From Parelaphostrongylus tenuis (Eukaryota; Nematoda; Chromadorea; Rhabditida; Metastrongylidae), in assembly GCA_019055375.1 (NCBI GenBank), contig JAHQIW010001219.1, positions 1-64,000 on the forward strand: 64,000 nucleotides of DNA. Direction: 5' to 3'. How positions within the stretch are numbered: the first letter of the stretch is position 1; each line of letters opens with the position of its first letter. The notes beneath the pieces are model-generated. The model was given only the letters and a program-made list of their open reading frames with translations. It ran no database searches and was not told the origin of the DNA. The position numbers and the translations under genes were made by a program. This document shows, piece after piece, positions 1 through 64,000 of this stretch.

Positions 1-1440
1 TGGAAAGGTCAAATTGTCCGCAATCCAATAAGCCAAACACCTTTAGCACTCCTTCAGAAAAAATCACCAGCCTAGATTTCAATCGCGTCAAGCACAATAT
101 CTCTCAACACACTCACCGCTTTTGTGTATGTGTTCCACCGAGTGATTCGAGTGGAGACCACCGGAAGGAGTTCACATAGGCTCGTAATGCACCTTACTCA
201 TCAAAACAACAGTCTTATATACTGACTCAAATCACGTGTGATAAGGGGGCATTCCACCTTGCGGTTTATGGCTGGATTGGTGGTATTAATCCAAAGTGCT
301 TCAAGAAGTTTTCGCGCTGATATTTTTGTTCCTGCGCAAGGATGGTGACTTCGATCTCAAAATCAACTCCGTCGTGTTTCTGTTCTCTATGCGTCCCTAG
401 CGGGGTGTTCCGTCTATTAAGACGCTTGTCAGCTAAGTGTTCTTCTACGCGGGCATAGAGAGGCCTACCCGTTTCGCCAATATATCTTATCGCTACACGC
501 TTTGCAAGAGATTAGGTAGACTGTACCTACGCTCAATCACCGTCCGACATATTTTACAATCTTTATTTATACAGAGACGATCATATAAGCGGTTTTGAAG
601 TAGTTGGCGTTTTAGAGTATTCGGTGGTATTTCAGTAAAAGCCATCGATTGCTCGAAACCCGCCCTTTTCAAACAGCGTTTTATAGCTGTACTAATCTCA
701 TTTGAAAAGAACGGGAGGATGAACGGGACTTTCCTTTTATTCGAGTTTTCGTTTGGAAGCGATACTCTTTCCTCTATACCTAAGCCAAGAGGCTACGAAT
801 TCGTAGCCATTAGAAGTGGCTATTTCCCGAGCCAGTTTCACGGATTTTACTCTCTGCTCCTCCCCAGTACATCATATATTGGCTGCTGTTTGAAACATGT
901 TCTTTACTAGCGCTTTTTTCGTATGTGAGGGATGAGAAGAGAGATAATGAACCAGGATATTTTAAATACTTGGCTTTCGATACCACTTTGTTATGTTGCC
1001 GCTCTCGCTCAAGCTTATTTGCACGTTCAAAAAAGGGAGCCAATCATGTTTTGGTATCTCACGAGTGATTTTTATATACTTTGACTGTTCATTAAACAAT
1101 CTGGAGCAATTATCTAGCTCCTCTTGAGTGGAGCAGATAACCAAACAATCATCTATATACTTACAGTTGAGTAATGGCCGGAGATCCATCACTGGTGCTT
1201 CCACTTTCGACATCAAGGCATTCGCCAGGCTAGGTGCCAGTTGCTGCCCATTGCCAGCCCTCTCATTTGGGCATAATATTTCCCGGACCATCTGAAGATT
1301 GAGCAGTTCAGACACTCTTTTAATAGGACTATGAACTGCTCAGTCGGCAAACCATACATGTTCACAGCTTCCTGGTGTTGTGTCAGAAGCTCTTTTTGAT
1401 TTTTGATTTGCAAGATTAACTCCGTAAAAGGCCAGAGCTG
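1..1440 (-). mobile_element. Penelope-like element, left inverted copy (truncated by window edge)
   Basis: Read on the minus strand this is the middle and 3' part of a Penelope-like retroelement, nearly the reverse complement of about 2215-3600. It carries the late RT motifs, then the region matching the zinc-like and GIY-YIG part of the other copy, then the 3' untranslated end. The 3' end runs off base 1, so the true end is unseen. Homology begins near 1440 with residues LWPFTELILQIKNQKELL, so the RT N-terminus is missing. It faces away from the plus-strand copy, giving a head-to-head pair. The GIY-YIG part has no long open frame here. I infer a dead copy. Confidence 0.85.
962..1413 (-). pseudogene. 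PLE reverse transcriptase fragment with YIDD, frameshifted
   Basis: Two overlapping minus-strand frames form one RT segment. The upstream frame (1213-1413) reads EQFIVLLKECLNCSIFRW then a GLAMG block. The downstream frame (962-1315) reads QQLAPSLANALMSKVEAP (RT motif B region), then CKYIDDCLVI (catalytic YxDD) and DWLPFLNVQISL. The switch falls near 1250, right after GLAMG, so a small indel broke the frame. YIDD with this spacing is typical of Penelope-like RTs. Motif A and everything before it are absent. The plus-strand copy at 2225-2530 is the closest relative and carries the same residues with different lesions. Confidence 0.82.
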
Positions 1441-1559
1441 AAAAGACTAATAGGAATGAACAGCAAGTAGAGGTTGCACCAATACCACCATTTCCTCAGC
1501 CGTTCTATAGACAACAAGACCCCAACGAGGAAGTTGATAGAAAATTCCACAAATTTGCG

Positions 1560-2990
1560 GACGAGATTTTAAAAACCCTCACTCACTATCGTACGAAAAG
1601 ATTTCAATCGAACCTCACCGAGCTACAAAAGCGTGGCTTGAAAGAGGTTCGAAAGTTGATAAGGGAAGGAAAAATAAGGTTAGTAGTTAGTGATAAGGCT
1701 GGAGAATTTGTTGTGATTGTAAGACACTTAGATATCGCAATAATGAATAAGCATCCCGAAGATGCTTCGCTTTACCGATCATCTTCTATAAAGGAATTCA
1801 AAAGTCAAAACCGCAAATCAAACAATGAGTGGGTCCGTACGGCAAAAGCGGCAGGCTTAAGACCATCTATCATTCCTCAATTCAAAATGCGGTCACCAAC
1901 ATGTCCTGTCTCATACTTACTTATGAAACACATAAGTTAGTATGCACTGATGATCTAATGCCTAACGATCCATCTACATTCAACGTTAGACCCATCATCA
2001 GCTGTGTAGGAGGACCGACGTATAGGATAGCATGGTTCTCAACGTTAATGACATCTCAGTTGCTAGAGCACATTCCAGCCCATCTGACGAACACTCAGAT
2101 GTTAGTGGATCGACCACGTAACGCGAACCCGAACAGCGCGTACGTAATGGAGTCATTCGACGTCACTGCTCTATACACCAACGTGTCGATTGACTCCGCA
2201 TTGCAAGCCATTAGCTTCTGACACAACACCAGGGAGTGTAAACATGTATGGTTTGTCGACTGAGCAGTTCATGGTCCTATTAAAAGAGTGTCTGAACTGC
2301 TCAATCTTCAGATGGTCCGGGAATTATTTCGCACAAATCAGAGGGCTGGCAATGGGGCAGCGACTGGCACCTAGCCCTAGCGAGACAGCCTTTGTGTCGA
2401 AAGTGGAAGCACCAGTGATGGATCTCCGGCCATTACTCTACTGTAGGTATATAGATGATTGTTTGGTTACCTTCTGCACTTAAGAGAAGCTAGATAATTA
2501 CTTTAGATTGTTTAATGAACGGTCAGAGTATTTAAATTCGCCTGTGAGATACCAAAACATGATTGGCTCCCTTTCTTGAACGTGCAAATAAGTTTAAGCG
2601 AGAGCGGCTACATAACAAAGTGGTACCGAAAGCCAAGTAATAAGAATATCTTGGTTCACTATCTCTCTTCTCATTCCTCACATACGAAAAAGGCGCTAGT
2701 AAAGACATGTTTCGAGCAGCAGCCAGTACATGTAATGTGGAGGAGCAGAGAGTAGAATTCGTGAAACTGGCTCGGGAATTAGCCACTTCTAATGGCTACG
2801 AATTTGCAGCCTCTTAGCTTAGGTTTAGAGGAAAGAGTACACCTCCGAACGAAAAGTCGAATAAAAGGAAAGTCCCGTTCATCCTCTCGTTCTTTTCAAA
2901 TGAGATTAGTACAGCTATAAAACGCTGTTTGAAAAGGGCGGGTTTCGAGCAATCGATGGCTTTTACTGAAATACCACCGAATACTCTAAA
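1560..2990 (+). pseudogene. PLE reverse transcriptase, multiple frameshifts
   Basis: The RT can be followed across frames. 1638-1800 reads KEVRKLIREGKIRLVVSDKA then GEFVVIV, the PLE N-terminal block. A frame change near 1850-1940 leads to NVRPIISCVGGPTYRIA and ESFDVTALYTNVS (motif A, about 2150-2195). A deletion near 2210 and a stop follow. 2226-2483 gives EQFMVLLKECLNCSIFRW, GLAMGQRLAP, KVEAPVMDLRPLLYCRYIDD (catalytic YIDD) and then a stop. DWLPFLNVQISLSESGY continues near 2565-2620. The catalytic Asp residues survive but the ORF cannot make one protein. It would have acted with the GIY-YIG domain in target-primed reverse transcription. Confidence 0.85.
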
Positions 2991-3001
2991 ACGCCAACTA
3001 C

Positions 3002-3333
3002 TTCAAAACCGCTTATATGATCGCCTCTGTATAAATAAAGATTGTAAAATATGTCGACGGTGATTGAGCGTAGGTACAGTCTACCTAATCTCTTGCAAAG
3101 CGTGTAGCGATAGATATATTGGCGAAACGGGTAGGCCTCTCTATGCCCGCGTAGAAGAACACTTAGCTGACAAGCGTCTTAATAGACGGAACACCCCGCT
3201 AGGGACGCATAGAGAACAGAAACACGACGGAGTTGATTTTGAGATCGAAGTCACCATCCTTGCGCAGGGACAAAAATATCAGCGCGAAAACTTCTTGAAG
3301 CACTTTGGATTAATACCACCGATCCAACCATAA
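3002..3333 (+). pseudogene. PLE GIY-YIG endonuclease domain (best-preserved piece)
   Basis: A zinc-like cluster RLCINKDCKIC (about 3022-3054) is followed by a stop near 3062. From 3064 an 89-residue open frame reads GTVYLISCKACSDRYIGETG, then RPLYARVEEHL, TPLGTHREQKHDGVDF and FLKHFGLIPP. VYLI...RYIG is the GIY-YIG signature. The Arg in GRPLYAR and Glu in VEEHL fit the catalytic positions of the family. In PLEs this domain nicks the target for priming. It lies downstream of the RT, as in canonical endonuclease-positive Penelope elements. One stop separates it from the cysteine cluster, so it is not expected to function as it stands. Confidence 0.85.
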
Positions 3334-3689
3334 ACCGCAAGGTGGAATACCCCCTTATCACACGTGATTTGAGTCAGTATATAAGACTGTTGTTTTGATG
3401 AGTAAGGTGCATTACGAGCCTATGTGAACTCCTTCCGGTGGTCTCCACTCGAATCACTCGGTGGAACACATACACAAAAGCGCTGAGTGTGTTGAGAAAT
3501 GATTTTGTGCTTGATGCGATTGAAATCTAGGGCTGGTGATTTTTTTCTAAAGGAGTATTGGAGGTGTTTGGCTTATTGGATTGCGGACAATTTGAAACTG
3601 CTGAAACGTCAGAAGAATATCAGGAATTGTAATGAAGCATGCCAAGGTTAATAGACAGTCGGTCTTGGGAATTGTTAGCTGCTGTGATT

Positions 3690-4610
3690 TTTATTTTGCA
3701 ATGATCTCCATTATTTCCCCAAGAGCTTCAATTGTGGATTTATTTGACGAATTTGTATAAAGAGTCAGGCCGATGGTCACGCCTAAAGACTGAATGTTAC
3801 ACGTACCGAATGTTGTTAAACGCGGTACATAGACGGTTCAGGAACATTTCCGTGTATTTCAAGATAGGCTAAAGTACGTTCTGAAAACTGGGTGACTATT
3901 TTGATATAATACTATGCTCTTCCATCGGTGAGGCCGTTTACACAGGTGGTTATCGATATAACTCCGAACTTGGAACTTTGGTAGAAGTAAGACAATCAGT
4001 GATGTTAAATTGCGTGTTTTGATATATAGTCAAAAAGCGAATTCGCTAGTACTGGGTTGGCAAGAAATTTTGTGAACTTTTTCGTTTTTGCTGGTTACTT
4101 TGCGTGCTCTTGTTTTTGCTTTTGTTTTTGCCATCGCTTGAAGCAGCTTGTGATTGTTTTGATATATAGTACCTATTCATTTGTCTCAAGATGGAATTGT
4201 TACGAAGGCAAAAAGGATTGTTGATGCTACCCGAATATCGTTTGAGTTCGAGTTTTTCTTCGTCACACAACGATATTCGTGTGACATCAACAATGGTTTT
4301 TGCTCTCGGGACAATTCTGTGGCAAAATAAATGTATAAGTGTCACTTACCAAAATACTAGCACGAAACTGCTATAAGTGATAGCAAGAATAGGAACTTAA
4401 ATACATGAGAAATAACTAGCAAAAACGAAGAAGTTCAAAAAATGTCTTTCCAACCTTATAGTTCAGTGCGTTTAATAATTCTTCTTATTATCTGCTTCGT
4501 GACTCGCTAAGGAAACAGTGGAATGATTAGATGATACAGACGATAAAAAATGAGAGATCTGGAGAAGTTAAAGCCATTTAGTTTTTCATGAAGTCGTAAA
4601 GGTTTTCATT
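3690..4610. other. Unassigned AT-rich stretch
   Basis: No domain, RNA or repeat recognised on either strand. A T-rich tract near 4080-4160 creates a chance K/S/Q-rich minus-strand frame. A short inverted duplication (about 4225-4245 against 4265-4290, around CGATATTCG) was noted and has no known role. Confidence 0.4.
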
Positions 4611-4615
4611 TAGTT

Positions 4616-4732
4616 TTCAATAAAGAGAATTGAGTGGTGAGCAAAAATACGACCTCAGACGGGATCGAACCCGCGTTTCATCCACACCCGGGACGCGTGC
4701 TACCAACTACACCACAGCAGGTACATTGTTTT
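4616..4732 (-). repeat. tRNA-headed SINE-like repeat (family S2)
   Basis: On the minus strand a tRNA-like head begins near 4725. It has an A-box-like TGGTGTAGTTGGTAGCAC, a possible 5-bp anticodon stem CGTCC/GGATG, and a B-box-like GGTTCGATCCC. The T stem pairs imperfectly and the base before the anticodon is not T, so a working tRNA is unlikely. The tail (TTGCTCACCACTCAATTC) recurs next to the same head at 30.78 kb and 57.66 kb, with a related head at 30.52 kb. Shared sequence beyond the tRNA part argues for a dispersed tRNA-derived SINE rather than independent tRNA pseudogenes. Confidence 0.6.
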
Positions 4733-4739
4733 TACTTAT

Positions 4740-7700
4740 ATTGCATACAGTGAAGTTTTTGGAGGAAGCTTAGCACAAAGTCGCCACACCTCTGAATCGA
4801 CGCCACACTGTACTATCTATCACATATTCAAATTACTACTTTGAATCTTCCAATGCATACGAAGTCACAAGGAAACGTGTATCACTGAGAGACTACAGCT
4901 ATTACACGTAACTTCTGGGATGGCTTAATTGATAGACATGTCCAGTTTCAAATCTACCGGAATTTTGAGAGTCTTCACAAAAATATGTTCTGAGAGCAAA
5001 AAAAAGTGCCCGTACACGACACTGTTTAAGCAAAGCAGCATTTCTGATGCAACAGTGCCAGAAACAGTACATGCAAACACTTTCTGATCCTGAATGCAAA
5101 AATGATGAATTTCGATCAGACATACTAACAAATTTGTGCGATGCAGCCCACGTATAAAATAGGTGGTGACGCGTTTCGCGCTCTGATCCGTAACATTGCG
5201 GTTTAATCCGAGCTATGTATTATCGTTTTATTTTCAACCATTCTCGGACAAAATGCTTTCAACAATGAATACTTATCTGAGAGTGCTGATTATAAATACG
5301 CTGATGATAAATATCAACAAAACATATATAAGCATTAGCACCTTCATAATTTCATTTCATTCGCCGCTTTTAGAGGTTTCCACACTCACTCGTACTCACC
5401 ATGCTACACTAGTCACCAGACTAAGTACCACACGATTAAAGGTGACTATAGCCCCTGAATCTAACATTCGGAAGCAGCACAGGTTATTTTTTCATAATGA
5501 ATTTTTTTCCCTCACGATGTTATGGCAAGATTTTGTGCTAAACTTACACTAATTAGTTTTAGGACTCTGAGATCACCGCTCCGAGTACTCTTGATTCTTC
5601 CTTTATTGGAGAAGCACATCGTAGTGAACTTGCCATCCTTAGTGATTGAAGAGTGAGACGATTCGTGAATTATACTATCTTCCCAACAACTGCCCATCAT
5701 TTTGTTTTAGTAAACACAATGCCATAGAGAAGGGCTAATTTCTAATGTTGTTCATTTGAATCATCTCAAAGCTGTTTTCTGTCATTGATTTCTAAACATT
5801 CCCAGTCATTGTTATACGTAGAAATTCATTGAGGTAAAACCAGGTGAACTGCTATTAATATGAGCACGATGAACAAAAAAATCTTCCACCAGACAATGTC
5901 AAAAGTAAATTACAAAGTGCAAAATACATATGGGTTTATATCGACCTACAATCAAATACTTTTATTCCCCAAAATATCATGTGAAATCCTGCTTTGAGCT
6001 CTTCTTATAATATCTTTCGAGTTTTTACTAAAGGATATTTGTAGGCAAGATTTTCATTGGCTGATTCAGAATCCTGTCATGGAGGAGAATACTTGTGTCG
6101 ATTCTGGAATAAAAGGCACGCCAATAAATCAGAAGATACTAAGCAACCGAGAGCGCCACCTCGTCCGACCAATAAAAGTAGGAGGAAACGTAAGGTTTGT
6201 TCGAAGCAATGATATCATCAAGAACGTTTGTGTATACACTGCCATTACAATTTTATCGTTAACAGGGCCGGCGACGAAAGCGCTAGTCTTCGATGAACAG
6301 TGACATCGCGCTCGTCACTATCAGAACGGTAAGCTTTATTATTCATGTACAACCTCTTTAGGAGAATCTATTGATGTAGTTAATAGATGATGGTGATCAT
6401 TCTCCACTGATGCATTCTTAATAGTTCAATTTATTTCATTCAGCTTTCTCCTATTCGATCGGCTTGGTAAGATGTGACAGCTGGCGAGAAACCAGTTATC
6501 TTGCTGACCAACTACACTGATAAGCAAAGCGTTCAGAGGAAATAAAATGTGCTAAAATACTAACATTCTTCATTATTGTGGATAAAGAATTGAATATCTC
6601 GAATATTAACTTATTAGATTTTACTGTGCAGATCTATAGAGATCTGATTCCCCATCCATTAATCGTCTTTAGTATCGGCATTTCGTGAAGTTGGCTCCAC
6701 AAGCTGATGAAATTACGATATGTAACATAACCATAGGTGTGCCGCAGTAGTAACAAAATGAAAAATCTGATGCCTGTGCAACGAACTAACTGATTACTGA
6801 CAGTGACTGATTACGATTGAGAACGGCTGAGATAAAGACAGAATGAGAGCTTCGATGATGTGGTGCGATGCCTCGAAAATGTATACGGGTGTAATGAACA
6901 CTGATGGATTAATACACACTGTGTTTTAGAAATTTCCCATTTGAATTCTGTTTTTTTTCCATAGGAAGTGATGAATCTGAAATGGACTGAATAGATAGGA
7001 ATAAAATTCCACTACAATAATTGAAGCACACTGTGAGAAATCCAAAAAAAGTCATGCTGTTATAAATGTTATGAATGTCTTCCACCTATATTCGTATTGA
7101 ATATATTGAATCGTAAAGAGTATGTGTCCGCAGCCGATTATCCATATTGTAGTCCACCGCCGAAGATATATATGAGGCAATCCACACTCATTCAGGTTCC
7201 AAAACAAATACAGCTCATGTTTTTGTAGGGATTTTTTACTGTAATGAATTTATTTAAGATCTGTGCTAAACAGTAATCAATCAGTCTCAGAATCTCACTG
7301 ACTTTATAACCTATTCGAGTGCAAAATTCACACATTAGTGTACTTGTGCTAAAAAAAAACCATACAACAATGAGCCTTCAATTTTATCTGTACAACATAG
7401 ACTCAGATCTGAGTAACAGCCATTATTACGTTGATTTTATAAGCTCGTCTTCAATGCTTCGATAACTACAATACACGAATGCTTTGACTCCGAAGATTAA
7501 TGATTGCATTAAATTTATCTCTTCGACAATTTCTACGCTTTCACATTATTCGCAACAGACACACACCTGACATTAAAAAATCAAAACAGCAATTGAAGAG
7601 GGCCAAAAGAAGGACACTTCAAGAGAATGCCAAACAAAGAAGAACTACTTGATTATCAGTACTTTAAAACGATTCATTCATAGCATCAGACGCTTAATAT

Positions 7701-7780
7701 ACTTATAGGTTATAGATGAGCTCTTTCTCGTTTTCAAAATATATAGAGAACATTTATTTTCACTTCAATTGGTCCTTAAC
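4740..7780. other. Unassigned AT-rich stretch
   Basis: About 3 kb with no recognisable gene or element. The longest frames (118 aa at 5196-5552 plus; 74 aa at 6079-6303 plus) resemble no family I know and show no clear splice-bounded structure. I treat them as chance ORFs, with low certainty. Confidence 0.4.
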
Positions 7781-7784
7781 AAAA

Positions 7785-8215
7785 AGCAAATTAATAGTCG
7801 AAGTTGTCGTTCCACATCAGGACAATTCAGCAACATATCCGGCTGCATTAGAATCAAACTCGTCAGCCAACATCCGCCAACTCATCGATGGGCCTTCTTC
7901 AGTTCGATTGACGTCTGCTTGGCCATTGAATTCGCGTGGATCCCCCTTTTTTGGGAAGTCGGTCAAGCGGTCTCCTTCTTCGCGGGATGTCTTGAAGCAA
8001 CGCTGGGCTGTACGAACATCGCAAATTTCGTCACCATACGCCTTGCGGATTCATCGATGGGCCTCAGAAGCGCCGCCATCCAATTTGAAGTGGAATTGGA
8101 GCAGCAAGCGAATTTCTTTCTTGAGACAGTTTTATCAAGGCTCTATGAACAAGCGATATATCATTCGATGTACAAGAGAGCGACCTATCTGATAAGGAAT
8201 GTTGTCCTATCGGTT
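7785..8215 (-). pseudogene. mariner transposase N-terminal fragment
   Basis: Read on the minus strand from about 8130 downwards: EIRLLLQFHFKLDGGASEAH, a stop, IRKAYGDEICDVRTAQRCF, KTSREEGDRLTDFPKKGDPR, then SMSWRMLADEFDSN. This is the paired helix-turn-helix layout of mariner transposases (FKLG...A....I...YG......TVQRWF...R.G...L.D.P..GRP.). One in-frame stop lies in the first helix-turn-helix. The match fades after about 7830, so the catalytic part is missing. Two long plus-strand frames across the same bases (7716-8192 and 7769-8332, up to 187 aa) are antisense shadows and should not be annotated as genes. Confidence 0.75.
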
Positions 8216-8339
8216 GTCCACATGAGGACGGACTCAGTAACACCAAAAATCATGCCAAAAGTACCAACAAGCGATTACGGTAGAAAAGAGGAGAGAAGGG
8301 CTTTGAATATCAATAGAAACGCACTGCAATGAAATGGCA

Positions 8340-9240
8340 GCGAATTCAACGATGATCCTTTGAATTGACTACTTTATCAAGCCACTGAGGATTAAGTAGT
8401 GTAATCTCATTTATCACGCCGACGCTACAGTCAAGCTAGTTTCCAATTCAGCTCCGCACTAGCATGTAAAAAGGTTTTCCTTTACACCGTTTTGTCTACT
8501 GTTGATGGGAAACTGACGAAGAATAGAGCAGTACCATCAAGTACGCATAAGTATTCAACGATGTTTGTAGGATGGAACTATACGTGATCAAATACTTCCA
8601 CGCACTGCACTATTTTTGTTGGTGTACCAAAACAATTACCTTTTGATTGACTTTCGCCGAGATAAAATCTTTGCAATAATTAACCAAAAACGTTCCTGTA
8701 GAGAGAGAGCTGTTTAGAGAGTTCAGTATGAATACCGTCGTGTTTTTCAGCACGTTTGCTAGCCATAACATAGAACGTCGGTAGATTGTGTTTTCAATCA
8801 CCTGCATATGAGTCTGTTATGCAAACAATTTTCTCAGTGGGTACCAAGCTATTTACGTCGAATTGTATATAGATTATTCAAATTGGACTTAAAATCTTTG
8901 AAAACGATTTCATTTCAGGTCTTTTGAGATTTCCCTTACTAACACAGCACTATTACTTGTCTTCCCTTGTTATTCTTCGCTATTTACTGTTTTAGTGGGT
9001 GAGTAGATGATTTATCATACATGATTTCATAGACTGTTCTGTCAAAAAGAAAAGTCTAAGAACTCAATTTAAGCTAGATTTTTTGTCGTTGATAGTCACT
9101 TCAAACTACAGCTTAGCGTGCAGCTATCAGTGATAATAGGGACAATACTTTCAGCGAAAACCAACGAACTGATCTCAGATCTGGTCCTTGTGCAGTAGTG
9201 ACAGTCATTTCTACCTTACCTGTCACTGAAACCGTGCCAC
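8340..9240. other. Unassigned stretch
   Basis: No feature recognised. Between two mariner fragments of opposite orientation, so it may hold eroded transposon sequence. Confidence 0.35.
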
Positions 9241-9249
9241 CAGCACAGC

Positions 9250-9935
9250 AGGTAAAGCACCGCTGCTCAGGTAAATGATGAATTGTCGCCAAGTACTCAA
9301 GAATTGGCAATCAAACTTGATGCTTCTCATACATTTGTGCTAACTGATCTCCACCTTCTTAAGATTGTCCACAAGAAGGTGCGACAAGATCCACACAAAC
9401 TCGCTGCACCACAATCAGCCAAGAGAATTGAAATTTGTCTCTAACTGCTCATCAGTCCACTGAATGACCGATTTATGAAGCGTATTGCGACTTCAGACGA
9501 GAAGTAGATGTACCTGGTCAACCACAATCAAGACAAGCAGTGGGCGCGCTCTATTGTCAGCAGTTAGGCCGGGTCTGCGAAAGCTTAAAGAGAAGTAGCC
9601 AGCTTTGGTCAACCGAAAGCGCACTTGATGCAGCAAGACAATGCTAGAGTGCACACTGCCAAAAAACCAAAGACAAGTTTGATCAGATTGGACGGAGTCA
9701 AGGTTCTGCCGCATCCCGACTACAGGGCACATTGCGCTTCATCCGACTTTGACCTTTTCCCATCAGTGCAACATCTTTTGAAGAGTCGCTGATTTGAATC
9801 GTTCGATGAATTGGAGAAGCATGTCAAGAGTTCTTTGATTCAAAGTCGTCAAAAAATGTTACTTTACCACATCCGAAAATTCGGGGACTGATGGCAGAAC
9901 GTCACAGAAGACGACAGAATTTCTTTCTGATAATA
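9250..9935 (+). pseudogene. mariner transposase remnant, middle to C-terminus
   Basis: The plus strand, across stops and frameshifts, gives STQELAIKLDASHTFVL (second helix-turn-helix), SAKRIEICL, RFMKRIATSDEK (first catalytic Asp region), QWARSIVSS, LMQQDNARVHTAKK (second catalytic Asp), VLPHPDYRAHCASSDFDLF and FESFDELEKHVKSSL. The order and spacing fit a mariner-family DDE/D transposase, and the SDFDLF block corresponds to the third catalytic Asp region. Many stops show it is dead. The related minus-strand N-terminal fragment at 7.8-8.2 kb lies in opposite orientation, so they are probably separate insertions. Confidence 0.8.
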
Positions 9936-9959
9936 GTTATTATTTCGCAAGTATTATTT

Positions 9960-10221
9960 CAGCTAATAAATCATGTGATCTGTAAATGGGCTGTTGTACA
10001 GTCCTATACACGTGCTTCGACTTTACAGTCTCTTCACTCGGGCAGAATCCTCCGTCTTTTAGTCTTCTAGCCAACCCTCTCGGGAGCTTCTACTCTCCCT
10101 ATAAAGAGACGGCGTCGAGAAACGATGTACACTGTAAGTCAAATGAGATTATCACCGAATTTACAGTGCTGTACACTCGATTGCTCTTCGGCTGGTATTT
10201 TTATAATCTTCTACCTTTTTT
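9960..10221 (-). repeat. Ribozyme-bearing foldback element F1, copy a (partial)
   Basis: Shares an extended block with copy b: CTGTAAATGGGCT, GTACAGTCCTATACACGTGC, a hammerhead-like core in reverse, then GTCTTTTAGTCTTCTAGCC and an arm with GACGCCGTCTC on the minus strand. One end lies near 9970. The other side is lost where copy b begins. No transposase or RT coding is visible, so it is a non-autonomous element. Confidence 0.65.
9999..10045 (-). ncRNA. Hammerhead-like motif R1 (F1a), core mutated
   Basis: On the minus strand the core reads GUGAAGA where CUGANGA is expected, so C3 is G. Next comes a perfect 4-bp helix II (GACU/AGUC) with a GUAA loop, then GAAG in place of GAAA, then helix III C-ACGU-G and cleavage triplet GUA. 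Architecture and loop match copy R3. The C3 change should abolish cleavage, so this is a decayed ribozyme. Confidence 0.6.
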
Positions 10222-10258
10222 GAGTGTTTAATTAAGACCACCCTCAAAGTTCAGTATA

Positions 10259-10563
10259 AAAAGGATAAAAGGATAAAGCTCTCGGCGTTGATCAATCCCT
10301 AAGGGATGCGCCATGCATTCGACTTCAATTTTTAACTTCGTTTGAGGTGATTGAATGTACATCTGGCCTTTACAATGACTCGCGGTGGCCTCCCGCTGAA
10401 CCGAGTCAGTGCTGCTTATCCTCCCAGACAAGTCTGAGACCTGTCTGGTACCAATTTACCGACCCCGAAGGGATGAAGGCTTGGTGAGCCATGAGCGCGA
10501 GATCGAACCAGTGATCTCGTGTGCGACACAGTGCACCTCTAACCACTGCGCCACATGCGCCAC
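10259..10563 (-). mobile_element. tRNA-derived SINE (family S1) nested in F1b, with 13-bp target duplication
   Basis: A minus-strand SINE. The tRNA-like head has a textbook A box TGGCGCAGTGG (10543-10553) and B box GGTTCGATCTC (10499-10509). The body includes GGTACCAGACAGGTCTC, AGCAGCACTGACTCGG and GAGTCATTGTAAAGGCC. The 3' end is a short repeat of TTTATCC units. It is flanked by AAAGTTCAGTATA (10246-10258) and AAAGTTCAATATA (10564-10576), a 13-bp target duplication with one mismatch. This shows LINE-type retroposition into the foldback element. Related copies are at 11.6, 18.5, 24.4, 25.3, 28.9, 30.3, 32.1, 34.4, 35.9 and 59.7 kb. Confidence 0.85.
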
Positions 10564-10775
10564 AAAGTTCAATATATCTTATGATTATTATTTGAGCCAA
10601 CATGTCATGTGGACTGTTAATAGGTTCTTGTACAGCCCTATACACGTGTCGGATACACACATGACAACGATACACTTGACTTACAATGTGAATCGTTCGT
10701 CGACGCTACCCCTTCATACGAAGAGTAGGGACTTTTGAGAGGCCTGGTTAGAAGACTAAAAGACGAAGGGTTTCT

Positions 10776-10818
10776 GCCCGACTGACGAGATTGTAAAGTT
10801 GAAGCACGTGTATAGGGC
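10776..10818 (+). ncRNA. Hammerhead-like ribozyme R3 (F1b)
   Basis: Type I layout. Helix I is GCCCGA (10776-10781) with UAGGGC (10813-10818): five pairs and one G-A mismatch. The core CUGACGA (10782-10788) is intact. Helix II is GAUU/AGUU with a GUAA tetraloop (10789-10800). GAAG (10801-10804) replaces GAAA, so A15.1 is G and would wobble with U16.1. Helix III is C-G closed by the palindromic loop ACGU, followed by GUA (10810-10812), after which cleavage is expected. Only A15.1 deviates from the hammerhead consensus. Folded by eye. Confidence 0.7.
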
Positions 10819-10915
10819 TGTACAAAAGCCCATTTACAGATCACATCATATGTTGGCTCAAATAATAATTATGAGATATATTGAAAATTTAGCGTGGTCT
10901 TAATAAAGCACTCGA

Positions 10916-11575
10916 AATGAAGGTATTCACCAAAGTCACGATTTCAGAACTGTTTGGTTGCGATGAAACACTAATTTAATATGTTGATAGATTTCGGCAA
11001 GTCTTCTTAAGACAAATATACATTTTACCATTTTCACGATATTTGAAAGAATCAACAACGTTTTCAGTAAACGTGCACCCTTTATTTTGCCCCTTCTTTT
11101 TGAATGTGTAGGGGCTAAGTGAGAACCAAATGTGATATTGAAGTAACTCATTCACCTTTCAAGACAGACTGTCCCTGAAATCATGTTTTTCCATTTCTTT
11201 AGATTTAAATATGAAGATACCTTCTTTATAGAAATTATAAGCCGGCCTAGAATGACATAGTAGGCTACACAATGCTGCTCTGCCTCTACCACCTGCTGTT
11301 CTCTTCTTCCAAATGAATCATAAAAAATTCATTGATGTCTTCGTGCACTGTATCTCATTCAACATATTAGCTTCGTTATCTTTGAACAAGATATTTTTGA
11401 AAAAAATTGCAGATCTTGAATGGAGTGTGAACTACGTTATCTACATTCATGTTAGGAATATGATTTTCTCTAATCCGTCTTACGTTTCGAACCCATAAAA
11501 ACTTACTGGCACACAATTGCTCAGTTTTACAGCAAGAACCTACTGAAGCATCGCCATCGACAGTGAGCGTAAATA
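10916..11575. other. Unassigned stretch
   Basis: No feature recognised. It includes a 61-aa chance frame at 11313-11498. Confidence 0.35.
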
Positions 11576-11579
11576 AACT

Positions 11580-11745
11580 AGCGTACTAGCCTGCCGATAA
11601 TGAAGTCAGTGCTGCTATCCTTTCCCAAACTCCAATTCGGCGATCGCGCAATTAAAGGTTTGATGAGCCGGAGGCGCGGAAACCAACCAATGACTAGTGA
11701 TGCATGCCACTTCAAATCACCAAATTACACGCGCCTCTATCCCAT
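11580..11745 (-). repeat. Degenerate S1 SINE
   Basis: On the minus strand the body keeps GCTCATCAAACCTTT and GGATAGCAGCACTGACT, both found in the S1 copies at 10.3 and 59.7 kb. The tRNA head is heavily mutated. Confidence 0.5.
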
Positions 11746-11837
11746 CTGACGTCTTCCTCTAGAGATAAATGAACGTCATAGTTTGACTAGACTCGAATAT
11801 ACTCGAACAAATTTGAATAACTTTGTGTGTACAAGGT

Positions 11838-12090
11838 TAAAAAGTTTGTGAGAATGTTAGAGCCTTTTTAAAGTTGTCACGTCAGTGACCATCAGTAGCT
11901 TATGTACGTTCCGGCGGCATCCCTCGTTTCATCAGTGCCATATGCCGCACACTGATCCCTACAGGGGCTGGGAGACGTGTTTTGGTGATAGCACGTGATG
12001 GGACTATCACCGTTATTCCAGTAGCCGATATTGAATATGTGGACATTACCTTCCGGCTGAGTCTTTTCAAACTTCACTATTAATATTCAA
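11838..12090 (-). repeat. Foldback family F2, unit A
   Basis: Begins AAAGTTTGTGAGAATGTT and runs through CACGTCAGTGACC into a GCCGCC-rich hairpin arm. The same start and arm recur in direct orientation at 12094-12190 (unit B left) and inverted at 12240-12325 (unit B right). The distal part (about 11965-12090) is poorly matched. It contains hammerhead-like motif R8 on the minus strand and no coding region. Confidence 0.55.
11893..11942 (-). ncRNA. Hammerhead-like motif R8 (F2A)
   Basis: The minus strand shows an intact CUGAUGA (11935 to 11929), a helix II region that has lost pairing relative to unit B, GGAA in place of GAAA, then C-GUAC-A with cleavage triplet AUA. Helix I pairs CG/GC, G-U and U-A with an A-A mismatch at its base. 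Core and spacing match R7 in unit B. Changes at G12/A13 and helix II make activity unlikely. Confidence 0.45.
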
Positions 12091-12093
12091 AAC

Positions 12094-12325
12094 AGTTTGT
12101 GAGAACGTTCAAAGTCTTTTAGAGGTCATTACGTCAGTGACCGTCAGTGGTCGACAATGGCTGATGTGCCTTCGGCGGTATCGCCTACCTAATCTCCCCA
12201 TCGTTGTTATAGAGTAAGGAAGCGTGTGGCTGTGATGAGGCGGGCGATACCGCCGAAAACGTACGAAAGCCACTGGCATATTAGCCTAGGAAAAACTTCA
12301 GACATTCTTACAAACTAATTAATGT
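12094..12325 (+). repeat. Foldback family F2, unit B
   Basis: The ends are inverted repeats. Left AACAGTTTGTGAGAACGTT...CGGCGGTATCGCC (12094-12190) matches the reverse complement of the right end at 12240-12325, which contains GGCGATACCGCCGAAAACGT and ends ...ACATTCTTACAAACT. The unit is about 230 bp with no ORF. The hairpin GGCGG...CCGCC in each arm is helix II of a hammerhead-like motif (right: R7, fairly complete; left, minus strand 12150-12195: degraded, with a 4-bp helix II and GAAG). Confidence 0.6.
12226..12273 (+). ncRNA. Hammerhead-like ribozyme R7 (F2B)
   Basis: Helix I is GUGGCU (12226-12231) with AGCCAC (12268-12273), a perfect 6 bp. The core is GUGAUGA (12232-12238), so C3 is G. 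Helix II is GGCGG/CCGCC, a perfect 5 bp with a GCGAUA loop (12239-12254). GAAA (12255-12258) is followed by one extra A, then C-GUAC-G and GAA where GUA is expected (U16.1 is A). The junction layout is that of a hammerhead, but C3 and U16.1 changes predict an inactive copy. The related fragment at 17.2 kb keeps GAAAC without the extra A. Confidence 0.55.
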
Positions 12326-12329
12326 TTAT

Positions 12330-15255
12330 AGCGAGATTTTCAAAACAGTCGACTGGGAGACTAGAAGTGGTCTCTACGGCAAATCCTGGAATCTTTCGTG
12401 CTAGGTGGTTTTAAAACTTGTAGTTTTATCTGAAATTTCAAATTAGCTGTGTTAGGGCTCACCCAAATCCTGACTTAATGTATTCCTTGTAAATCTAGTG
12501 GAGTTGGCACTGCCATCACGAGGCTTTTCAGTGACCGATGTGACCGCAGCCAATATTGCAATTACTTGATCAGCGATTTGAAGAGGACACAATCTGGATA
12601 CGATCAGCTAGATAAAAAAGCCTCTTGTGGCTAAAAGGAAAAGGTTTTTCGCCAAATATTGATTACCTGGCTCTTTCGTAGAGAAAAATTGCATAGTAGG
12701 GTTTCTTAAGAAATTAATCCCAGCGAGGAAAATGCTAAATGGGTTTAAAGTGTCTTTTTTTTCGAAATAAATCAACTCACTATGGCAACTGTGCCGTTTG
12801 TTTTTCAGCGATTTCATTTCTCATTCAAAATGGCGTTAGGAGACGTTTCACTCATAAAATTGCGCATGAGTCCGGTCGATTGTGGTGACGTTTTCTCTTT
12901 ATTTTATTGTGAGAGTCATAACTAAGAAGTGCTCATGACTGTTCTATAATTGATATTGTTGGTTTCTTAGAGAGTTTTACATGTGTAAAGAGATTATAAA
13001 ACAAAGTGAAACCTTCTAGAGCAACTCGGATTGCTGGTTGTTGAAATAAATCCTTAGATTCATGCATTTCGAAATCTGGTATGAGACAGAAGTTTGTCGA
13101 ATACCAAGAACAAATCAGTCACTGAGTTTCTAACCCGCTTTCAATTTTTAGTCTCTCCTTAGTCGTTGGCTTCAGTGCCTCTTTCCCTTATTGTTGCTAG
13201 CTTTTAATAAATAGCTGACTTGTGAGTATCTATCATTTAAATAATTCATATGAGCGCTAGACATTGGTTCCAGACGCTCAGCGTGCCGTAAGTTAACTTC
13301 CTCGCATTAGAATGAATTTCTGTTTATTACTATTATACACTATTTACGACTTCTCATCACAATTTGCTGCGAGTTTCCGAGCAATTTTTGCATTGGATTC
13401 GTTTTCTCATATTCGTCCTCTGCAAAGGTCTTCGAGTACCTGAGACAACGCCTCACTTACAACTGCCATACCTCGCCCTCTTTCGCATTCTCATTAAATC
13501 ACACACTAGGATCCGCATAATCTCTATTTAGCAATCAGTGGCGAGTCAAAAATCGGCCAACTGGCCTTTTTAGATTGCCCTTCTATTGTTTCAGTCATAA
13601 AATGAAAAGGGTCCAAAATGAACTTAAAGGACTTGAAAATGGTTTGAAGGTCACTACTACCGTGCCCACATACCCCTAGTGTATGTGAGGTATCTTGTAG
13701 GTCAACTAAAGTAGTCTAGTTGCATTTTCAGTCCTAACGCTGCTGTTGTTGTTTGGTTGCATATTGTTGCTAACTGGGAGGCACTCCTGGAATTACGGTG
13801 TCGAGCGGGTAGTTTATGCCTCATTCAACTTCAACTGGGTCTCCATATCTGGGTAGGACTTCGGCGCTCTTTTGGTTCAGTTCAACTGAGGTGGAATTCT
13901 ACCAGAAATAACTAGCATCCTGATTGTAACTAATTGCAAGTGAGCGACTCTATTTGGTCACCAAGGACCAGCGAGTGCTCTTTGGCCAGGCTCATAGAAC
14001 ACCTTATGCAGATCACTTCTTCAGTGAAAACTCAATTTTAAGAAATGAGAAAAATGCTTTTCATATGGGTCTTCTAACGCTACCACTCATACTAAGATCA
14101 AATATTGTTTTGGGAACAAAAAATGAGACCATTGTGACACCTCAGTGACACCCGAATTTTGCAAGAGATCTCATCACCGAGTTCTGCTTGTGAAGTTTCA
14201 TGAAGCTGAGCTGGAAAAGTACTTCTGGCATGTTCAAGAAAGTGAAAGTAGCATCAATTTACCAGCAAGCAGTCTTCGCAAAGATCGCAACTTCATCATC
14301 ATTAAGAAGTTACTCGAAAAGAGGAGCAAGGTGGAACTTGAACTTATTAATATACTCAGCTAATTTGACGAAAAACTGGTAGTTGTAATCTTTGCAGGGT
14401 AACTTACATCGCCTTGGACAAAAAAGGTCATCGCCGGAATGGGTAAAGTGCGGGTACGATTTCTATCCAGAATCGAATATTCCACATATCACTCAGTATC
14501 CTTGCAAAGAAGTTCACTGAAGCAGCTCGTAAATGGCTTAGTCTGAAGAGACATATTGGCAAACGTGTGTTTCGCTATCCACATTGGCGAATGCAGACGA
14601 GCCATTACTACATTCTGCTATGATACAAAATTCTTAACGGAAACTTCTATGCAATATTTTTTCTCGAAGTCCCTTTTCTGACCCCAAAATCTCTGTAGAA
14701 GAAAAACCGCTTGAAATTCAGCTGTTTGAAGTCCAAGTTGCAGCACGATGCATAAAGAGAGACATAACTCCGAAACCCGATGATTTCGACTGCCGAATTT
14801 ACTGTAGTCGGAGGCGACGATCTGCATAGAGTTCAAAAGTTCGGCTCCTTCCAAATCTCACAGTGTGGTACATAACACTGGTGACTCACCCATATAAGTC
14901 TTAAAAAGGCTGTGACGAAGGCGGGCGGCCGAAAAGTTAACTGTCAAATCCCTCAAGAAGAAGACTTACATACACTTCTTGGAGCCCATATGACGTAATT
15001 TCTTCACAAAGGTGGGGATCGTAAATAGTGTAGGACATTACGCAAGTTATGCTACCTAAGGTAAATGATAAAAGTATCTGTCGTAGCTATCATCTGATGT
15101 GGTTGAGTGGACTATGCAGGGTATCGACAAGGACTATACTTCTGTTCAATTTCAGTAGTTGAGATGAGGTACAGTCTGCTGAGCAGACAGGATTTTGAAA
15201 GTAACTTTTCTACATAGGTCATGTCTAAATCGTGTGACTGGTGATAGAAGTCGAT
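12330..15255. other. Unassigned stretch
   Basis: Nearly 3 kb without a recognised element. Small adjacent frames at 13954-14148 and 14145-14363 (plus) overlap by 4 bases but match no family I know. A stop-rich continuation to 14630 gives no further support. Confidence 0.35.
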
Positions 15256-15259
15256 AAGG

Positions 15260-16400
15260 GAATATTTTTTCTCTATTCCAACCTATTGATTATGAGAGCG
15301 TTGAGTTGTTTCCTCTATCCAACTTATTGAATATGTGAAAGCGTATGATGTCTATCAGCACTTGTCGATCAAGGTGTAGAGCCGTCCTTTGAACGAATTT
15401 TATCTTCTGTTGAGACGTAGCACAGAAATACGGCTTTTCCTTCAGGCCCTCACCGCACTTATAGAAAAAGAGATTTGAAAAGCCAACACTAGATCACCAA
15501 AGCTGTTCACTGCTGCACTACAATGGTTAATGAATTCGCCTGACTGGGACGAAAATAGCATTCATTGATGGAAACTTCCTATTCAGACATTCGCTTTGCG
15601 GACAACATTCTTACCTTTTCTAGAAGTACCAATGAAGCAAAGACAATATTCAGTGAGTTCAACGAAGCGGGAAAAAAGATTGGGGTGCGCATAAACAGGA
15701 CAAAGATCCAGTTTATGAAGATTCCATGGTGCGAAGGTGATCGAAATCAACTGGATGAGCACTGATAACGGAGACCAGCTCGCACGTATGCCTTGGACGT
15801 TCAATGAACATGGCGAACAATATGAAGGAGAAATTAGACAAAAGAAGGAGAACATCAGGGGGCGCATCCAGTCTTCCCAAAGGAGCCACCGAATATATAC
15901 AGGGCCAAAACTCCGAGTTTAACTTTTCGATCCAGCAGTTTCACCGCGCTTTGTCATGCCTTTGCTCATAGTTCAACCACGTCAAAGCATATGTGCCCTA
16001 GTCACAGAACATTCGAACCATTTTCCGTTGAAATGTTTTCGTTAATTATAAAACCTAGCAGTTTAAGTAACTCATCACTTCAAAGACTGACTCATCTTCG
16101 GATTTCAGGAGGTTATAACTCGGTAGTGAAAATGAGCCAAACATATAAGAAGATGAGCAGATGGTAGATGGATGAAAAGAGCAGTGCAGTGGACTTCAAG
16201 ATTGTGCAAACCTTCTCCTGGATAAAAGCCGAAGCCATGAGTAAATGTATTCGTGGCTAACGTCAACCATACGTGCCCGTAGATGGAAACTAGTTGAGCA
16301 TTAGGGAATCGAAACAGACCACCATGGACGACAGTTGTGGGAGAGAAGAACGGATGGAATTTATGCTCGGGCCCCACTACTAGTGAAGACAGGCCATTTG
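15260..16400 (+). pseudogene. RTE-type LINE ORF remnant, subfamily A, copy 1
   Basis: The plus strand, across frames, gives PTDYESVE near 15280 (RT motif A), SPKLFTAALQW (15490-15525), IRFADNILTFSRSTNEAKT (15580-15640, catalytic FADD changed to FADN), FNEAGKKIGVRINRTK, then after about 15930 a weaker stretch. MKRAVQWTSR with a downstream ETS and PWTTVVGEKNGW...GP at 16150-16380 form the C-terminus. This is the RTE RT palm followed by its characteristic tail. The endonuclease domain is absent (5' truncation). FADN and many frameshifts show it is dead. The minus-strand 110-aa frame at 16105-16437 is its shadow. Confidence 0.75.
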
Positions 16401-16439
16401 AGTAGGGCCTTACTGCTACAGAAAGCGGGTCCTTCAAGT

Positions 16440-16535
16440 AAAAAAGTTAGCATTATTGCTGTCGTTGCTGTTGTTGCTTCAGTTGCAGTTATTGTTGCTA
16501 TTGTCGTTAATGTTGCCGTTTTTTTCGTCTATGCA
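16440..16535 (+). repeat. Imperfect GTT/GCT trinucleotide tract
   Basis: A run of GTTGCT/GTTATT/GTCGTT triplets, giving an artificial valine/alanine-rich frame. It sits right behind the RTE-A copy, where LINE 3' tails often carry simple repeats, but a link is only inference. Confidence 0.6.
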
Positions 16536-16539
16536 AATT

Positions 16540-17185
16540 CTAGTTTATGAGCTCGTGCTTATTAAAGGAGGAGTTTCTGAAAATGCTTTTTTTAGTGTTT
16601 TAGCTGGGCAGATTTTATAATGAAACATAAATGTAAATACCGAAAACACGGCCTGAATATCTCATGTGAGGAAAAAATTCGCGGAAGCCTTACTTTATCA
16701 GGTTTATTGTTTGTTCTCAGATCTCCGATCAACATTTGCGGTATTCTAATGCCGGACCTTTTTTATTTCATTTTCAAGCTCCTCCATTTTTACAAATTAT
16801 GACGCTGTAGAAAACCATTCAGAAATTGAAATAGTAGCAAAAAGTAGCTGTTACCAATGCTACTATACGAATTGCTGACGTCGTGATATCAATTACACCT
16901 GCGAGAACAGGCGAAGACCGCTAATCAACTTTATAATTCTCGTATGTGGTACCTATAAAATTTGCATTAATTGTATTCACCTGCTCATTGACGGTAAATG
17001 AAACATCTTTGTTTAGATACAATTTGATATGTATTATACGTACGACTTTGACTTGCCAACCTCGAAAAGTCTCTAAACATTCTTAGGGAGTATACTGACC
17101 GTTTAGAGCGAGGTTTAAAAACCGTCGATGAAATGGATTTTCACACATTCACTGCCAGCAGCAATCTATTGTCTGAAAAAATGGT
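16540..17185. other. Unassigned stretch
   Basis: No feature recognised. Confidence 0.35.
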
Positions 17186-17235
17186 GAATATAATGTGCTA
17201 TGGACGATACCGCCGAAACGCACTTATTGCTTTGA
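17186..17235 (+). repeat. F2 ribozyme-arm fragment
   Basis: GACGATACCGCCGAAACGCA (17203-17222) matches the helix II 3' strand, GAAA and helix III of F2 motif R7, continuing CUUAUUGC. The 5' core is not recognisable, so only the 3' half survives. Confidence 0.45.
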
Positions 17236-17239
17236 AATT

Positions 17240-17750
17240 ATATAACATCATAACACTACTAGAAAATAGTAAAAATAAAGAATGTGAATAGATGTGTATT
17301 TCGATTAGCTGCGAGCTTGACTGAACCTCACGTAGTTAAGAGTTATTCGACCAGACGCGTTAGAGAATGACTGTTGACAGCTACGATAGGCCTTGTCGAA
17401 GAAAGAGTACAAGCAAGGCAGTAGTCTCCTTGATGCAGTGATAGCACATGTCCCAGTGTGGGGGCAGCGCGATGTTCAACTCCAGTCTCATGTTTTGCAT
17501 ATCGCTCATTACTCCTAGATGTAATTCAGTATTTTACACGTCGCTCAATCCTTAGCTGTTTAAACAGTAACTAAATTGAATCACCAGAGTTTACGGTATC
17601 GTGCGGATTATCGGAGGGTACGGTTTCGTACAAGTGTAGACTACCAGCCAACCGCAGGTTGCCTTAATGTGAAACACATGCTCTCACCGTTCATCTCGGT
17701 CACCTCCTAGTTGAGTGCTTTCAGTTAAATTCGTGTTCAATCAGAATGAG
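17240..17750. other. Mostly unassigned; tRNA-like stretch at 17415-17485
   Basis: A plus-strand GATAGCACATGTCCCAGTG...GCGATGTTCAACTCC resembles the A and B boxes of a tRNA-like repeat also seen at 30895-30965. The rest shows nothing. Confidence 0.3.
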
Positions 17751-17754
17751 AAGT

Positions 17755-17930
17755 TCACAAACCAAAGCACATTTGTATATTGGGTCTTCTCATAAATTTT
17801 GGCTCTAGTGCAATAAACACCAAACTTATTGACCAAAACTAATCAAAATTGCTCAACAGCACTATCTGAAGTTTGCCCTATTAGCCTGAACACATTTCTC
17901 TTCATATTTGCCGCATAAAGGCCTCATGGC
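17755..17930 (-). mobile_element. mariner 3' end fragment
   Basis: On the minus strand, NVFRLIGQTSDSAVEQF is the extreme C-terminus of a mariner transposase (compare DVFRLMALALNSVAEQF at 26.3 kb). The terminal sequence continues to GAGAAGACCCAAT. The same terminal region is found at 26.23 kb and 27.17 kb. Nothing upstream is recognisable beyond about 17930. Confidence 0.6.
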
Positions 17931-18429
17931 ATCATGCATCATGGCGAAGCTCAACAAGTAACCGAAGCACTGTTCACCTAAACAGGAGTACTTGAGCCTT
18001 TGCACGGTTGATGTTCTCGAAAGCGGTCGATCCATTGCGTCCTAAATCGTACTCGTAAAGCACCAGGTCACGATAAAGGCTTTGTTGAGCGGTCTACTGC
18101 CGAAACATATGAGAATACATAAAAATGTTATAACCGCGCAATAAGTCTTCAAAAGCAGGATTATGCTCAGTTTTGAAGAGTGCACACTGATGCATCAACA
18201 CCGGGTAATAAGAAGTGCTTCGTATAGAATCTTCAAAAGTTGATTTGATGAACGTCGATTATCAAAGGAAGGAGATCCGCTGGTGGCGATAAGCAAAATG
18301 AACGGTAGTGCATTCCGCGGTTAGCGATCGCTTGAGAAGGTGCCATTCTTTTTGTTGACAACCGTAAATTTGAGTGAAAGATTTAATATCCGAAATGATT
18401 AACGAGGGTATACCAATCTAACGAATTCA

Positions 18430-18562
18430 TGTTTAGATTATCTCAGACAAGTTCGGTACAAATTTCATTAAAACGTACATGATCTGCTCTGGGCGCCAGA
18501 TTACACTGAAGACCATGTGCATCGCAAAATGCTTCTAACCACTGCACTACGTTCATTCGTGA
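18430..18562 (-). repeat. S1 SINE relic
   Basis: Minus-strand tRNA-like head ACGTAGTGCAGTGGTTAGAA with a degraded body (ACCGAACTTGTCTGAGATAA). The 3' part is missing. Confidence 0.5.
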
Positions 18563-18564
18563 CT

Positions 18565-19795
18565 AATGAGGTGATTGTAGAAGTAGACAGGAGATGGTTA
18601 TAATTAGGTATTCTCAGCTCATCGGTATGATGCCAAGAATTGCACGACTACTGTAGAATTGTTTTTCTGGACAGAAACACAGCTTCATAACAAAAACAAT
18701 GGGCTTTTTTCTACTTTCTCAGGCTTTCTCTAAAATCAGACCACTATGAAAGACTTTTTTCCTTTTATTCTACTTTCTTTTCGTTTTTCTCATCAATTAT
18801 CGTTCCTTTTGCTTTTTCACTAGCACACAGATGGATATACTTTCTTTTCACTTAAGAAGTCATATGTGTGAGGAGGCTGCAGATGTGTGTGCAAATTTTA
18901 TCCAGCCTAAATTGAGCAATTTTTTAGCTTTATTTATTACTTCGTTCTCTTCTTATTCTAACGGAAGGGTGTGATGTGAAATATGACGGAAAGAATTCTG
19001 AGATACGAGCAGAACTCGGATCCTGAGATGGTTTTCGAACGTCCGATTATCCTTTCTAGAGGCGAGCAATTTCTCTAGTTAAAATGAACATTCAGAGTTC
19101 TACATACAAGTAGAAGCCTGAGTTTTCCAATCTTAAGCTTATTCATGGAATTTATCGAAAAAATTGGTTTACCATTAATTTTCCCCCACTTCAGCGCACA
19201 GCATAAGCTAAAATAGATATGTTACGAAAAGTTGAAAAACTTGGTTGATTTCTGAACGAACATTGAACTCAGTGAAGCTTGCTGCGACCGCCTCAGACGT
19301 CGTGAAAGTTTACAAAAGAATCAAAAAGAGTATGGCATCGAATGACTCCATAATTGATTTGACGCTTTTTAGTAGTAGTATAACGAAAGCTATTTGCTGT
19401 AAAGTTTTTTATTGCACATCGAATTTGTTCCTTTTGGGATTATCATATTTTTGATGGTGGGCTCTAAGTGAGATTGTTTATTCAAAGAGTGCTGAACAGC
19501 TGTCTTCGTTTATTTTGTATAAAGGAAATCCTTATGGGCAAACATGATACATGGTGTGTTACATGAAAACATATCAAATCTTTTGGTAATTTTTAGCTCC
19601 TTACAACGATCTCGCGCTTCTCTTTATTGAAGTGATATTTTATTCGAAAAAGCGAAAAGGATGATAAAAAGATATGAATAGGGAAATCATGCCGGAAACA
19701 CATATTTTCTGTCGTTTTGTACCTTTACACTCGACTGCTTTCATAGACCTCGGTCAAAACAGTGCATTATCTGTAACATATCTTAAGCCTTTCAT
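18565..19795. other. Unassigned, with a T/C-rich tract at 18690-18830
   Basis: No gene recognised. The pyrimidine-rich stretch is low complexity. Confidence 0.35.
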
Positions 19796-19817
19796 GACTT
19801 TTGTTATGGCACCTGTA

Positions 19818-19866
19818 CGGTGCTAGTCACTCCTTCGACATTGCAGCCTCGTCAACTGTACGGTGC
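19818..19866 (-). ncRNA. Hammerhead-like motif R5 (F1c left arm), degraded
   Basis: The minus strand has UUGACGA (C3 changed to U), helix II GGC/GUC with a GCAA-containing loop, GAAG, then a disrupted helix III and triplet. Recognisable only by alignment with R4. Confidence 0.4.
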
Positions 19867-20168
19867 TTTTCGGTTCAGCCAAGCCCTTACAGGAGGACAT
19901 ACCCTTTAGTTTATAAGGAAATTGGAGCCGCATTACTCACAAAAACTGCCGTTTTGAGCGAGATTTATGAAAAGCAGTCGGATGAAAAGATATAATTCAT
20001 TCTATCAGCTATGAGCGGTCGACTGTTGGTCACTGCAATGTCAGAGAATTCTCACCTGACAAACGGTGATTTTGCAATTCTACGTCGATTTCTTTATATG
20101 TAGGGGTGGTTTTCCCCCTGCAAGGGTTTTGGTTTTGCAAGGGTGCAAGGGCTGAACCAAAAGACACC

Positions 20169-20211
20169 GTGCTACTGATGAGACTGCAAGATCGAAACAC
20201 GTGCCTAGCAC
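20169..20211 (+). ncRNA. Hammerhead-like ribozyme R4 (F1c right arm)
   Basis: Helix I is GUGCUA (20169-20174) with UAGCAC (20206-20211), six perfect pairs of different sequence from R3 (GCCCGA/UAGGGC). The core is CUGAUGA (20175-20181). Helix II (20182-20193) has G-C, A-U, a C-A mismatch and U-G around a GCAA tetraloop. GAAA (20194-20197) is intact. Helix III is C-ACGU-G. The cleavage triplet is GCC instead of GUH, so the conserved U16.1 is C and activity is doubtful. It has the best core of family F1. Confidence 0.7.
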
Positions 20212-20234
20212 TGTAAAAGTGTTATGACGGGCTT

Positions 20235-20470
20235 CATGAAAAGTTTAATGTATGTTAACAAATTATAAACTTTTTCGTTTTAGTGTGTCTTCAGAAAGAA
20301 CTGATCATCAGTCTAAGCTGACTGAAAATTATAGTCCCAGTAAATGCTATCTGATAACGATTGTCAATTTTTGAACTGATTCAAAGCTTTACCACCTGTA
20401 ATACAAAAACTACCAATAACGTAGTCATATATGGCTCATTTGTTACTGTTGAGTACATGTTACATGCTAT
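20235..20470. other. Unassigned spacer
   Basis: Short AT-rich gap between F1c and the RTE-B fragment. Nothing seen. Confidence 0.3.
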
Positions 20471-20474
20471 CTGT

Positions 20475-21115
20475 GGGTGCAGATGGTTGTTACAACATGA
20501 TGAACGACCTAGCTCCAGAGTTGAGCAGGAGGAAACTAGCGGTTTGGGAACGTCTAAGAGCAGCGAAGATGTAGTAAAGAGAACAAAGAACATCCGACTC
20601 CGAGCCCACCTTTTCGATTCGACAATCATCCCTGCCTTTAACGTATGCAGCAGAAATCTGGTCGTTACTTAAGCAGGATGAATGATCACTTGGCGTTACC
20701 GAACGCGCAGTCGAAAGGTCAATGCTAGAAGTACCCTGCATCTCGCAAATGAGAGAAAGGCTCCAAAGTTCCGACCTACGTCAACGATCGAAAATTCGAG
20801 ACGTCGTTCTACACGCCAGGATATCGAAATAAGGTGGGCCGGACACGTGATGCGCTTCAACGACAACCGATGGACGAGAGCCGTTACCGACTGGATTCCT
20901 CGGGATGTCAAGCGCTTTAAAGGAAGACCACTGACCCGTTGGTCCGATTTCTTCACGAAAGCGATGGAAGAAAGATATGATGCTCAGCGAATTCCTAGAG
21001 CAAGGAGGACCCAGTGGTCTACTCTTGCACGCGATAGGGAAAAAATGGAAGAGTTGCTGGTGCCCGCTCGAATTACTCGACGATCAACGGGACAACAGGT
21101 GATACAGGTGATATG
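20475..21115 (+). pseudogene. RTE-type LINE C-terminal fragment, subfamily B, copy 1
   Basis: Across frames: NDLAPELSRRKLAVWERL, LRAHLFDSTIIPAF, YAAEIWSLL, TERAVERSMLEV, SKIRDVVLHA, RWAGHVMRFNDNRWTRAV, WIPRDVKR, GRPLTRWSDFF and RREKMEELLVPAR-like residues. This is the post-RT tail of RTE elements. A 159-aa open frame (20682-21161) covers the last third. The 3' end has a short repeat, ACAGGTGATACAGGTGATA, as expected for an RTE tail. The RT palm and endonuclease are missing. It is distinct from subfamily A in its longer C-terminus (QRIPRARRTQWSTLARDR). Confidence 0.78.
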
Positions 21116-21164
21116 GCTCATATTCATTACTGTGTTCTTATGTTCATACGTACCTATTTGATTA

Positions 21165-21212
21165 TATATCATATTTCTATATACATATATATATATGCGT
21201 ATATATTATTCT
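21165..21212. repeat. Imperfect AT microsatellite
   Basis: ATATACATATATATATATGC-type repeat just downstream of RTE-B copy 1. Confidence 0.7.
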
Positions 21213-21214
21213 TT

Positions 21215-22702
21215 TTACAGAAAATATGCACTGTAATGATTTCCCTCATTGTAATATTTTAATTGAAAAAAAGCGTGCGATATCGTCAGTATATTAGCAC
21301 GTTAATACGCTCTCATACGCTTTGCCTTGTTTTCATTTATGGACAGAAATTTTGAATGGTATCACACAGATCATCAATGCTATAAAATAACTTCTAGAGT
21401 CCTTCAACCTTTGCATAATTTTTAAAAGATTATTATCTCACATCTATCTCTAATATTTTCCGAAATAGCTGAACCGAAGAAAAACACTCATAACAAAATC
21501 ATTTAATAAAAAAGATTTCTCCAAAAAACCATTTAATTTGTAATTAGTTATCGATTGTTTATATCCGTTTTTTTATATGTGCCATAGGACTACTTTTGTT
21601 TATGGCTTTCGCTTTTCGCTCTTCATACATTTCTAACGAGTCACTATAGATACCTATGTCTTGAGTGCAACTACACAAGGATGTCGTCTCTACTGAATGC
21701 AGTTCCCTCCCTTTAGCATCTAGGTACTGTGAGCTCATAGCAAAATTGAGAGATTCTGCGCTTCTGTGTTCCGCTTGAATTTCATTTTTATTGTACTCAC
21801 TAATAGATGTGTGACAGTGGGATGTTGGTGAGCCTCTTGTTTCTGGATCAAATCCTCACAAGAAACGTCTAATAATTGCTCAGTATTACTTAAGTTCACC
21901 CATTTTGAATTTTAATCTAAATTATCCAGTTGACATTGCTATCCAGTCAACTGAAACGTTTTCTGCTGCATTCATAACGATAATGGCTCTTAAAAGAGAG
22001 CTTATTCCTGATAATCTAGTAAAATTGCTGAACATTGAGAATTTCCCAGCTTATGTCAAATATTATATTATCTACCTCAAATGTTTTTCTTTTCAATCAG
22101 TGCTTGTGACCACTCACACAAGCACACCAAAACTTTTGTTATCGAATTAAATTTAGGTATGAGGTTCGCATAAATTTCAAGATGAAGATCTCAGTACACG
22201 CATCTATACATGAATATGTAACAAAATGTTTGAGTTAACAACTTCCCCACTATCCTTACTTCTCTATATTTTGCCGCGTCATCGTGGCTAATAATGCTTA
22301 TCGGACTCGAGCATAGAATATGAAGTTCATTCGATCCGTAGACTCATTGAGTTGCGAAGAAGTTTAAAATTCCATTTGAAAGACCGATTAGAAGTGGATC
22401 TACGCTACATTGAGGATTGTCGAGTTACTCCTAGGTTTTCCTTTCGAAAAGAGCAAAAAGAGAGCCTCGCACTAAAGGTTTTTTCTGCTCCTCGTCTACC
22501 TCGAACATATCAAACAAACGGATATCATTGAGGAAGCAGTTTTGCTGTGCATGTGACGTGCGCAGATCTTAATGATCCCTGCTCGAGCTCCGCGATAATG
22601 AAGAGAATTGATAGGAATATGGTGGTAAACAGCTATTGGATATGGGATAGTGTGTGATTAAGTTTACAGACCCATCCTCAAAGTTTTCGCCGACCAATAT
22701 TT

Positions 22703-22705
<3 letters not shown>
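21215..22705. other. Unassigned stretch
   Basis: No recognised element. 81-aa chance frame at 21905-22150. Confidence 0.35.

Positions 22706-22708
<3 letters not shown>

Positions 22709-22744
<36 letters not shown>
22709..22744. repeat. (AT)n microsatellite
   Basis: Uninterrupted AT dinucleotides for about 36 bases. Confidence 0.95.
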
Positions 22745-22746
<2 letters not shown>

Positions 22747-22839
22747 CGACATGTATGTGTACCGAGATGTCGTCAGAAGTTCTACGCTGCAAGTAAAAAC
22801 AGAATTTGACGGGGGCATTATCATAAGATAGTGACGAGT

Positions 22840-23130
22840 GACGAAAATAAGGTGGGCCGGACACGTGATGCGCTTCATCGACAACCGATGGACGAGAGCC
22901 GTTACCGACTGGATTCCTCGGGACGTCAAGCGCTCTGAAGGAAGACCACTGACCCGTCGGTCCGATTTTTTCACAAAAGCGATAGAAGAAAGATGTGATG
23001 CTCAGCGAATCCCTAGAACGAGGAGGACCCACTGGGCTACTCTTGCACGCGATAGGGAAAAAATGGAAGAGTTGCTGGTACCCGCCCGAGTCACTCGACG
23101 ATCAACGGGACGACAGTTGATACAGGTGGC
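22840..23130 (+). mobile_element. RTE-B copy 2, 5'-truncated insertion with 10-bp target duplication
   Basis: Encodes IRWAGHVMRFIDNRWTRAV, TDWIPRDVKR, GRPLTRRSDFFTKAIEER and LLVPARVTRRSTGRQ, nearly the same as copy 1. It starts abruptly in the middle of the reading frame and ends at TTGATACAGGTGGC. AGTGACGAGT occurs immediately before (22830-22839) and after (23131-23140), a perfect 10-bp target duplication. This is a classic dead-on-arrival LINE insertion. The open frame at 22838-23305 crosses the insertion end and is not a gene. Confidence 0.85.
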
Positions 23131-23144
23131 AGTGACGAGTAGTG

Positions 23145-23868
23145 CTCACTCATTCGGTAAACTGCCAACAAAGAAAATCATTAATTTACCAATCAATCTT
23201 ATCTCCTGCATTGATTTTTTCGCATATACTTCCCAGTTGTCTTTTTTTCGTACTCAACTAAGTTCGAGTATGCAAAAAGGCTCTACTCAAAAAGATGTTC
23301 GTTAAATTTGATTTCTTCTCGATAACGTAGTTATTGTTGCAGATGTGACTGTCAATAGCACTGCTAAATGATAAAGAAAAAAGTCGAGACTGTGATTTTA
23401 CTAGTAGTAGATACAATATGGTTATATTCCTTATGTATTAAGTCAATGATAGTTTTTTATATAGGAGATAGTTATCCTTTCAGTGGTTGTCAGCTCATTA
23501 TGGCAAATAGATGTTTCCGGTCGAATAAGCACAGAAAGAGATTCAGCATCGAGCAAGCATAGCCAATTTGAGAATGGGTTTGATAATTACATCCAGAAAT
23601 CTCAGTTGGAAGACAGTCGATGATGCCATTTTCGTTTCGGTCAAGGCCATAATATTCTTGATAATCTGAACTGACAGAATTGCCTAAGCTGAGTTTGACA
23701 ACTGAAACTCTTGCGGGAAAACTATATTGTGGAGTGAAGATTCTAAGTGTGGTTTCTTCTTAGCATAAACATTTTTCGCAAAAAGCCTATCATAGCGTGA
23801 CTGATTTTGCATCAAATCAATAATGGTTTGGTAGTTAGTATTTAGTCTTTATGTAGCAAACTATTTTC
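23145..23868. other. Unassigned stretch
   Basis: No feature recognised. Confidence 0.35.
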
Positions 23869-23871
23869 TCA

Positions 23872-24050
23872 AGTATACCCAATATGTGGAGCGCTGTGCA
23901 AAAACGTTCCAGCCGGGATTCGAACCCAGATCTCACTCTTTCTGAGAGCGTATGCTAACCGTTGCACTACTCCCGGAAAGAGTGAGATTTGGGTTCGAAT
24001 CCCGGCTGACGCGATCGTTTTTGCACGGCACTCCACATATTGGGTATACT
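23872..24050. repeat. Palindrome with tRNA-like sequence in both arms
   Basis: Left arm 23872-23944 and right arm 23977-24050 are near-perfect reverse complements, apart from about four extra bases and a few changes. Both end in AGTATACCCAATATGTGGAG. On the minus strand a tRNA-like body spans about 23905-23978: A box region TAGTGCAACGGTTAGCA, anticodon stem CGCTC/GAGTG and T arm GGGTTCGAATCCC. The right arm holds a second T arm on the plus strand, so one A box is shared between two opposed B boxes. The acceptor stem does not pair properly, so it is not scored as a tRNA gene. Confidence 0.75.
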
Positions 24051-24054
24051 AAAA

Positions 24055-24410
24055 GATCATACCACTGCAGGTGGCAGTCAAAATAGAAAGGATTTAGACT
24101 GATTATCGATATTTTCTCAAGGCTGTCGCTCCACTCTTTGTGTCACGAACCAACAAAAAAGTTTGGAAAGAGACTAAGTGGCATTGAATAAATGGTTTAA
24201 GGAGCTAACTAGAGGGCTGTATGTGCAAAAGAGAAGATCTATATATTTCTAGGAAAGGGTTGGGAAAGAATTTATAACAGTGGTTTCGAGATCTCCGCTC
24301 TCCTTCATCATTGAACGACTATGGGAAGAATCTCAACAGAGTTGGAGCTGATTTGAGGACTAAAAGATCGAAAGAATCAAATTTGGAATTAAGATAAAAG
24401 GTGATTTGAA
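24055..24410. other. Unassigned spacer
   Basis: Nothing recognised between the palindrome and the next SINE. Confidence 0.3.
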
Positions 24411-24414
24411 GAGA

Positions 24415-24645
24415 GCGCGTGGCGCAGTACTTAGAAGCGCTTAACAACACATGCGTGGTTCATGGCTCAACCCCGCGTCTGAAGTTTACCAAATCATGCC
24501 TGGGAGCATATCAGCACTGACCTGATACGTTAATAGGCCACCGTTATTCATCGTAATGTCCAGCTATGCATTCATTCACCTTAAATGATACTTGATGAAG
24601 TCGAATACATGGTGTAACCGTCAGTGTTAGATCAATACCGAAAGC
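24415..24645 (+). repeat. S1 SINE copy
   Basis: Head GCGTGGCGCAGTACTTAGAA, then GGTTCATGG, body ATATCAGCACTGACC, GGCCACCGTTATTCATCGTA and CTATGCATTCATTCACCTTA, ending near GTTAGATCAATACC. Same order as the S1 SINE at 28.9 kb. Confidence 0.6.
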
Positions 24646-24649
24646 TTAA

Positions 24650-25130
24650 TCCTTCGAAGGCAAATTTTTCTATTTTTATTAGATATTTTCGATCGAGTCG
24701 GCATGCCATTAGATTTCAAATTGGCAAGGCAAAAAAAAACAATATAATGGGATCTTGTCCATATTTTATCAACGAATCGGTTACGAAATAGTAATTGTGA
24801 CGTAAGCAAAGCAAGCCTGAACGTATATCGACAGTGCCTTAGGTTACTAACATTACCACTATCCCGCTCATTATTTTACGTGGACAACATATTTTCTTCG
24901 CTCGCTTATCAAAATACTGTGTGTAGTTGTGTGGGTTTTTGCATCTAGATAGCGTCACAAGTCTTCTTGCATTAGACTATGTGAATGTGTCTCATACGGA
25001 AATGCCAAGAATGCAAATATGACTTCATCTTGCGTTTCGCAAGAATATGTCCGAAAATACAAATACGGCTTCATTTCATTAATGAAGTTAATAGCACCGG
25101 TAGTCGAAACATGGCTGCGAGAGAAAGAAC
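24650..25130. other. Unassigned stretch
   Basis: Nothing recognised. Confidence 0.3.
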
Positions 25131-25134
25131 ATAA

Positions 25135-25460
25135 ATGTCTCGGCTGATGTAGTGGTTGGAACGTGAGCCCACGGAAATCAACCTCAACTTCATAACCCAA
25201 CTGAGGTTTGCACTTTTTTGCTCGCTTTTCAGTAATCTTGAAATTGTATTATTTATTATAGCTGTTATCAAGCAGAGGTGCGTGTAGCACAAAGCTTCTC
25301 TGGAAGGATGGCAACAGTGATCCGATACATCGGTAGGCCACGGCGAGTCATTGTAAAAGAAAGATGTGTATTCAGTTCGTCTCCAGCGATATTTGATGGG
25401 ACCAGGCGCATGTTGCATCACTCAGAGAGTGATCAACGCAGGCAACCATATTCCATTTTC
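25135..25460 (+). repeat. S1 SINE parts
   Basis: 25139-25200 holds a tRNA-like A box (GATGTAGTGGTTGGAACGTG). 25290-25460 holds an S1 body (GGTAGGCCACGGCGAGTCAT, AGAGAGTGATCAACGCAGG). The gap between them does not fit one intact SINE, so either an insertion split it or two copies lie side by side. Confidence 0.5.
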
Positions 25461-25464
25461 TCTT

Positions 25465-25955
25465 ACTATCAAGCCACAGGCGAAAGGGTCAGAAACCTCT
25501 GTAGAAGGTGGCTGTGGGAAATCAGAACGAATTCAAGAAATACTGTGGCCCGCATTACCTAAATGAAAGTATCTTTTGCAAAAGAAAAGGTAAATTTCTT
25601 ATAGTGTTCAGTTCCAGTTTTTAGAAAAGTGATCGCAACAGGTCGTCATCTCGTGTAACGTAGTATCAAAATGCCTCGCGATCCGCACTGGATCGGTTGC
25701 TAGTTTGATCCCTTTCTAACGGTCCATCACTTTCCACCTATCCAAAATCTATAATTTACTACCAAACTTTTCCGGGAGATGACACAACATTTACGTGGTC
25801 TCACCGAAGGCTATCGCCAGTCATTTCATGAACTTGATATACATTTGATATCTGTGTCGCTTCTTGTACTTAAATGCATGGCGTAACTTTCAATGACTGG
25901 TCAACGTCTAACTCTTTGTTGTCCTTGCTCATAGACTTTGGAAAGAGTATATTTT
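25465..25955. other. Unassigned stretch
   Basis: Nothing recognised. Confidence 0.3.
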
Positions 25956-25959
25956 TCTT

Positions 25960-26165
25960 CTAGGACTTTTTTGAAGAGCTGTGGTTATTATTTGGTCGAT
26001 GACCATCCGGCTTTGCGCTTGACATGACGTAATCTTGCATAATGAGTCTGGCCCAATTCTCAACATCTTGACGTGAGCAGTTACCTCTACGATCTTTGGC
26101 CATCAAGGTGGGCCGGAATCTCAGATTCCCCTCTTTTTTATTTTTGCGACACACTTTTTTCTTCC
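25960..26165 (-). pseudogene. Possible RTE tail relic
   Basis: Minus-strand residues LRFRPTLMAKDRRGNCSRQD and WARLIMQ resemble the KFRPTSTIENSRRRSTRQD ... RWAGHVMR stretch of RTE-B, at similar spacing. The match is short and decayed. It could be chance. Confidence 0.35.
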
Positions 26166-26229
26166 GAGATATTTTAATCGATTTACTATATTCGCGAGCC
26201 CTTATATCAATGTCGTGTTAGCGAAGTAT

Positions 26230-26790
26230 CATTTGATTTATGCAAACTATTAGGTTTCTCACAACTCATAGCACTAGAGCAATAAACATCAAATTTATTA
26301 CCAGAAGTAATTAAAATTGCTCAGCAACACTATTCAAAGCAAGCGCCATCAGCCTGAACACATCTCTGCTATGTCTCAGGAAGTAAATCAATACCGCTCT
26401 CATAGAACTCGTTCTTCTTGGAATCAAAAAAAACGTTGTCAATCCTCGACGCAAATAATTTATGCCTCGGTACTTCTCTTTGCTCAGGAAATGCTCCAGT
26501 GACTGAAAGAGGTGATAGTAAGACGGCGGCAAGTCAGGAATCTACAGCAGATACTCCAGCAACTTAAAGCCCAGTTCGGTCAATTTCCTCTTCGTCAATT
26601 TAGTGGCATGCAGCCTTGCTTTCTTTGAAGCAGGATGAGATTGGTGAGACGCCGCCGTGACAGGACCCGATTGAAGCGTTCCAGGTGCTCACAGTAGCGT
26701 TTGGCGTTGTTCGTCTCTCCTGCTGGCAGCAAGTCTAAACGAATCGGCGCGGTCATATCAAAAAACGAGTCTTTCTCAAAGGATCAACAA
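26230..26790 (-). pseudogene. mariner transposase C-terminal half
   Basis: The minus strand from about 26790 gives YYLLPAGET-like residues in broken frames, YCEHLERFNRVLSRRR, a gap over the catalytic QDNARPH region (only AKLTKRKLTELGFKLL survives), then LPPSYYHLFQSLEHFLSKEK (third Asp region changed to SYYHLF) and DVFRLMALALNSVAEQF. The 3' terminal segment runs to about 26230. The AGAAGTAATTAAAATTGCT end is shared with 17.8 and 27.15 kb. Mariner family, dead. It resembles hookworm mariners in general; subfamily not determined. Confidence 0.75.
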
Positions 26791-26899
26791 AGGTGCACAT
26801 AAAGTACGGATCCATATTTATGAAGCTCAATCTTTTATGGCTCATACAGCGTAGTGGAAAGTCGCTCTTAAGAAACCAGATACATTTATGAAATTTGAG

Positions 26900-27200
26900 C
26901 TATTGAATGGTTATTAAAATGCTAAAGAAAACTCTTTGTTCAGAGAAAAAATTTGGAGTGAGAGACATTGCTCTGATTGCGGCCATGATACAGCAAGTAT
27001 GGATCAGTCTGGTTTCAGAAGAAAGCTTAGAAATCCTTCACAGTGCGGTATCAATTTGTTTCCTAAGAGATGGCAGAAATGTGTTCAAGCTGATGGCGCG
27101 CACTTAGAATAGTGTTGTTAGGCAATTTTGATTACTTCTGGTCAATAACTTCGATGTCTACTGCTCTAGTGCTAAAGCTTATGAGAAGACCTAGAGTGTG
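26900..27200 (+). pseudogene. mariner transposase 3' end, opposite orientation
   Basis: Plus strand RRKLRNPSQCGINLFPKRWQ then KCVQADGAHLE (27010-27107) matches the mariner C-terminus FY.RGI..LP.RWQKCV.A.G. The noncoding end continues TTGATTACTTCTGGTCAAT and AGCTTATGAGAAGACC, the inverted counterpart of the 26.23 kb end. It faces the 26.2-26.8 kb copy tail-outward. Confidence 0.65.
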
Positions 27201-27204
27201 GATC

Positions 27205-28872
27205 ATCGACTGATATTATCGACTCTGGTGAGGGCCCACGTCAAAACGTTAGCTGTATAGCAGTATGAAAGTAAAAGTTATATGACATTCTCGTGTAAGC
27301 TGGGAAATTTAAACAACATATTGATAATCCACTCCGCGGCTAAGTGAGTGGGTTTAGTATAAATTAAACAAGTTTGAACGCTTTATAATCGAATCTTTAT
27401 GAATAATGTTTATGGGAAAACAAGAGTAGAAGTTCATAGTGAAAATTTGGACATTTGCTCTGGTTTTAGTAGAACATTCAGGTTTCCGTGGTTATCATCA
27501 GCCTAATCCCAAGAACTCTCAGCATAGATTTTTTTCCGTTGTTTCTTTTTTTGTTAAGATCGGCATCATCACTTTACGCGTGTCACTGGCTTTTCGTTCA
27601 TTTTTTCCGACTAAATCAACGACATCTAGTCATGAGCTCCGCCTTCGACCACCCACCCCTTCTGCAGTGCTCGTATGGAATGGAGACAATCAACGTCGTT
27701 GACATTCAGATTCATTTGGACTAGTCCATTCATATGCTCTTTCCATATCCTTAATTCAGTCGTCTGCTGGTCAATATTCTAATATTCGTGTTCTTAGGTG
27801 TTGAAGATTCAGTTTTTTTTCACTAATTTTTGCCCAGTAAGCTTATAAAACTTGTTACTATGCTCTTCAATTTTTCTAGGATATGTTAGGAACAATGTAC
27901 CTTTCAGCAAATCGCATAGACTCTCTTATTCAGCCCCAAATTCGGAAATAAACGTTTTGTTCTGCAGTTCTTTATTCAAAATAGTTTTCTCAGTCATTCC
28001 CGAATTCGAAGTTGACTACGTTGCATATCTTCAATCAGCTACGAAGGTTTAACCTAAACCAGAAACCATTATCAACTCATCATTCTCTGCGGAACCCATG
28101 TTGATGATGTTCTGCTTGTCTCGATCGCTGCGACTGACCTATGGCTACAACATGTGTGTGAGTGCGAATGCACTTGTCGATGTTTGGAATGCATCTGAAC
28201 GCTCATAAAAAAAAGATTCAACTGGCTAAAATGTAATTTGTATTAAATCGATCCGGATCCATTTCCTCTTTTTATTGTCGATTCTAGTGCTCTAGAACAA
28301 TAAGTGAAGCCATCAATTGAAAATTTCAGTGTGCATCACAAAGATAGTGCCATCCTCACTTGAGATCGCAAAAACGAAGAAAAGAAAGCACCTCAAAATA
28401 AAAAAAAGCAAAATTGAAGAATTAACTGGGTCTGCCTGCACTAGTTGATTGCTGATGAAATTCGATCATAGAATGCACAAATATTACTCAAACTATTACG
28501 ATCTTAATGCTATCTCAATGATGCGTGCAATGCTGTAAGGTTTAACTTTATCGTAGTGATTTTACCACATTACTAAATGCTGTTTTCAAGTGCCTAATTT
28601 AACACTTTCAAGATAAATTATGATGATTCTTTGGTAGACAAGAAAAGCACATCAAATTCGTAAGCCTAATATTGGTTTAAAACAATCCCTTTTGATCTTT
28701 TTTCGTTAAATCCGTGGCACTGATCTTTTATATTAGTTTAGTGCACACATCACCGGGTGGTGAACTGTTGCGTTCTTTGGTATCGAAATGTATTGCATAG
28801 CAGAGGGGAGGTTTACTATCGTACACTAACCAAAATTTGAAGATTTCTATTACTAAACATCAGTAATGTGTA
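27205..28872. other. Unassigned stretch
   Basis: No convincing feature. A T-rich run sits near 27530. A lone VDDVLL string at 28096-28120 was considered and rejected as an RT motif. Confidence 0.35.
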
Positions 28873-28874
28873 TG

Positions 28875-29162
28875 AGTACATGTGGTACGGCGGTTAGAAG
28901 TGCTCTGCGTCGCACATATGGTCAATGGTTCGCTACCGCGTTCATGGATCATCAAGCCATCCATCTTTCGGGTTCGGTAGATTGTCACCAGGCTTGTCTG
29001 GCAGGATAAGAGCACTGACTCGATCCAGCGGTAGGGCCACCGCGAGTCATTGCAAAGGCCATATATGCATTCAATCACTTGAAACGATGTTGAATGAAGA
29101 CGAATGCATAGCACATCTCTCAAGAAATTGGACAACACCGAGAGCTTTGTCCTTTATCCTTT
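28875..29162 (+). repeat. S1 SINE, nearly full length
   Basis: Plus-strand copy: degraded A box GTGGTACGGCGGTTAGAAG, B box GGTTCGCTACC, body CATCTTTCGGGTTCGGTAGA, AAGAGCACTGACTCGATCC, GGCCACCGCGAGTCATTGCA and 3' end GAGAGCTTTGTCCTTTATCC. Same module order and tail as the nested copy at 10.3 kb. Confidence 0.75.
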
Positions 29163-29164
29163 GA

Positions 29165-30280
29165 TATGTAAACTTCCCTTGGTAATTGTCTTTGCGCTGT
29201 TGGTTGAAAACAAGTGGAAAGCAGGCAGATTTCTATGTGATCAACAGCTGGGCGAACTTTGCAAAGGAGATGTGGGAAATCGCCGAGTACTATCATCTCG
29301 AGATCTCAGAAGAAAAAGTTTGTGTTCAACTAGTAGACACTATAAGCTGGCCAAGATTATATGCATAACACCTCATGTGAAGTGAAATTCCGACAAGACG
29401 ATGGTGTATAGGAGTTTCATTAGAGGTTTGTTTATAATATGACTCTGGAAATGACAAACAAAGCAGCAACGTAAGCACTATACATAAATTCCTTTTCGCT
29501 TCGATTAGTTCTATATCACAAACGCTCTTAGTAGTTGTGGTGGCCTTATGAGATTAGCGGCGGCATGCCATTTAGACTTTTTAAAGAGAGTAAGCGTAAG
29601 AAATTTATCGAGGTCAAATAATTCTATTTTCAAGAAAGTGTAGATTGCCATGTTCACAAAGAAACGAAAATCAAGAGGGAATACAGTTGTAAGACTCTCT
29701 ATTTGTAAAATTTTGGTAAGTGGAAACATTAACTTTGACCATATGAGATAAATGTGTCGTCATTTGTAGCATTTGAGTCCGAGTTGTGGCAAAAGACTTC
29801 AATCGCGCTAAAATTAATGAGGTGCTTCTTCTCGTTCACAGTCATATATATGATAAATAAGCATTTAAAGAATTTTGAAGACTTTCCTTCTTCGCTTTTT
29901 TCCCTTCTCGTCATCTTGACAATGACGTCATTCTACTCGCAACGTTATTCAATTTGTATTCATTCTCTTGTTGGCGTCGGGTTCTTCCTCTCATCATAAA
30001 TGGCGTCAATCAATGTGCACTTCTTGCATAAACTGATTATGACGGCTATGAATAGTGACTAAACTGACATCATACTTCTTTTGATTAACTAGAGCCATCC
30101 CATTATGGCTTCGAAGAGTTCTTTACGTTTCCCAGAGGACGTATTGTCGTGGAGAATCGAAGATTGCGACGATAGTCGTTAGCGTGTTGCCTTCTAAAAT
30201 AACGACGATTACGGCGTCAAATACTTGAAAATAAACACAAATGACTCAAAGTCTAGCTACGAAATCATGTTTGTGCCTTG
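29165..30280. other. Unassigned stretch
   Basis: Nothing recognised. Complementary frames at 29729-29999 are short. Confidence 0.3.
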
Positions 30281-30284
30281 GAAT

Positions 30285-30445
30285 TCATTAAAATGTCATA
30301 AAGAAGAGTTAGATAAAGTATTCGGCGTTGATCATTCCTCCTTGGGGGCCATTCTATTCTGAGGACAGTTAAATGCATATTTGGCATAATATGATGGCTC
30401 GTTGCGGCCCATTGATCTATTAAATCAGCCTTTCTTTCCTTCCAA
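30285..30445 (-). repeat. S1 SINE 3' body fragment
   Basis: GATAAAGTATTCGGCGTTGA and TTAAATGCATATTTGGC align with the 3' part of the S1 copies at 10.3 and 34.4 kb. The tRNA head is not recognisable. Confidence 0.5.
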
Positions 30446-30504
30446 ACAAGTATATTGTCAGTTTCAAACTCATCAAACTGACTCAAAATTTTTTGCAGTA
30501 ATAT

Positions 30505-30965
30505 GATCCAAATTCGACTTTAGACGATAGTTAAACCCGCGTTTTAGTTATACCGTGTGCGCGTGCTTCCACTACACCACCGAGGCCACCCCTTTTCCAC
30601 GTTTCTTTCTTCAATATATTCTGTCGTAGCTGTCAGCCACCAACTTTTAGCGAGTTTGGTTGGGTAGGCAGATATCGCCATCAAACCCTGTAAAGCTGAC
30701 AGCCATTCAAAATGAATTATCTATTTGAACTCATCATTTTTTACTGCTTTTTCAGCATAATCAAAACATCATCAAAAAGCATAGAGTGGTGAGCGAAACA
30801 TCGACCTCAGGAGGGAGGTTAAATCCGCGTTTCATTCATACTAGAGCACGAGCTTTATCGAGGAAATAATGGTAAATACAACGGTGGTCTCGAAGAAGAA
30901 GTGGTAGCACATGTAACGGTATGGGTAGTGTGCGAGTTCAGCTCCCACCTAAGGTTGAATTTTCG
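30505..30965 (-). repeat. Cluster of tRNA-like repeats (S2 and a third type)
   Basis: 30515-30600 (minus) has GGTGGTGTAGTGGAAGCACG and a GTTTAACTATCGTC arm, an S2 head. 30730-30870 (minus) has an S2 head with the shared GTCGATGTTTCGCTCACCAC tail. 30895-30965 (plus) has GTGGTAGCACATGTAACGG and GAGTTCAGCTCCCACC, resembling 17.4 kb. None folds into a full cloverleaf. A short inverted pair GCTGTCAGCC/GCTGACAGCC lies at about 30630 and 30700. Confidence 0.5.
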
Positions 30966-31149
30966 CGTGTTACTCTGTCTGTGATTTTGGATGATCTATT
31001 GTCAGTCTGAGAGATGTAGGGACTGATCATATTGGGACATGAGGTTGCAGCAGTAACCACCATTCGCCATGGCATTTCTATCCACTAAATTGCAAGAGCT
31101 TTCTGCAATTTACAGTTGTGTAGATTTGATTTGCTGGCATGTACTAGCT

Positions 31150-31300
31150 CAACTTGCTACTTATATGGTCCTCTTCCGTATTTTGGGTGCCAACAACTCT
31201 TCCATTCATTTCGTTGTCTTGCAACCGTTGCAAAATAAATTGTCGAATTTGTGCGTGGATACAATTGTAAACTGTCATTGTCACGTTTTGTGCTGACTGA
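31150..31300 (-). pseudogene. RTE C-terminal relic
   Basis: The minus strand reads FATVARQRNEWKSCWHPKYG, matching the RTE tail W.T.AR.RNEW..CWGP. Upstream residues (LYPRTNSTIY) fit loosely. No other part of the ORF is visible nearby. Confidence 0.5.
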
Positions 31301-31304
31301 GTGA

Positions 31305-32095
31305 TGAACGCTGCTCCAGTGTAATTTTTTACGGAATACCGAAACTGTTTTTCTAGACGTTCCAAATTTCATTACCACATGCTTTTATCACCCTAGGGAG
31401 TTGAAAGAATGTTTGCCCCATTACCACTCTGATTTTCCGAAACGACAGCGCGTCATCAAAATGGTCAGCCGCCTGTTCAAAAATACATAGGAAGTGGTTC
31501 AAAAATCATCGAGAGTTGTTGGATCGCCGCTTTTCTGACCACATCTTATCCCTAGTTTGATTTCGATAGCAAATTTCTAGAAAAAATTTTGATTTTTCCA
31601 ACGCCACTGTCACTAATTCGGGAAGTTCAAGTGAAGCAGAGGCGATTATTAAGGAATGAAACACAGTTCTAGATAAGAACCGATGAGGAACGAGTGAGCA
31701 AATAGGAATGAACGGTAGCAGAAGAAGAGAGATGAATGAGATGGATGCGGATCGGATCGGGGACTGCAGTAGAGGTCGACTTTGTACGTCTTCTATCTAA
31801 CTATCTAGTGACTCTAGGAAAGAGATCTTCCTTGATTTACGAAAATAACAGTAGTCGAAAAATTATTGTTGGTAGAATCCTTTAAAAAAGTGGGTCGATT
31901 GACAATTCATTCATGAATATGGCTCTCAAAAATCTATATATCTTCTCATCAACCTTCCCTCGCCCAGTAATGCGCCTGCTCACATTGTCAGCATACGTAC
32001 TTCGTTCCTTTTGCAAGAAAAAGACCATATTTTTATACAGTTATTGTATGAGAGTTCCAAAATAGGTACTTTTGTGCAATAAAGTCTTCCTATAT
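31305..32095. other. Unassigned, purine-rich at 31640-31770
   Basis: No gene recognised. Confidence 0.3.
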
Positions 32096-32099
32096 TGAA

Positions 32100-32330
32100 T
32101 CTTCATGGCTTGAGTGTAGCGTAGTGGTTGAAGTTGGCCTGCTAATACTCAAACAATAGATCATTCCATCCTGCGACGTGATATAACCAAGCCCTCTTTC
32201 ACTTTGGTGTGAATAAATCGGAATCTAACATGTCTGAGAAGGCGAAAGACTACAGGCTGAGGCATCGGTAGGCTAGTGGTCATTTATCACATATATCATA
32301 TATGCATTCATTCATTTATACAATGCTAGG
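32100..32330 (+). repeat. S1 SINE, diverged
   Basis: A box GTAGCGTAGTGGTTGAAG, body CTGAGGCATCGGTAGGC and TATATGCATTCATTCA. Module order as in other S1 copies, but strongly mutated. Confidence 0.5.
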
Positions 32331-32452
32331 ATAGACTGTTCTTTTTAAGCCAAGCACGAAATTGTTATAACACATAAATTGACTGTTACTGAAACCTCGC
32401 ATTTCAAAATAATTCCAAAAAAGAATGTCTAAAGCCTAAACGAGGTTGGCAC

Positions 32453-32510
32453 TCCAGGGCCATACACCGGTGTTTCAGAAGTTTCGGCCTCCTCGTCAGT
32501 CACCCCCACC
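32453..32510 (-). ncRNA. Hammerhead ribozyme candidate P1 (PLE-linked), intact core
   Basis: On the minus strand: CUGACGA (32499 to 32493), then a 16-nt helix II of five pairs, including two G-U and one closing G-C, with loop CCGAAA (32492-32477). GAAA (32476-32473) is followed by CA-CCGG-UG (32472-32465), so helix III is two pairs plus A15.1-U16.1 and a palindromic CCGG loop. The cleavage triplet is GUA (G at 32465, U at 32464, A at 32463). Helix I pairs positions 32500-32506 with 32462-32456: A-U, a G-G mismatch, U-G, three G-C and G-U. Every invariant core base is present. Folded by eye. Confidence 0.72.
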
Positions 32511-32721
32511 CCATATTAAGCCTTGCATTGTAGCAAGGACGGAGGTGTATGTGGTGATGGCATAGTGTACAATGACATGGTCCATCACCACTTTTCAGTC
32601 GATGGATTTTGGCTTTTAGATCAAACTCGACCCAAAATATCGACTTTTATTAAACCTCGCATTAACATGTTGTTTTTTTTTTTACATTTAACATACCTCG
32701 CATTGTTATAACACAATATAT

Positions 32722-32768
32722 TCGATTAACGCTCGTTTCGGCTGTTTCGTCTTCTTCAGAACCTGAAA
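32722..32768 (-). ncRNA. Hammerhead-like motif P2 (PLE-linked)
   Basis: The minus strand has CUGAAGA (32759 to 32753), GAAA (32739 to 32736), helix III C-GAGC-G and triplet GUU. Helix I starts U-A, U-A, G-U, G-C. The 13-nt helix II region barely pairs, so the fold is weaker than P1. Core and cleavage residues fit the consensus. Confidence 0.5.
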
Positions 32769-32789
32769 AGATCAGGTCCCCCACATCCC

Positions 32790-33300
32790 AAGCAAACCAA
32801 GGGCCTCCATTACTTAACAGGAAAAAACCACAAAATCTAAATTTTAATTGTACCGAAGTCAAAGCAACTCTTTAACATACTCACCGCATTTTATGAGTCG
32901 TCCACTGTGTTGTCCAAGTGGAGACCAACCATGCAGAGATTACATGGATTGCGAAAGCACGTTTCTCTTCAAAATGACAACGTTATGCACTGTGCCAAAT
33001 CAGGTTTGATTATGAGGAATTTCTTTCTAATGTCCATGTTTGTATCGATAGTGTTCATCTCGTACGCTTCCAAAACCTTATGTGATGAAGTATCATATTC
33101 CTGTGAGAGGATGGTGACTTCTTACTTCAAAGTCCTCCTCTCATCCTGTGGTGGCCTTCCCGCTTCACCGATGCACTTGTGTTCGCAGCTTCACAACAGC
33201 TTACGTAAGCTATACTTGTACTCGTGCAGTCATCGTGTGTTTGTCCTTAGGGTATATTTTGCTTTTGAACGCACAAAATTAGGCTATCCGAGAACGGCTA
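32790..33300 (-). mobile_element. PLE locus 2, left inverted arm
   Basis: Collinear with the left end of locus 1 (bases 1-345 there): CAAGCAAACCAAGGGCCTCC against AAGCCAAACACCTTTAGCAC, then ACATACTCACCGC, AAGTGGAGACCAAC and GAGAGGATGGTGACTTC. It is the 3' UTR and distal GIY-YIG region of a minus-strand PLE. The 133-aa plus frame at 32907-33308 is antisense to it and not a gene. Confidence 0.65.
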
Positions 33301-33302
33301 TA

Positions 33303-34375
33303 ATATAAAGAGATACCGAAAGCCGTATTATACTGGTTCGTCCAATATCTCCTCATCCCTCACAGATGAAGGAGTGCTTGAGAAAAACATGTTCAAAACA
33401 GTATTCTAAGTGTGTTTAGGAAAAGAGGAGCAGATAAAGTCCTTGAAACTGCCTCGAAAAAATAGCCATTTTTAATATAGTTTTGGAAAAGCGTTCAGAG
33501 GAAATAACGGGCCCGGAAAGAAAATCTCCAACTAGAGCAAATTTTCGTTTGTCGTACCACTCTCTCAAAACGGGATAGGTTCAACTATCAAACGTTGTTT
33601 GACAGGTACAGGTTTGGAGAAATAGGCAACGATGACCGAAAAAGTCATTAAATACTCTAGCGTGGTAGCTACCTTGCAACGCTTACATGACCGTCTTTGT
33701 ACAATGCAAGAGTGCTTAATGTGTTTCAACGGTGAAGACGGTGATTACATGAGTACGGTATGGTTTACCTCTTATAAAGCGAGCGTCGGAAAGGGAAGAT
33801 CACTCTGCGTCTGTTTGACAGAACACCTGAACGAGAAGCTGACACCTGAACGATACACCTCACTGGGCTCGCATAGAACATAACGTGAGGATTCTGGAGT
33901 AGAAGTCACCATCCTCTCTCAGGAATATGACACCTTATTGCAAAGGATTTGGAAGCGTTCTGCATAAACACCATCACTTCAAACGTGAACTACGTAAAGG
34001 AATGCCTCGAAATCACACATGATTTGATGCAATATATAAAAGTGCTACTTTGTTGAGAATGGTGTATTTGCAGTTCATGTGATCTCCAGCGGTTGGTCTC
34101 CATTAGGAGAATTCAGCGGATAACCGGGAGGTACGTGAAAAAAGCTACTTCTTGCTTGATTTGATTGAAATATTGGCTTGATGATTGTTTTTGCAAGTAA
34201 TGAGGTGTTTGGCTGACTGGTTCAAGGGCGAGCTGCTCTCTAAAAAGTTGAAAACATCAAAACATCGGCTAACCTATAAATTTTTTATAACAACCTTGTG
34301 TTTGGCTTGAGTAAAGATCTGTAAATCAATGAAGAATGTCGAGGTTAATAGTGAAGCGGTCATGGAATTTGCTAC
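33303..34375 (+). pseudogene. PLE locus 2, right arm: connector and decayed GIY-YIG
   Basis: Plus strand, homologous to 2620-3680. Junction near 33300 at CGAAAGCCGTA (locus 1 has CGAAAGCCAAGTA). The RT is missing except for its end. 33632-33883 keeps DRLCTMQECLMC (cysteine cluster) and VWFTSYKASVGKGRSLCVCL...EHLNEK, in which the GIY-YIG motif is destroyed. The 3' UTR follows, with a GAAAAC tail motif near 34242 and GAGGTTAATAGTGAAGCGG near the end. As at locus 1 it is head to head with a minus-strand copy. Confidence 0.7.
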
Positions 34376-34404
34376 GAATAGAGTAAGATGCATAGTGCAT
34401 CCGT

Positions 34405-34707
34405 CGGAAAGGATAAAGCTCGCGGAGTTGATCAATCCCTCAGGGATGCGACATGCATTCGTCGTAAATTTTTAACTTCGTTTAAGGTGTTTGAGTGCAT
34501 ATCTGACCTTTACAATGACTCGCAGTAGCCTCCCGCTGTACCGAGTCAGTGCTGCTTCTCCTCCCAGACAAGTCTGAGACCAGTATGGTACCAATTTACC
34601 GACCCCGGAGAGATGAGAGGCTTGGAGAGCCATGAGCGCGAGATCGATCTACTGACCTCGTGTGTGACGCAGAGCATCTCTAACCACTGCCCCACATGCG
34701 CTGTGCC
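34405..34707 (-). repeat. S1 SINE, nearly full length
   Basis: Close to the nested copy at 10.3 kb in the same orientation: GGATAAAGCTCGCGGAGTTG, TCCCGCTGTACCGAGTCAGT, GGTACCAATTTACCGACCCC and the head CAGTGGTTAGAGATGC on the minus strand. The A box is damaged (GGGGCAGTGG). It lies immediately after the PLE 3' end. Confidence 0.75.
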
Positions 34708-34709
34708 AT

Positions 34710-35880
34710 TTTGTTAATTCTTAGTTATTACAATTTTGACGTCTAAATATACATGATCTGAATTTTTTTTTTGAACGTACTGAGTTCAAATGATTGAAAT
34801 CGAATGTAGATTGATTTTATTATGACACATTCCGCCTATGTCCAAGGATATTTCGATCATATAGTAGTCAGAATTCATTCGATTAACGTCGAAAATTTTC
34901 GTCATGTTCAAAACATTCCAAAGCCACATTAGTATAGGGTTTTTTCCGGATTAATTGTTTAGATGCAATGAGGCAAGCTTCCACACAGGCCGCTAAAAAC
35001 TATTCAATGAGCATTCATTTCTTTGTGAAACGCTTCGATTTCAATTTTGAGGACGTTCCGGACGAGATATCCTCGTTAGAAGTGGTTGATACAGCTATGA
35101 AGGGTGTCAAATGAAGGAATGGATTTGATGAGTGGCGCTTGCTCGAAAATAGTTGATCGGTAACTTTCTACTGAACTAAATGTTTGCCTGACGGTGCAAA
35201 TATTAGACGGCTACCGCTGACGACAAATGCGATGAGATCAGTTATATGTAAACCTAATTTGAGACGATGGAAATGAGAATACAATAGATTTTGTGTATAG
35301 TGCCAGTTCACATTATATGGGTCGTATTGGTTTTTGTGAATGATTCATTTATGTTCAATTGGCTATAAAATGGTAATAAATAGCTGCCAGGATATAAGTG
35401 TGTTCATAGCCACCACTCTCCATTGAGAATTCTAAAAAGCTCATCATATTGAAAAATTCAGAATGCGCTTAACTTCACTCAGGACAATGTTCACTCCACC
35501 GCTCTATCTGTCTCATTCAGAACTCCTGCATATCTGGGAAACTCTTGCAATAAGTGAATTGAATGAATTTCTAAAACTTAACAGAATTATTTAAGAGTTT
35601 TTAGCGGTAGAAAAATGTCAATTGGATTATATTGCTTTAGGCCGGAGAGATTTATAATCTGAAATTTCGATTCACGTTGTTGGTCACAGATTGTAGAGTT
35701 ATCCATCTTATATGTCAAGATATCGAAAATCTAGCGTGCAGGAGGATCTCATGAGGTGAACATCAGCTACTGAAATTAAAACGTTAGCGATTGTTTTTTA
35801 AAAAGACAACAGCAGGGAAATACCGAGTTAAAGCTCAAAGAATCACTGAAGCAACACATGATGGCCGAAAAATGTGCTGT
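34710..35880. other. Unassigned stretch
   Basis: No feature recognised. Confidence 0.3.
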
Positions 35881-35884
35881 TATT

Positions 35885-36115
35885 TGTATTTTCGCAAGGC
35901 TCGGGAAGCGCTCTGGTTAGAAGTGTCCTGCTTTACACACTGGATTAGCTCCTTGTCCAATTGAGTGCTGTGGTCTCCCCAAGTTCATCCTTCTGGATTG
36001 GGCAAGTTGTTACTTGCCTTGCCCTGTCCGGAAGGATAGAAGCATTGGACCTATTCGTAGCCGTACAATCACAGTGTCGCATCAAACCCAGTATTCATTT
36101 ATCAGTCAGTGAAAG
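35885..36115 (+). repeat. S1 SINE, diverged
   Basis: Plus-strand head (GCGCTCTGGTTAGAAGTG), body GGATTGGGCAAGTTG, GGAAGGATAGAAGCATTGGA and a weak 3' match. Low conservation. Confidence 0.5.
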
Positions 36116-36119
36116 GTCA

Positions 36120-37675
36120 ACGAGGTAGTTTTATCGATTAATGGTTCACTCTCCAGTAAGTAAAGTGGAAAAAGCTTAGAAATGGCTCAAGTGGCTTGGA
36201 ATAGTTTTGAAAGATTATAATCAACGACTATGCGTACACAAAGGTTACGCGTGATCGTTAAAGAGTTAAGCCTAACCAGTTGTAAAACCTAACATTCATC
36301 GCGGAATTACGAATGAACCTCAACTTAAGGTAAAGATAAGGATCATTTCCGTTATCGGGCAGGGATTTTCTGAACGGACCTCTTTTGGCGTACATAAACT
36401 TTCCATTGGGCCATCAGTGATCGTTCCAAAGCATAAATTTCGTTGAATTCAGAAACATACTCTATTTTTGAAAAGATCTGCTTATAGCGCTGCAGCATTC
36501 ACCGTAAAATTGCTCCACATGTGTCGCGTGTTATCCAGAGAAATTCTGTAATTTGCTTGAAAAATTCTTCTGCGTTTGTAGAAGAAACTTTGCATCGTTT
36601 TAATGCCTACGCCTTTCATTTTTATTACATACTGCTAAATAAACTTACTAGCAAGGCCTAAGCCGAAGCACGAAAAGCATATGAGCATGTAGAGGAAATC
36701 TTCACAGATCAGTGTCATATACGCTACTTTAGCTTTATGCAAAAACGGAGGAAATTGCTAAAATTAATAACAAAAATTGCACTCCACATATTAATACCGC
36801 CTGCACGATTTATAGATTGCAGCTGTCGTTCCACTATTACCACACATACTAGCCTATACAATTCCTTGCTGCAATGCAGTAACATGTCTTTTTCGAAAAT
36901 AAGCAAAGTGTTGGTAACAGCGGAACTTACACTATCGAGTGGTTACTAGCATTTTTGGGGAAGAGCTCTGTCGTGCGCAACAAAAGCGCGATATTGAAAC
37001 ATAATTGTTACAGCGCTAGATGAAGGCTTTTCTAAGAAGAAAATAAAATTTTCCGAGATTCAATCCTTCAAATGATTGTTAACAGCCTCGTAGAAAGTCT
37101 TTGCTCGCCAAGAAACTCACTCTGAAAGATCTCTGCCTGAACAAGGAAATGATCCAAAAATAGTTGCTGCAAATCTTTCTAAGACGAATCACACAGTTTA
37201 TATGCACTTAATAGGTTCTGCAACAAAACACTAACCACTGACATCTTTAGGTTTAAGCGATTTCCTCTAATATCAGGATTTTAATCGGAGTAAATTGCGC
37301 GCCCAAAAATTAGGCTTATTAATATTATTGATGGAGATTAATGTGCGAATAACATACTGGCAAGTCCATTAAATGTTACAAATGATTCAGAAATTTCTGA
37401 ATTTCTGAATTCCGAATTTTGCATAATTCATAGCGAATTGAAAGGTTTTTGTAACATGAAGTATGAATTACAAAGAATCTCACTTGGCTCAGATTTTATA
37501 TATAACACAAGAATGAAAAGGCGTATGATTCATCCAGAAATGGAAATGTTTCGAGTAGCTAAAGACTGCCATAAGCACTGCTTAGAAGTTCGCCATTGCA
37601 CGATAACATTGAAGCAATTCATTTATAAGGAATTTGAGACGGTAGATTGTTACTTGAGAAGTAATATGAAGTATA
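36120..37675. other. Unassigned stretch
   Basis: Nothing recognised up to the F1d repeat. The 132-aa plus frame at 37438-37836 runs through F1d and is not a credible gene. Confidence 0.35.
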
Positions 37676-37679
37676 TCAT

Positions 37680-37865
37680 ACCTTTTGTTCTGAGTGTTCT
37701 CTTAAGACCACGCTCAAATTTCAACATACCTCGTCATTGTTATTTGAGCCAGTTATATGGTCTGTTAAATGGGTTGACTTATAGAGCCCAAGACACGTGT
37801 TTCGACCCTGACGGTCTCACCACTCATCCCGCGTAATAATAATGGTGAGATATATTATGATGTAT
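37680..37865 (-). repeat. Ribozyme-bearing foldback element F1, copy d (partial)
   Basis: CTTAAGACCACGCTCAAATT, GTTATTTGAGCCAGTTATAT, ATGGTCTGTTAAATGGG and GACACGTGTTTCGACC align with the F1b left end followed by a reverse-oriented hammerhead-like core. The matching inverted end is not seen, so about half an element remains. Confidence 0.6.
37785..37833 (-). ncRNA. Hammerhead-like motif R6 (F1d)
   Basis: The minus strand has GUGGUGA in place of CUGANGA (C3 to G, A6 to G). Helix II GACC/GGUC is a perfect 4 bp (37804-37816). GAAA (37803-37800) is intact, helix III is C-ACGU-G, and the triplet is GUC, the commonest natural cleavage site. The 3' half is fully consensus and the 5' core is mutated. 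Confidence 0.55.
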
Positions 37866-37869
37866 TTGA

Positions 37870-40800
37870 TTCGCCTCAAAAGTGCTGCGATGGTACTTAG
37901 AAAAAATGAATAAATCGAACTGAATCACTAAAGAGGTGAATGGGGAGCCTTCAGTCGTTGCGCAGAAAGCATGTCATTTTTGATGATTGCCAACACTGTC
38001 TGCAGTTCAGTTATAATGGTGTCGGAAGCGGATATATACGCGGCTCCTCATTAAGTCATTGCATATAAGACATTGTTCAGTTGTCAGGTACCTTCAGAGT
38101 AGAATAATTCGTTTAAAATCGAGTACGAAAATTTTCAGTCGATTAATCGAACACATTTGTTGGATACAAGACTAGTTTGCGTGATTTACAAGGGCGATTC
38201 TGAAGGTTCCATAAATTTTGTCCAATTTCGTTTTAAAATATCTATTATCGAGCTAACTGAATTTTATAACGTTTCACTATCGTCCGCTCCTCAGCCGTTG
38301 TGTGGACTGAAAAGTTTTAGATCAATTCCTGTTATGTCCTCAAACGTCATCAGTCAGAATTCTCATGTAGAGAGTGCTTCATTAGTTATTGTCGATGGCG
38401 ATTGTTGACTTGACTAAATAAAACTTCTTAGAACATCATCCTGATGACAACTGAATGAAATCAACCGAGCGCTTTCATATATTCATATCGACTCATTTCA
38501 TTTCAAGTTATACGATGCGGAAATACCAGCCGCCTTTAATTTTGAGTCATCGCGCTTGAAATTCATTGATTTCGAGGCGTTTCATTTCAACATGACACGC
38601 GCTCAAAAGTTCAAATCTACATAGCTCTCATACCCATTTTTACAATGTGAGCTATATAATTCCTTTTATTTTAATCGCTTCCAGCAGTGATATTATATTA
38701 CAAATATACGCCCTGATGTAGAGTGATGTGTAAAATTTTTGCGTCAGTTGAAACTTCAACCTATATTCCTCTCTATTCGGGGGGGGGGCACGTGCTCGAA
38801 CCGTTGCAATAGTGATGCCTGTTTTGATACCACTCTTTCTACGCTAGCAAGCATCTATCTGTCAACAACCAAATATGAATTATAGTCCATTGGAATATAT
38901 CAGCACTTGCTCATAAAATACACGTCATATTACTCTATATCGATGGAATTACAGAGTTTCGAAGTCGACAAAACGTAATCATCGCTCGTTTGTCCGGTTG
39001 CTCTATTTCTAAAATGCCTTGAAAATGTGAATTCTGTCATGAAGCTGAAATATTCAGGTTCGCAATAAGTCTGAAGCTGGAAGAATATTTTTCATCTAAA
39101 GAGTAATTTCTCTGGCTATAGAAAAAATATCTCTTCTACCGTCTGTAACGTTCCCAACACTTTCACTACTCTATTAGCGCAAAATTATCGTCTACTGATG
39201 AAAAAGTAATTTCATTACAGTTGAGCCAAGCTGTTCCTGCTCTCTCTGTATGCGTTCTTTTTCTCTTTCATAGAACGTCCTCTCTTCTCTTCTACTGCGT
39301 CGTACTTGCATCGTTTCGTGCTGTTTCACTTTTCCTGAGACACGTGACTCAATTTGTGTTCATATTCAATGGCGACGGGTCATAATGAGCTACTAAAAAT
39401 AGCAAATCTAGTATCAGGCATATATAGCGCAATGATTGGATTTGTTCTCCAATACACAAGTTGTCGTTGTTCTGATCGTTTCTGAGCTAGAGATGTTTTT
39501 CAACCATACAGAGTTGGCAAATTCATACCAGAACTCTCTACATGGATGTAAAATAATATAATCTGACATAGTATTTTGAGCCTTTCGTGTTGAAGATAAA
39601 AACAGATACTCGATAGGCCTATAAGTCCAGGTGTAGGCCGAATTTCATTCTATCATCTCGATAATGCTTTAAATGGACAAAATCGAATGCTTAGTGCATC
39701 CCTAAAAAATTTATCAGTGCGGGAAGTGTATTTCCTCCTCATTCAAGTTATTTTTGTAAAAAAGACAAATATAGGTATCGTCGTGGCTTACGGGATGTAA
39801 ATGCACTAAAAGTGCTATAGTAGTAAATCACCAACGAAAGCGAATGACGTTCAGCAGAGGATAATCATTCGATGACATCATTTAATATTCACTGGTATCT
39901 CATAAAGCATTCGAAAGCACACGCTAGTTATAACTAGCATTATGTCTTTACTGATTCTGAAAAAGTTGATCAGTAAAAGTGAAGAGGAGAGAAAAATCTG
40001 TAAGATTTCCTTCAAGAAAACCTCTATCTACTAAAAATAACGCTTTAGAAAATTTCCATGAAAAGGATGATATAAAGCCGTTGAGGTTTTTTAAAGAAAA
40101 AGCTTATCGTATCAATAGGCCAATTCCGTTGACGTCATTTTCTTTTTGGTATTAACGATATAAACGATAAGAAAGAATACGGAATACTGTTGTGTTGATG
40201 AGTTTCAGTCCAAAATTACCTGTACAGCTATTCAGATCGATAGCCCGTCATCAAAGGTAGTGAGGTTCACTCCCATTTCTTTGCTGCTTATTTAATTTCC
40301 ATTTTAACGGGTTGGACCAAAATTTTTCCCTCGGGAACTTAAGGGTTCCGCGTCATGTATCGTGCCCCCAATGCTGTTCAGCACAGGTGACCTTATGTCG
40401 CTTAGCTAGTCTTTGTGAATCGAAAAGAAAGGTTATTCGCCTCGAAATTACAGATTTTGTTTAGGACGGCGGCCATTCCTTGCATGAATTGATCCTGAGT
40501 CTGATAATTACTTTTGAGCGATGTATGTAGTCTGTTATGGACACATATACAGTGCAATAATTCTTAGTCGGTATCCCAAAAAAAGTATTTGTAAAGCTTT
40601 AATCAGATAGCCCTTCACTTGAGTTGAAAACCACTCTTTGTAGGTGCAGAAAGGCACCGAGAAGGATCACGAAACTATAATGATACGATGCAATGTCGTT
40701 GAAGGAGAATCACAAATTTTCATAAAAATCAAAAATATTCAGGTGCATTATAAAACATCACCTTACAGCTGATTCGACTAAATACTCCATGCCATTGAAA

Positions 40801-43800
40801 ACGGACATCATAGAACTTATGAATTACGATCGTTTCCAAGATATTGAAAAATCTCTCTTTGGAATAAAATAGGTGGTGCTCTGAACTTTGCTATGAAAGC
40901 TTTAAAAAAACAAATGTATGCAATAAAAAGTGCACACAAGATGGAGTGTTCGACACAAGAGGATTTTGAAGTGGTTAAATCCAAGCAATTTTGGAATTTT
41001 TCGGGTTTTCCCTTTATAAACCCATCTCTCTATTATGGAATAGTAGAAAGAAGCCTCAAAAGTTACAATTCTCTATTTACAAAATACCAAGAATAGAATT
41101 TTATTATCTAACGTACAAGTGGAAATACAGGCCTTTAGAACCATGATAAAATTTAAGTTTTCAACAACTGTTCTGATAATAATTGTAGATTTGATAAATA
41201 CTATGTAAAATAGGAGACATAATGCTCATAGATCTTGTTGAGAAAGCGCGCATGAAATAGTAATTTGTTTCGTCATGATGGATAAAGATCATAGACGGGT
41301 TAACCCAAAAGAGAACCAAGATGTGACCTCTTGCATAATGATTTCTCATGAACAATGAGTGAGTTCAAGGGATTCACTGGCTGTGAAGAAAATAGACGAT
41401 GTTTAGTGTTTGAATAGTAAGAAACTCGTAGGAGAATATGTGAACTGAACGCTTCTATTCTAAACATAGTGCTTCCACATAGTCATGTAGGCAGTCGTTG
41501 TTTCTCCCCTTAAGGTTGAACGTTGACTAGAGTGGAGTAAAATCGCTCTGCGCTTTTTGCGTCATATTATGCTATTATATGATCGAGTTATGACAATACG
41601 AAGTAGAATCTTTTCACAACATCTGCCTTCCTCAAAGCCAGTTGATTCGAGTCGATGTCCATAGCCATTCTGTCTATTGTCATGCAGTTTGATCATCCAA
41701 TTAATTTTTATGCGAGCAATGCATCTTGCAGAAGCCGGAATTTGGAAGGCAATTCAAGTCTAAATGTGTAACGGCTCTACATGAACTACTCGAGAGAACA
41801 CTTTCGAATGGGGATATCTTATCTGAGCGATGGTGCAGTCAACTGGATCTGACTCTCTCGATTATGATAATCCAGATGACAAAGGCAAATGACTGTGAGG
41901 AATCGTTCGAATCAATCCGGCTTCGAAGAATACGATAGCATCGAAATATTAATCAATTAAATCTATGCACAAATATCACGCTAGTTCTGAGACCCGAATC
42001 ATCATTGTCTATTTATGCCGAGATTAAATAAAAGTCAGTTTTCAGAGTTCTGTGTTTGTTAGCGACAACTCCGAGCAATACGATTGACTAAGAGATGATT
42101 CTTGGCCAGTTGTGGCCACATTTCTTTCGTCTTTTTCATTTTTCCTCCAAATCGAGTTCTTTATACTAGGCAAAAATTTGTCGACTATGTTCTGTTGATT
42201 AGGTGTCGTACTAATTTGTTTTCCTTTTCCTAAAAACCCTTGAATGTAATCGATTTGCTTGCTTCGTGATTCGTCGTCGACATAACTTGTAGCAAACATT
42301 CACATGATTTGGGTAATAACGTAGTGTTATTAGCAGGTAATATGTTCAGAAAGCGTTTCTTACCATTATAACTGGCTCGATTTCTTTCCTGGGCTTAGAT
42401 GAGGGTTTTTATGTAGCACAGGATTTCCAATAGATCATTGTCACATAAGTCGTGGCATGATTCCGATAAAGGCTAAAATAAGAGCAGTCACACTTTCTTC
42501 ACAATCAATCGCCTTCTTCTTGGTTTGGTTTGGTAGTCCTTTTCTTTATTTAAAATTCTTAACCATGTCGAGTTGCATGGGTATGCAAATGTGTGCTGTG
42601 CGTGTGTCCTTATATTTCAAACTGGATTTGTCCTGGTATCGCCGCTCTTCCAACTACATTCAAGAGCGGAATGGCTTGGCATAGTAGATTTCAACACTGA
42701 GGAACGCTTGCTGGTAAACTCTGTAGGTCTCCAGTAGAATGATTACCATTGTGTGAAAATGAGCAGCTTCAAAAATAACCGTTTTGTAAATGTGAGTGAG
42801 TTAGTAGATAGTGACATCGCAGCTTTCTGAAACGCATGTTAATAACCTCATATATATTGTTTCATGGCAATCAATGTGCATTTCTCTTGTCCCCATCGGT
42901 AGATTGCTTACTGCTGTTGTCGTGGACACCTTCTGAAGTCGAGCGGGTCTAGTCGGCCAAAAATTACGTGGTAGTCGAACCGGCGGCTGATAGTCTTTCA
43001 ATCATTACGCAATTCTTCCGCCTTCAGATATTACTGAGCTATTCGCTGTGAGCTAGCTGGTCTAAAACCAACTGCTTCAATATGTACTGCAATCGTGAAA
43101 ATGATTCGAAACGCCTGGAGAGTTTTTCATGGAAGTGTTAGTAAGCATTCGAAAGCTGGGGCTTAAAGCTGCAGCTCAAGTCGCCAGTTTTCCAAAGCAC
43201 CGCTTTATATCGCTGTGACATTCAGAATAAAATCAAGTTTCACAAAACTACGTGTTTTTTCTCCTATTTTATTTATATTTCGCTAAGCAAAACTCCTTCC
43301 TCAGAGTGCTAGTACTCAAGCTATAGCACAAGCTTCAGAAAACTGAAAAATATGTTTGCTCTTCGGAAAGCTCTTTTAATCTTTTGATCTCCTCTGGTCT
43401 TTTGATCTGTGCCTCAAACTTCGCCGTATAGAGCTCTTTTTCTAGACTTTTAGTAATGATCTGATGGAGTAATCTTTCCTGATTTCAGGGATGTGCCTAT
43501 TGTCTGGAAATATGGTTTAGCGGGGAAGATAAGATAGAGTTTTACATTTTTGCAAGGTAGCTTACAGGCTACTCGACAGCGCGAGGGTCCTGACAAGGGG
43601 TGTGCAGAGGGGGGCGAGGCGGGATGATCACTTTATTGTCATTTAACTGGGGATTTCTCCTCAGCTTTAGGAGAAACTCCAAATAAATGATCGACTAAGC
43701 TACTAAGAAAGTTTTACTACACATTGATATGCTTTTGAGCTCCCATGGAATCATAGGCGTGATAAAAATGAAGGCGAAAGGCGAGTGTGATTTCGATCTG

Positions 43801-44555
43801 GATGCTACAACGTTATAAAGGGTGGTTTCGAACAACCGGCGACATAGGGCTATAGCCTCGAGTCTCAGCTTTTGAATGGTCTCTAGCACTCCAATAAAAA
43901 GCTCCTCTCCGGCGAATGAGATCGGTTTTTCAATTGTTCCCTCACAGTAGGAGGAACCCAGCAATCGCCTTGTGTGGAAAGGCCGGGCCAATAAATTGAG
44001 AGATACCTCTATCCCAAAAAATTCGACTCAATCTAACAAGGTCATGACTCTTAGAATAGCTCAATGAACTTAGATTAAAAAAATCGTTTAGCATTTTGTT
44101 ATTGAAAACGATCCTCTGTCTTTGACGTGATGCATTTTCTAGGTAAACTAGATAGTGGAAGAAATAATACAGTATAAAGGCAACTTTCAAACAATAAGTC
44201 TTGCAGTTTAAAATGGTCAACCGAACTATCTCAATTTTGAGGGGTTGATTTCCTCAATGGAATCGTAATTTGAAGATTGTAGAAGTTTATCTAAAGATAT
44301 GGAGTGGTTAATGTGTTGAAGTACAATAATTCCTAAGATCAACTTTCCATTAGTCTTGGTATTTTATAATGATCAAAAGATCGACTTTCTACAAAATTCA
44401 GCATTAATAATTGATATTGTCAATCTAAAGGACAATAGCTGTCAGTCTGACTCGACGATGAAATCAAAGGTCGTTATTGTTATTCACAATTTCCCTTGAT
44501 GAGCACCAAGTTGACATCAGTAGCATCTAATGATTACATTAGCAATACAGCACAA
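37870..44555. other. Long stretch with no recognised element
   Basis: 6.7 kb, by far the largest blank in the window. Features seen: a run of ten G at 38779-38788, a pyrimidine-rich tract at 39230-39305, and small frames (for example 41726-41938 plus, 42801-43001 minus, 43695-43991 minus) matching nothing I know. Possible remnants of older repeats or a host intron cannot be excluded. Confidence 0.35.
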
Positions 44556-44559
44556 AAAC

Positions 44560-46015
44560 AGAATAGTGGCCGATGTTTCGGCGGTTTCGACTTTTTTAAA
44601 GCCTGAAGGAGTCAGATTCATGCAACCTATTCAGCCAAACACTTTCATGAGCAAAACAGATGGACTTATTATATGCGCATTAGATCGCATAGTGAAGAGC
44701 TTGTTTTCTTGTTTCTTCACAGTCCAATATATACTACGTAGGGCAGCTTCACAAGGTTTTGCATGAGCGAGGATTGTGCGCGGCGTGGTTTAGTATTTCT
44801 GCGAAATGATGCAAAGTCTCGCGTGATGACGAATTACTCATCTCTGCACCTCAACTGTAATTTTTGTGGCATGAATGCAGAATACCTCAAGAATTCTGCT
44901 CACTGAGGTATTATGTTCCTGTACGAGATCAGTTACTTCTATTTCAAAACTTTCCCGTTGTATACGTATCCTATGTGCGCCAAGCTGGGTGTTTCCTACA
45001 GTTTCACGTTTTCCGGCTACCTGCTCATATAAACGAACTCAGAGGGGTCTTCTCGTCTTACTGATGTATTCGCCTTATAAGAGATTAAGTAATCATGCAA
45101 TCACGGCCTCTACCATTAGGCATATTTCGCAGGTTTTCGTATTACTAAGATGATCATGAGTCAACTGGCGTTTGATAATAGCTTTGTTCACTGCTACCGA
45201 TTTCTCTAGGCCTGCACTTTCCAAGCAGCTCTTCATAGCTGTATTTGTTTCGTTTGAAAAAAGGGCACGATATACGAGACCTTGATGTGACTGAATTTGG
45301 CGTCTGAGGGTTCGACTTTTCCTTTGAATCTATCCTGGAGCGCTGCACTTTCATAGCCATTGGAGATGGCTATTTCGTATGTCAAATTAAGAGGTTCTTC
45401 TTTCCGCTTTCTTCCTGTGCACACGTTGGCGGCTGTGCTATATTTCTTCTGTGTGCGCTTTTTATGTGAAGGGTGAGAGAAAAAGCTAAAAAGTAGTTTT
45501 TTTCGTTAACTTTCCGTGACCATTTTTTAGCGTAGTCGTTTTTGAACAGGTTGATCTGAATGTTTGAAAATGAACGCCAATATTTCTTTGGCTTTTATCA
45601 AGTGAACTTTATGTACTCTGACTATGCTTTGCGCAATTCGGGGCACTTGTCCACCTTCTGTGTTGGATAAATGATAAAGCAGTCGTTGATATACCGACAG
45701 TAGAGCAGTGGCCAGAGGCTCAGTGCGGGCAGCAGCTCTAGACATTAACGCAATGGCAAGTTTCATACCAGTCATTGTCTCATTGTCAGCCCTTTCATTT
45801 GTGCGTAATATCTTCCGGACCATTTGGAGAGTGAACGGTTTAAGCACATCTTAAAGAATACCATGAGCAGCTGAATTGAGAATATATATATATATATTAT
45901 ATATATATATATATATATGTTTATTGTTTCTTCAAGTTGCATCAGAGCACTCTCATGACTTGCATCACACACTAATTTCACACATTGGCATGAGGCGAAT
46001 GGAGCAAGCACTATT
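44560..46015 (-). pseudogene. PLE locus 3, minus strand, RT to 3' end
   Basis: Reading down from 46010: CQCVKLVCDASHESALMQL (decayed motif A region), an (AT)n insertion, IQLLMVFFKMCLNRSLSKWS, GRYYAQMKGLTM, then in the next frame LQMVRKILRTNERADNE, KLAIALMSRAAAR and VYQRLLYH where YIDD is expected. The GIY-YIG part (45150-44880) has no intact motif. The 3' end has GAAACCGCCGAAACATCGGC near 44571-44591. Similar to locus 1 but more diverged. No inverted partner seen here. Confidence 0.72.
45880..45919. repeat. (AT)n microsatellite inside PLE RT
   Basis: About 40 bases of AT repeats with one TATTATA break, lying within the PLE coding homology between motif A and the following block. Confidence 0.9.
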
Positions 46016-46089
46016 CCGGAAACGTTTCTGCCGCATGGACCACATGAGAACCGCTTCCTAGGTCATTGAAGTCTGACAAAAATGCCCTT

Positions 46090-47215
46090 ATGCTCTAATT
46101 TGAACCTCTATCGACTATGAGGAAGCCTTATGAGAAAGTTTCAATCCTGTTCTATATTTGAGCATCAGCAGACTGCTGTCAAACACAAAATACGGCGTTT
46201 CCATCAATTCCTCACCATATCCAAAGAAAAAGTGGTTCAACAAGGCGACTCTATATCAAAAAAAGGCTGTGCACTGCTGCACTACAGTGGATAATAGAAT
46301 CAACTACGGAAAGGACATACGTAATGATGTGAAATTCCTATCATATCTTCATTTTGCGGACAAAGTCGCCATCTTTTCAAAAAGAGGCAGTGAAGCTGAG
46401 ACAAAGATCATCAGCGAAGCAAAAAAATAAAGATTGGGCTACGCATAGACAGGAAGAAGACCCACTTTGTGAAGAAACCATGACACGATTGTGAACAAAT
46501 TGAACTGGATGGTTCTCTGATTACGGAGGCCGCCTCGTGCGTGTACTTCGGATATTCAATGAACATAGAAAGCAACAGGAAGGAGAAATCAGGTAGGAGA
46601 AAGAGAGACGAATGGGCTGCCTTAGGGCGACCGAAGGATATCACCGACCAAAAAGCGGACCCCAAACTCCGTGCTCACCTTTTCAAATCAACAGTCCTCC
46701 CAGCACTCTGATATGCAGTAGAGATATGAGCTGAAACTACAAGCACTTCAAGAAATCTGGTCCCCACTCACGGGGCGCTTGAACGAAGTCTTCTCAGATT
46801 TAGTCAACAGATGCAACGTCTGGCCAGTTTGCGTAGTTCAGATCTTGAAAACCCATCTTACTTTCGTGATCCAAAAATAAATTTAGCGAAAGCGAGAACA
46901 GAAGGGCTAGGTTGCATGATCCGAACAACGAATAATAGATGAACAAAAGAACAGTGGTGTGGACACCAAGTGAATTTGCATTTGCAACGTCCTCTTGGGA
47001 GCACACAAACGATAGGCGAACGTGTTTACGGCTAAGATCTACCATCTGCTAGATTGCAGCGATTTCAGAATAACGGAATGGTTCTCGTCTACGTCACCAT
47101 ACTCGGAATAGACAACCACCATGGCCACCATTTTGTGAGAGAGAAACGAATGAAACTAGGCTGGGACCCCCCTAACAGTGAAGACGGGTGGTCCAAGCGT
47201 CCAATTGAGTGCATG
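46090..47215 (+). pseudogene. RTE-type LINE ORF remnant, subfamily A, copy 2
   Basis: IDYEEA at 46110-46127 (motif A), then CTAALQW-like bases near 46275, HFADKVAIFSKRGSEAETK (46350-46405, FADD changed to FADK), ETNGLP/ALG region, TFSNQQS, RLASLRSSDLENPSYFRDP (46815-46870), NNRWTKEQWCGHQ (about 46925-46965), and a tail with ERETNETRLGPPNSEDGWSK (47130-47195). Same structure as the copy at 15.3-16.4 kb, including the SEDxxSK C-terminus. Both catalytic Asp loss and frameshifts mark it as dead. The 5' end is truncated at nearly the same motif as copy 1. Confidence 0.72.
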
Positions 47216-47259
47216 GCAAAATTCTGGTTCAAATCTAACTTTAACACTCTAAAAAGACT

Positions 47260-48105
47260 GAATATTACTGAAGAGGCTTCTACCAACCTATTATTGCAGA
47301 GTGAAAGCCCAGTTGTCTTGAAAATTACCACTTTGAATTACAAGTTGTGTGGACTGCAGTCGCAATCTGTGCGGTAGCTCGTGTTTCGTCGCCTTTTTTC
47401 TCGAAGAGAGTTTTTTCACTAGATTATAGGTAATCAATAGCTTGAGAAATGGAGATTTCACTTGGACTGGTTTCTGTAAGAAGTTCCTTAATAATTAATA
47501 ACTGAAAAGTGGACTACGTGTTGCTTGCGGACTAGATAGCCTGTTGTTCACACTTCACCGCGGATCTATTGGTACCTACTGATGAAATTTTGAGTTCAGA
47601 GAAACTTTATCCCTGCGAAGACTAGACTGTTTACTGGAGAGTTGTATTTTCAACATAACGAGTACCCACATGCTCTAAATTTCCTACTTCCTAATTCTTA
47701 AAATGTATTCCTAATAATTCCTAAAAATTGCTGCAACCTCAGTAGAACAAAATGTTGTTGTACCCGGATATTTGACTATTTATTCATTTCGAGTGTTTAA
47801 TGAAGGTTTTTTGTCACTGACATAGGAAATGAAAATAAACAAGATCAAAATATGGCTTCAAAATACGAATAAATACAAATAAAACAGCATTAGGGAAATA
47901 ACAGTTGGAAATTTGTCCTTTTCGCAATGATGAGGCCTTACCATTTAGAAATCTGCGAAATCCCGAAGCATTGGTATTGTTTCTACTACCCATATCTTTA
48001 ATTGGTATCTATTTTGTTGTTGGGCAGAGATTTTTCAATGCACCTCTTTCGGTTTCCACTAGACTGCTTGTTGTCAGTCAAAGCTTGAATCTCGGAAAAT
48101 AGGAG
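47260..48105. other. Unassigned stretch
   Basis: Nothing recognised. Confidence 0.3.
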
Positions 48106-48109
48106 AATG

Positions 48110-49015
48110 TATTTGATTTTTTAGAAAGGCCTTCTTACAACAGTGTAACACTAAAATGATTCCCACGCGATCCACGCATATATTATTACTTATAATTCGT
48201 TATGTAGAGATTTTTTCTCAACTATTACTAGGCTACTGAAATAACATGAGTCTTAAAAATTCCAAAAGTGTACTTGTTTCTTATAAGGCCTCCTTACAGC
48301 ACAGTAGCGAGAGAAATAATATTTTGTTTCACACGCGTCGCTTGTTATCGCCCATATTTTTCGCAGAACAAAGCTTTTCTCTTAAGTGCTAGTACATGTT
48401 TGATGAAGTAAGCCTCGGGAACCTAAAATATTACTTAATTTTTTAAATGCCTTTCTATAACGCCGTAGCAATGAAAACAAAATTTAATTCCACATTTGTG
48501 GCACGGTTTCTGCTCTGCTAATGTGTGATATTGTGGCTGTGTTGACAAGATTTCACATTTGTAACAAATGCATCGATCAAACTCCCCGTAGTTATTTGGT
48601 AGCAAAAAATTAGAACATTATGAAGCTAATTGTGATTTTTGAAAGGTCTTCATGGAGTGACGAATGAGCGGAAAAAAGAATATGTTTTGGACTTTCAAAC
48701 TTAGGATGTATAGATTTAGATTTGATAGCCTAACTATTTGACAACGTAAGATGAAAATAAGAGCATAAGCTCATGAAACGATAGAACGAAGTTTCGCCTA
48801 TTTGAAGTACAGGAAAGCCAAGAAATTCTTAAAAACGTCGGACAAATTTTCAAATAAATAGCGAGAAGGTTGCTTTGAGATCGCTGCGCGCAGCGCGATT
48901 CGATACGTGCAATATTGCGCGCCGAATGCGATACTCAATGTTCTTTTGGCCGCTACAGGGCACTTGAAATCATTTTTGAAAACAATTACACCGTTGTAAT
49001 CAATGAGTTCCAATC
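48110..49015. repeat. Diverged tandem repeat region, related to 58.87-59.37 kb
   Basis: Three units about 157 bp apart start near 48112, 48270 and 48427. Each has a T-rich lead, then (A)AAGGCCTTCTTACA-, AAGGCCTCCTTACAGCACAG- or AAATGCCTTTCTATAACGCC-type sequence and a TTTCACACG-type block. A weaker fourth unit is near 48625. The following sequence (CTTAGGATG...TTTGACAACG...GAAAATAAGAGC) resembles 59149-59235. A GC palindrome CGCTGCGCGCAGCG lies at 48882-48895. Function unknown. Confidence 0.4.
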
Positions 49016-49019
49016 TTTA

Positions 49020-49900
49020 ATGATATTGCAAGTTTAGAAGATAAGCTCTGACCAGTGAAAACCGCAGAGAGTGTAAAACAAAATTTTCTTTTCATTTTCA
49101 CAGTACAATAAAACAGTCCTGTCAGAAAAGGAGGTCTGAAATTTTCGCAATTTAGCCATTGAATGACTTATAAAACCCCCTTTAAAAGTAGTTTACGCCT
49201 TATCATCAAAAGGCTGAAAATGATACCGATAATCAAAAAGTGCCTTTTTTCATTAACGTTGAATGAAACCCAGTTTAGAGGAACGCAGTGGTAGTGCCAC
49301 AGCTAGTCAGCACCGCTACTAAATGAGAAGGAAGCCCTCCTTCCTACGACTAGGTTTCTTCGTAAGCAATGTCGATTCTTTCACTTGAGCCTTATCATGA
49401 CCATGTCCGATAGCTACGGTAAGCCGTCGAAGTGGTTGACGAATTTCTCTATAAAGCTAAAAGAATAGGCGTCCATATGTCAAAAATATAAAAATAAATA
49501 GAATAGTTAGTAGGAATTAGCTTCGTCGAGAACATTTGAGTTGTAGTTTGTGGTAGAACTACGAATTAATCTAATAAAATGGAATGGGATAATGACTTTC
49601 AACCTTGTCTTGTCCTATTGTTTATAGCTCTGCGTACATTCCGAACGACTTCACTTCTATGGATGTTGAATTATTCTACCGTGTAAACTCTCCCGTTATG
49701 ACTTTAGAGTTTAGGAATTATGCTTCCACTTGTAGATATGAGAAGTTTTCTCGAGAGGATACATTGAGGAAAGCATCACTGATATTTTTTTTTCTTTTTC
49801 GTTGTTTTTTGGATTATATAACGTTCTACTTAATAATTCAGTGCTTACGAGGCTTAAAGTAAAAAAGCTGAATTTATATTGATCTAATCCTTAACACACA
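49020..49900. other. Unassigned stretch
   Basis: Nothing recognised except a short GGAACGCAGTGGTAGTGCC at 49278 resembling a tRNA-like A box. Confidence 0.3.
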
Positions 49901-49904
49901 GGGT

Positions 49905-50020
49905 ACGACAGACCCACGACGCTAGCCGCTCCAGACGCGCACGCTGCCGTTCTGTGGCGAACAGTCCTTCGAAAAGAAGGTCGCTGATTTGATTCCCTAC
50001 CACCTTACCACGTCATTTCT
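49905..50020 (+). repeat. Possible tRNA-like SINE fragment
   Basis: GACGCTAGCCGCTCCAGACG and GTCGCTGATTTGATTCCCTA are spaced like A and B boxes but match them poorly. Confidence 0.3.
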
Positions 50021-50205
50021 CTGTAGTTTTTTGCGTGTTGTCTTTTTTTCAGTACAGTATGTTCAAATCACTGACACATCATATTTCACCATATCTCATA
50101 TAGTATCATTGTATCATAAGTGATCAAAATATTCATAATTTATTTGTCACTACTTGTTGTCAATGCAATAATACATTACAATACAATACAAAAAATCACA
50201 GCGAT

Positions 50206-50520
50206 GTGTCTTGGTGGGAGATCGCACCAGAGAACGTTTTCTGGGTGGAGGGCAACATTAAGCACTCATTACCGAGGGCTGCTCGTCGTCGAGCCGCCGC
50301 GCGAGCTACGGGGCGGAACTACATCATGGGTCTTCAGTGTACCAGATGTGCTAACGTAGGAGGAGCGTGGGCGACCGGTCGTATTACGCGTTGCGGCGCG
50401 TGGCGAAGCCAATTCGCACCCCTCAATGTTATGCGGCAATCTACTAAGGCTATCAAGAATGCAAGGGACGTGCTTAGTCAGCGTTCTATGACGTCGAAGA
50501 AGAAGACAAAAGCGAATTGA
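50206..50520 (+). CDS. Unrecognised 104-aa ORF in a GC-rich island
   Basis: The 50.2-50.45 kb segment is clearly richer in G and C than its surroundings. The ORF reads MSWWEIAPENVFWVEGNIKH, then an Arg/Ala-rich stretch (RAARRRAAARATGRN), QCTRCANVGG (a CxxC), and a basic tail TSKKKTKAN. No homologue comes to mind. A second frame (50120-50359) overlaps it and is also open. It could be an exon, a fragment of an unknown mobile element, or chance in GC-rich DNA. No splice sites or promoter were identified. Confidence 0.25.
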   Translation: MSWWEIAPENVFWVEGNIKHSLPRAARRRAAARATGRNYIMGLQCTRCANVGGAWATGRITRCGAWRSQFAPLNVMRQSTKAIKNARDVLSQRSMTSKKKTKAN

Positions 50521-50524
50521 ATAG

Positions 50525-53500
50525 TAGGAGTACTAGGATACACACAGAAAAAAATGTGAGGCAAGCAAAGTGATAGTTATAGTATAACGTTTACGTTAAA
50601 TTTTGTTTCGTACTCCATCAATGATAGTACTTAAAATTTCAGTAACATGACTATTGAAGCTGAAGTGAACCAAAAATTGGCTCTTATTGTGGTAGTTCCA
50701 GGCTCTCTTATTTCAAAACCATCAATTATATTTGTAGTTAGAATTCTAAAGTGATCTAAACCTACATAAAAATTCTGTGATTCTGCTGAATGCCATTTTT
50801 GAGCAAACTTTCTATGTCAGATTGAATGGAAATCGCTTAATAACCAAAGAATATCTGATTAATTTTTATGTTAGAAGTATCGCGATATCTGCTGGATACT
50901 GAACTTTATGCTCATTTTCGTTGGTTACTCTAGTTTATTCTTTTTATTGACTAAGTTACGGTGGCTAATCATACAATGAAAATTATTGGTTGACTGACCA
51001 ATACACTCGAAGCTCGTAACGTTCATAAATGCAATGTGCATTTTTGTGCAAAATTATACGGTCGTAATGTCGAACGCTCTTCATTGCGGTCAATTAGAAT
51101 TCTCGTTAAATGAGATTTAAATGATTTTCAATAACGGCACTTCGCAGTATCTCTTCAGCGAGTTCATACCCCAATAGAAAAAAATTCCTGTGCACTTTGT
51201 TGTTTTGTATATACTGTGCTGTATATTTTACATTATCATCTTACTGATGGACACTGTTATTACCGTATCTCAATCATGTGGCTTTATTATTGCCATATCA
51301 TCCCACAATAGGAGAGTGTATCGCAGTAGTTGCAGGGTGTCCTGCATTGCATACTTGGTCTTGATTCCATCTCGTCGCTTGGACCGACATTGCTCATCAT
51401 TCCGGTTCAGCAAATTCGCACTAGACTTGCATAGGAGAATTTCGAACACAAGGTCAACACGTTCATAAATCTTCATAAGTCATTTTGCACTCCATTAATG
51501 CATTCACCTCTATGACACTACGAATGGAGTTGAATGCATAGCGTCTGTCACTCTTTATTCAGTGATAAACTGACAAAAGATTTGCTACCAACCCAGAAGT
51601 TTCAAGGAAAATTCAAATTTGCGTGTTGCAAAAGCATTCCTAAGCGTTGAGCCAATGTAGCGCACTTTACCGTTCCCTTCATATATTTTGTTTCCTACTA
51701 GAAGACTCCTGCGAGAATTCTCACAATGATTTCAACATGGACAAAGTGAATGTAAGTGCCACTAAATGCGCCATGGCAAAAAGTGAAGGAAAGTTCTTGT
51801 TGGATAACAATGAAGAAAAGTATTTGAATATAATTTAAAGTTTATAAACGTCAGTAAAGACGATTTTTGCGTACGCCATCTATGTGTAATCTGATTGATC
51901 ATTGAAGATCTCGAGCCGCCACCACGTTATGTCACTAAATGTTTCTGTCGCCCCATAGAGTTTTATGGTGTGTTTCGTTCCGAGCGACACTGAGAAGTCA
52001 ATTTTTAGACAACTTTTTTTACGTGTTTCGACGAAAAAGGGTCGCTATGGTTGACTCATGGAAATTTCTTGTGGCATTGGTATACTCTTACTTGAGTTAA
52101 TCGTAGATCAAAATGTCATACTGATTGTCAGAAGTCTTGTGAGGGTATTTCATGGCAGGTCGACACTCAAGAACATTTCAAAGTCAGGAAAGGACTAGAG
52201 ACAAACCAATGGAAGGGCGGGGTGGGGAGATGAAGTTTGCTTTAGATGAATAAAAAGGCACTATTTCTTGCTCCGTTCTCGTTTTTTCTTTCAGAGCGTG
52301 TATACAAAAACAAGTCTACAAAAGACAAAAGAAAAAGCTCACAAGCACGTCACCTGCAATCAAGTATATTTTGATTCGATTCTCGTTATCAACCATGCAT
52401 GCTGATAGTTTTTCTGAAGTCTTCAGATATGCAAGTAGCGCAGACGCAAAATGCTCGTCCATACAGCAAGTCAAATTTGTTGTCTACTAGTTTTCTTAGT
52501 TTTAGAACCCTAATTGCAATTCGTTTATTGCTTTCTCATCCTTTGGAGTTTGCAACCGCATTCACTTTTCATCGGAAGCTCGTCTTTGGCTGGGTGACAG
52601 GTCGACGTAGGCTTAATGTCAATAATGCGCATTCATTACGCAACTAAACGATGTCACTCCGGAGACGTATGAATGGATAATAGCGCTGTGTTGTTTACTT
52701 ACATTAATCTCTTATCACTACTTAGATACTCACTTTCTTATGACTCCACGAGGAGATTCAATATCAGTTTCATGCGTGCTATCAGAAGCACCTAAAAAAG
52801 GTAGAATGAAAAAGATCACTTTTTACATTTTATTGCGATTTTGATTAGTCTACCAATGTCAACAAAGTAGATTTTTCCTAGTCGAAAGTTATTTCAACTT
52901 TCTGAGATATAACTAATGTAAAGTCAATTTTCTAAAATTTTTTGAACCCCTTCTATTCAGATCAATAAAGTATTACGTGTGAGTCCCTGTAGGAGTAGCA
53001 TAATTCGTGGTCGCACTTATAGTGCAATGAAACGGAAAAGTCGCTATGGTACGGATAAAGCGTGATGAAGTTATATAGAAGGTAGTGCAAAAGTGAATCC
53101 ACCTTATAAATCAACGGTCCTGTTAGAAACCGGAACACATGTCAGCAAACTTTTCTTGGTAGGTATGAGCCGGCCAAATCCTTTCTGGTGAGAAGATGCT
53201 CAGCAAGCGGAGCGCGCTGACATGACTGTGTGGGTTTTCCAGAAAATAGAAGAGGAGTTGACCGACCAGTAAAATACCGACCGAACAACGATGTCGTCAT
53301 GATTCGAGATGGATAGACAGATGTCATTGTTGCCCTAGATTGCTACCGTGCTCGAGTAACTCCCCGTTATCGCAGAAAGTAGTTGTGTCTCGTGGTACTT
53401 CTATATAGTCTCAACAAATCCCATAACCGACTGATGAGCTACGGCAATGTGAAAGATTGAATCGATTTTAGCTTCAAATTGCCAACTAACAATATCATCA

Positions 53501-54840
53501 AAGATTATGGCGTATTTCTATCCAAAAACTTTACCTTTGATGTTTTTCAAGGAACCTCCGGTGTTTTTCTTTATACACAAAGCAATTGTCGACTTCTTAC
53601 TGCCAGTGACAACTGAGTGAGGTGTTGAATTTAGCACCAATGACGCAAGTTGTCTGCTATTTCGAGCAAGTCGTTGCTTGTTTTTCCTACACAGTTGATT
53701 AGTTGAGTATAATGATAATTTATCTAATGCGATACGCAAGCCTTTTGTGCTTTTTCAACTTACCGCTGTTATAGCATGATTAATGTTAGTCTCATTAGCA
53801 GTATAGAATGATGCCAGCAGTGCTTCATTATCAGCATCATATCAAAATGTGTGAGTGATTTTTGGAAGAATCAATCTTTCACCTGGAATGAGTAATCGAC
53901 GAACTAATTGAAGTCCCAGGATAACGTCAGAGCATGAATCAACTTAACTTACACTTTCAGCGAGATCATGAACATCAGAATTTCATTGAATTTTTAGGGT
54001 TTTCACATTATCGACACCCGCTTTCGCTTTTCACTGTAGTTCGGTAGAGGTCACAGTGCTCCTACGGTACTCCTCTTTTTACGGTTACCATCTTTTCTGA
54101 GTCTGAGACTGGTTCACCGTCGCTTTGATGGTTTATAATGTCCTCATTCGTTTTATCTATATTCACTGCAAAAGCCACACAATTCTAAAACTATGTATTG
54201 CTCTAATTATTTGGTGAATATTTTGTTTCACTTTCACTTTTTTACCCAAGTGAATTCAAACGACATTACAACTGTAGAATTTAATGTATGCCTCTATGAT
54301 AAACGAAAATGTAACTGAACTTTGATACTAACACACAAAAATTTAGAACATCAATCCTCTTCTGTAATCAAGACGGCCCTTCGGTTCCTCTTTCTTTCGT
54401 TAACAGTGGATACTCTTATAATTTTTGTAAAAGTTACATTCAAAAGATATATTTACGCCTTTGCTTGAATCAGTAAACAATAAAAACTGAAATATCTTTC
54501 ATCTTTGTCTATTCTGATACGAGTTGAGACGATCGACTTGCTCATTCTAGGTGATTTTGATTTTTTTTTTTGACATATACCCAATTTCCTAGGAGCTCCA
54601 TCGATGGTAACAATAAGAAAATACACTGCATATCTCACTATGAATTGATTGGGTCCTCACAGTTTGCTTAATGAAAGGCCATTAATTTGCGAACATTTGG
54701 CAATCATTCTTTCTAATTTGATTTCCTTAAAAATTCTATGTTATGATGCATAGTTAACTGATATCCTATACTGACGTTTTTCGAGATTGCCTGTCATTTG
54801 ATCACTGATCTTTACAGTTTGAAGATCTCTAAAGACTCTG
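50525..54840. other. Unassigned stretch
   Basis: 4.3 kb with no recognised feature. A moderately GC-rich patch at 53100-53390 gives open minus-strand residues (53142-53327) of unknown meaning. Confidence 0.35.
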
Positions 54841-54847
54841 AATACTT

Positions 54848-55297
54848 GTGAACATAGCTAAGATGTTTTCATTCGCCACGAAAAACTCTGCCAGACGCCC
54901 GATAAATTTCTCTAGGCATATGCCGCAAAAAGTTATGGGTTTCGCAGCAAAACTTATGAGTTGCGTTCTCTACGACAAGCCTTCAGTCTTGTGCATGAAT
55001 AAAGCAGTGACTGACTCTCGGACTAGTACAAAGATCAATATAGGATTTACTCGTACCACTGATGATTTTTCTTCTGAAAAACAGAATTTCCTTGTATTTG
55101 TAGTGGTCGTCCATCGACAATCATCATTTCCAGAATGTTATCATCGGCCATTTAGAAAACGTCACATATTCAAAACGACAAACACAATTAACTGGCATAT
55201 TAGTCCTCTGTTTATTTCGACAATTCGCTTGAGATTTCTAATAACAACGACTGTAGAAGCCTTTGAAGAAAAACTGAGAACAACAACGAAAACATAG
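54848..55297 (+). CDS. Unrecognised 149-aa ORF, doubtful
   Basis: The longest plus-strand frame not explained by a transposon. It begins MNIAKMFSFATKNSARRPIN and is rich in Ser, Thr, Phe and Arg. No signal peptide, clear membrane segment or known motif is seen, and there is no repeat family overlap. Composition and length are compatible with chance in 64 kb, though an exon is possible. Confidence 0.15.
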   Translation: MNIAKMFSFATKNSARRPINFSRHMPQKVMGFAAKLMSCVLYDKPSVLCMNKAVTDSRTSTKINIGFTRTTDDFSSEKQNFLVFVVVVHRQSSFPECYHRPFRKRHIFKTTNTINWHISPLFISTIRLRFLITTTVEAFEEKLRTTTKT

Positions 55298-55322
55298 TGA
55301 ACTTCCTGGGAGTGAAGGAGAT

Positions 55323-55760
55323 ATGATTATAGGTGGTTTGGCTCGAACTACTCGAAATAAGCAGATCATGATGAAATTTGTTATGACGTCTGCTATAACA
55401 TCATCATCGTCATCATTATCAAAGTCTGATACGTACAGTTCTAACCTGTCTTTATTGAATCATTTCGATCTCCCTCATAATCGTTTTCTGTTAGACGTTC
55501 ATTTTGGTTATCTATTAGATGAAAGTCTGAAACGCCACTTATGAGTAGGATGCAGCTGGCTCTGATGAATGGCACATCCCCTATTCTCATTTCTCATTTT
55601 ATTGTAGTTAGCCTCAAAAAGAATTCTTATGTGATATATCTAGCGCCGAACAGCGATTCCATACCTTTCAGTGGCCATGAATGTAAACTCTATCAATCCT
55701 ATCATTGTCTTAACAAGACAGCCTGTTAATTCTGCATACAATAAACGAATTTATGTCAAT
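55323..55760. other. Unassigned stretch with two short frames
   Basis: Frames at 55323-55544 and 55541-55729 overlap by four bases but show no recognisable domain. Confidence 0.25.
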
Positions 55761-55775
55761 GTATGCCATATCAAG

Positions 55776-55846
55776 AGCGCCGTGGCCGAGTGGTTGTGAT
55801 CTTGGTATCGGTGCGCTTGGGGCCGAGCTAAAGTAGAGTGTTAAAG
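55776..55846 (+). mobile_element. Retroposed tRNA-like fragment with perfect 15-bp target duplication
   Basis: A 71-bp insert begins AGCGCCGTGGCCGAGTGGTT, a class II (Ser/Leu-like) tRNA 5' half with an A box TGGCCGAGTGG. No B box is found. GTATGCCATATCAAG occurs immediately before (55761-55775) and after (55847-55861), identical at all 15 positions. It is best read as a truncated tRNA or tRNA-derived transcript inserted by LINE machinery. The intact duplication suggests a fairly recent event. Confidence 0.8.
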
Positions 55847-55864
55847 GTATGCCATATCAAGTGA

Positions 55865-56635
55865 CGATTTCTTGTATTTGTGTCGAATATGAAAAGAATC
55901 CCTCTATGCGAAAATCATATTGATTTAACTGTCTCTGGTTAACCATATGACTTCTTAGATTTATCGTTCTTATCTTGTGTATTTCATCTGAGACTCATCG
56001 TTCTTTTTCTGTAAAACTTGTTCAAAGTTCAGCTTCTCATAGTAGACGGACTACCAGACAAGGAAAGTCTTTCAGTCAAGTGAAGGAGTTGCTATTGAAT
56101 CATATGCAATTCTTTCGTAATCAGCAGCGAATGCCATTACTATTGCAGTATTAGGCTATTTAGTAATATAACCGTTATTAGTGTAACTAAATCATGCTCA
56201 TTTAACGAATAATACCGCATACTGTTGAATATTACGATTTTTTCGATAAAATATTTAATTTTTTATGCTCTTCACTTCCTACTACTTAGTTTTATTGGCA
56301 AATACCACTTCTCCTAATATATTAATACCTCATCATTGATATAGGTGATCCTGCGTGTGCGACCACAGTGCAGAGCAGAAAGTTTATTCACCTTTATGTC
56401 AGATGACCATCCAAATTCAAATGGGCCTCGACATATTCATCCAGAAGTCCATCTAAAATTGAACCACTTACAGAATCTGTTGCCATCATAAGTAGATCAT
56501 TGCGAGTTGAAGGGAGCCTCGAACAATTTCACTTTTTCTCTAACTTGTTCACTGGTCCTCTCCATCATCAGCATCCTCAGTCCCAGTGGCCCTATGTAAC
56601 AGGTTCTATAAGAAACTCGTGACGTATGGTTTCAA
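55865..56635. other. Unassigned stretch
   Basis: Nothing recognised. Confidence 0.3.
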
Positions 56636-56639
56636 TAAG

Positions 56640-56830
56640 ATTTTTGCGAATAAATTGCATGATTTTAGTATCGTTCAATTGCGCATTTTCTTGTGAACAC
56701 TTTGTTATACAACTTACCTGTACTTGCTTAAAGATGGAGCTCTCCTAGGAGCAAATTTGCTCGCTACTCATGTACGAATGGCGCGTAGGGGGAATGCTAG
56801 TGTAACAGCGCACAGGATTAATGGAGCTTG
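56640..56830 (-). repeat. mariner-associated repeat, same family as 63.4-63.7 kb
   Basis: The minus-strand CACAAGAAAATGCGCAATTG and CCTACGCGCCATTCGTACAT match segments of the 63.4-63.7 kb locus, where they adjoin a transposase fragment. No catalytic motif is visible here. Confidence 0.45.
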
Positions 56831-57004
56831 AGGCGATGATACGGTTGCAGGAAGGACAGCTAGGAACTGGTTTGCGACGTTCAAACCTCTTCTATCGACC
56901 GCTTTTTTAACTATCATCAATTACTATTAGTATGATTTATTACTCGGCATCGATTCGCTTATAGAGGATTATTTAACCTGAGGGGATTGGCTGAGCCGAG
57001 GGAG

Positions 57005-57053
57005 GGTGGTACTGATGAGTCCCAATAAGATAAAACAGGCGTATGTCTACCAT
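57005..57053 (+). ncRNA. Hammerhead-like motif R9, weak
   Basis: CUGAUGA (57012-57018), helix II GUC/GAU of three pairs, AAAA in place of GAAA (57032-57035), helix III C-AGGC-G and triplet GUA (57041-57043). Helix I: GGUA with UGUC, or GUGGUA with UACCAU after a 4-nt bulge. The G12 to A change should inactivate it. No surrounding repeat was recognised. Confidence 0.35.
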
Positions 57054-57584
57054 TAGACCTAACAGCTCAAAACATTTTATATCCTGATCAGAAGTTCAAA
57101 GCTTGAAAGAACATTCTGGCGGATCAGCCTCGCTCGCGACTTCCACTAGAAGTTGATTATCAGGCTGTTTTTGAGATGGTTGAAGAGAACTTTTCAACGG
57201 CATTCCGAATGCTAGCTGGAGAGTTCGACTGTCGCTTCAAAACCAGAAAGTTATTGAACCGATGAAAATATCTTGATTATGAATCTTGCCTCTTGTTCAG
57301 AACGAAGTATTGCCAAATCATATCAAAAATTGGAAAAATCAAAGCTGCACGAACTTTTTTGCATAATCCATCATATCCCACGTATGAACATGTATATGTT
57401 AGCACATATCCGCGTATAACGCCCTTGAATAAAACGTATCCCTTCAATATCGCTATATGTTTTACTTCAATCTATTTAACCACCAACAAAGGCGAATTGG
57501 CGCCTGTGAACTCCAACTGTGCGTATAACGCCCTAAAGCTGCTTTGTGAATGAATCACATTTGAACACGAAGAGCATCATACTT

Positions 57585-57775
57585 TGAATATTATGCTCTT
57601 TTTAAATTCTCTAGTGTATTTACTGGTTTTTCGCAGTGTTATGATGTTTTCATACATACCTACGAGAATTGAGGGGTGAGCAAAAACACGACCATAGACG
57701 TGAGTCGGACCCGCGTTTCATCCATGCCGCGACGGGTGCTACCACTGTACCAAAGAGGTATATTCACGCCATCAC
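57585..57775 (-). repeat. S2 tRNA-headed SINE-like repeat
   Basis: The minus-strand head GGTACAGTGGTAGCACCCGT and GGGTCCGACTCACG arm are followed by GGTCGTGTTTTTGCTCACCC and an extended tail (AACATCATAACACTGCG) also seen near 30.74 kb. This is the best evidence for the SINE body shared beyond the tRNA head. Confidence 0.55.
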
Positions 57776-57779
57776 ACCA

Positions 57780-58430
57780 TTTATGCTCTTTTTTGACTGG
57801 GATGTGGTCACACGTCGCTTGCTGATCAGGCGGTTGATCGAAGTTTCAAATAAAAATGTCACGATTTTCCTCGTCGGTGACCTCCGGATAAATCTCAATT
57901 CATCGCAATTCAACGATCAGGAATAACAGCCCTATTTACACAAAAAATCATTGCCGGTCGAGATCATAATAGCGCTAAATTGCCTGAGTATTACGGAAGT
58001 GTTCGGTTCATAGCATGTTCTCAATTTCATCACTATGCTAAGCTGCTGGTTTGTTTGACGTGCTGTTTTGCAAAGTCTCATGTAGCATGTGTCATAGGGC
58101 GTTTACAAGTTATCACAGAGTCACGTCATCGTCAGTTATATGTATTGAATAGAGGTTTATTACATTACGAATAAAATCCCTGGTGGCAGTATTTCTATTT
58201 ACACTAGTTTTATGTGGGCTAATGAAAATATCGTTTGCTCTCATTTTATGGGTGATCTTAACTGGAAAAAAAGTCTTCTGTGGCAGCAGTTTGATATTTA
58301 AAAAACCTCCGCTTACATTTAGACGTTGATCTGCTAGAAGATGCAACTGTTTTTACCGAGTGCAATTTTTTTGAGTTTGTAGATGGACAAGTTTTTTTCA
58401 TTACTTCAGACAATCTGTCTTCCTTCATGC
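57780..58430. other. Unassigned stretch
   Basis: Nothing recognised. Confidence 0.3.
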
Positions 58431-58433
58431 CAG

Positions 58434-58546
58434 TTCAGTAACAATAAAATTCAATTCTGTCACGTCCTGACGTTTTGGTGAACAGAATAATTCAGTAACA
58501 ATAGGATTCAATACTGTCACGTCCTTACGTTTTGATGAATAGTCCC
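58434..58546. repeat. Tandem duplication, 57-bp unit
   Basis: Two adjacent copies, each starting TTCAGTAACAATA and containing TGTCACGTCC(T)(G/T)ACGTTTTG. They differ at a few positions. Confidence 0.85.
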
Positions 58547-58864
58547 ATAAGAAATGATGCTGAGGCACGCAACTGCTCTAGATAGTTTATTGGATGTTTT
58601 CTCATTTAGCTGTTATGCTGATGTACTCGACTGCACCTATTTTTCACTGCACGTCGTATACACTAGGAAAAAGTTTTAGAAAAGGAAATTTTTGTCCTAT
58701 GCATAGGGAATAGCTTCTTACTGATGGTGTCTAGCACATATCTAAGTTTCACAAGTAGCTATCAATTAGATACAACTCCGTTATCTTCAGTCGTTTTTCA
58801 ATCCTTTGTGGGCAAAGACTTTACCGCTTTTTTTTCAGACTTTTGACGATCATTCGTTAAGTCA

Positions 58865-59375
58865 ATCTCGTAAAATTTACTATTTCTTATGGTTTTCGAA
58901 AGGCTTTCTCAGTGCGTTATAGCATCAAAAATAATATTGAGTTTCACACTCGGCACGTAGATTGTGTTCAGCAGGTGGGTGTGAGCGACTGTGAGGATGG
59001 GATTGTGCAACATTCGCAACAAAGGGCATGGAGCAGACTTTCAGTAGTGACTCGACAGCATAAAGTTAGTTATTGAGAAGAATTCAGTGGAGCGCTATAA
59101 GGGCGTAAAGAAGCTTAATTTTCGTATTCCTAGGCATTGGATACTTAGGCGTGGATTTGGCACAGAGTTTGACATTTGACAATTGACAATTTGAAGTGAA
59201 AATAAATGCCTAAGATCCTAGAGCAATGAAGCAAAGTTTTCTCTACAAATCTCAGTTGCAAAACGAAGAAAAATTTTCCGAATAACAACGAAATTATGCG
59301 CAGAGTGCGAAATTCAGTTTTATTTTTGCTGTTACAGCGCATCAAAAGATACTTCTTTTGAAATATCATAGTATT
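58865..59375. repeat. Diverged copy of the 48.4-49.0 kb repeat
   Basis: Starts with a single unit like those at 48.1-48.6 kb (GAAAGGCTTTCTCAGTGCG, then TTGAGTTTCACACTCGGCAC). It ends with CTTAGGCGTGGATTTGG, TTTGACAATTTG and GAAAATAAATGCC, parallel to 48701-48790. Short inverted CCTAGG/CCTAAG elements lie at 59131 and 59208. Confidence 0.4.
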
Positions 59376-59639
59376 AGATTAAGCGAGACTTGAAGTATCG
59401 ACTGGTTGCTGAATGTCTGAGAAAAAGAGAAAAGGTCTTATCATCAAAGCGCGAAAAATGATTGGAGTTAGCAGAAAAGTGCGCAAAAAACATTTCAAAT
59501 AGACGCTGAACACGAGATAAGCAGAAAAAGTAGGAATTCATATCGACTCATAGCTTTTGCTCTGTCCCAAATGCATTGCTATCGTTTCACTTAGGCAGTT
59601 ATGCATTTAAGAAGCTTAGCGGTTTAGATTTCGTCTTCG

Positions 59640-59932
59640 TCCTTTGATAACTTCGCAGAGATCCCGACGCTTAATTAATCTCTGAGAGATGCGCCATGCA
59701 TTTGACCTTATCAAGCATCGTTCGAGGTTATCGAATGCATATCTGGCTTTTAGAATGATTCTTTGTAGCTTGCCGATGTACCGCATCAGTGCTGCTATCC
59801 TACCTGCCAAGTCTGCAATTCGCGGACTCCGGGGAAGAAAGGCTTGCTGAGCTTTGAGCGCAGGTTCGAACCATCAACCACGTGTGTAGTGCACAGCACC
59901 TATCCACTGCGACGCATGAGCTCTGCCCTTTT
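59640..59932 (-). repeat. S1 SINE, moderately diverged
   Basis: The minus-strand head CATGCGTCGCAGTGGATAGG, B box GGTTCGAACC, body CTTGGCAGGTAGGATAGCAG, ACTGATGCGGTACATCGGCA, and 3' part CAGAGATTAATTAAGCG. The B box is better than in most copies. Confidence 0.7.
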
Positions 59933-59934
59933 AC

Positions 59935-62900
59935 ATTCTCAGCATTAGTGGTAGACTTCATAATATCCATCCATATTTGTCTTTCCTTTATTATGCCGAT
60001 CTATAAGTGTCTCTTCTACTAGTGATGGACGTACTGACTTGTTGACTTAGATACAACGAAACAAATTCATCTTTATAGGCATCAAAATGTGAATATCGTT
60101 GAATTACTGATGGATATCGCTTCTTCGCAAATGTGAGATTCAATTCTATAACGATTCAACTCCTGAGGAACTATGACTAAAAAGATTTCATCTGATTTTT
60201 TTTAGTTCAGCGAGGATTTCGTGGAATCAATAGCTGTTTTTAGTATTCATTAATGCTGTCTCATAATTTTTTTCCATTAGCGTTAACGATTCCATGTGCA
60301 ACACTTTTTTTTTACTTTGTAACGGCTGGCTAATGCTTAGCAGTTCGTCGTACAACACAGCTCTTTGCAAGCTTCGCGTGACACACGGCAACTCGTTCAG
60401 AGGAGCCTATATAGCAAATCCGCCACACCAATTAAATTCGTATTCATTCACTGTCATAGCAAATTCTTGCACGAAATCAACTGATGCTGTATAATTAATG
60501 ATTTTCACAACGTTTCGAATGTGAGGTGCTATTTCTGTTTGAATAGCTATGACTTTGATGCGTAGAGAGAGTACCCTTGCCATTCCCTTCAACTACTACT
60601 TTCACTCATCAGGTTTGATATCCAATCTCGATCATTCTTTCTCGCTTTCTTTTCTTGTATACCTTCCTTTTACGGCCTGGATTGCTGTCGTTCGTTTCTT
60701 TCTCGTTTTGTTCTTCATACAAAACGATTTTATTTTATAATTATGCAACACTGAAAGATTATGAGCTACTCACAACAACATATCGTCAAAGCTTATTTCG
60801 AGTCTGCAGTTTCATTGAACAGTGGATGTACATTTCTTAGCACCGATGTTTATATCCATACTTATGCTATGACCTAATCTAACCGAAGATAAAGCGGCCG
60901 ATAACGTTTTTAGTGATGGATCGGTCTTGATCGCTCATTTATGGAATGTTTTTTGGCTTCTTCTCTCAATTTGGTGATCGTTACATGATCTTGAAGTCTT
61001 TTCTAGTGTCTTTAAAATCGACTTGTGTAGAGCTTAAGTACACAGAGTATCGCTTTTACTGCGACGATAAGCGATGCTGTCTGGGTGTTGGAACAGATGG
61101 TTCTTGTAGGAATGTTTCGTATTTTGTTGGTGATCTGACGGTTTGAATCGTTTAAATGGACCACCCAAGTCTTAGTGGTTGAAAAACATAGCCTGTCAAT
61201 GAAATTCTAACGATTTCAAATAAAAGCTGGCTTGTCGACAAATATGAAGAGACAGGAGATAGATGAAGGAAAGAACGAAAGACTGAGAATTAGACTGAGC
61301 GACATGACGACTAAGAGAGGGAGAAAGGCAGGGAGAGCGAAAAATGCTCGGGTAAAGTGGTTTCGAATGAGACTACCCTTCATCAACTATCGTATTACTT
61401 CATAATGGATTATGCTATTTCCTGAAGCAGGCTAGCGTCGATCGAGTTTTTTCTAGCGATGCTTTGAATTGATTCTCTGTATGAATTGTAATCTTTCTCA
61501 TTGCTGCTAATAATACTGGATACTAGCTATTCCATATTCGCCTGAAGTCGAAAAAGCCGTTATTTTCTCGCTATGAAGCATCGAAATCAGTACGAACTGT
61601 CATGAAAGTGTTAAATTCGATATTGTCTTCTTGAAGTTTTGAAACGTCCTTACTGATGTCTTCTTAGAATTTCTCATTATTTATCCACTTTATGGTGCAG
61701 ACTGGTGATATGAAAGATTTTTCCTGTTGTCGACAAAAAGGGGACCCTATAGCTGTAATTTTTTTCCTTGAATTGAGTGATTTTTTTTTCATATGGAGAA
61801 TGATTATATTACTTTTTCGTCGTACCCAAGGTGGATCTACATTGAATTAGTTTGTTATAATTTTATGCCTCTTTGATATAGAAAAGAAATCAAAACGAGG
61901 AAGGGTGAGTCAAAGAAAGTCATATTAACATGTTGAATTATGGTATTCTGCACTCGCTGTCTTCTTTCTTTGTCTCTTTACAGTTCAAAAGTCTATCAAT
62001 ATTGTTCTAGTCAAAGCGTTTTTGTTTTCTTAGATGACTGAGCCGACAAAACATTGTAATAAAAATTTTATATCGGCTAACATTACGGCTCCTTCGCCCT
62101 CCTTCTTCGCGTCGGTTCAAGTCAATTGCCCACAGCCGTTCGTCCTCAACCTCTTTCGTTATCGTTTTTTATGTTTTACAGCGTTTATTACAAATAAACT
62201 CTGTTATACAGTCGTAAGGAGATTTCTGCGTTTGATTTTCTACAGATAAAGCCTTTCTATCTCTGGACGATAAATTCGTGATATCGTATTTTTTCCTTTT
62301 CACAGTTTTTTTTAGGCTCTGTACCGCTCTGTGGTATTATTTTTCTATTGGTTTCCTTTCCTGAGCTTTCCCTCTTTCACCTTGCTCCTTGCTCCATCTC
62401 TCTGCCTCCTCTGCTTCCATTACCATTTATTTTTTGCCCTTCTCTTCACGTGATGTTCTCTCAGGATTCGCTCTTGAAATTTCCATGGAAAAAATTCATG
62501 TTAAAACTCGCTAAAAGGAAGTTCTCCGTCCTTTTTGTAACATTTATCTATAAAGAAAGAGTTCTTCATACGATTATGATAGTTCAATGCGACTTCATGA
62601 CTAGTCGCATAGAAGCTTTATATGGACTAAATACTGTCGACTAGAGAAGTCTAAAAAAACAATCCAGAAAATCCGAATAATCAATTACCGTTGATTAGAA
62701 AAGTTTCTCTCAGTTATCTAAAGGAGAAAGCTTTATGATTACCCATATCTTACTAGTACGTAGCGTGGCATACCGAATTTAGTGATGAACTATATGCCTC
62801 CCTCCACACTACATCGCATTTCGATCGCCAGAAGTACAATCGCCTTATCCTCAGCTGCAAAGAAATGTTGCCAATTAGAAGGGTGGAAGGATACATGGGT

Positions 62901-63285
62901 TTCTGACTACGACAGATGTCTCTTCTGGTTGATATGTAATAGATGTTTTCTTTCTCTTTCTCATCAAAAGAATACTTGCCGAATTTTCTTTTCTTTTTGA
63001 AGTTTGGACGTGGCTGATACTTCTTTATTAAAAATCCGATGGCTGACGTTTCGACACAAGGCCTGGACGAATTATGTAGTGACCCCGCTGTTTTTTACTG
63101 TAGTAATAGTAAAGATAAAGGTATGGAATTTTCTTTTCTTTTCTTTTGAAAGTGCGTTAAAAACGCTATTTTATTATATGTATTTTACAAACAAAATATT
63201 TTATATTATGGTTTTCAAGGACTTTGAAGATTACGACTTTTGATCCCGAAAAACGCCATTCTTTTGAATTAGCACATTTGTAATT
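59935..63285. other. Unassigned stretch, low-complexity tracts
   Basis: 3.3 kb with no recognised element. Notable composition only: pyrimidine-rich 60600-60720 and 62340-62460, purine-rich 61235-61350. Confidence 0.35.
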
Positions 63286-63289
63286 TGAA

Positions 63290-63580
63290 ATTAATTATTT
63301 CAAGTGATAATCTGGCGGTGCAACGTCGGAAGAATAGGGCGGGTTAGGTAAAACCTCCTTGATTCTCCTACCTCACCTTTTTTTATGACGTTTGCGATCG
63401 GTTTTCAACATGAAGTCGAGCGTTGTCATGCAGCAAAATTGCAACGTTCGTGCCGTTTTGTTTTCTAGGATGATTTTTGCAGTCAAATTGCGTAACTTCG
63501 ATGCAGTTAAATTTTGCATTTTCTTGTGAGCATTTTGCTGTACAGGTTGCACGAACTTGCTTTGAGAGCTCCATTAATCA
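63290..63580 (-). pseudogene. mariner transposase catalytic fragment
   Basis: The minus strand reads NGTNVAILLHDNARLHVENR (second catalytic Asp region), then after a frameshift EVLPNPPYSSDVAPPDYHL (third Asp region), as in mariner-type transposases. Upstream residues (ATCTAKCSQENAKFNC) fall in the repeat shared with 56.7 kb. N- and C-terminal parts are missing. Confidence 0.7.
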
Positions 63581-63589
63581 TAAACATTG

Positions 63590-63720
63590 CGTTACAAGTA
63601 TTTTCCCCTACGCACCATTCGCGTATCAGTAAGAGGCGAATTTGTTCCCACTACAGCCCCATCTTGTAGTAAGTTGTATACCAAAATGTTCACAAAAGGA
63701 TGCACAACACCAAAGTCAAA
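63590..63720 (+). repeat. Inverted partner of the adjacent mariner-associated repeat
   Basis: Plus-strand CCCCTACGCACCATTCGCGT and AAGTTGTATACCAAAATGTT correspond to the minus-strand 56.7 kb copy. The orientation is opposite to the transposase fragment at 63.3-63.58 kb, so the two halves meet head to head. Confidence 0.45.
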
Positions 63721-63724
63721 TAAT

Positions 63725-64000
63725 TTTAATTACTTCGGTTTAAAAATCCGTAAAGCAGATTTTCCACAGATGGCGTTTTTTGGGTACAAAAGTCGTCATA
63801 TTTAAAATTATAGAAACCACCATATAAATAATTTTGTACATAAGAAATAAATAAAAAAAGTAGCGTTTTCAACAAAGTTTTAAACAGAGAAAAAGAATTT
63901 GCATATCTTTATTTTTACATTTATTACAGCAAAAAAAACAACGGAGTCATACTTGTACACCTAATATAACATATCATATGTGATTATTTGCTTAATACTT
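63725..64000. other. Unassigned AT-rich end
   Basis: A-rich runs, nothing recognised before the window ends. Confidence 0.3.

Follow-up and report, generated by a model that had tools for sequence, protein, structure and literature searches.

Metazoan non-LTR retrozymes are non-coding units of 150-450 bp with low GC content and a type I hammerhead ribozyme, which form direct tandems and are flanked by target duplications of more than 4 bp (PMC7229834, PMC7761336; here and below, such numbers stand for excerpts of the respective papers). On the grounds that both bear type I hammerheads and co-occur in genomes, Penelope-like elements (PLEs) and Terminons have been put forward as likely candidates for moving animal retrozymes (PMC7761336). 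Endonuclease-bearing PLEs have an ORF for a telomerase-like reverse transcriptase (RT) and a GIY-YIG endonuclease, and an optional 3' tail of 30-40 bp on one end (PMC3846280, PMC11167929). Head-to-head pairs are the commonest inverted form of Penelope elements, and their target duplications measure 8-10 bp (PMC3846280). In one study, a PLE protein extended each of the two target strands and began RT at two internal sites, the interval between which is the tail; elements with a mutated hammerhead were still inserted, and hammerhead cleavage required the protein (PMC11167929).

We analyzed a stretch of 64,000 nucleotides from Parelaphostrongylus tenuis (the window) that contains copies of a repeat family, F1. 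Like the axolotl HHR_Amex1 (PMC7229834, PMC7761336), F1 has a hammerhead with a one-pair helix III under a palindromic tetraloop. A weak helix III is also found in the satellite-type hammerheads of newts and salamanders, whose dimers cleave better (PMC6155905, PMC7229834), but these lie in satellite or tandem repeats, whereas F1 forms dispersed short inserts. Its inverted-repeat appearance is shared with the Tm1 Mutator/foldback elements of root-knot nematodes (PMC3169594); unlike Tm1, F1 also occurs as single or direct-tandem inserts without inverted ends. No inverted retrozyme was reported in the titles and abstract openings among the listed matches of literature searches combining hammerheads with transposons, foldback elements, PLEs or nematodes, and the word "inverted" is absent from the main text of PMC7229834.

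F1 copies in the window

The preliminary description of the window listed four dispersed copies. Two of them, 9960-10221 and 10222-10915, are a single composite element (about 9942-10921) with the unit order minus, minus, plus, which is interrupted by a SINE-like insert; the other copies were recovered as elements c and d (Table 1). A motif and a half motif had been assigned to the second copy. Both exist, as the intact core in unit 3 and as the remainder of unit 2 that begins at about CACGTG, but they belong to the composite. Duplications of 3 bp (TTC) and of TA at 10211/10926 were considered and dropped, since the composite is one element. The SINE-like insert is flanked by AAAGTTCAGTATA and AAAGTTCAATATA (10246-10258 and 10564-10576); from A/B-box-like letters, it may be tRNA-derived and on the minus strand. 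Element d has a possible target duplication, TATGAAGTATATCA / TATGATGTATTTGA, identical at 11 of 14 positions as judged by eye.

Table 1. F1 elements, their hammerheads and neighboring features in the window
Feature	Position	Strand	Basis
Penelope-like element pair, head-to-head	9..3595	.	inverted repeats, RVT_1 match, sequence
Composite, unit 1 (u10-282), outer end without tail	9942..10215	-	blastn of unit U from L026
Hammerhead of unit 1, C3->G (GUGAAGA), remaining core kept, predicted inactive	9999..10045	-	alignment A1, descriptor scan
3' tail portion (u284-322) of unit 2, which is 5'-truncated and in direct tandem with unit 1	10218..10256	-	blastn of unit U
SINE-like insert splitting unit 2	10259..10563	-	sequence; related repeats in window
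Remainder of unit 2 (u209-295), start at about CACGTG ("half motif")	10563..10649	-	alignment, blastn
Unit 3 (u78-326, tail present), head-to-head with units 1-2	10673..10925	+	alignment, blastn
Intact-core hammerhead	10774..10820	+	descriptor scan, pattern search
F1 element c; arms in inverted orientation, about 19720-19880 and 20150-20312	19720..20312	.	sequence matches
Hammerhead of c, left arm, decayed	19808..19869	-	alignment
Right-arm hammerhead of c; CUGAUGA and GAAA retained, helix I 6/6, cut site GCC	20167..20213	+	alignment, descriptor scan
F1 element d, minus arm and tail (37678-37835) joined to short plus 3' end without tail	37678..37860	.	alignment, blastn
Hammerhead of d, C3 and A6 altered	37773..37837	-	alignment
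Probable further F1 arm, decayed, without core	40500..40577	-	weak matches (E 0.096 and E 0.013); sequence

The RVT_1 match in the Penelope-like pair (E 4.6e-5, 23.7 bits) is below the curated cut-off of 29.6. This pair is a candidate for the type of helper, without a sequence link to F1. The window also holds reverse transcriptase remnants of non-PLE type, labeled RTE after the names of related proteins.

Hammerhead-like stretches were found in five F1 arms, at 10768-10831 (+), 9988-10051 (-), 20161-20223 (+), 19808-19869 (-) and 37773-37837 (-). The third and fourth confirm a motif in both arms of element c, as had been proposed, with the left one decayed. The preliminary description saw a hammerhead fold in the preserved part of three copies. 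The cores are real, but core and UH triplet are both intact in only one arm, at 10782, where CUGACGA (10782-10788) is followed by helix II (10789-10800), GAAG, C-ACGU-G (10805-10810) and UA, with a predicted cut after 10812. The arm at 20175 retains the core next to a GCC cut site, and C3 is missing in the other three. Survival of core and cleavable triplet in only one of five arms indicates that the window copies are old.

The hammerhead resemblance exceeds what chance would give. A strict hammerhead descriptor (core, helices I-III and UH) matched the window at two places, 10782 (+) and 32499 (-), compared with 11 matches in total in 1500 dinucleotide shuffles, none of which reached two. The pattern CUGANGA-N10-14-GAARCACGTG was present twice (10782 and 20175) versus once in 1500 shuffles combined. 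A looser score was less decisive, the top of 60 shuffles (21.6) slightly exceeding the arm at 10782 (21.5). Paired cells in the five window arms alone were not above shuffles (133 of 500 as high), and the hammerhead was absent from the folds predicted for longer RNA contexts of these arms. Rfam at gathering scores detected no hammerhead at F1 in the whole window; permissive searches of 9900-11000 and 19750-20300 (two of the three F1 loci) and of 32300-32700 (the second strict-descriptor place) did not detect one either. Elsewhere in the window, site 57012 matched Hammerhead_HH9 in Rfam at E 0.13.

The hammerhead across the genome

The pattern CUGANGA-N12-GAARCACGUGU, which leaves helices I and II free, occurred at 10,087 places in the genome, versus 0 for the reversed pattern. 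In 30 of these pattern-picked loci, the first in contig order, helix II was paired in 89% of cases versus 73% with re-dealt partners (0/2000 as high), and helix I in 82% versus 77% (5/2000 as high). Both helices show compensating changes in these loci.

In an alignment of 69 rows (A2), from which two hammerhead-spanning segments were left out (L002:1244-1302, an antisense artefact, and L016:1098-1162), 88.7% of hammerhead cells were paired, versus at most 45.4% when slid. The majority sequence reads CUGACGA / GAAA / GUA, with helices I-III all paired. The consensus thus retains CUGANGA, GAAA, GUH and the pairing, and together with the genome-wide core matches this bears out the proposed type I hammerhead with helix III C-ACGU-G. 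Double-sided pair changes in A2 did not exceed those of shuffles, 189 of 500 of which were as high. The CUGANGA core was absent from 15 of 60 scored copies, and the complete set of hammerhead features was present in 26 of 66 similarity-picked and 21 of 30 pattern-picked segments.

A search with the Rfam hammerhead models had been suggested as a check. Silent on F1 in the window searches described above, it yielded a Hammerhead_1 match to two intact copies at locus L057 (27.7 bits, E 0.0032, gathering score of 34 not reached). Among five sources searched, type I came from L057 only; L033 gave type III at E 0.68, and L014, L019 and L062 gave nothing at E 1 or better. RNAalifold favors an alternative fold with a hairpin immediately downstream of the cut site. 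This hairpin is paired in 85.5% of cells in the 69 rows and may therefore compete with helix I. The F1 hammerhead is predicted to cut its own RNA. F1-specific patterns had 0 matches in viral contigs, and TACCTT...GAGTG with 2 mismatches occurred at chance level.

Could the resemblance be due to chance, or to a protein-binding palindrome (CACGTG) within a repeat? Four of five window arms fail the strict hammerhead test and Rfam is silent in the window searches, as this explanation would have it. Against it stand the 10,087 genome matches versus 0 reversed, the compensating changes in helix II and the Hammerhead_1 match on young copies. We consider its probability negligible, and for sequence and pairing it is already refuted.

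Architecture of F1 units and inserts

In essence, F1 is not a foldback. Its non-coding unit measures about 317 nt, with a GC content of 42.6% and a longest stop-to-stop frame of 69 codons. F1 shares with metazoan non-LTR retrozymes a type I hammerhead, a short non-coding unit, GC below 50%, direct tandems and duplications of more than 4 bp; it differs from them in its mainly head-to-head inverted pairs and two alternative 3' ends.

Similarity loci were the 40 best-scored of 3615 candidates, obtained with a query that included part of the tail. Excluded before counting were L003, L010 and L011 (near-duplicates of L002) as well as L001 and L004-L008 (places identical to the window or to L009-L013); a match on contig C949 was also outside the sample. 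The sample comprised 38 clusters at 35 loci. Head-to-head pairs were the most frequent form (29/38), direct tandem junctions were present in 15 clusters, six were single units, and none had both outer units facing inwards. This supports the proposal of a non-autonomous element of retrozyme kind in outward inverted pairs. The outward orientation of the cores was also evident among the first 100 listed genome matches, in which neighbors less than 600 bp apart were outward in 11 cases, inward in 1 and on the same strand in 4. Same-strand neighbors were spaced 316-337 nt among the matches listed, and at locus L073 a minus unit comes after a plus unit.

F1 has two alternative 3' ends, 44 nt apart. 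In 23 of the 29 head-to-head pairs there was one of each, the longer ending at u320 or further along and the shorter at u271-296; the remaining 6 pairs do not follow this rule. Inserts show target duplications of 10-15 bp: a duplication score of at least 9 was obtained for 10 of 38 clusters, versus 2.2% of re-paired flanks, and no duplication at that score was found in the other 28. Truncation points vary between copies, and 5' truncations were not enriched at the hammerhead cut (3 of 61 truncated starts in u214-221). A young insert was found at L057, where an F1 tandem with copies 99.7% alike lies within one arm of a PLE pair and is flanked by a 13-nt duplication; the uninterrupted target site is visible in the other PLE arm.

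The window arms, which span roughly 160 nt or more and have conserved ends, and the presence of a Mutator/foldback family in root-knot nematodes (PMC3169594), are compatible with a foldback/Mutator-type DNA transposon that is moved by a transposase and carries the hammerhead in long terminal inverted repeats by chance. However, terminal inverted repeats at both ends are not general, given the six single-unit clusters, and the single-unit insert at L026 has a perfect 10-bp duplication. Direct tandem junctions, copy-specific truncation points and the unequal outer ends of 23 of 29 pairs further argue against a DNA transposon, which we deem very improbable. The idea of a separate foldback family was abandoned, as single and direct-tandem inserts exist and head-to-head is the usual inverted Penelope form (PMC3846280). 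Being the commonest inverted form of Penelope elements, the inversion points to the likely copier rather than to a new fold.

Comparison with PLEs of the same genome

PLEs of this genome have open frames of 893 aa. F1 has no frame longer than 69 codons, and no RT piece was found in the F1 loci searched (35 and 3 near-duplicates, short flanks only); F1 is not an autonomous PLE. A PLE 3' sequence lies about 0.6 kb from F1 at L009.

Apart from the ORF, F1 shares with endonuclease-bearing PLEs the direct partial tandems with inverted head-to-head copies, optional tail, short duplications, hammerhead motif and 5' truncations (PMC3846280, PMC11167929). Such marks were also seen on PLEs from this genome, for which two loci were examined closely and ends were listed for more. 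The L056 PLE is a head-to-head pair with GAGAGTATTG on both sides; one of its ends carries a tail of about 46 nt, compared with 44 nt in F1. In F1, the two 3' ends lie 65 and 109 nt from the predicted hammerhead cut; in PLEs, the corresponding median distances from the predicted cut of their hammerhead-like motif are 60.5 nt (n=12) and 108 nt (n=11). The PLE values stem from 23 alignment ends, with two loci (L056, L057) checked against flanks; excluded were 6 ends at the query's end, the L004/L009 place, a short row from L063 and the row from the window.

Movement of a SINE-like element through an RTE- or LINE-type reverse transcriptase, with head-to-head pairs arising by twin priming, could account for target duplications of 10-15 bp, and the non-PLE reverse transcriptase remnants would be in line with it. 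We find this improbable: 29 of 38 clusters are head-to-head with outward outer units, two 3' ends are defined, and a poly-A or microsatellite end was absent in the few loci inspected. Moreover, the published marks fit PLEs (PMC3846280, PMC11167929), and the distances match a PLE of this genome.

F1 may instead be a deletion derivative without an ORF, descended from a pseudo-LTR (pLTR) that belonged to one of this genome's Penelope families. The inter-ORF region of the L055 tandem PLE (306 nt) is close in length to the 317-nt unit, and the tandem and inverted architecture and the nearly equal distances from hammerhead to 3' end would follow. Yet similarity of the F1 unit to this region was within the shuffled range (one PLE compared), the helix III loop of the F1 hammerhead is lacking in the PLE motif, and an F1-unit search of ten PLE loci matched only the L057 nested insert with a short weak piece and a piece in L064. 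On balance, pLTR descent appears unlikely, although less remote than the transposase or SINE explanations.

Proposed mechanism and significance

F1, a non-coding mobile element some 317 nt long with a type I hammerhead motif, is probably of retrozyme type and, because its inserts bear the PLE marks, is probably copied in trans by PLE enzymes. An F1 transcript of one or more units would undergo cleavage by its hammerhead, perhaps in dimeric form, given that helix III consists of a single pair closed by the palindromic ACGU. The RNA would be recognized by the PLE protein and the target cut with a stagger of about 10-15 nt. Reverse transcription would begin within the F1 RNA at one or the other of the two sites that lie 65 and 109 nt beyond the point of hammerhead cleavage. 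If both target ends prime, two cDNAs would meet and join at their unfinished 5' ends, giving a head-to-head insert; the outward direction of both hammerheads would be due to this priming from both cut ends. A circular or tandem template copied for more than one round would give direct tandems of 317 nt.

More tentatively, and at somewhat less than even probability, animal retrozymes and Penelope elements may be one system, in which a sequence-unrelated, ribozyme-made circular RNA copies the PLE 3' recognition layout (a hammerhead and two RT starts at fixed distances) and is inserted by the PLE protein, with priming at each end of the cut DNA. If so, each insert would record whether RT went round a circle.

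With more than 10,000 core matches, F1 would be a rich natural resource for studying how hammerheads vary. With its PLE insertion marks and nearly equal hammerhead distances, F1 adds structural evidence on the movers of animal retrozymes. It also supplies a young insert together with its uninterrupted site, and suggests a simple origin for the outward, head-to-head arrangement, in which both target ends would prime.

F1 arms and hammerhead-like cores in the window

The preliminary description reported four inverted-repeat copies of the non-coding family F1. Sequence and local comparisons confirmed a set of related arms (table below) and showed that the first two "copies" form one composite of three units, the second truncated, with a tail-less end on one side and a tailed end on the other (the tail being the stretch between two alternative 3' ends). 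One F1 unit is interrupted by a SINE-like repeat copy (10259-10563) that has a duplication of 13 nt at its borders; further copies lie at 34408-34701 and 59840-59923, the last just 62% alike.

Arms of the F1 family in the window
Feature	Position	Strand	Basis	Remark
F1 arm	9942-10215	-	sequence and local comparisons	unit 1 of composite
F1 arm	10563-10649	-	sequence and local comparisons	part of 5'-shortened unit 2
F1 arm	10673-10925	+	sequence and local comparisons	unit 3 of composite
F1 arm	19720-19880		sequence and local comparisons	
F1 arm	20150-20312		sequence and local comparisons	
F1 arm	37678-37835		sequence and local comparisons	
Probable decayed F1 arm	40500-40577		weak matches and sequence	

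Hammerhead-like cores had also been claimed for these copies. Five arms span the hammerhead stretch in the alignment, and CUGANGA, GAAR and the UH triplet are all kept only at 10782. The arm at 20175 keeps the core with GCC as cut site, and the remaining three have lost C3. A strict hammerhead descriptor matched twice in the window, at 10782 (+) and at 32499 (-), the latter outside the preliminary description, against 11 matches altogether in 1500 shuffled windows, never two in one. A looser score ranks the best of 60 shuffles slightly above the arm at 10782; the window by itself is therefore suggestive, and the genome settles the question. Rfam gave no hammerhead at the window F1 arms, either in the whole-window search or in the permissive search at two of the three F1 loci.

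A second, distinct hammerhead (CTGACGA-N16-GAAA; helix III CA-CCGG-TG, palindromic too) lies at 32455-32510 (-), about 500-600 nt beyond Penelope endonuclease remnants, and a relative stands in direct tandem at another locus of the genome (L062:14-462, -). A decayed type I hammerhead was seen at 57006-57055 (+), where Rfam matches Hammerhead_HH9 with 16.7 bits and E 0.13, below the gathering score of 52.

The F1 hammerhead across the genome

In sequence and pairing, the F1 hammerhead holds up throughout the genome. Exact matches to CTGANGA-N12-GAARCACGTGT, a pattern that leaves helices I and II free, number 10,087 in the 481.5-Mb assembly; its reversed control has none. At the first 30 pattern loci (in two, L085 and L090, the locus is shorter and the match off-centre), 89% of helix II positions are paired, compared with 73% after the 3' strands had been reassigned between loci (a value reached in 0 of 2000 trials); the pair types include GACU/GGUC, GAUC/GAUC, GUCU/GGAC, GGCU/GGCC and CUCU/GGAG. 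For helix I the corresponding figures are 82% and 77% (reached in 5 of 2000), and 21 of the 30 loci passed all hammerhead criteria.

In an alignment of 69 rows (64 genome segments and the five window arms), 88.7% of hammerhead cells are paired, and no slid position exceeds 45.4%. The paired percentage was reached by 17 of 500 shuffles and the covariation score by 13; pairs changed on both sides were not above shuffles (189 of 500 as high). Among 66 hammerhead-spanning segments from 35 similarity-picked loci, 60 were scorable and 26 passed every criterion. Permissive Rfam searches of five genome sources found Hammerhead_1 twice in L057 (27.7 bits and E 0.0032, under the gathering score of 34), a type III hammerhead in L033 (E 0.68), and no match at E 1 or better in L014, L019 or L062.

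Helix III of F1, C-ACGU-G, is a single pair under a palindromic cap. In PMC7229834 this form is described for one of two axolotl motifs, together with better cleavage of axolotl hammerheads as dimers. At 10813-10831 and the equivalent place in F1 copies, the helix I strand behind the cut can pair just downstream (GGGCU...AGCCC). This alternative, possibly a switch after cleavage, pairs 85.5% of cells over the 69 rows, with covariation no higher than in shuffles.

Anatomy of the inserts

One single-unit insert, L026, served to map F1 as a unit of about 317 nt; perfect 10-bp repeats, GATTTCAAGA, enclose its 326 nt. Architecture was counted in 38 clusters at 35 loci: 29 are head-to-head, six are single-unit inserts, and in none do both outer units point inward. 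A unit end directly abuts the next unit's start in 15 of the 38, and the hammerhead span is present in both orientations in 23. Among the first 100 pattern matches listed, neighbours within 600 bp comprise 11 outward, one inward and four same-strand pairs at 316-337 nt. The head-to-head and neighbour counts uphold the earlier view that the hammerheads face outwards; locus L073, from the set of 30, has a plus unit, then a minus unit.

Outer 3' ends are of two kinds, at unit position 320 or beyond and at 271-296 (median 282). One end of each kind occurs in 23 of the 29 head-to-head clusters; the similarity query favoured copies with one full end, leaving the opposite end free of selection. Flanking duplications with a score of at least 9 were present at 10 of 38 clusters, compared with 2.2% of re-paired flanks; they span 10-15 bp with one mismatch or none, and could sit as far as 14 nt from a mapped end.

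A young insert is found in L057, a pair of Penelope-like elements (PLEs) whose arms are 99.9% identical over 1747 nt. Its right arm contains an F1 tandem (317-nt period, copies 99.7% alike, two intact hammerheads) with TGTTGATTTTTGC on either flank, and the left arm displays the uninterrupted target site. The tail-less 3' end lies at the target and the tail inside, at the tandem junction, as would be expected if reverse transcriptase (RT) began inside the RNA and continued over a tandem or circular template.

Penelope elements of the same genome

Searching the genome with the RT piece of the window PLE gave 7668 candidates; the 150 scored include open frames up to 902 aa. Ten PLE loci were fetched. 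L055 holds tandem copies of 2985 bp, and L056 and L057 hold head-to-head pairs; in L056 the left arm is about 46 nt shorter at its end than the right, with GAGAGTATTG on both sides. PLE 3' ends (23 kept, taken as alignment ends) form two groups, of 12 and 11. L055:2661-2860 (-) and other PLE loci carry CUGAAGA-N12-GAAACGUC without a helix III loop, a motif that we take, by the hammerhead consensus, to be minimal hammerhead-like. The two 3' ends lie 65 and 109 nt beyond the predicted cut in F1 and, as medians, 60.5 and 108 nt beyond it in PLEs.

Two more Penelope-like remnants lie in the window at 32781-34220 (head-to-head again) and 44575-45896, and Penelope 3' sequence lies about 0.6 kb past an F1 composite at L009:1339-1401. 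A direct repeat (20827-21110 and 22845-23128, 93% alike) overlaps RT remnants common to strongylid nematodes. One RT remnant in the window has its nearest relatives among Angiostrongylus and Parelaphostrongylus proteins.

Proposed mechanism and relation to known elements

PMC11167929 reports on a purified PLE protein: it cut the target on both strands, extended both, and began RT at two sites within the RNA, separated by the "tail". Both cut target ends may likewise prime on F1 RNA; the two cDNAs would elongate toward each other and join at incomplete 5' ends. Such priming would produce head-to-head inserts that end at the two sites, are truncated to varying extents where the arms meet, and carry a short duplication; all of these features are seen in F1. 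One end of each kind is not predicted by both-ends priming itself, because the same source found the start site alike on both target strands. Head-to-head PLE repeats have also been ascribed to self-priming on an antisense template (PMC3846280); the F1 data do not distinguish between these routes.

The hammerhead would presumably yield unit-length or circular F1 RNA. Truncations in F1 show no enrichment at the hammerhead cut site, and PLE hammerhead mutants insert all the same (PMC11167929), which together count against a role of the hammerhead in insertion itself. Comparison of F1 with one PLE inter-ORF region detected no sequence similarity; we therefore infer a probable dependence of F1 on PLEs from structure.

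F1 matches metazoan retrozymes in the features tested; it shows the insertion features of PLEs but lacks the PLE ORF. Among the matches listed in an incomplete literature search, there was no report of inverted retrozymes. PLEs and Terminons have already been named as probable retrozyme helpers (PMC7761336); F1 adds the insertion signature and the agreement in its distances, as well as the outward orientation and the number of copies, all of which are new.
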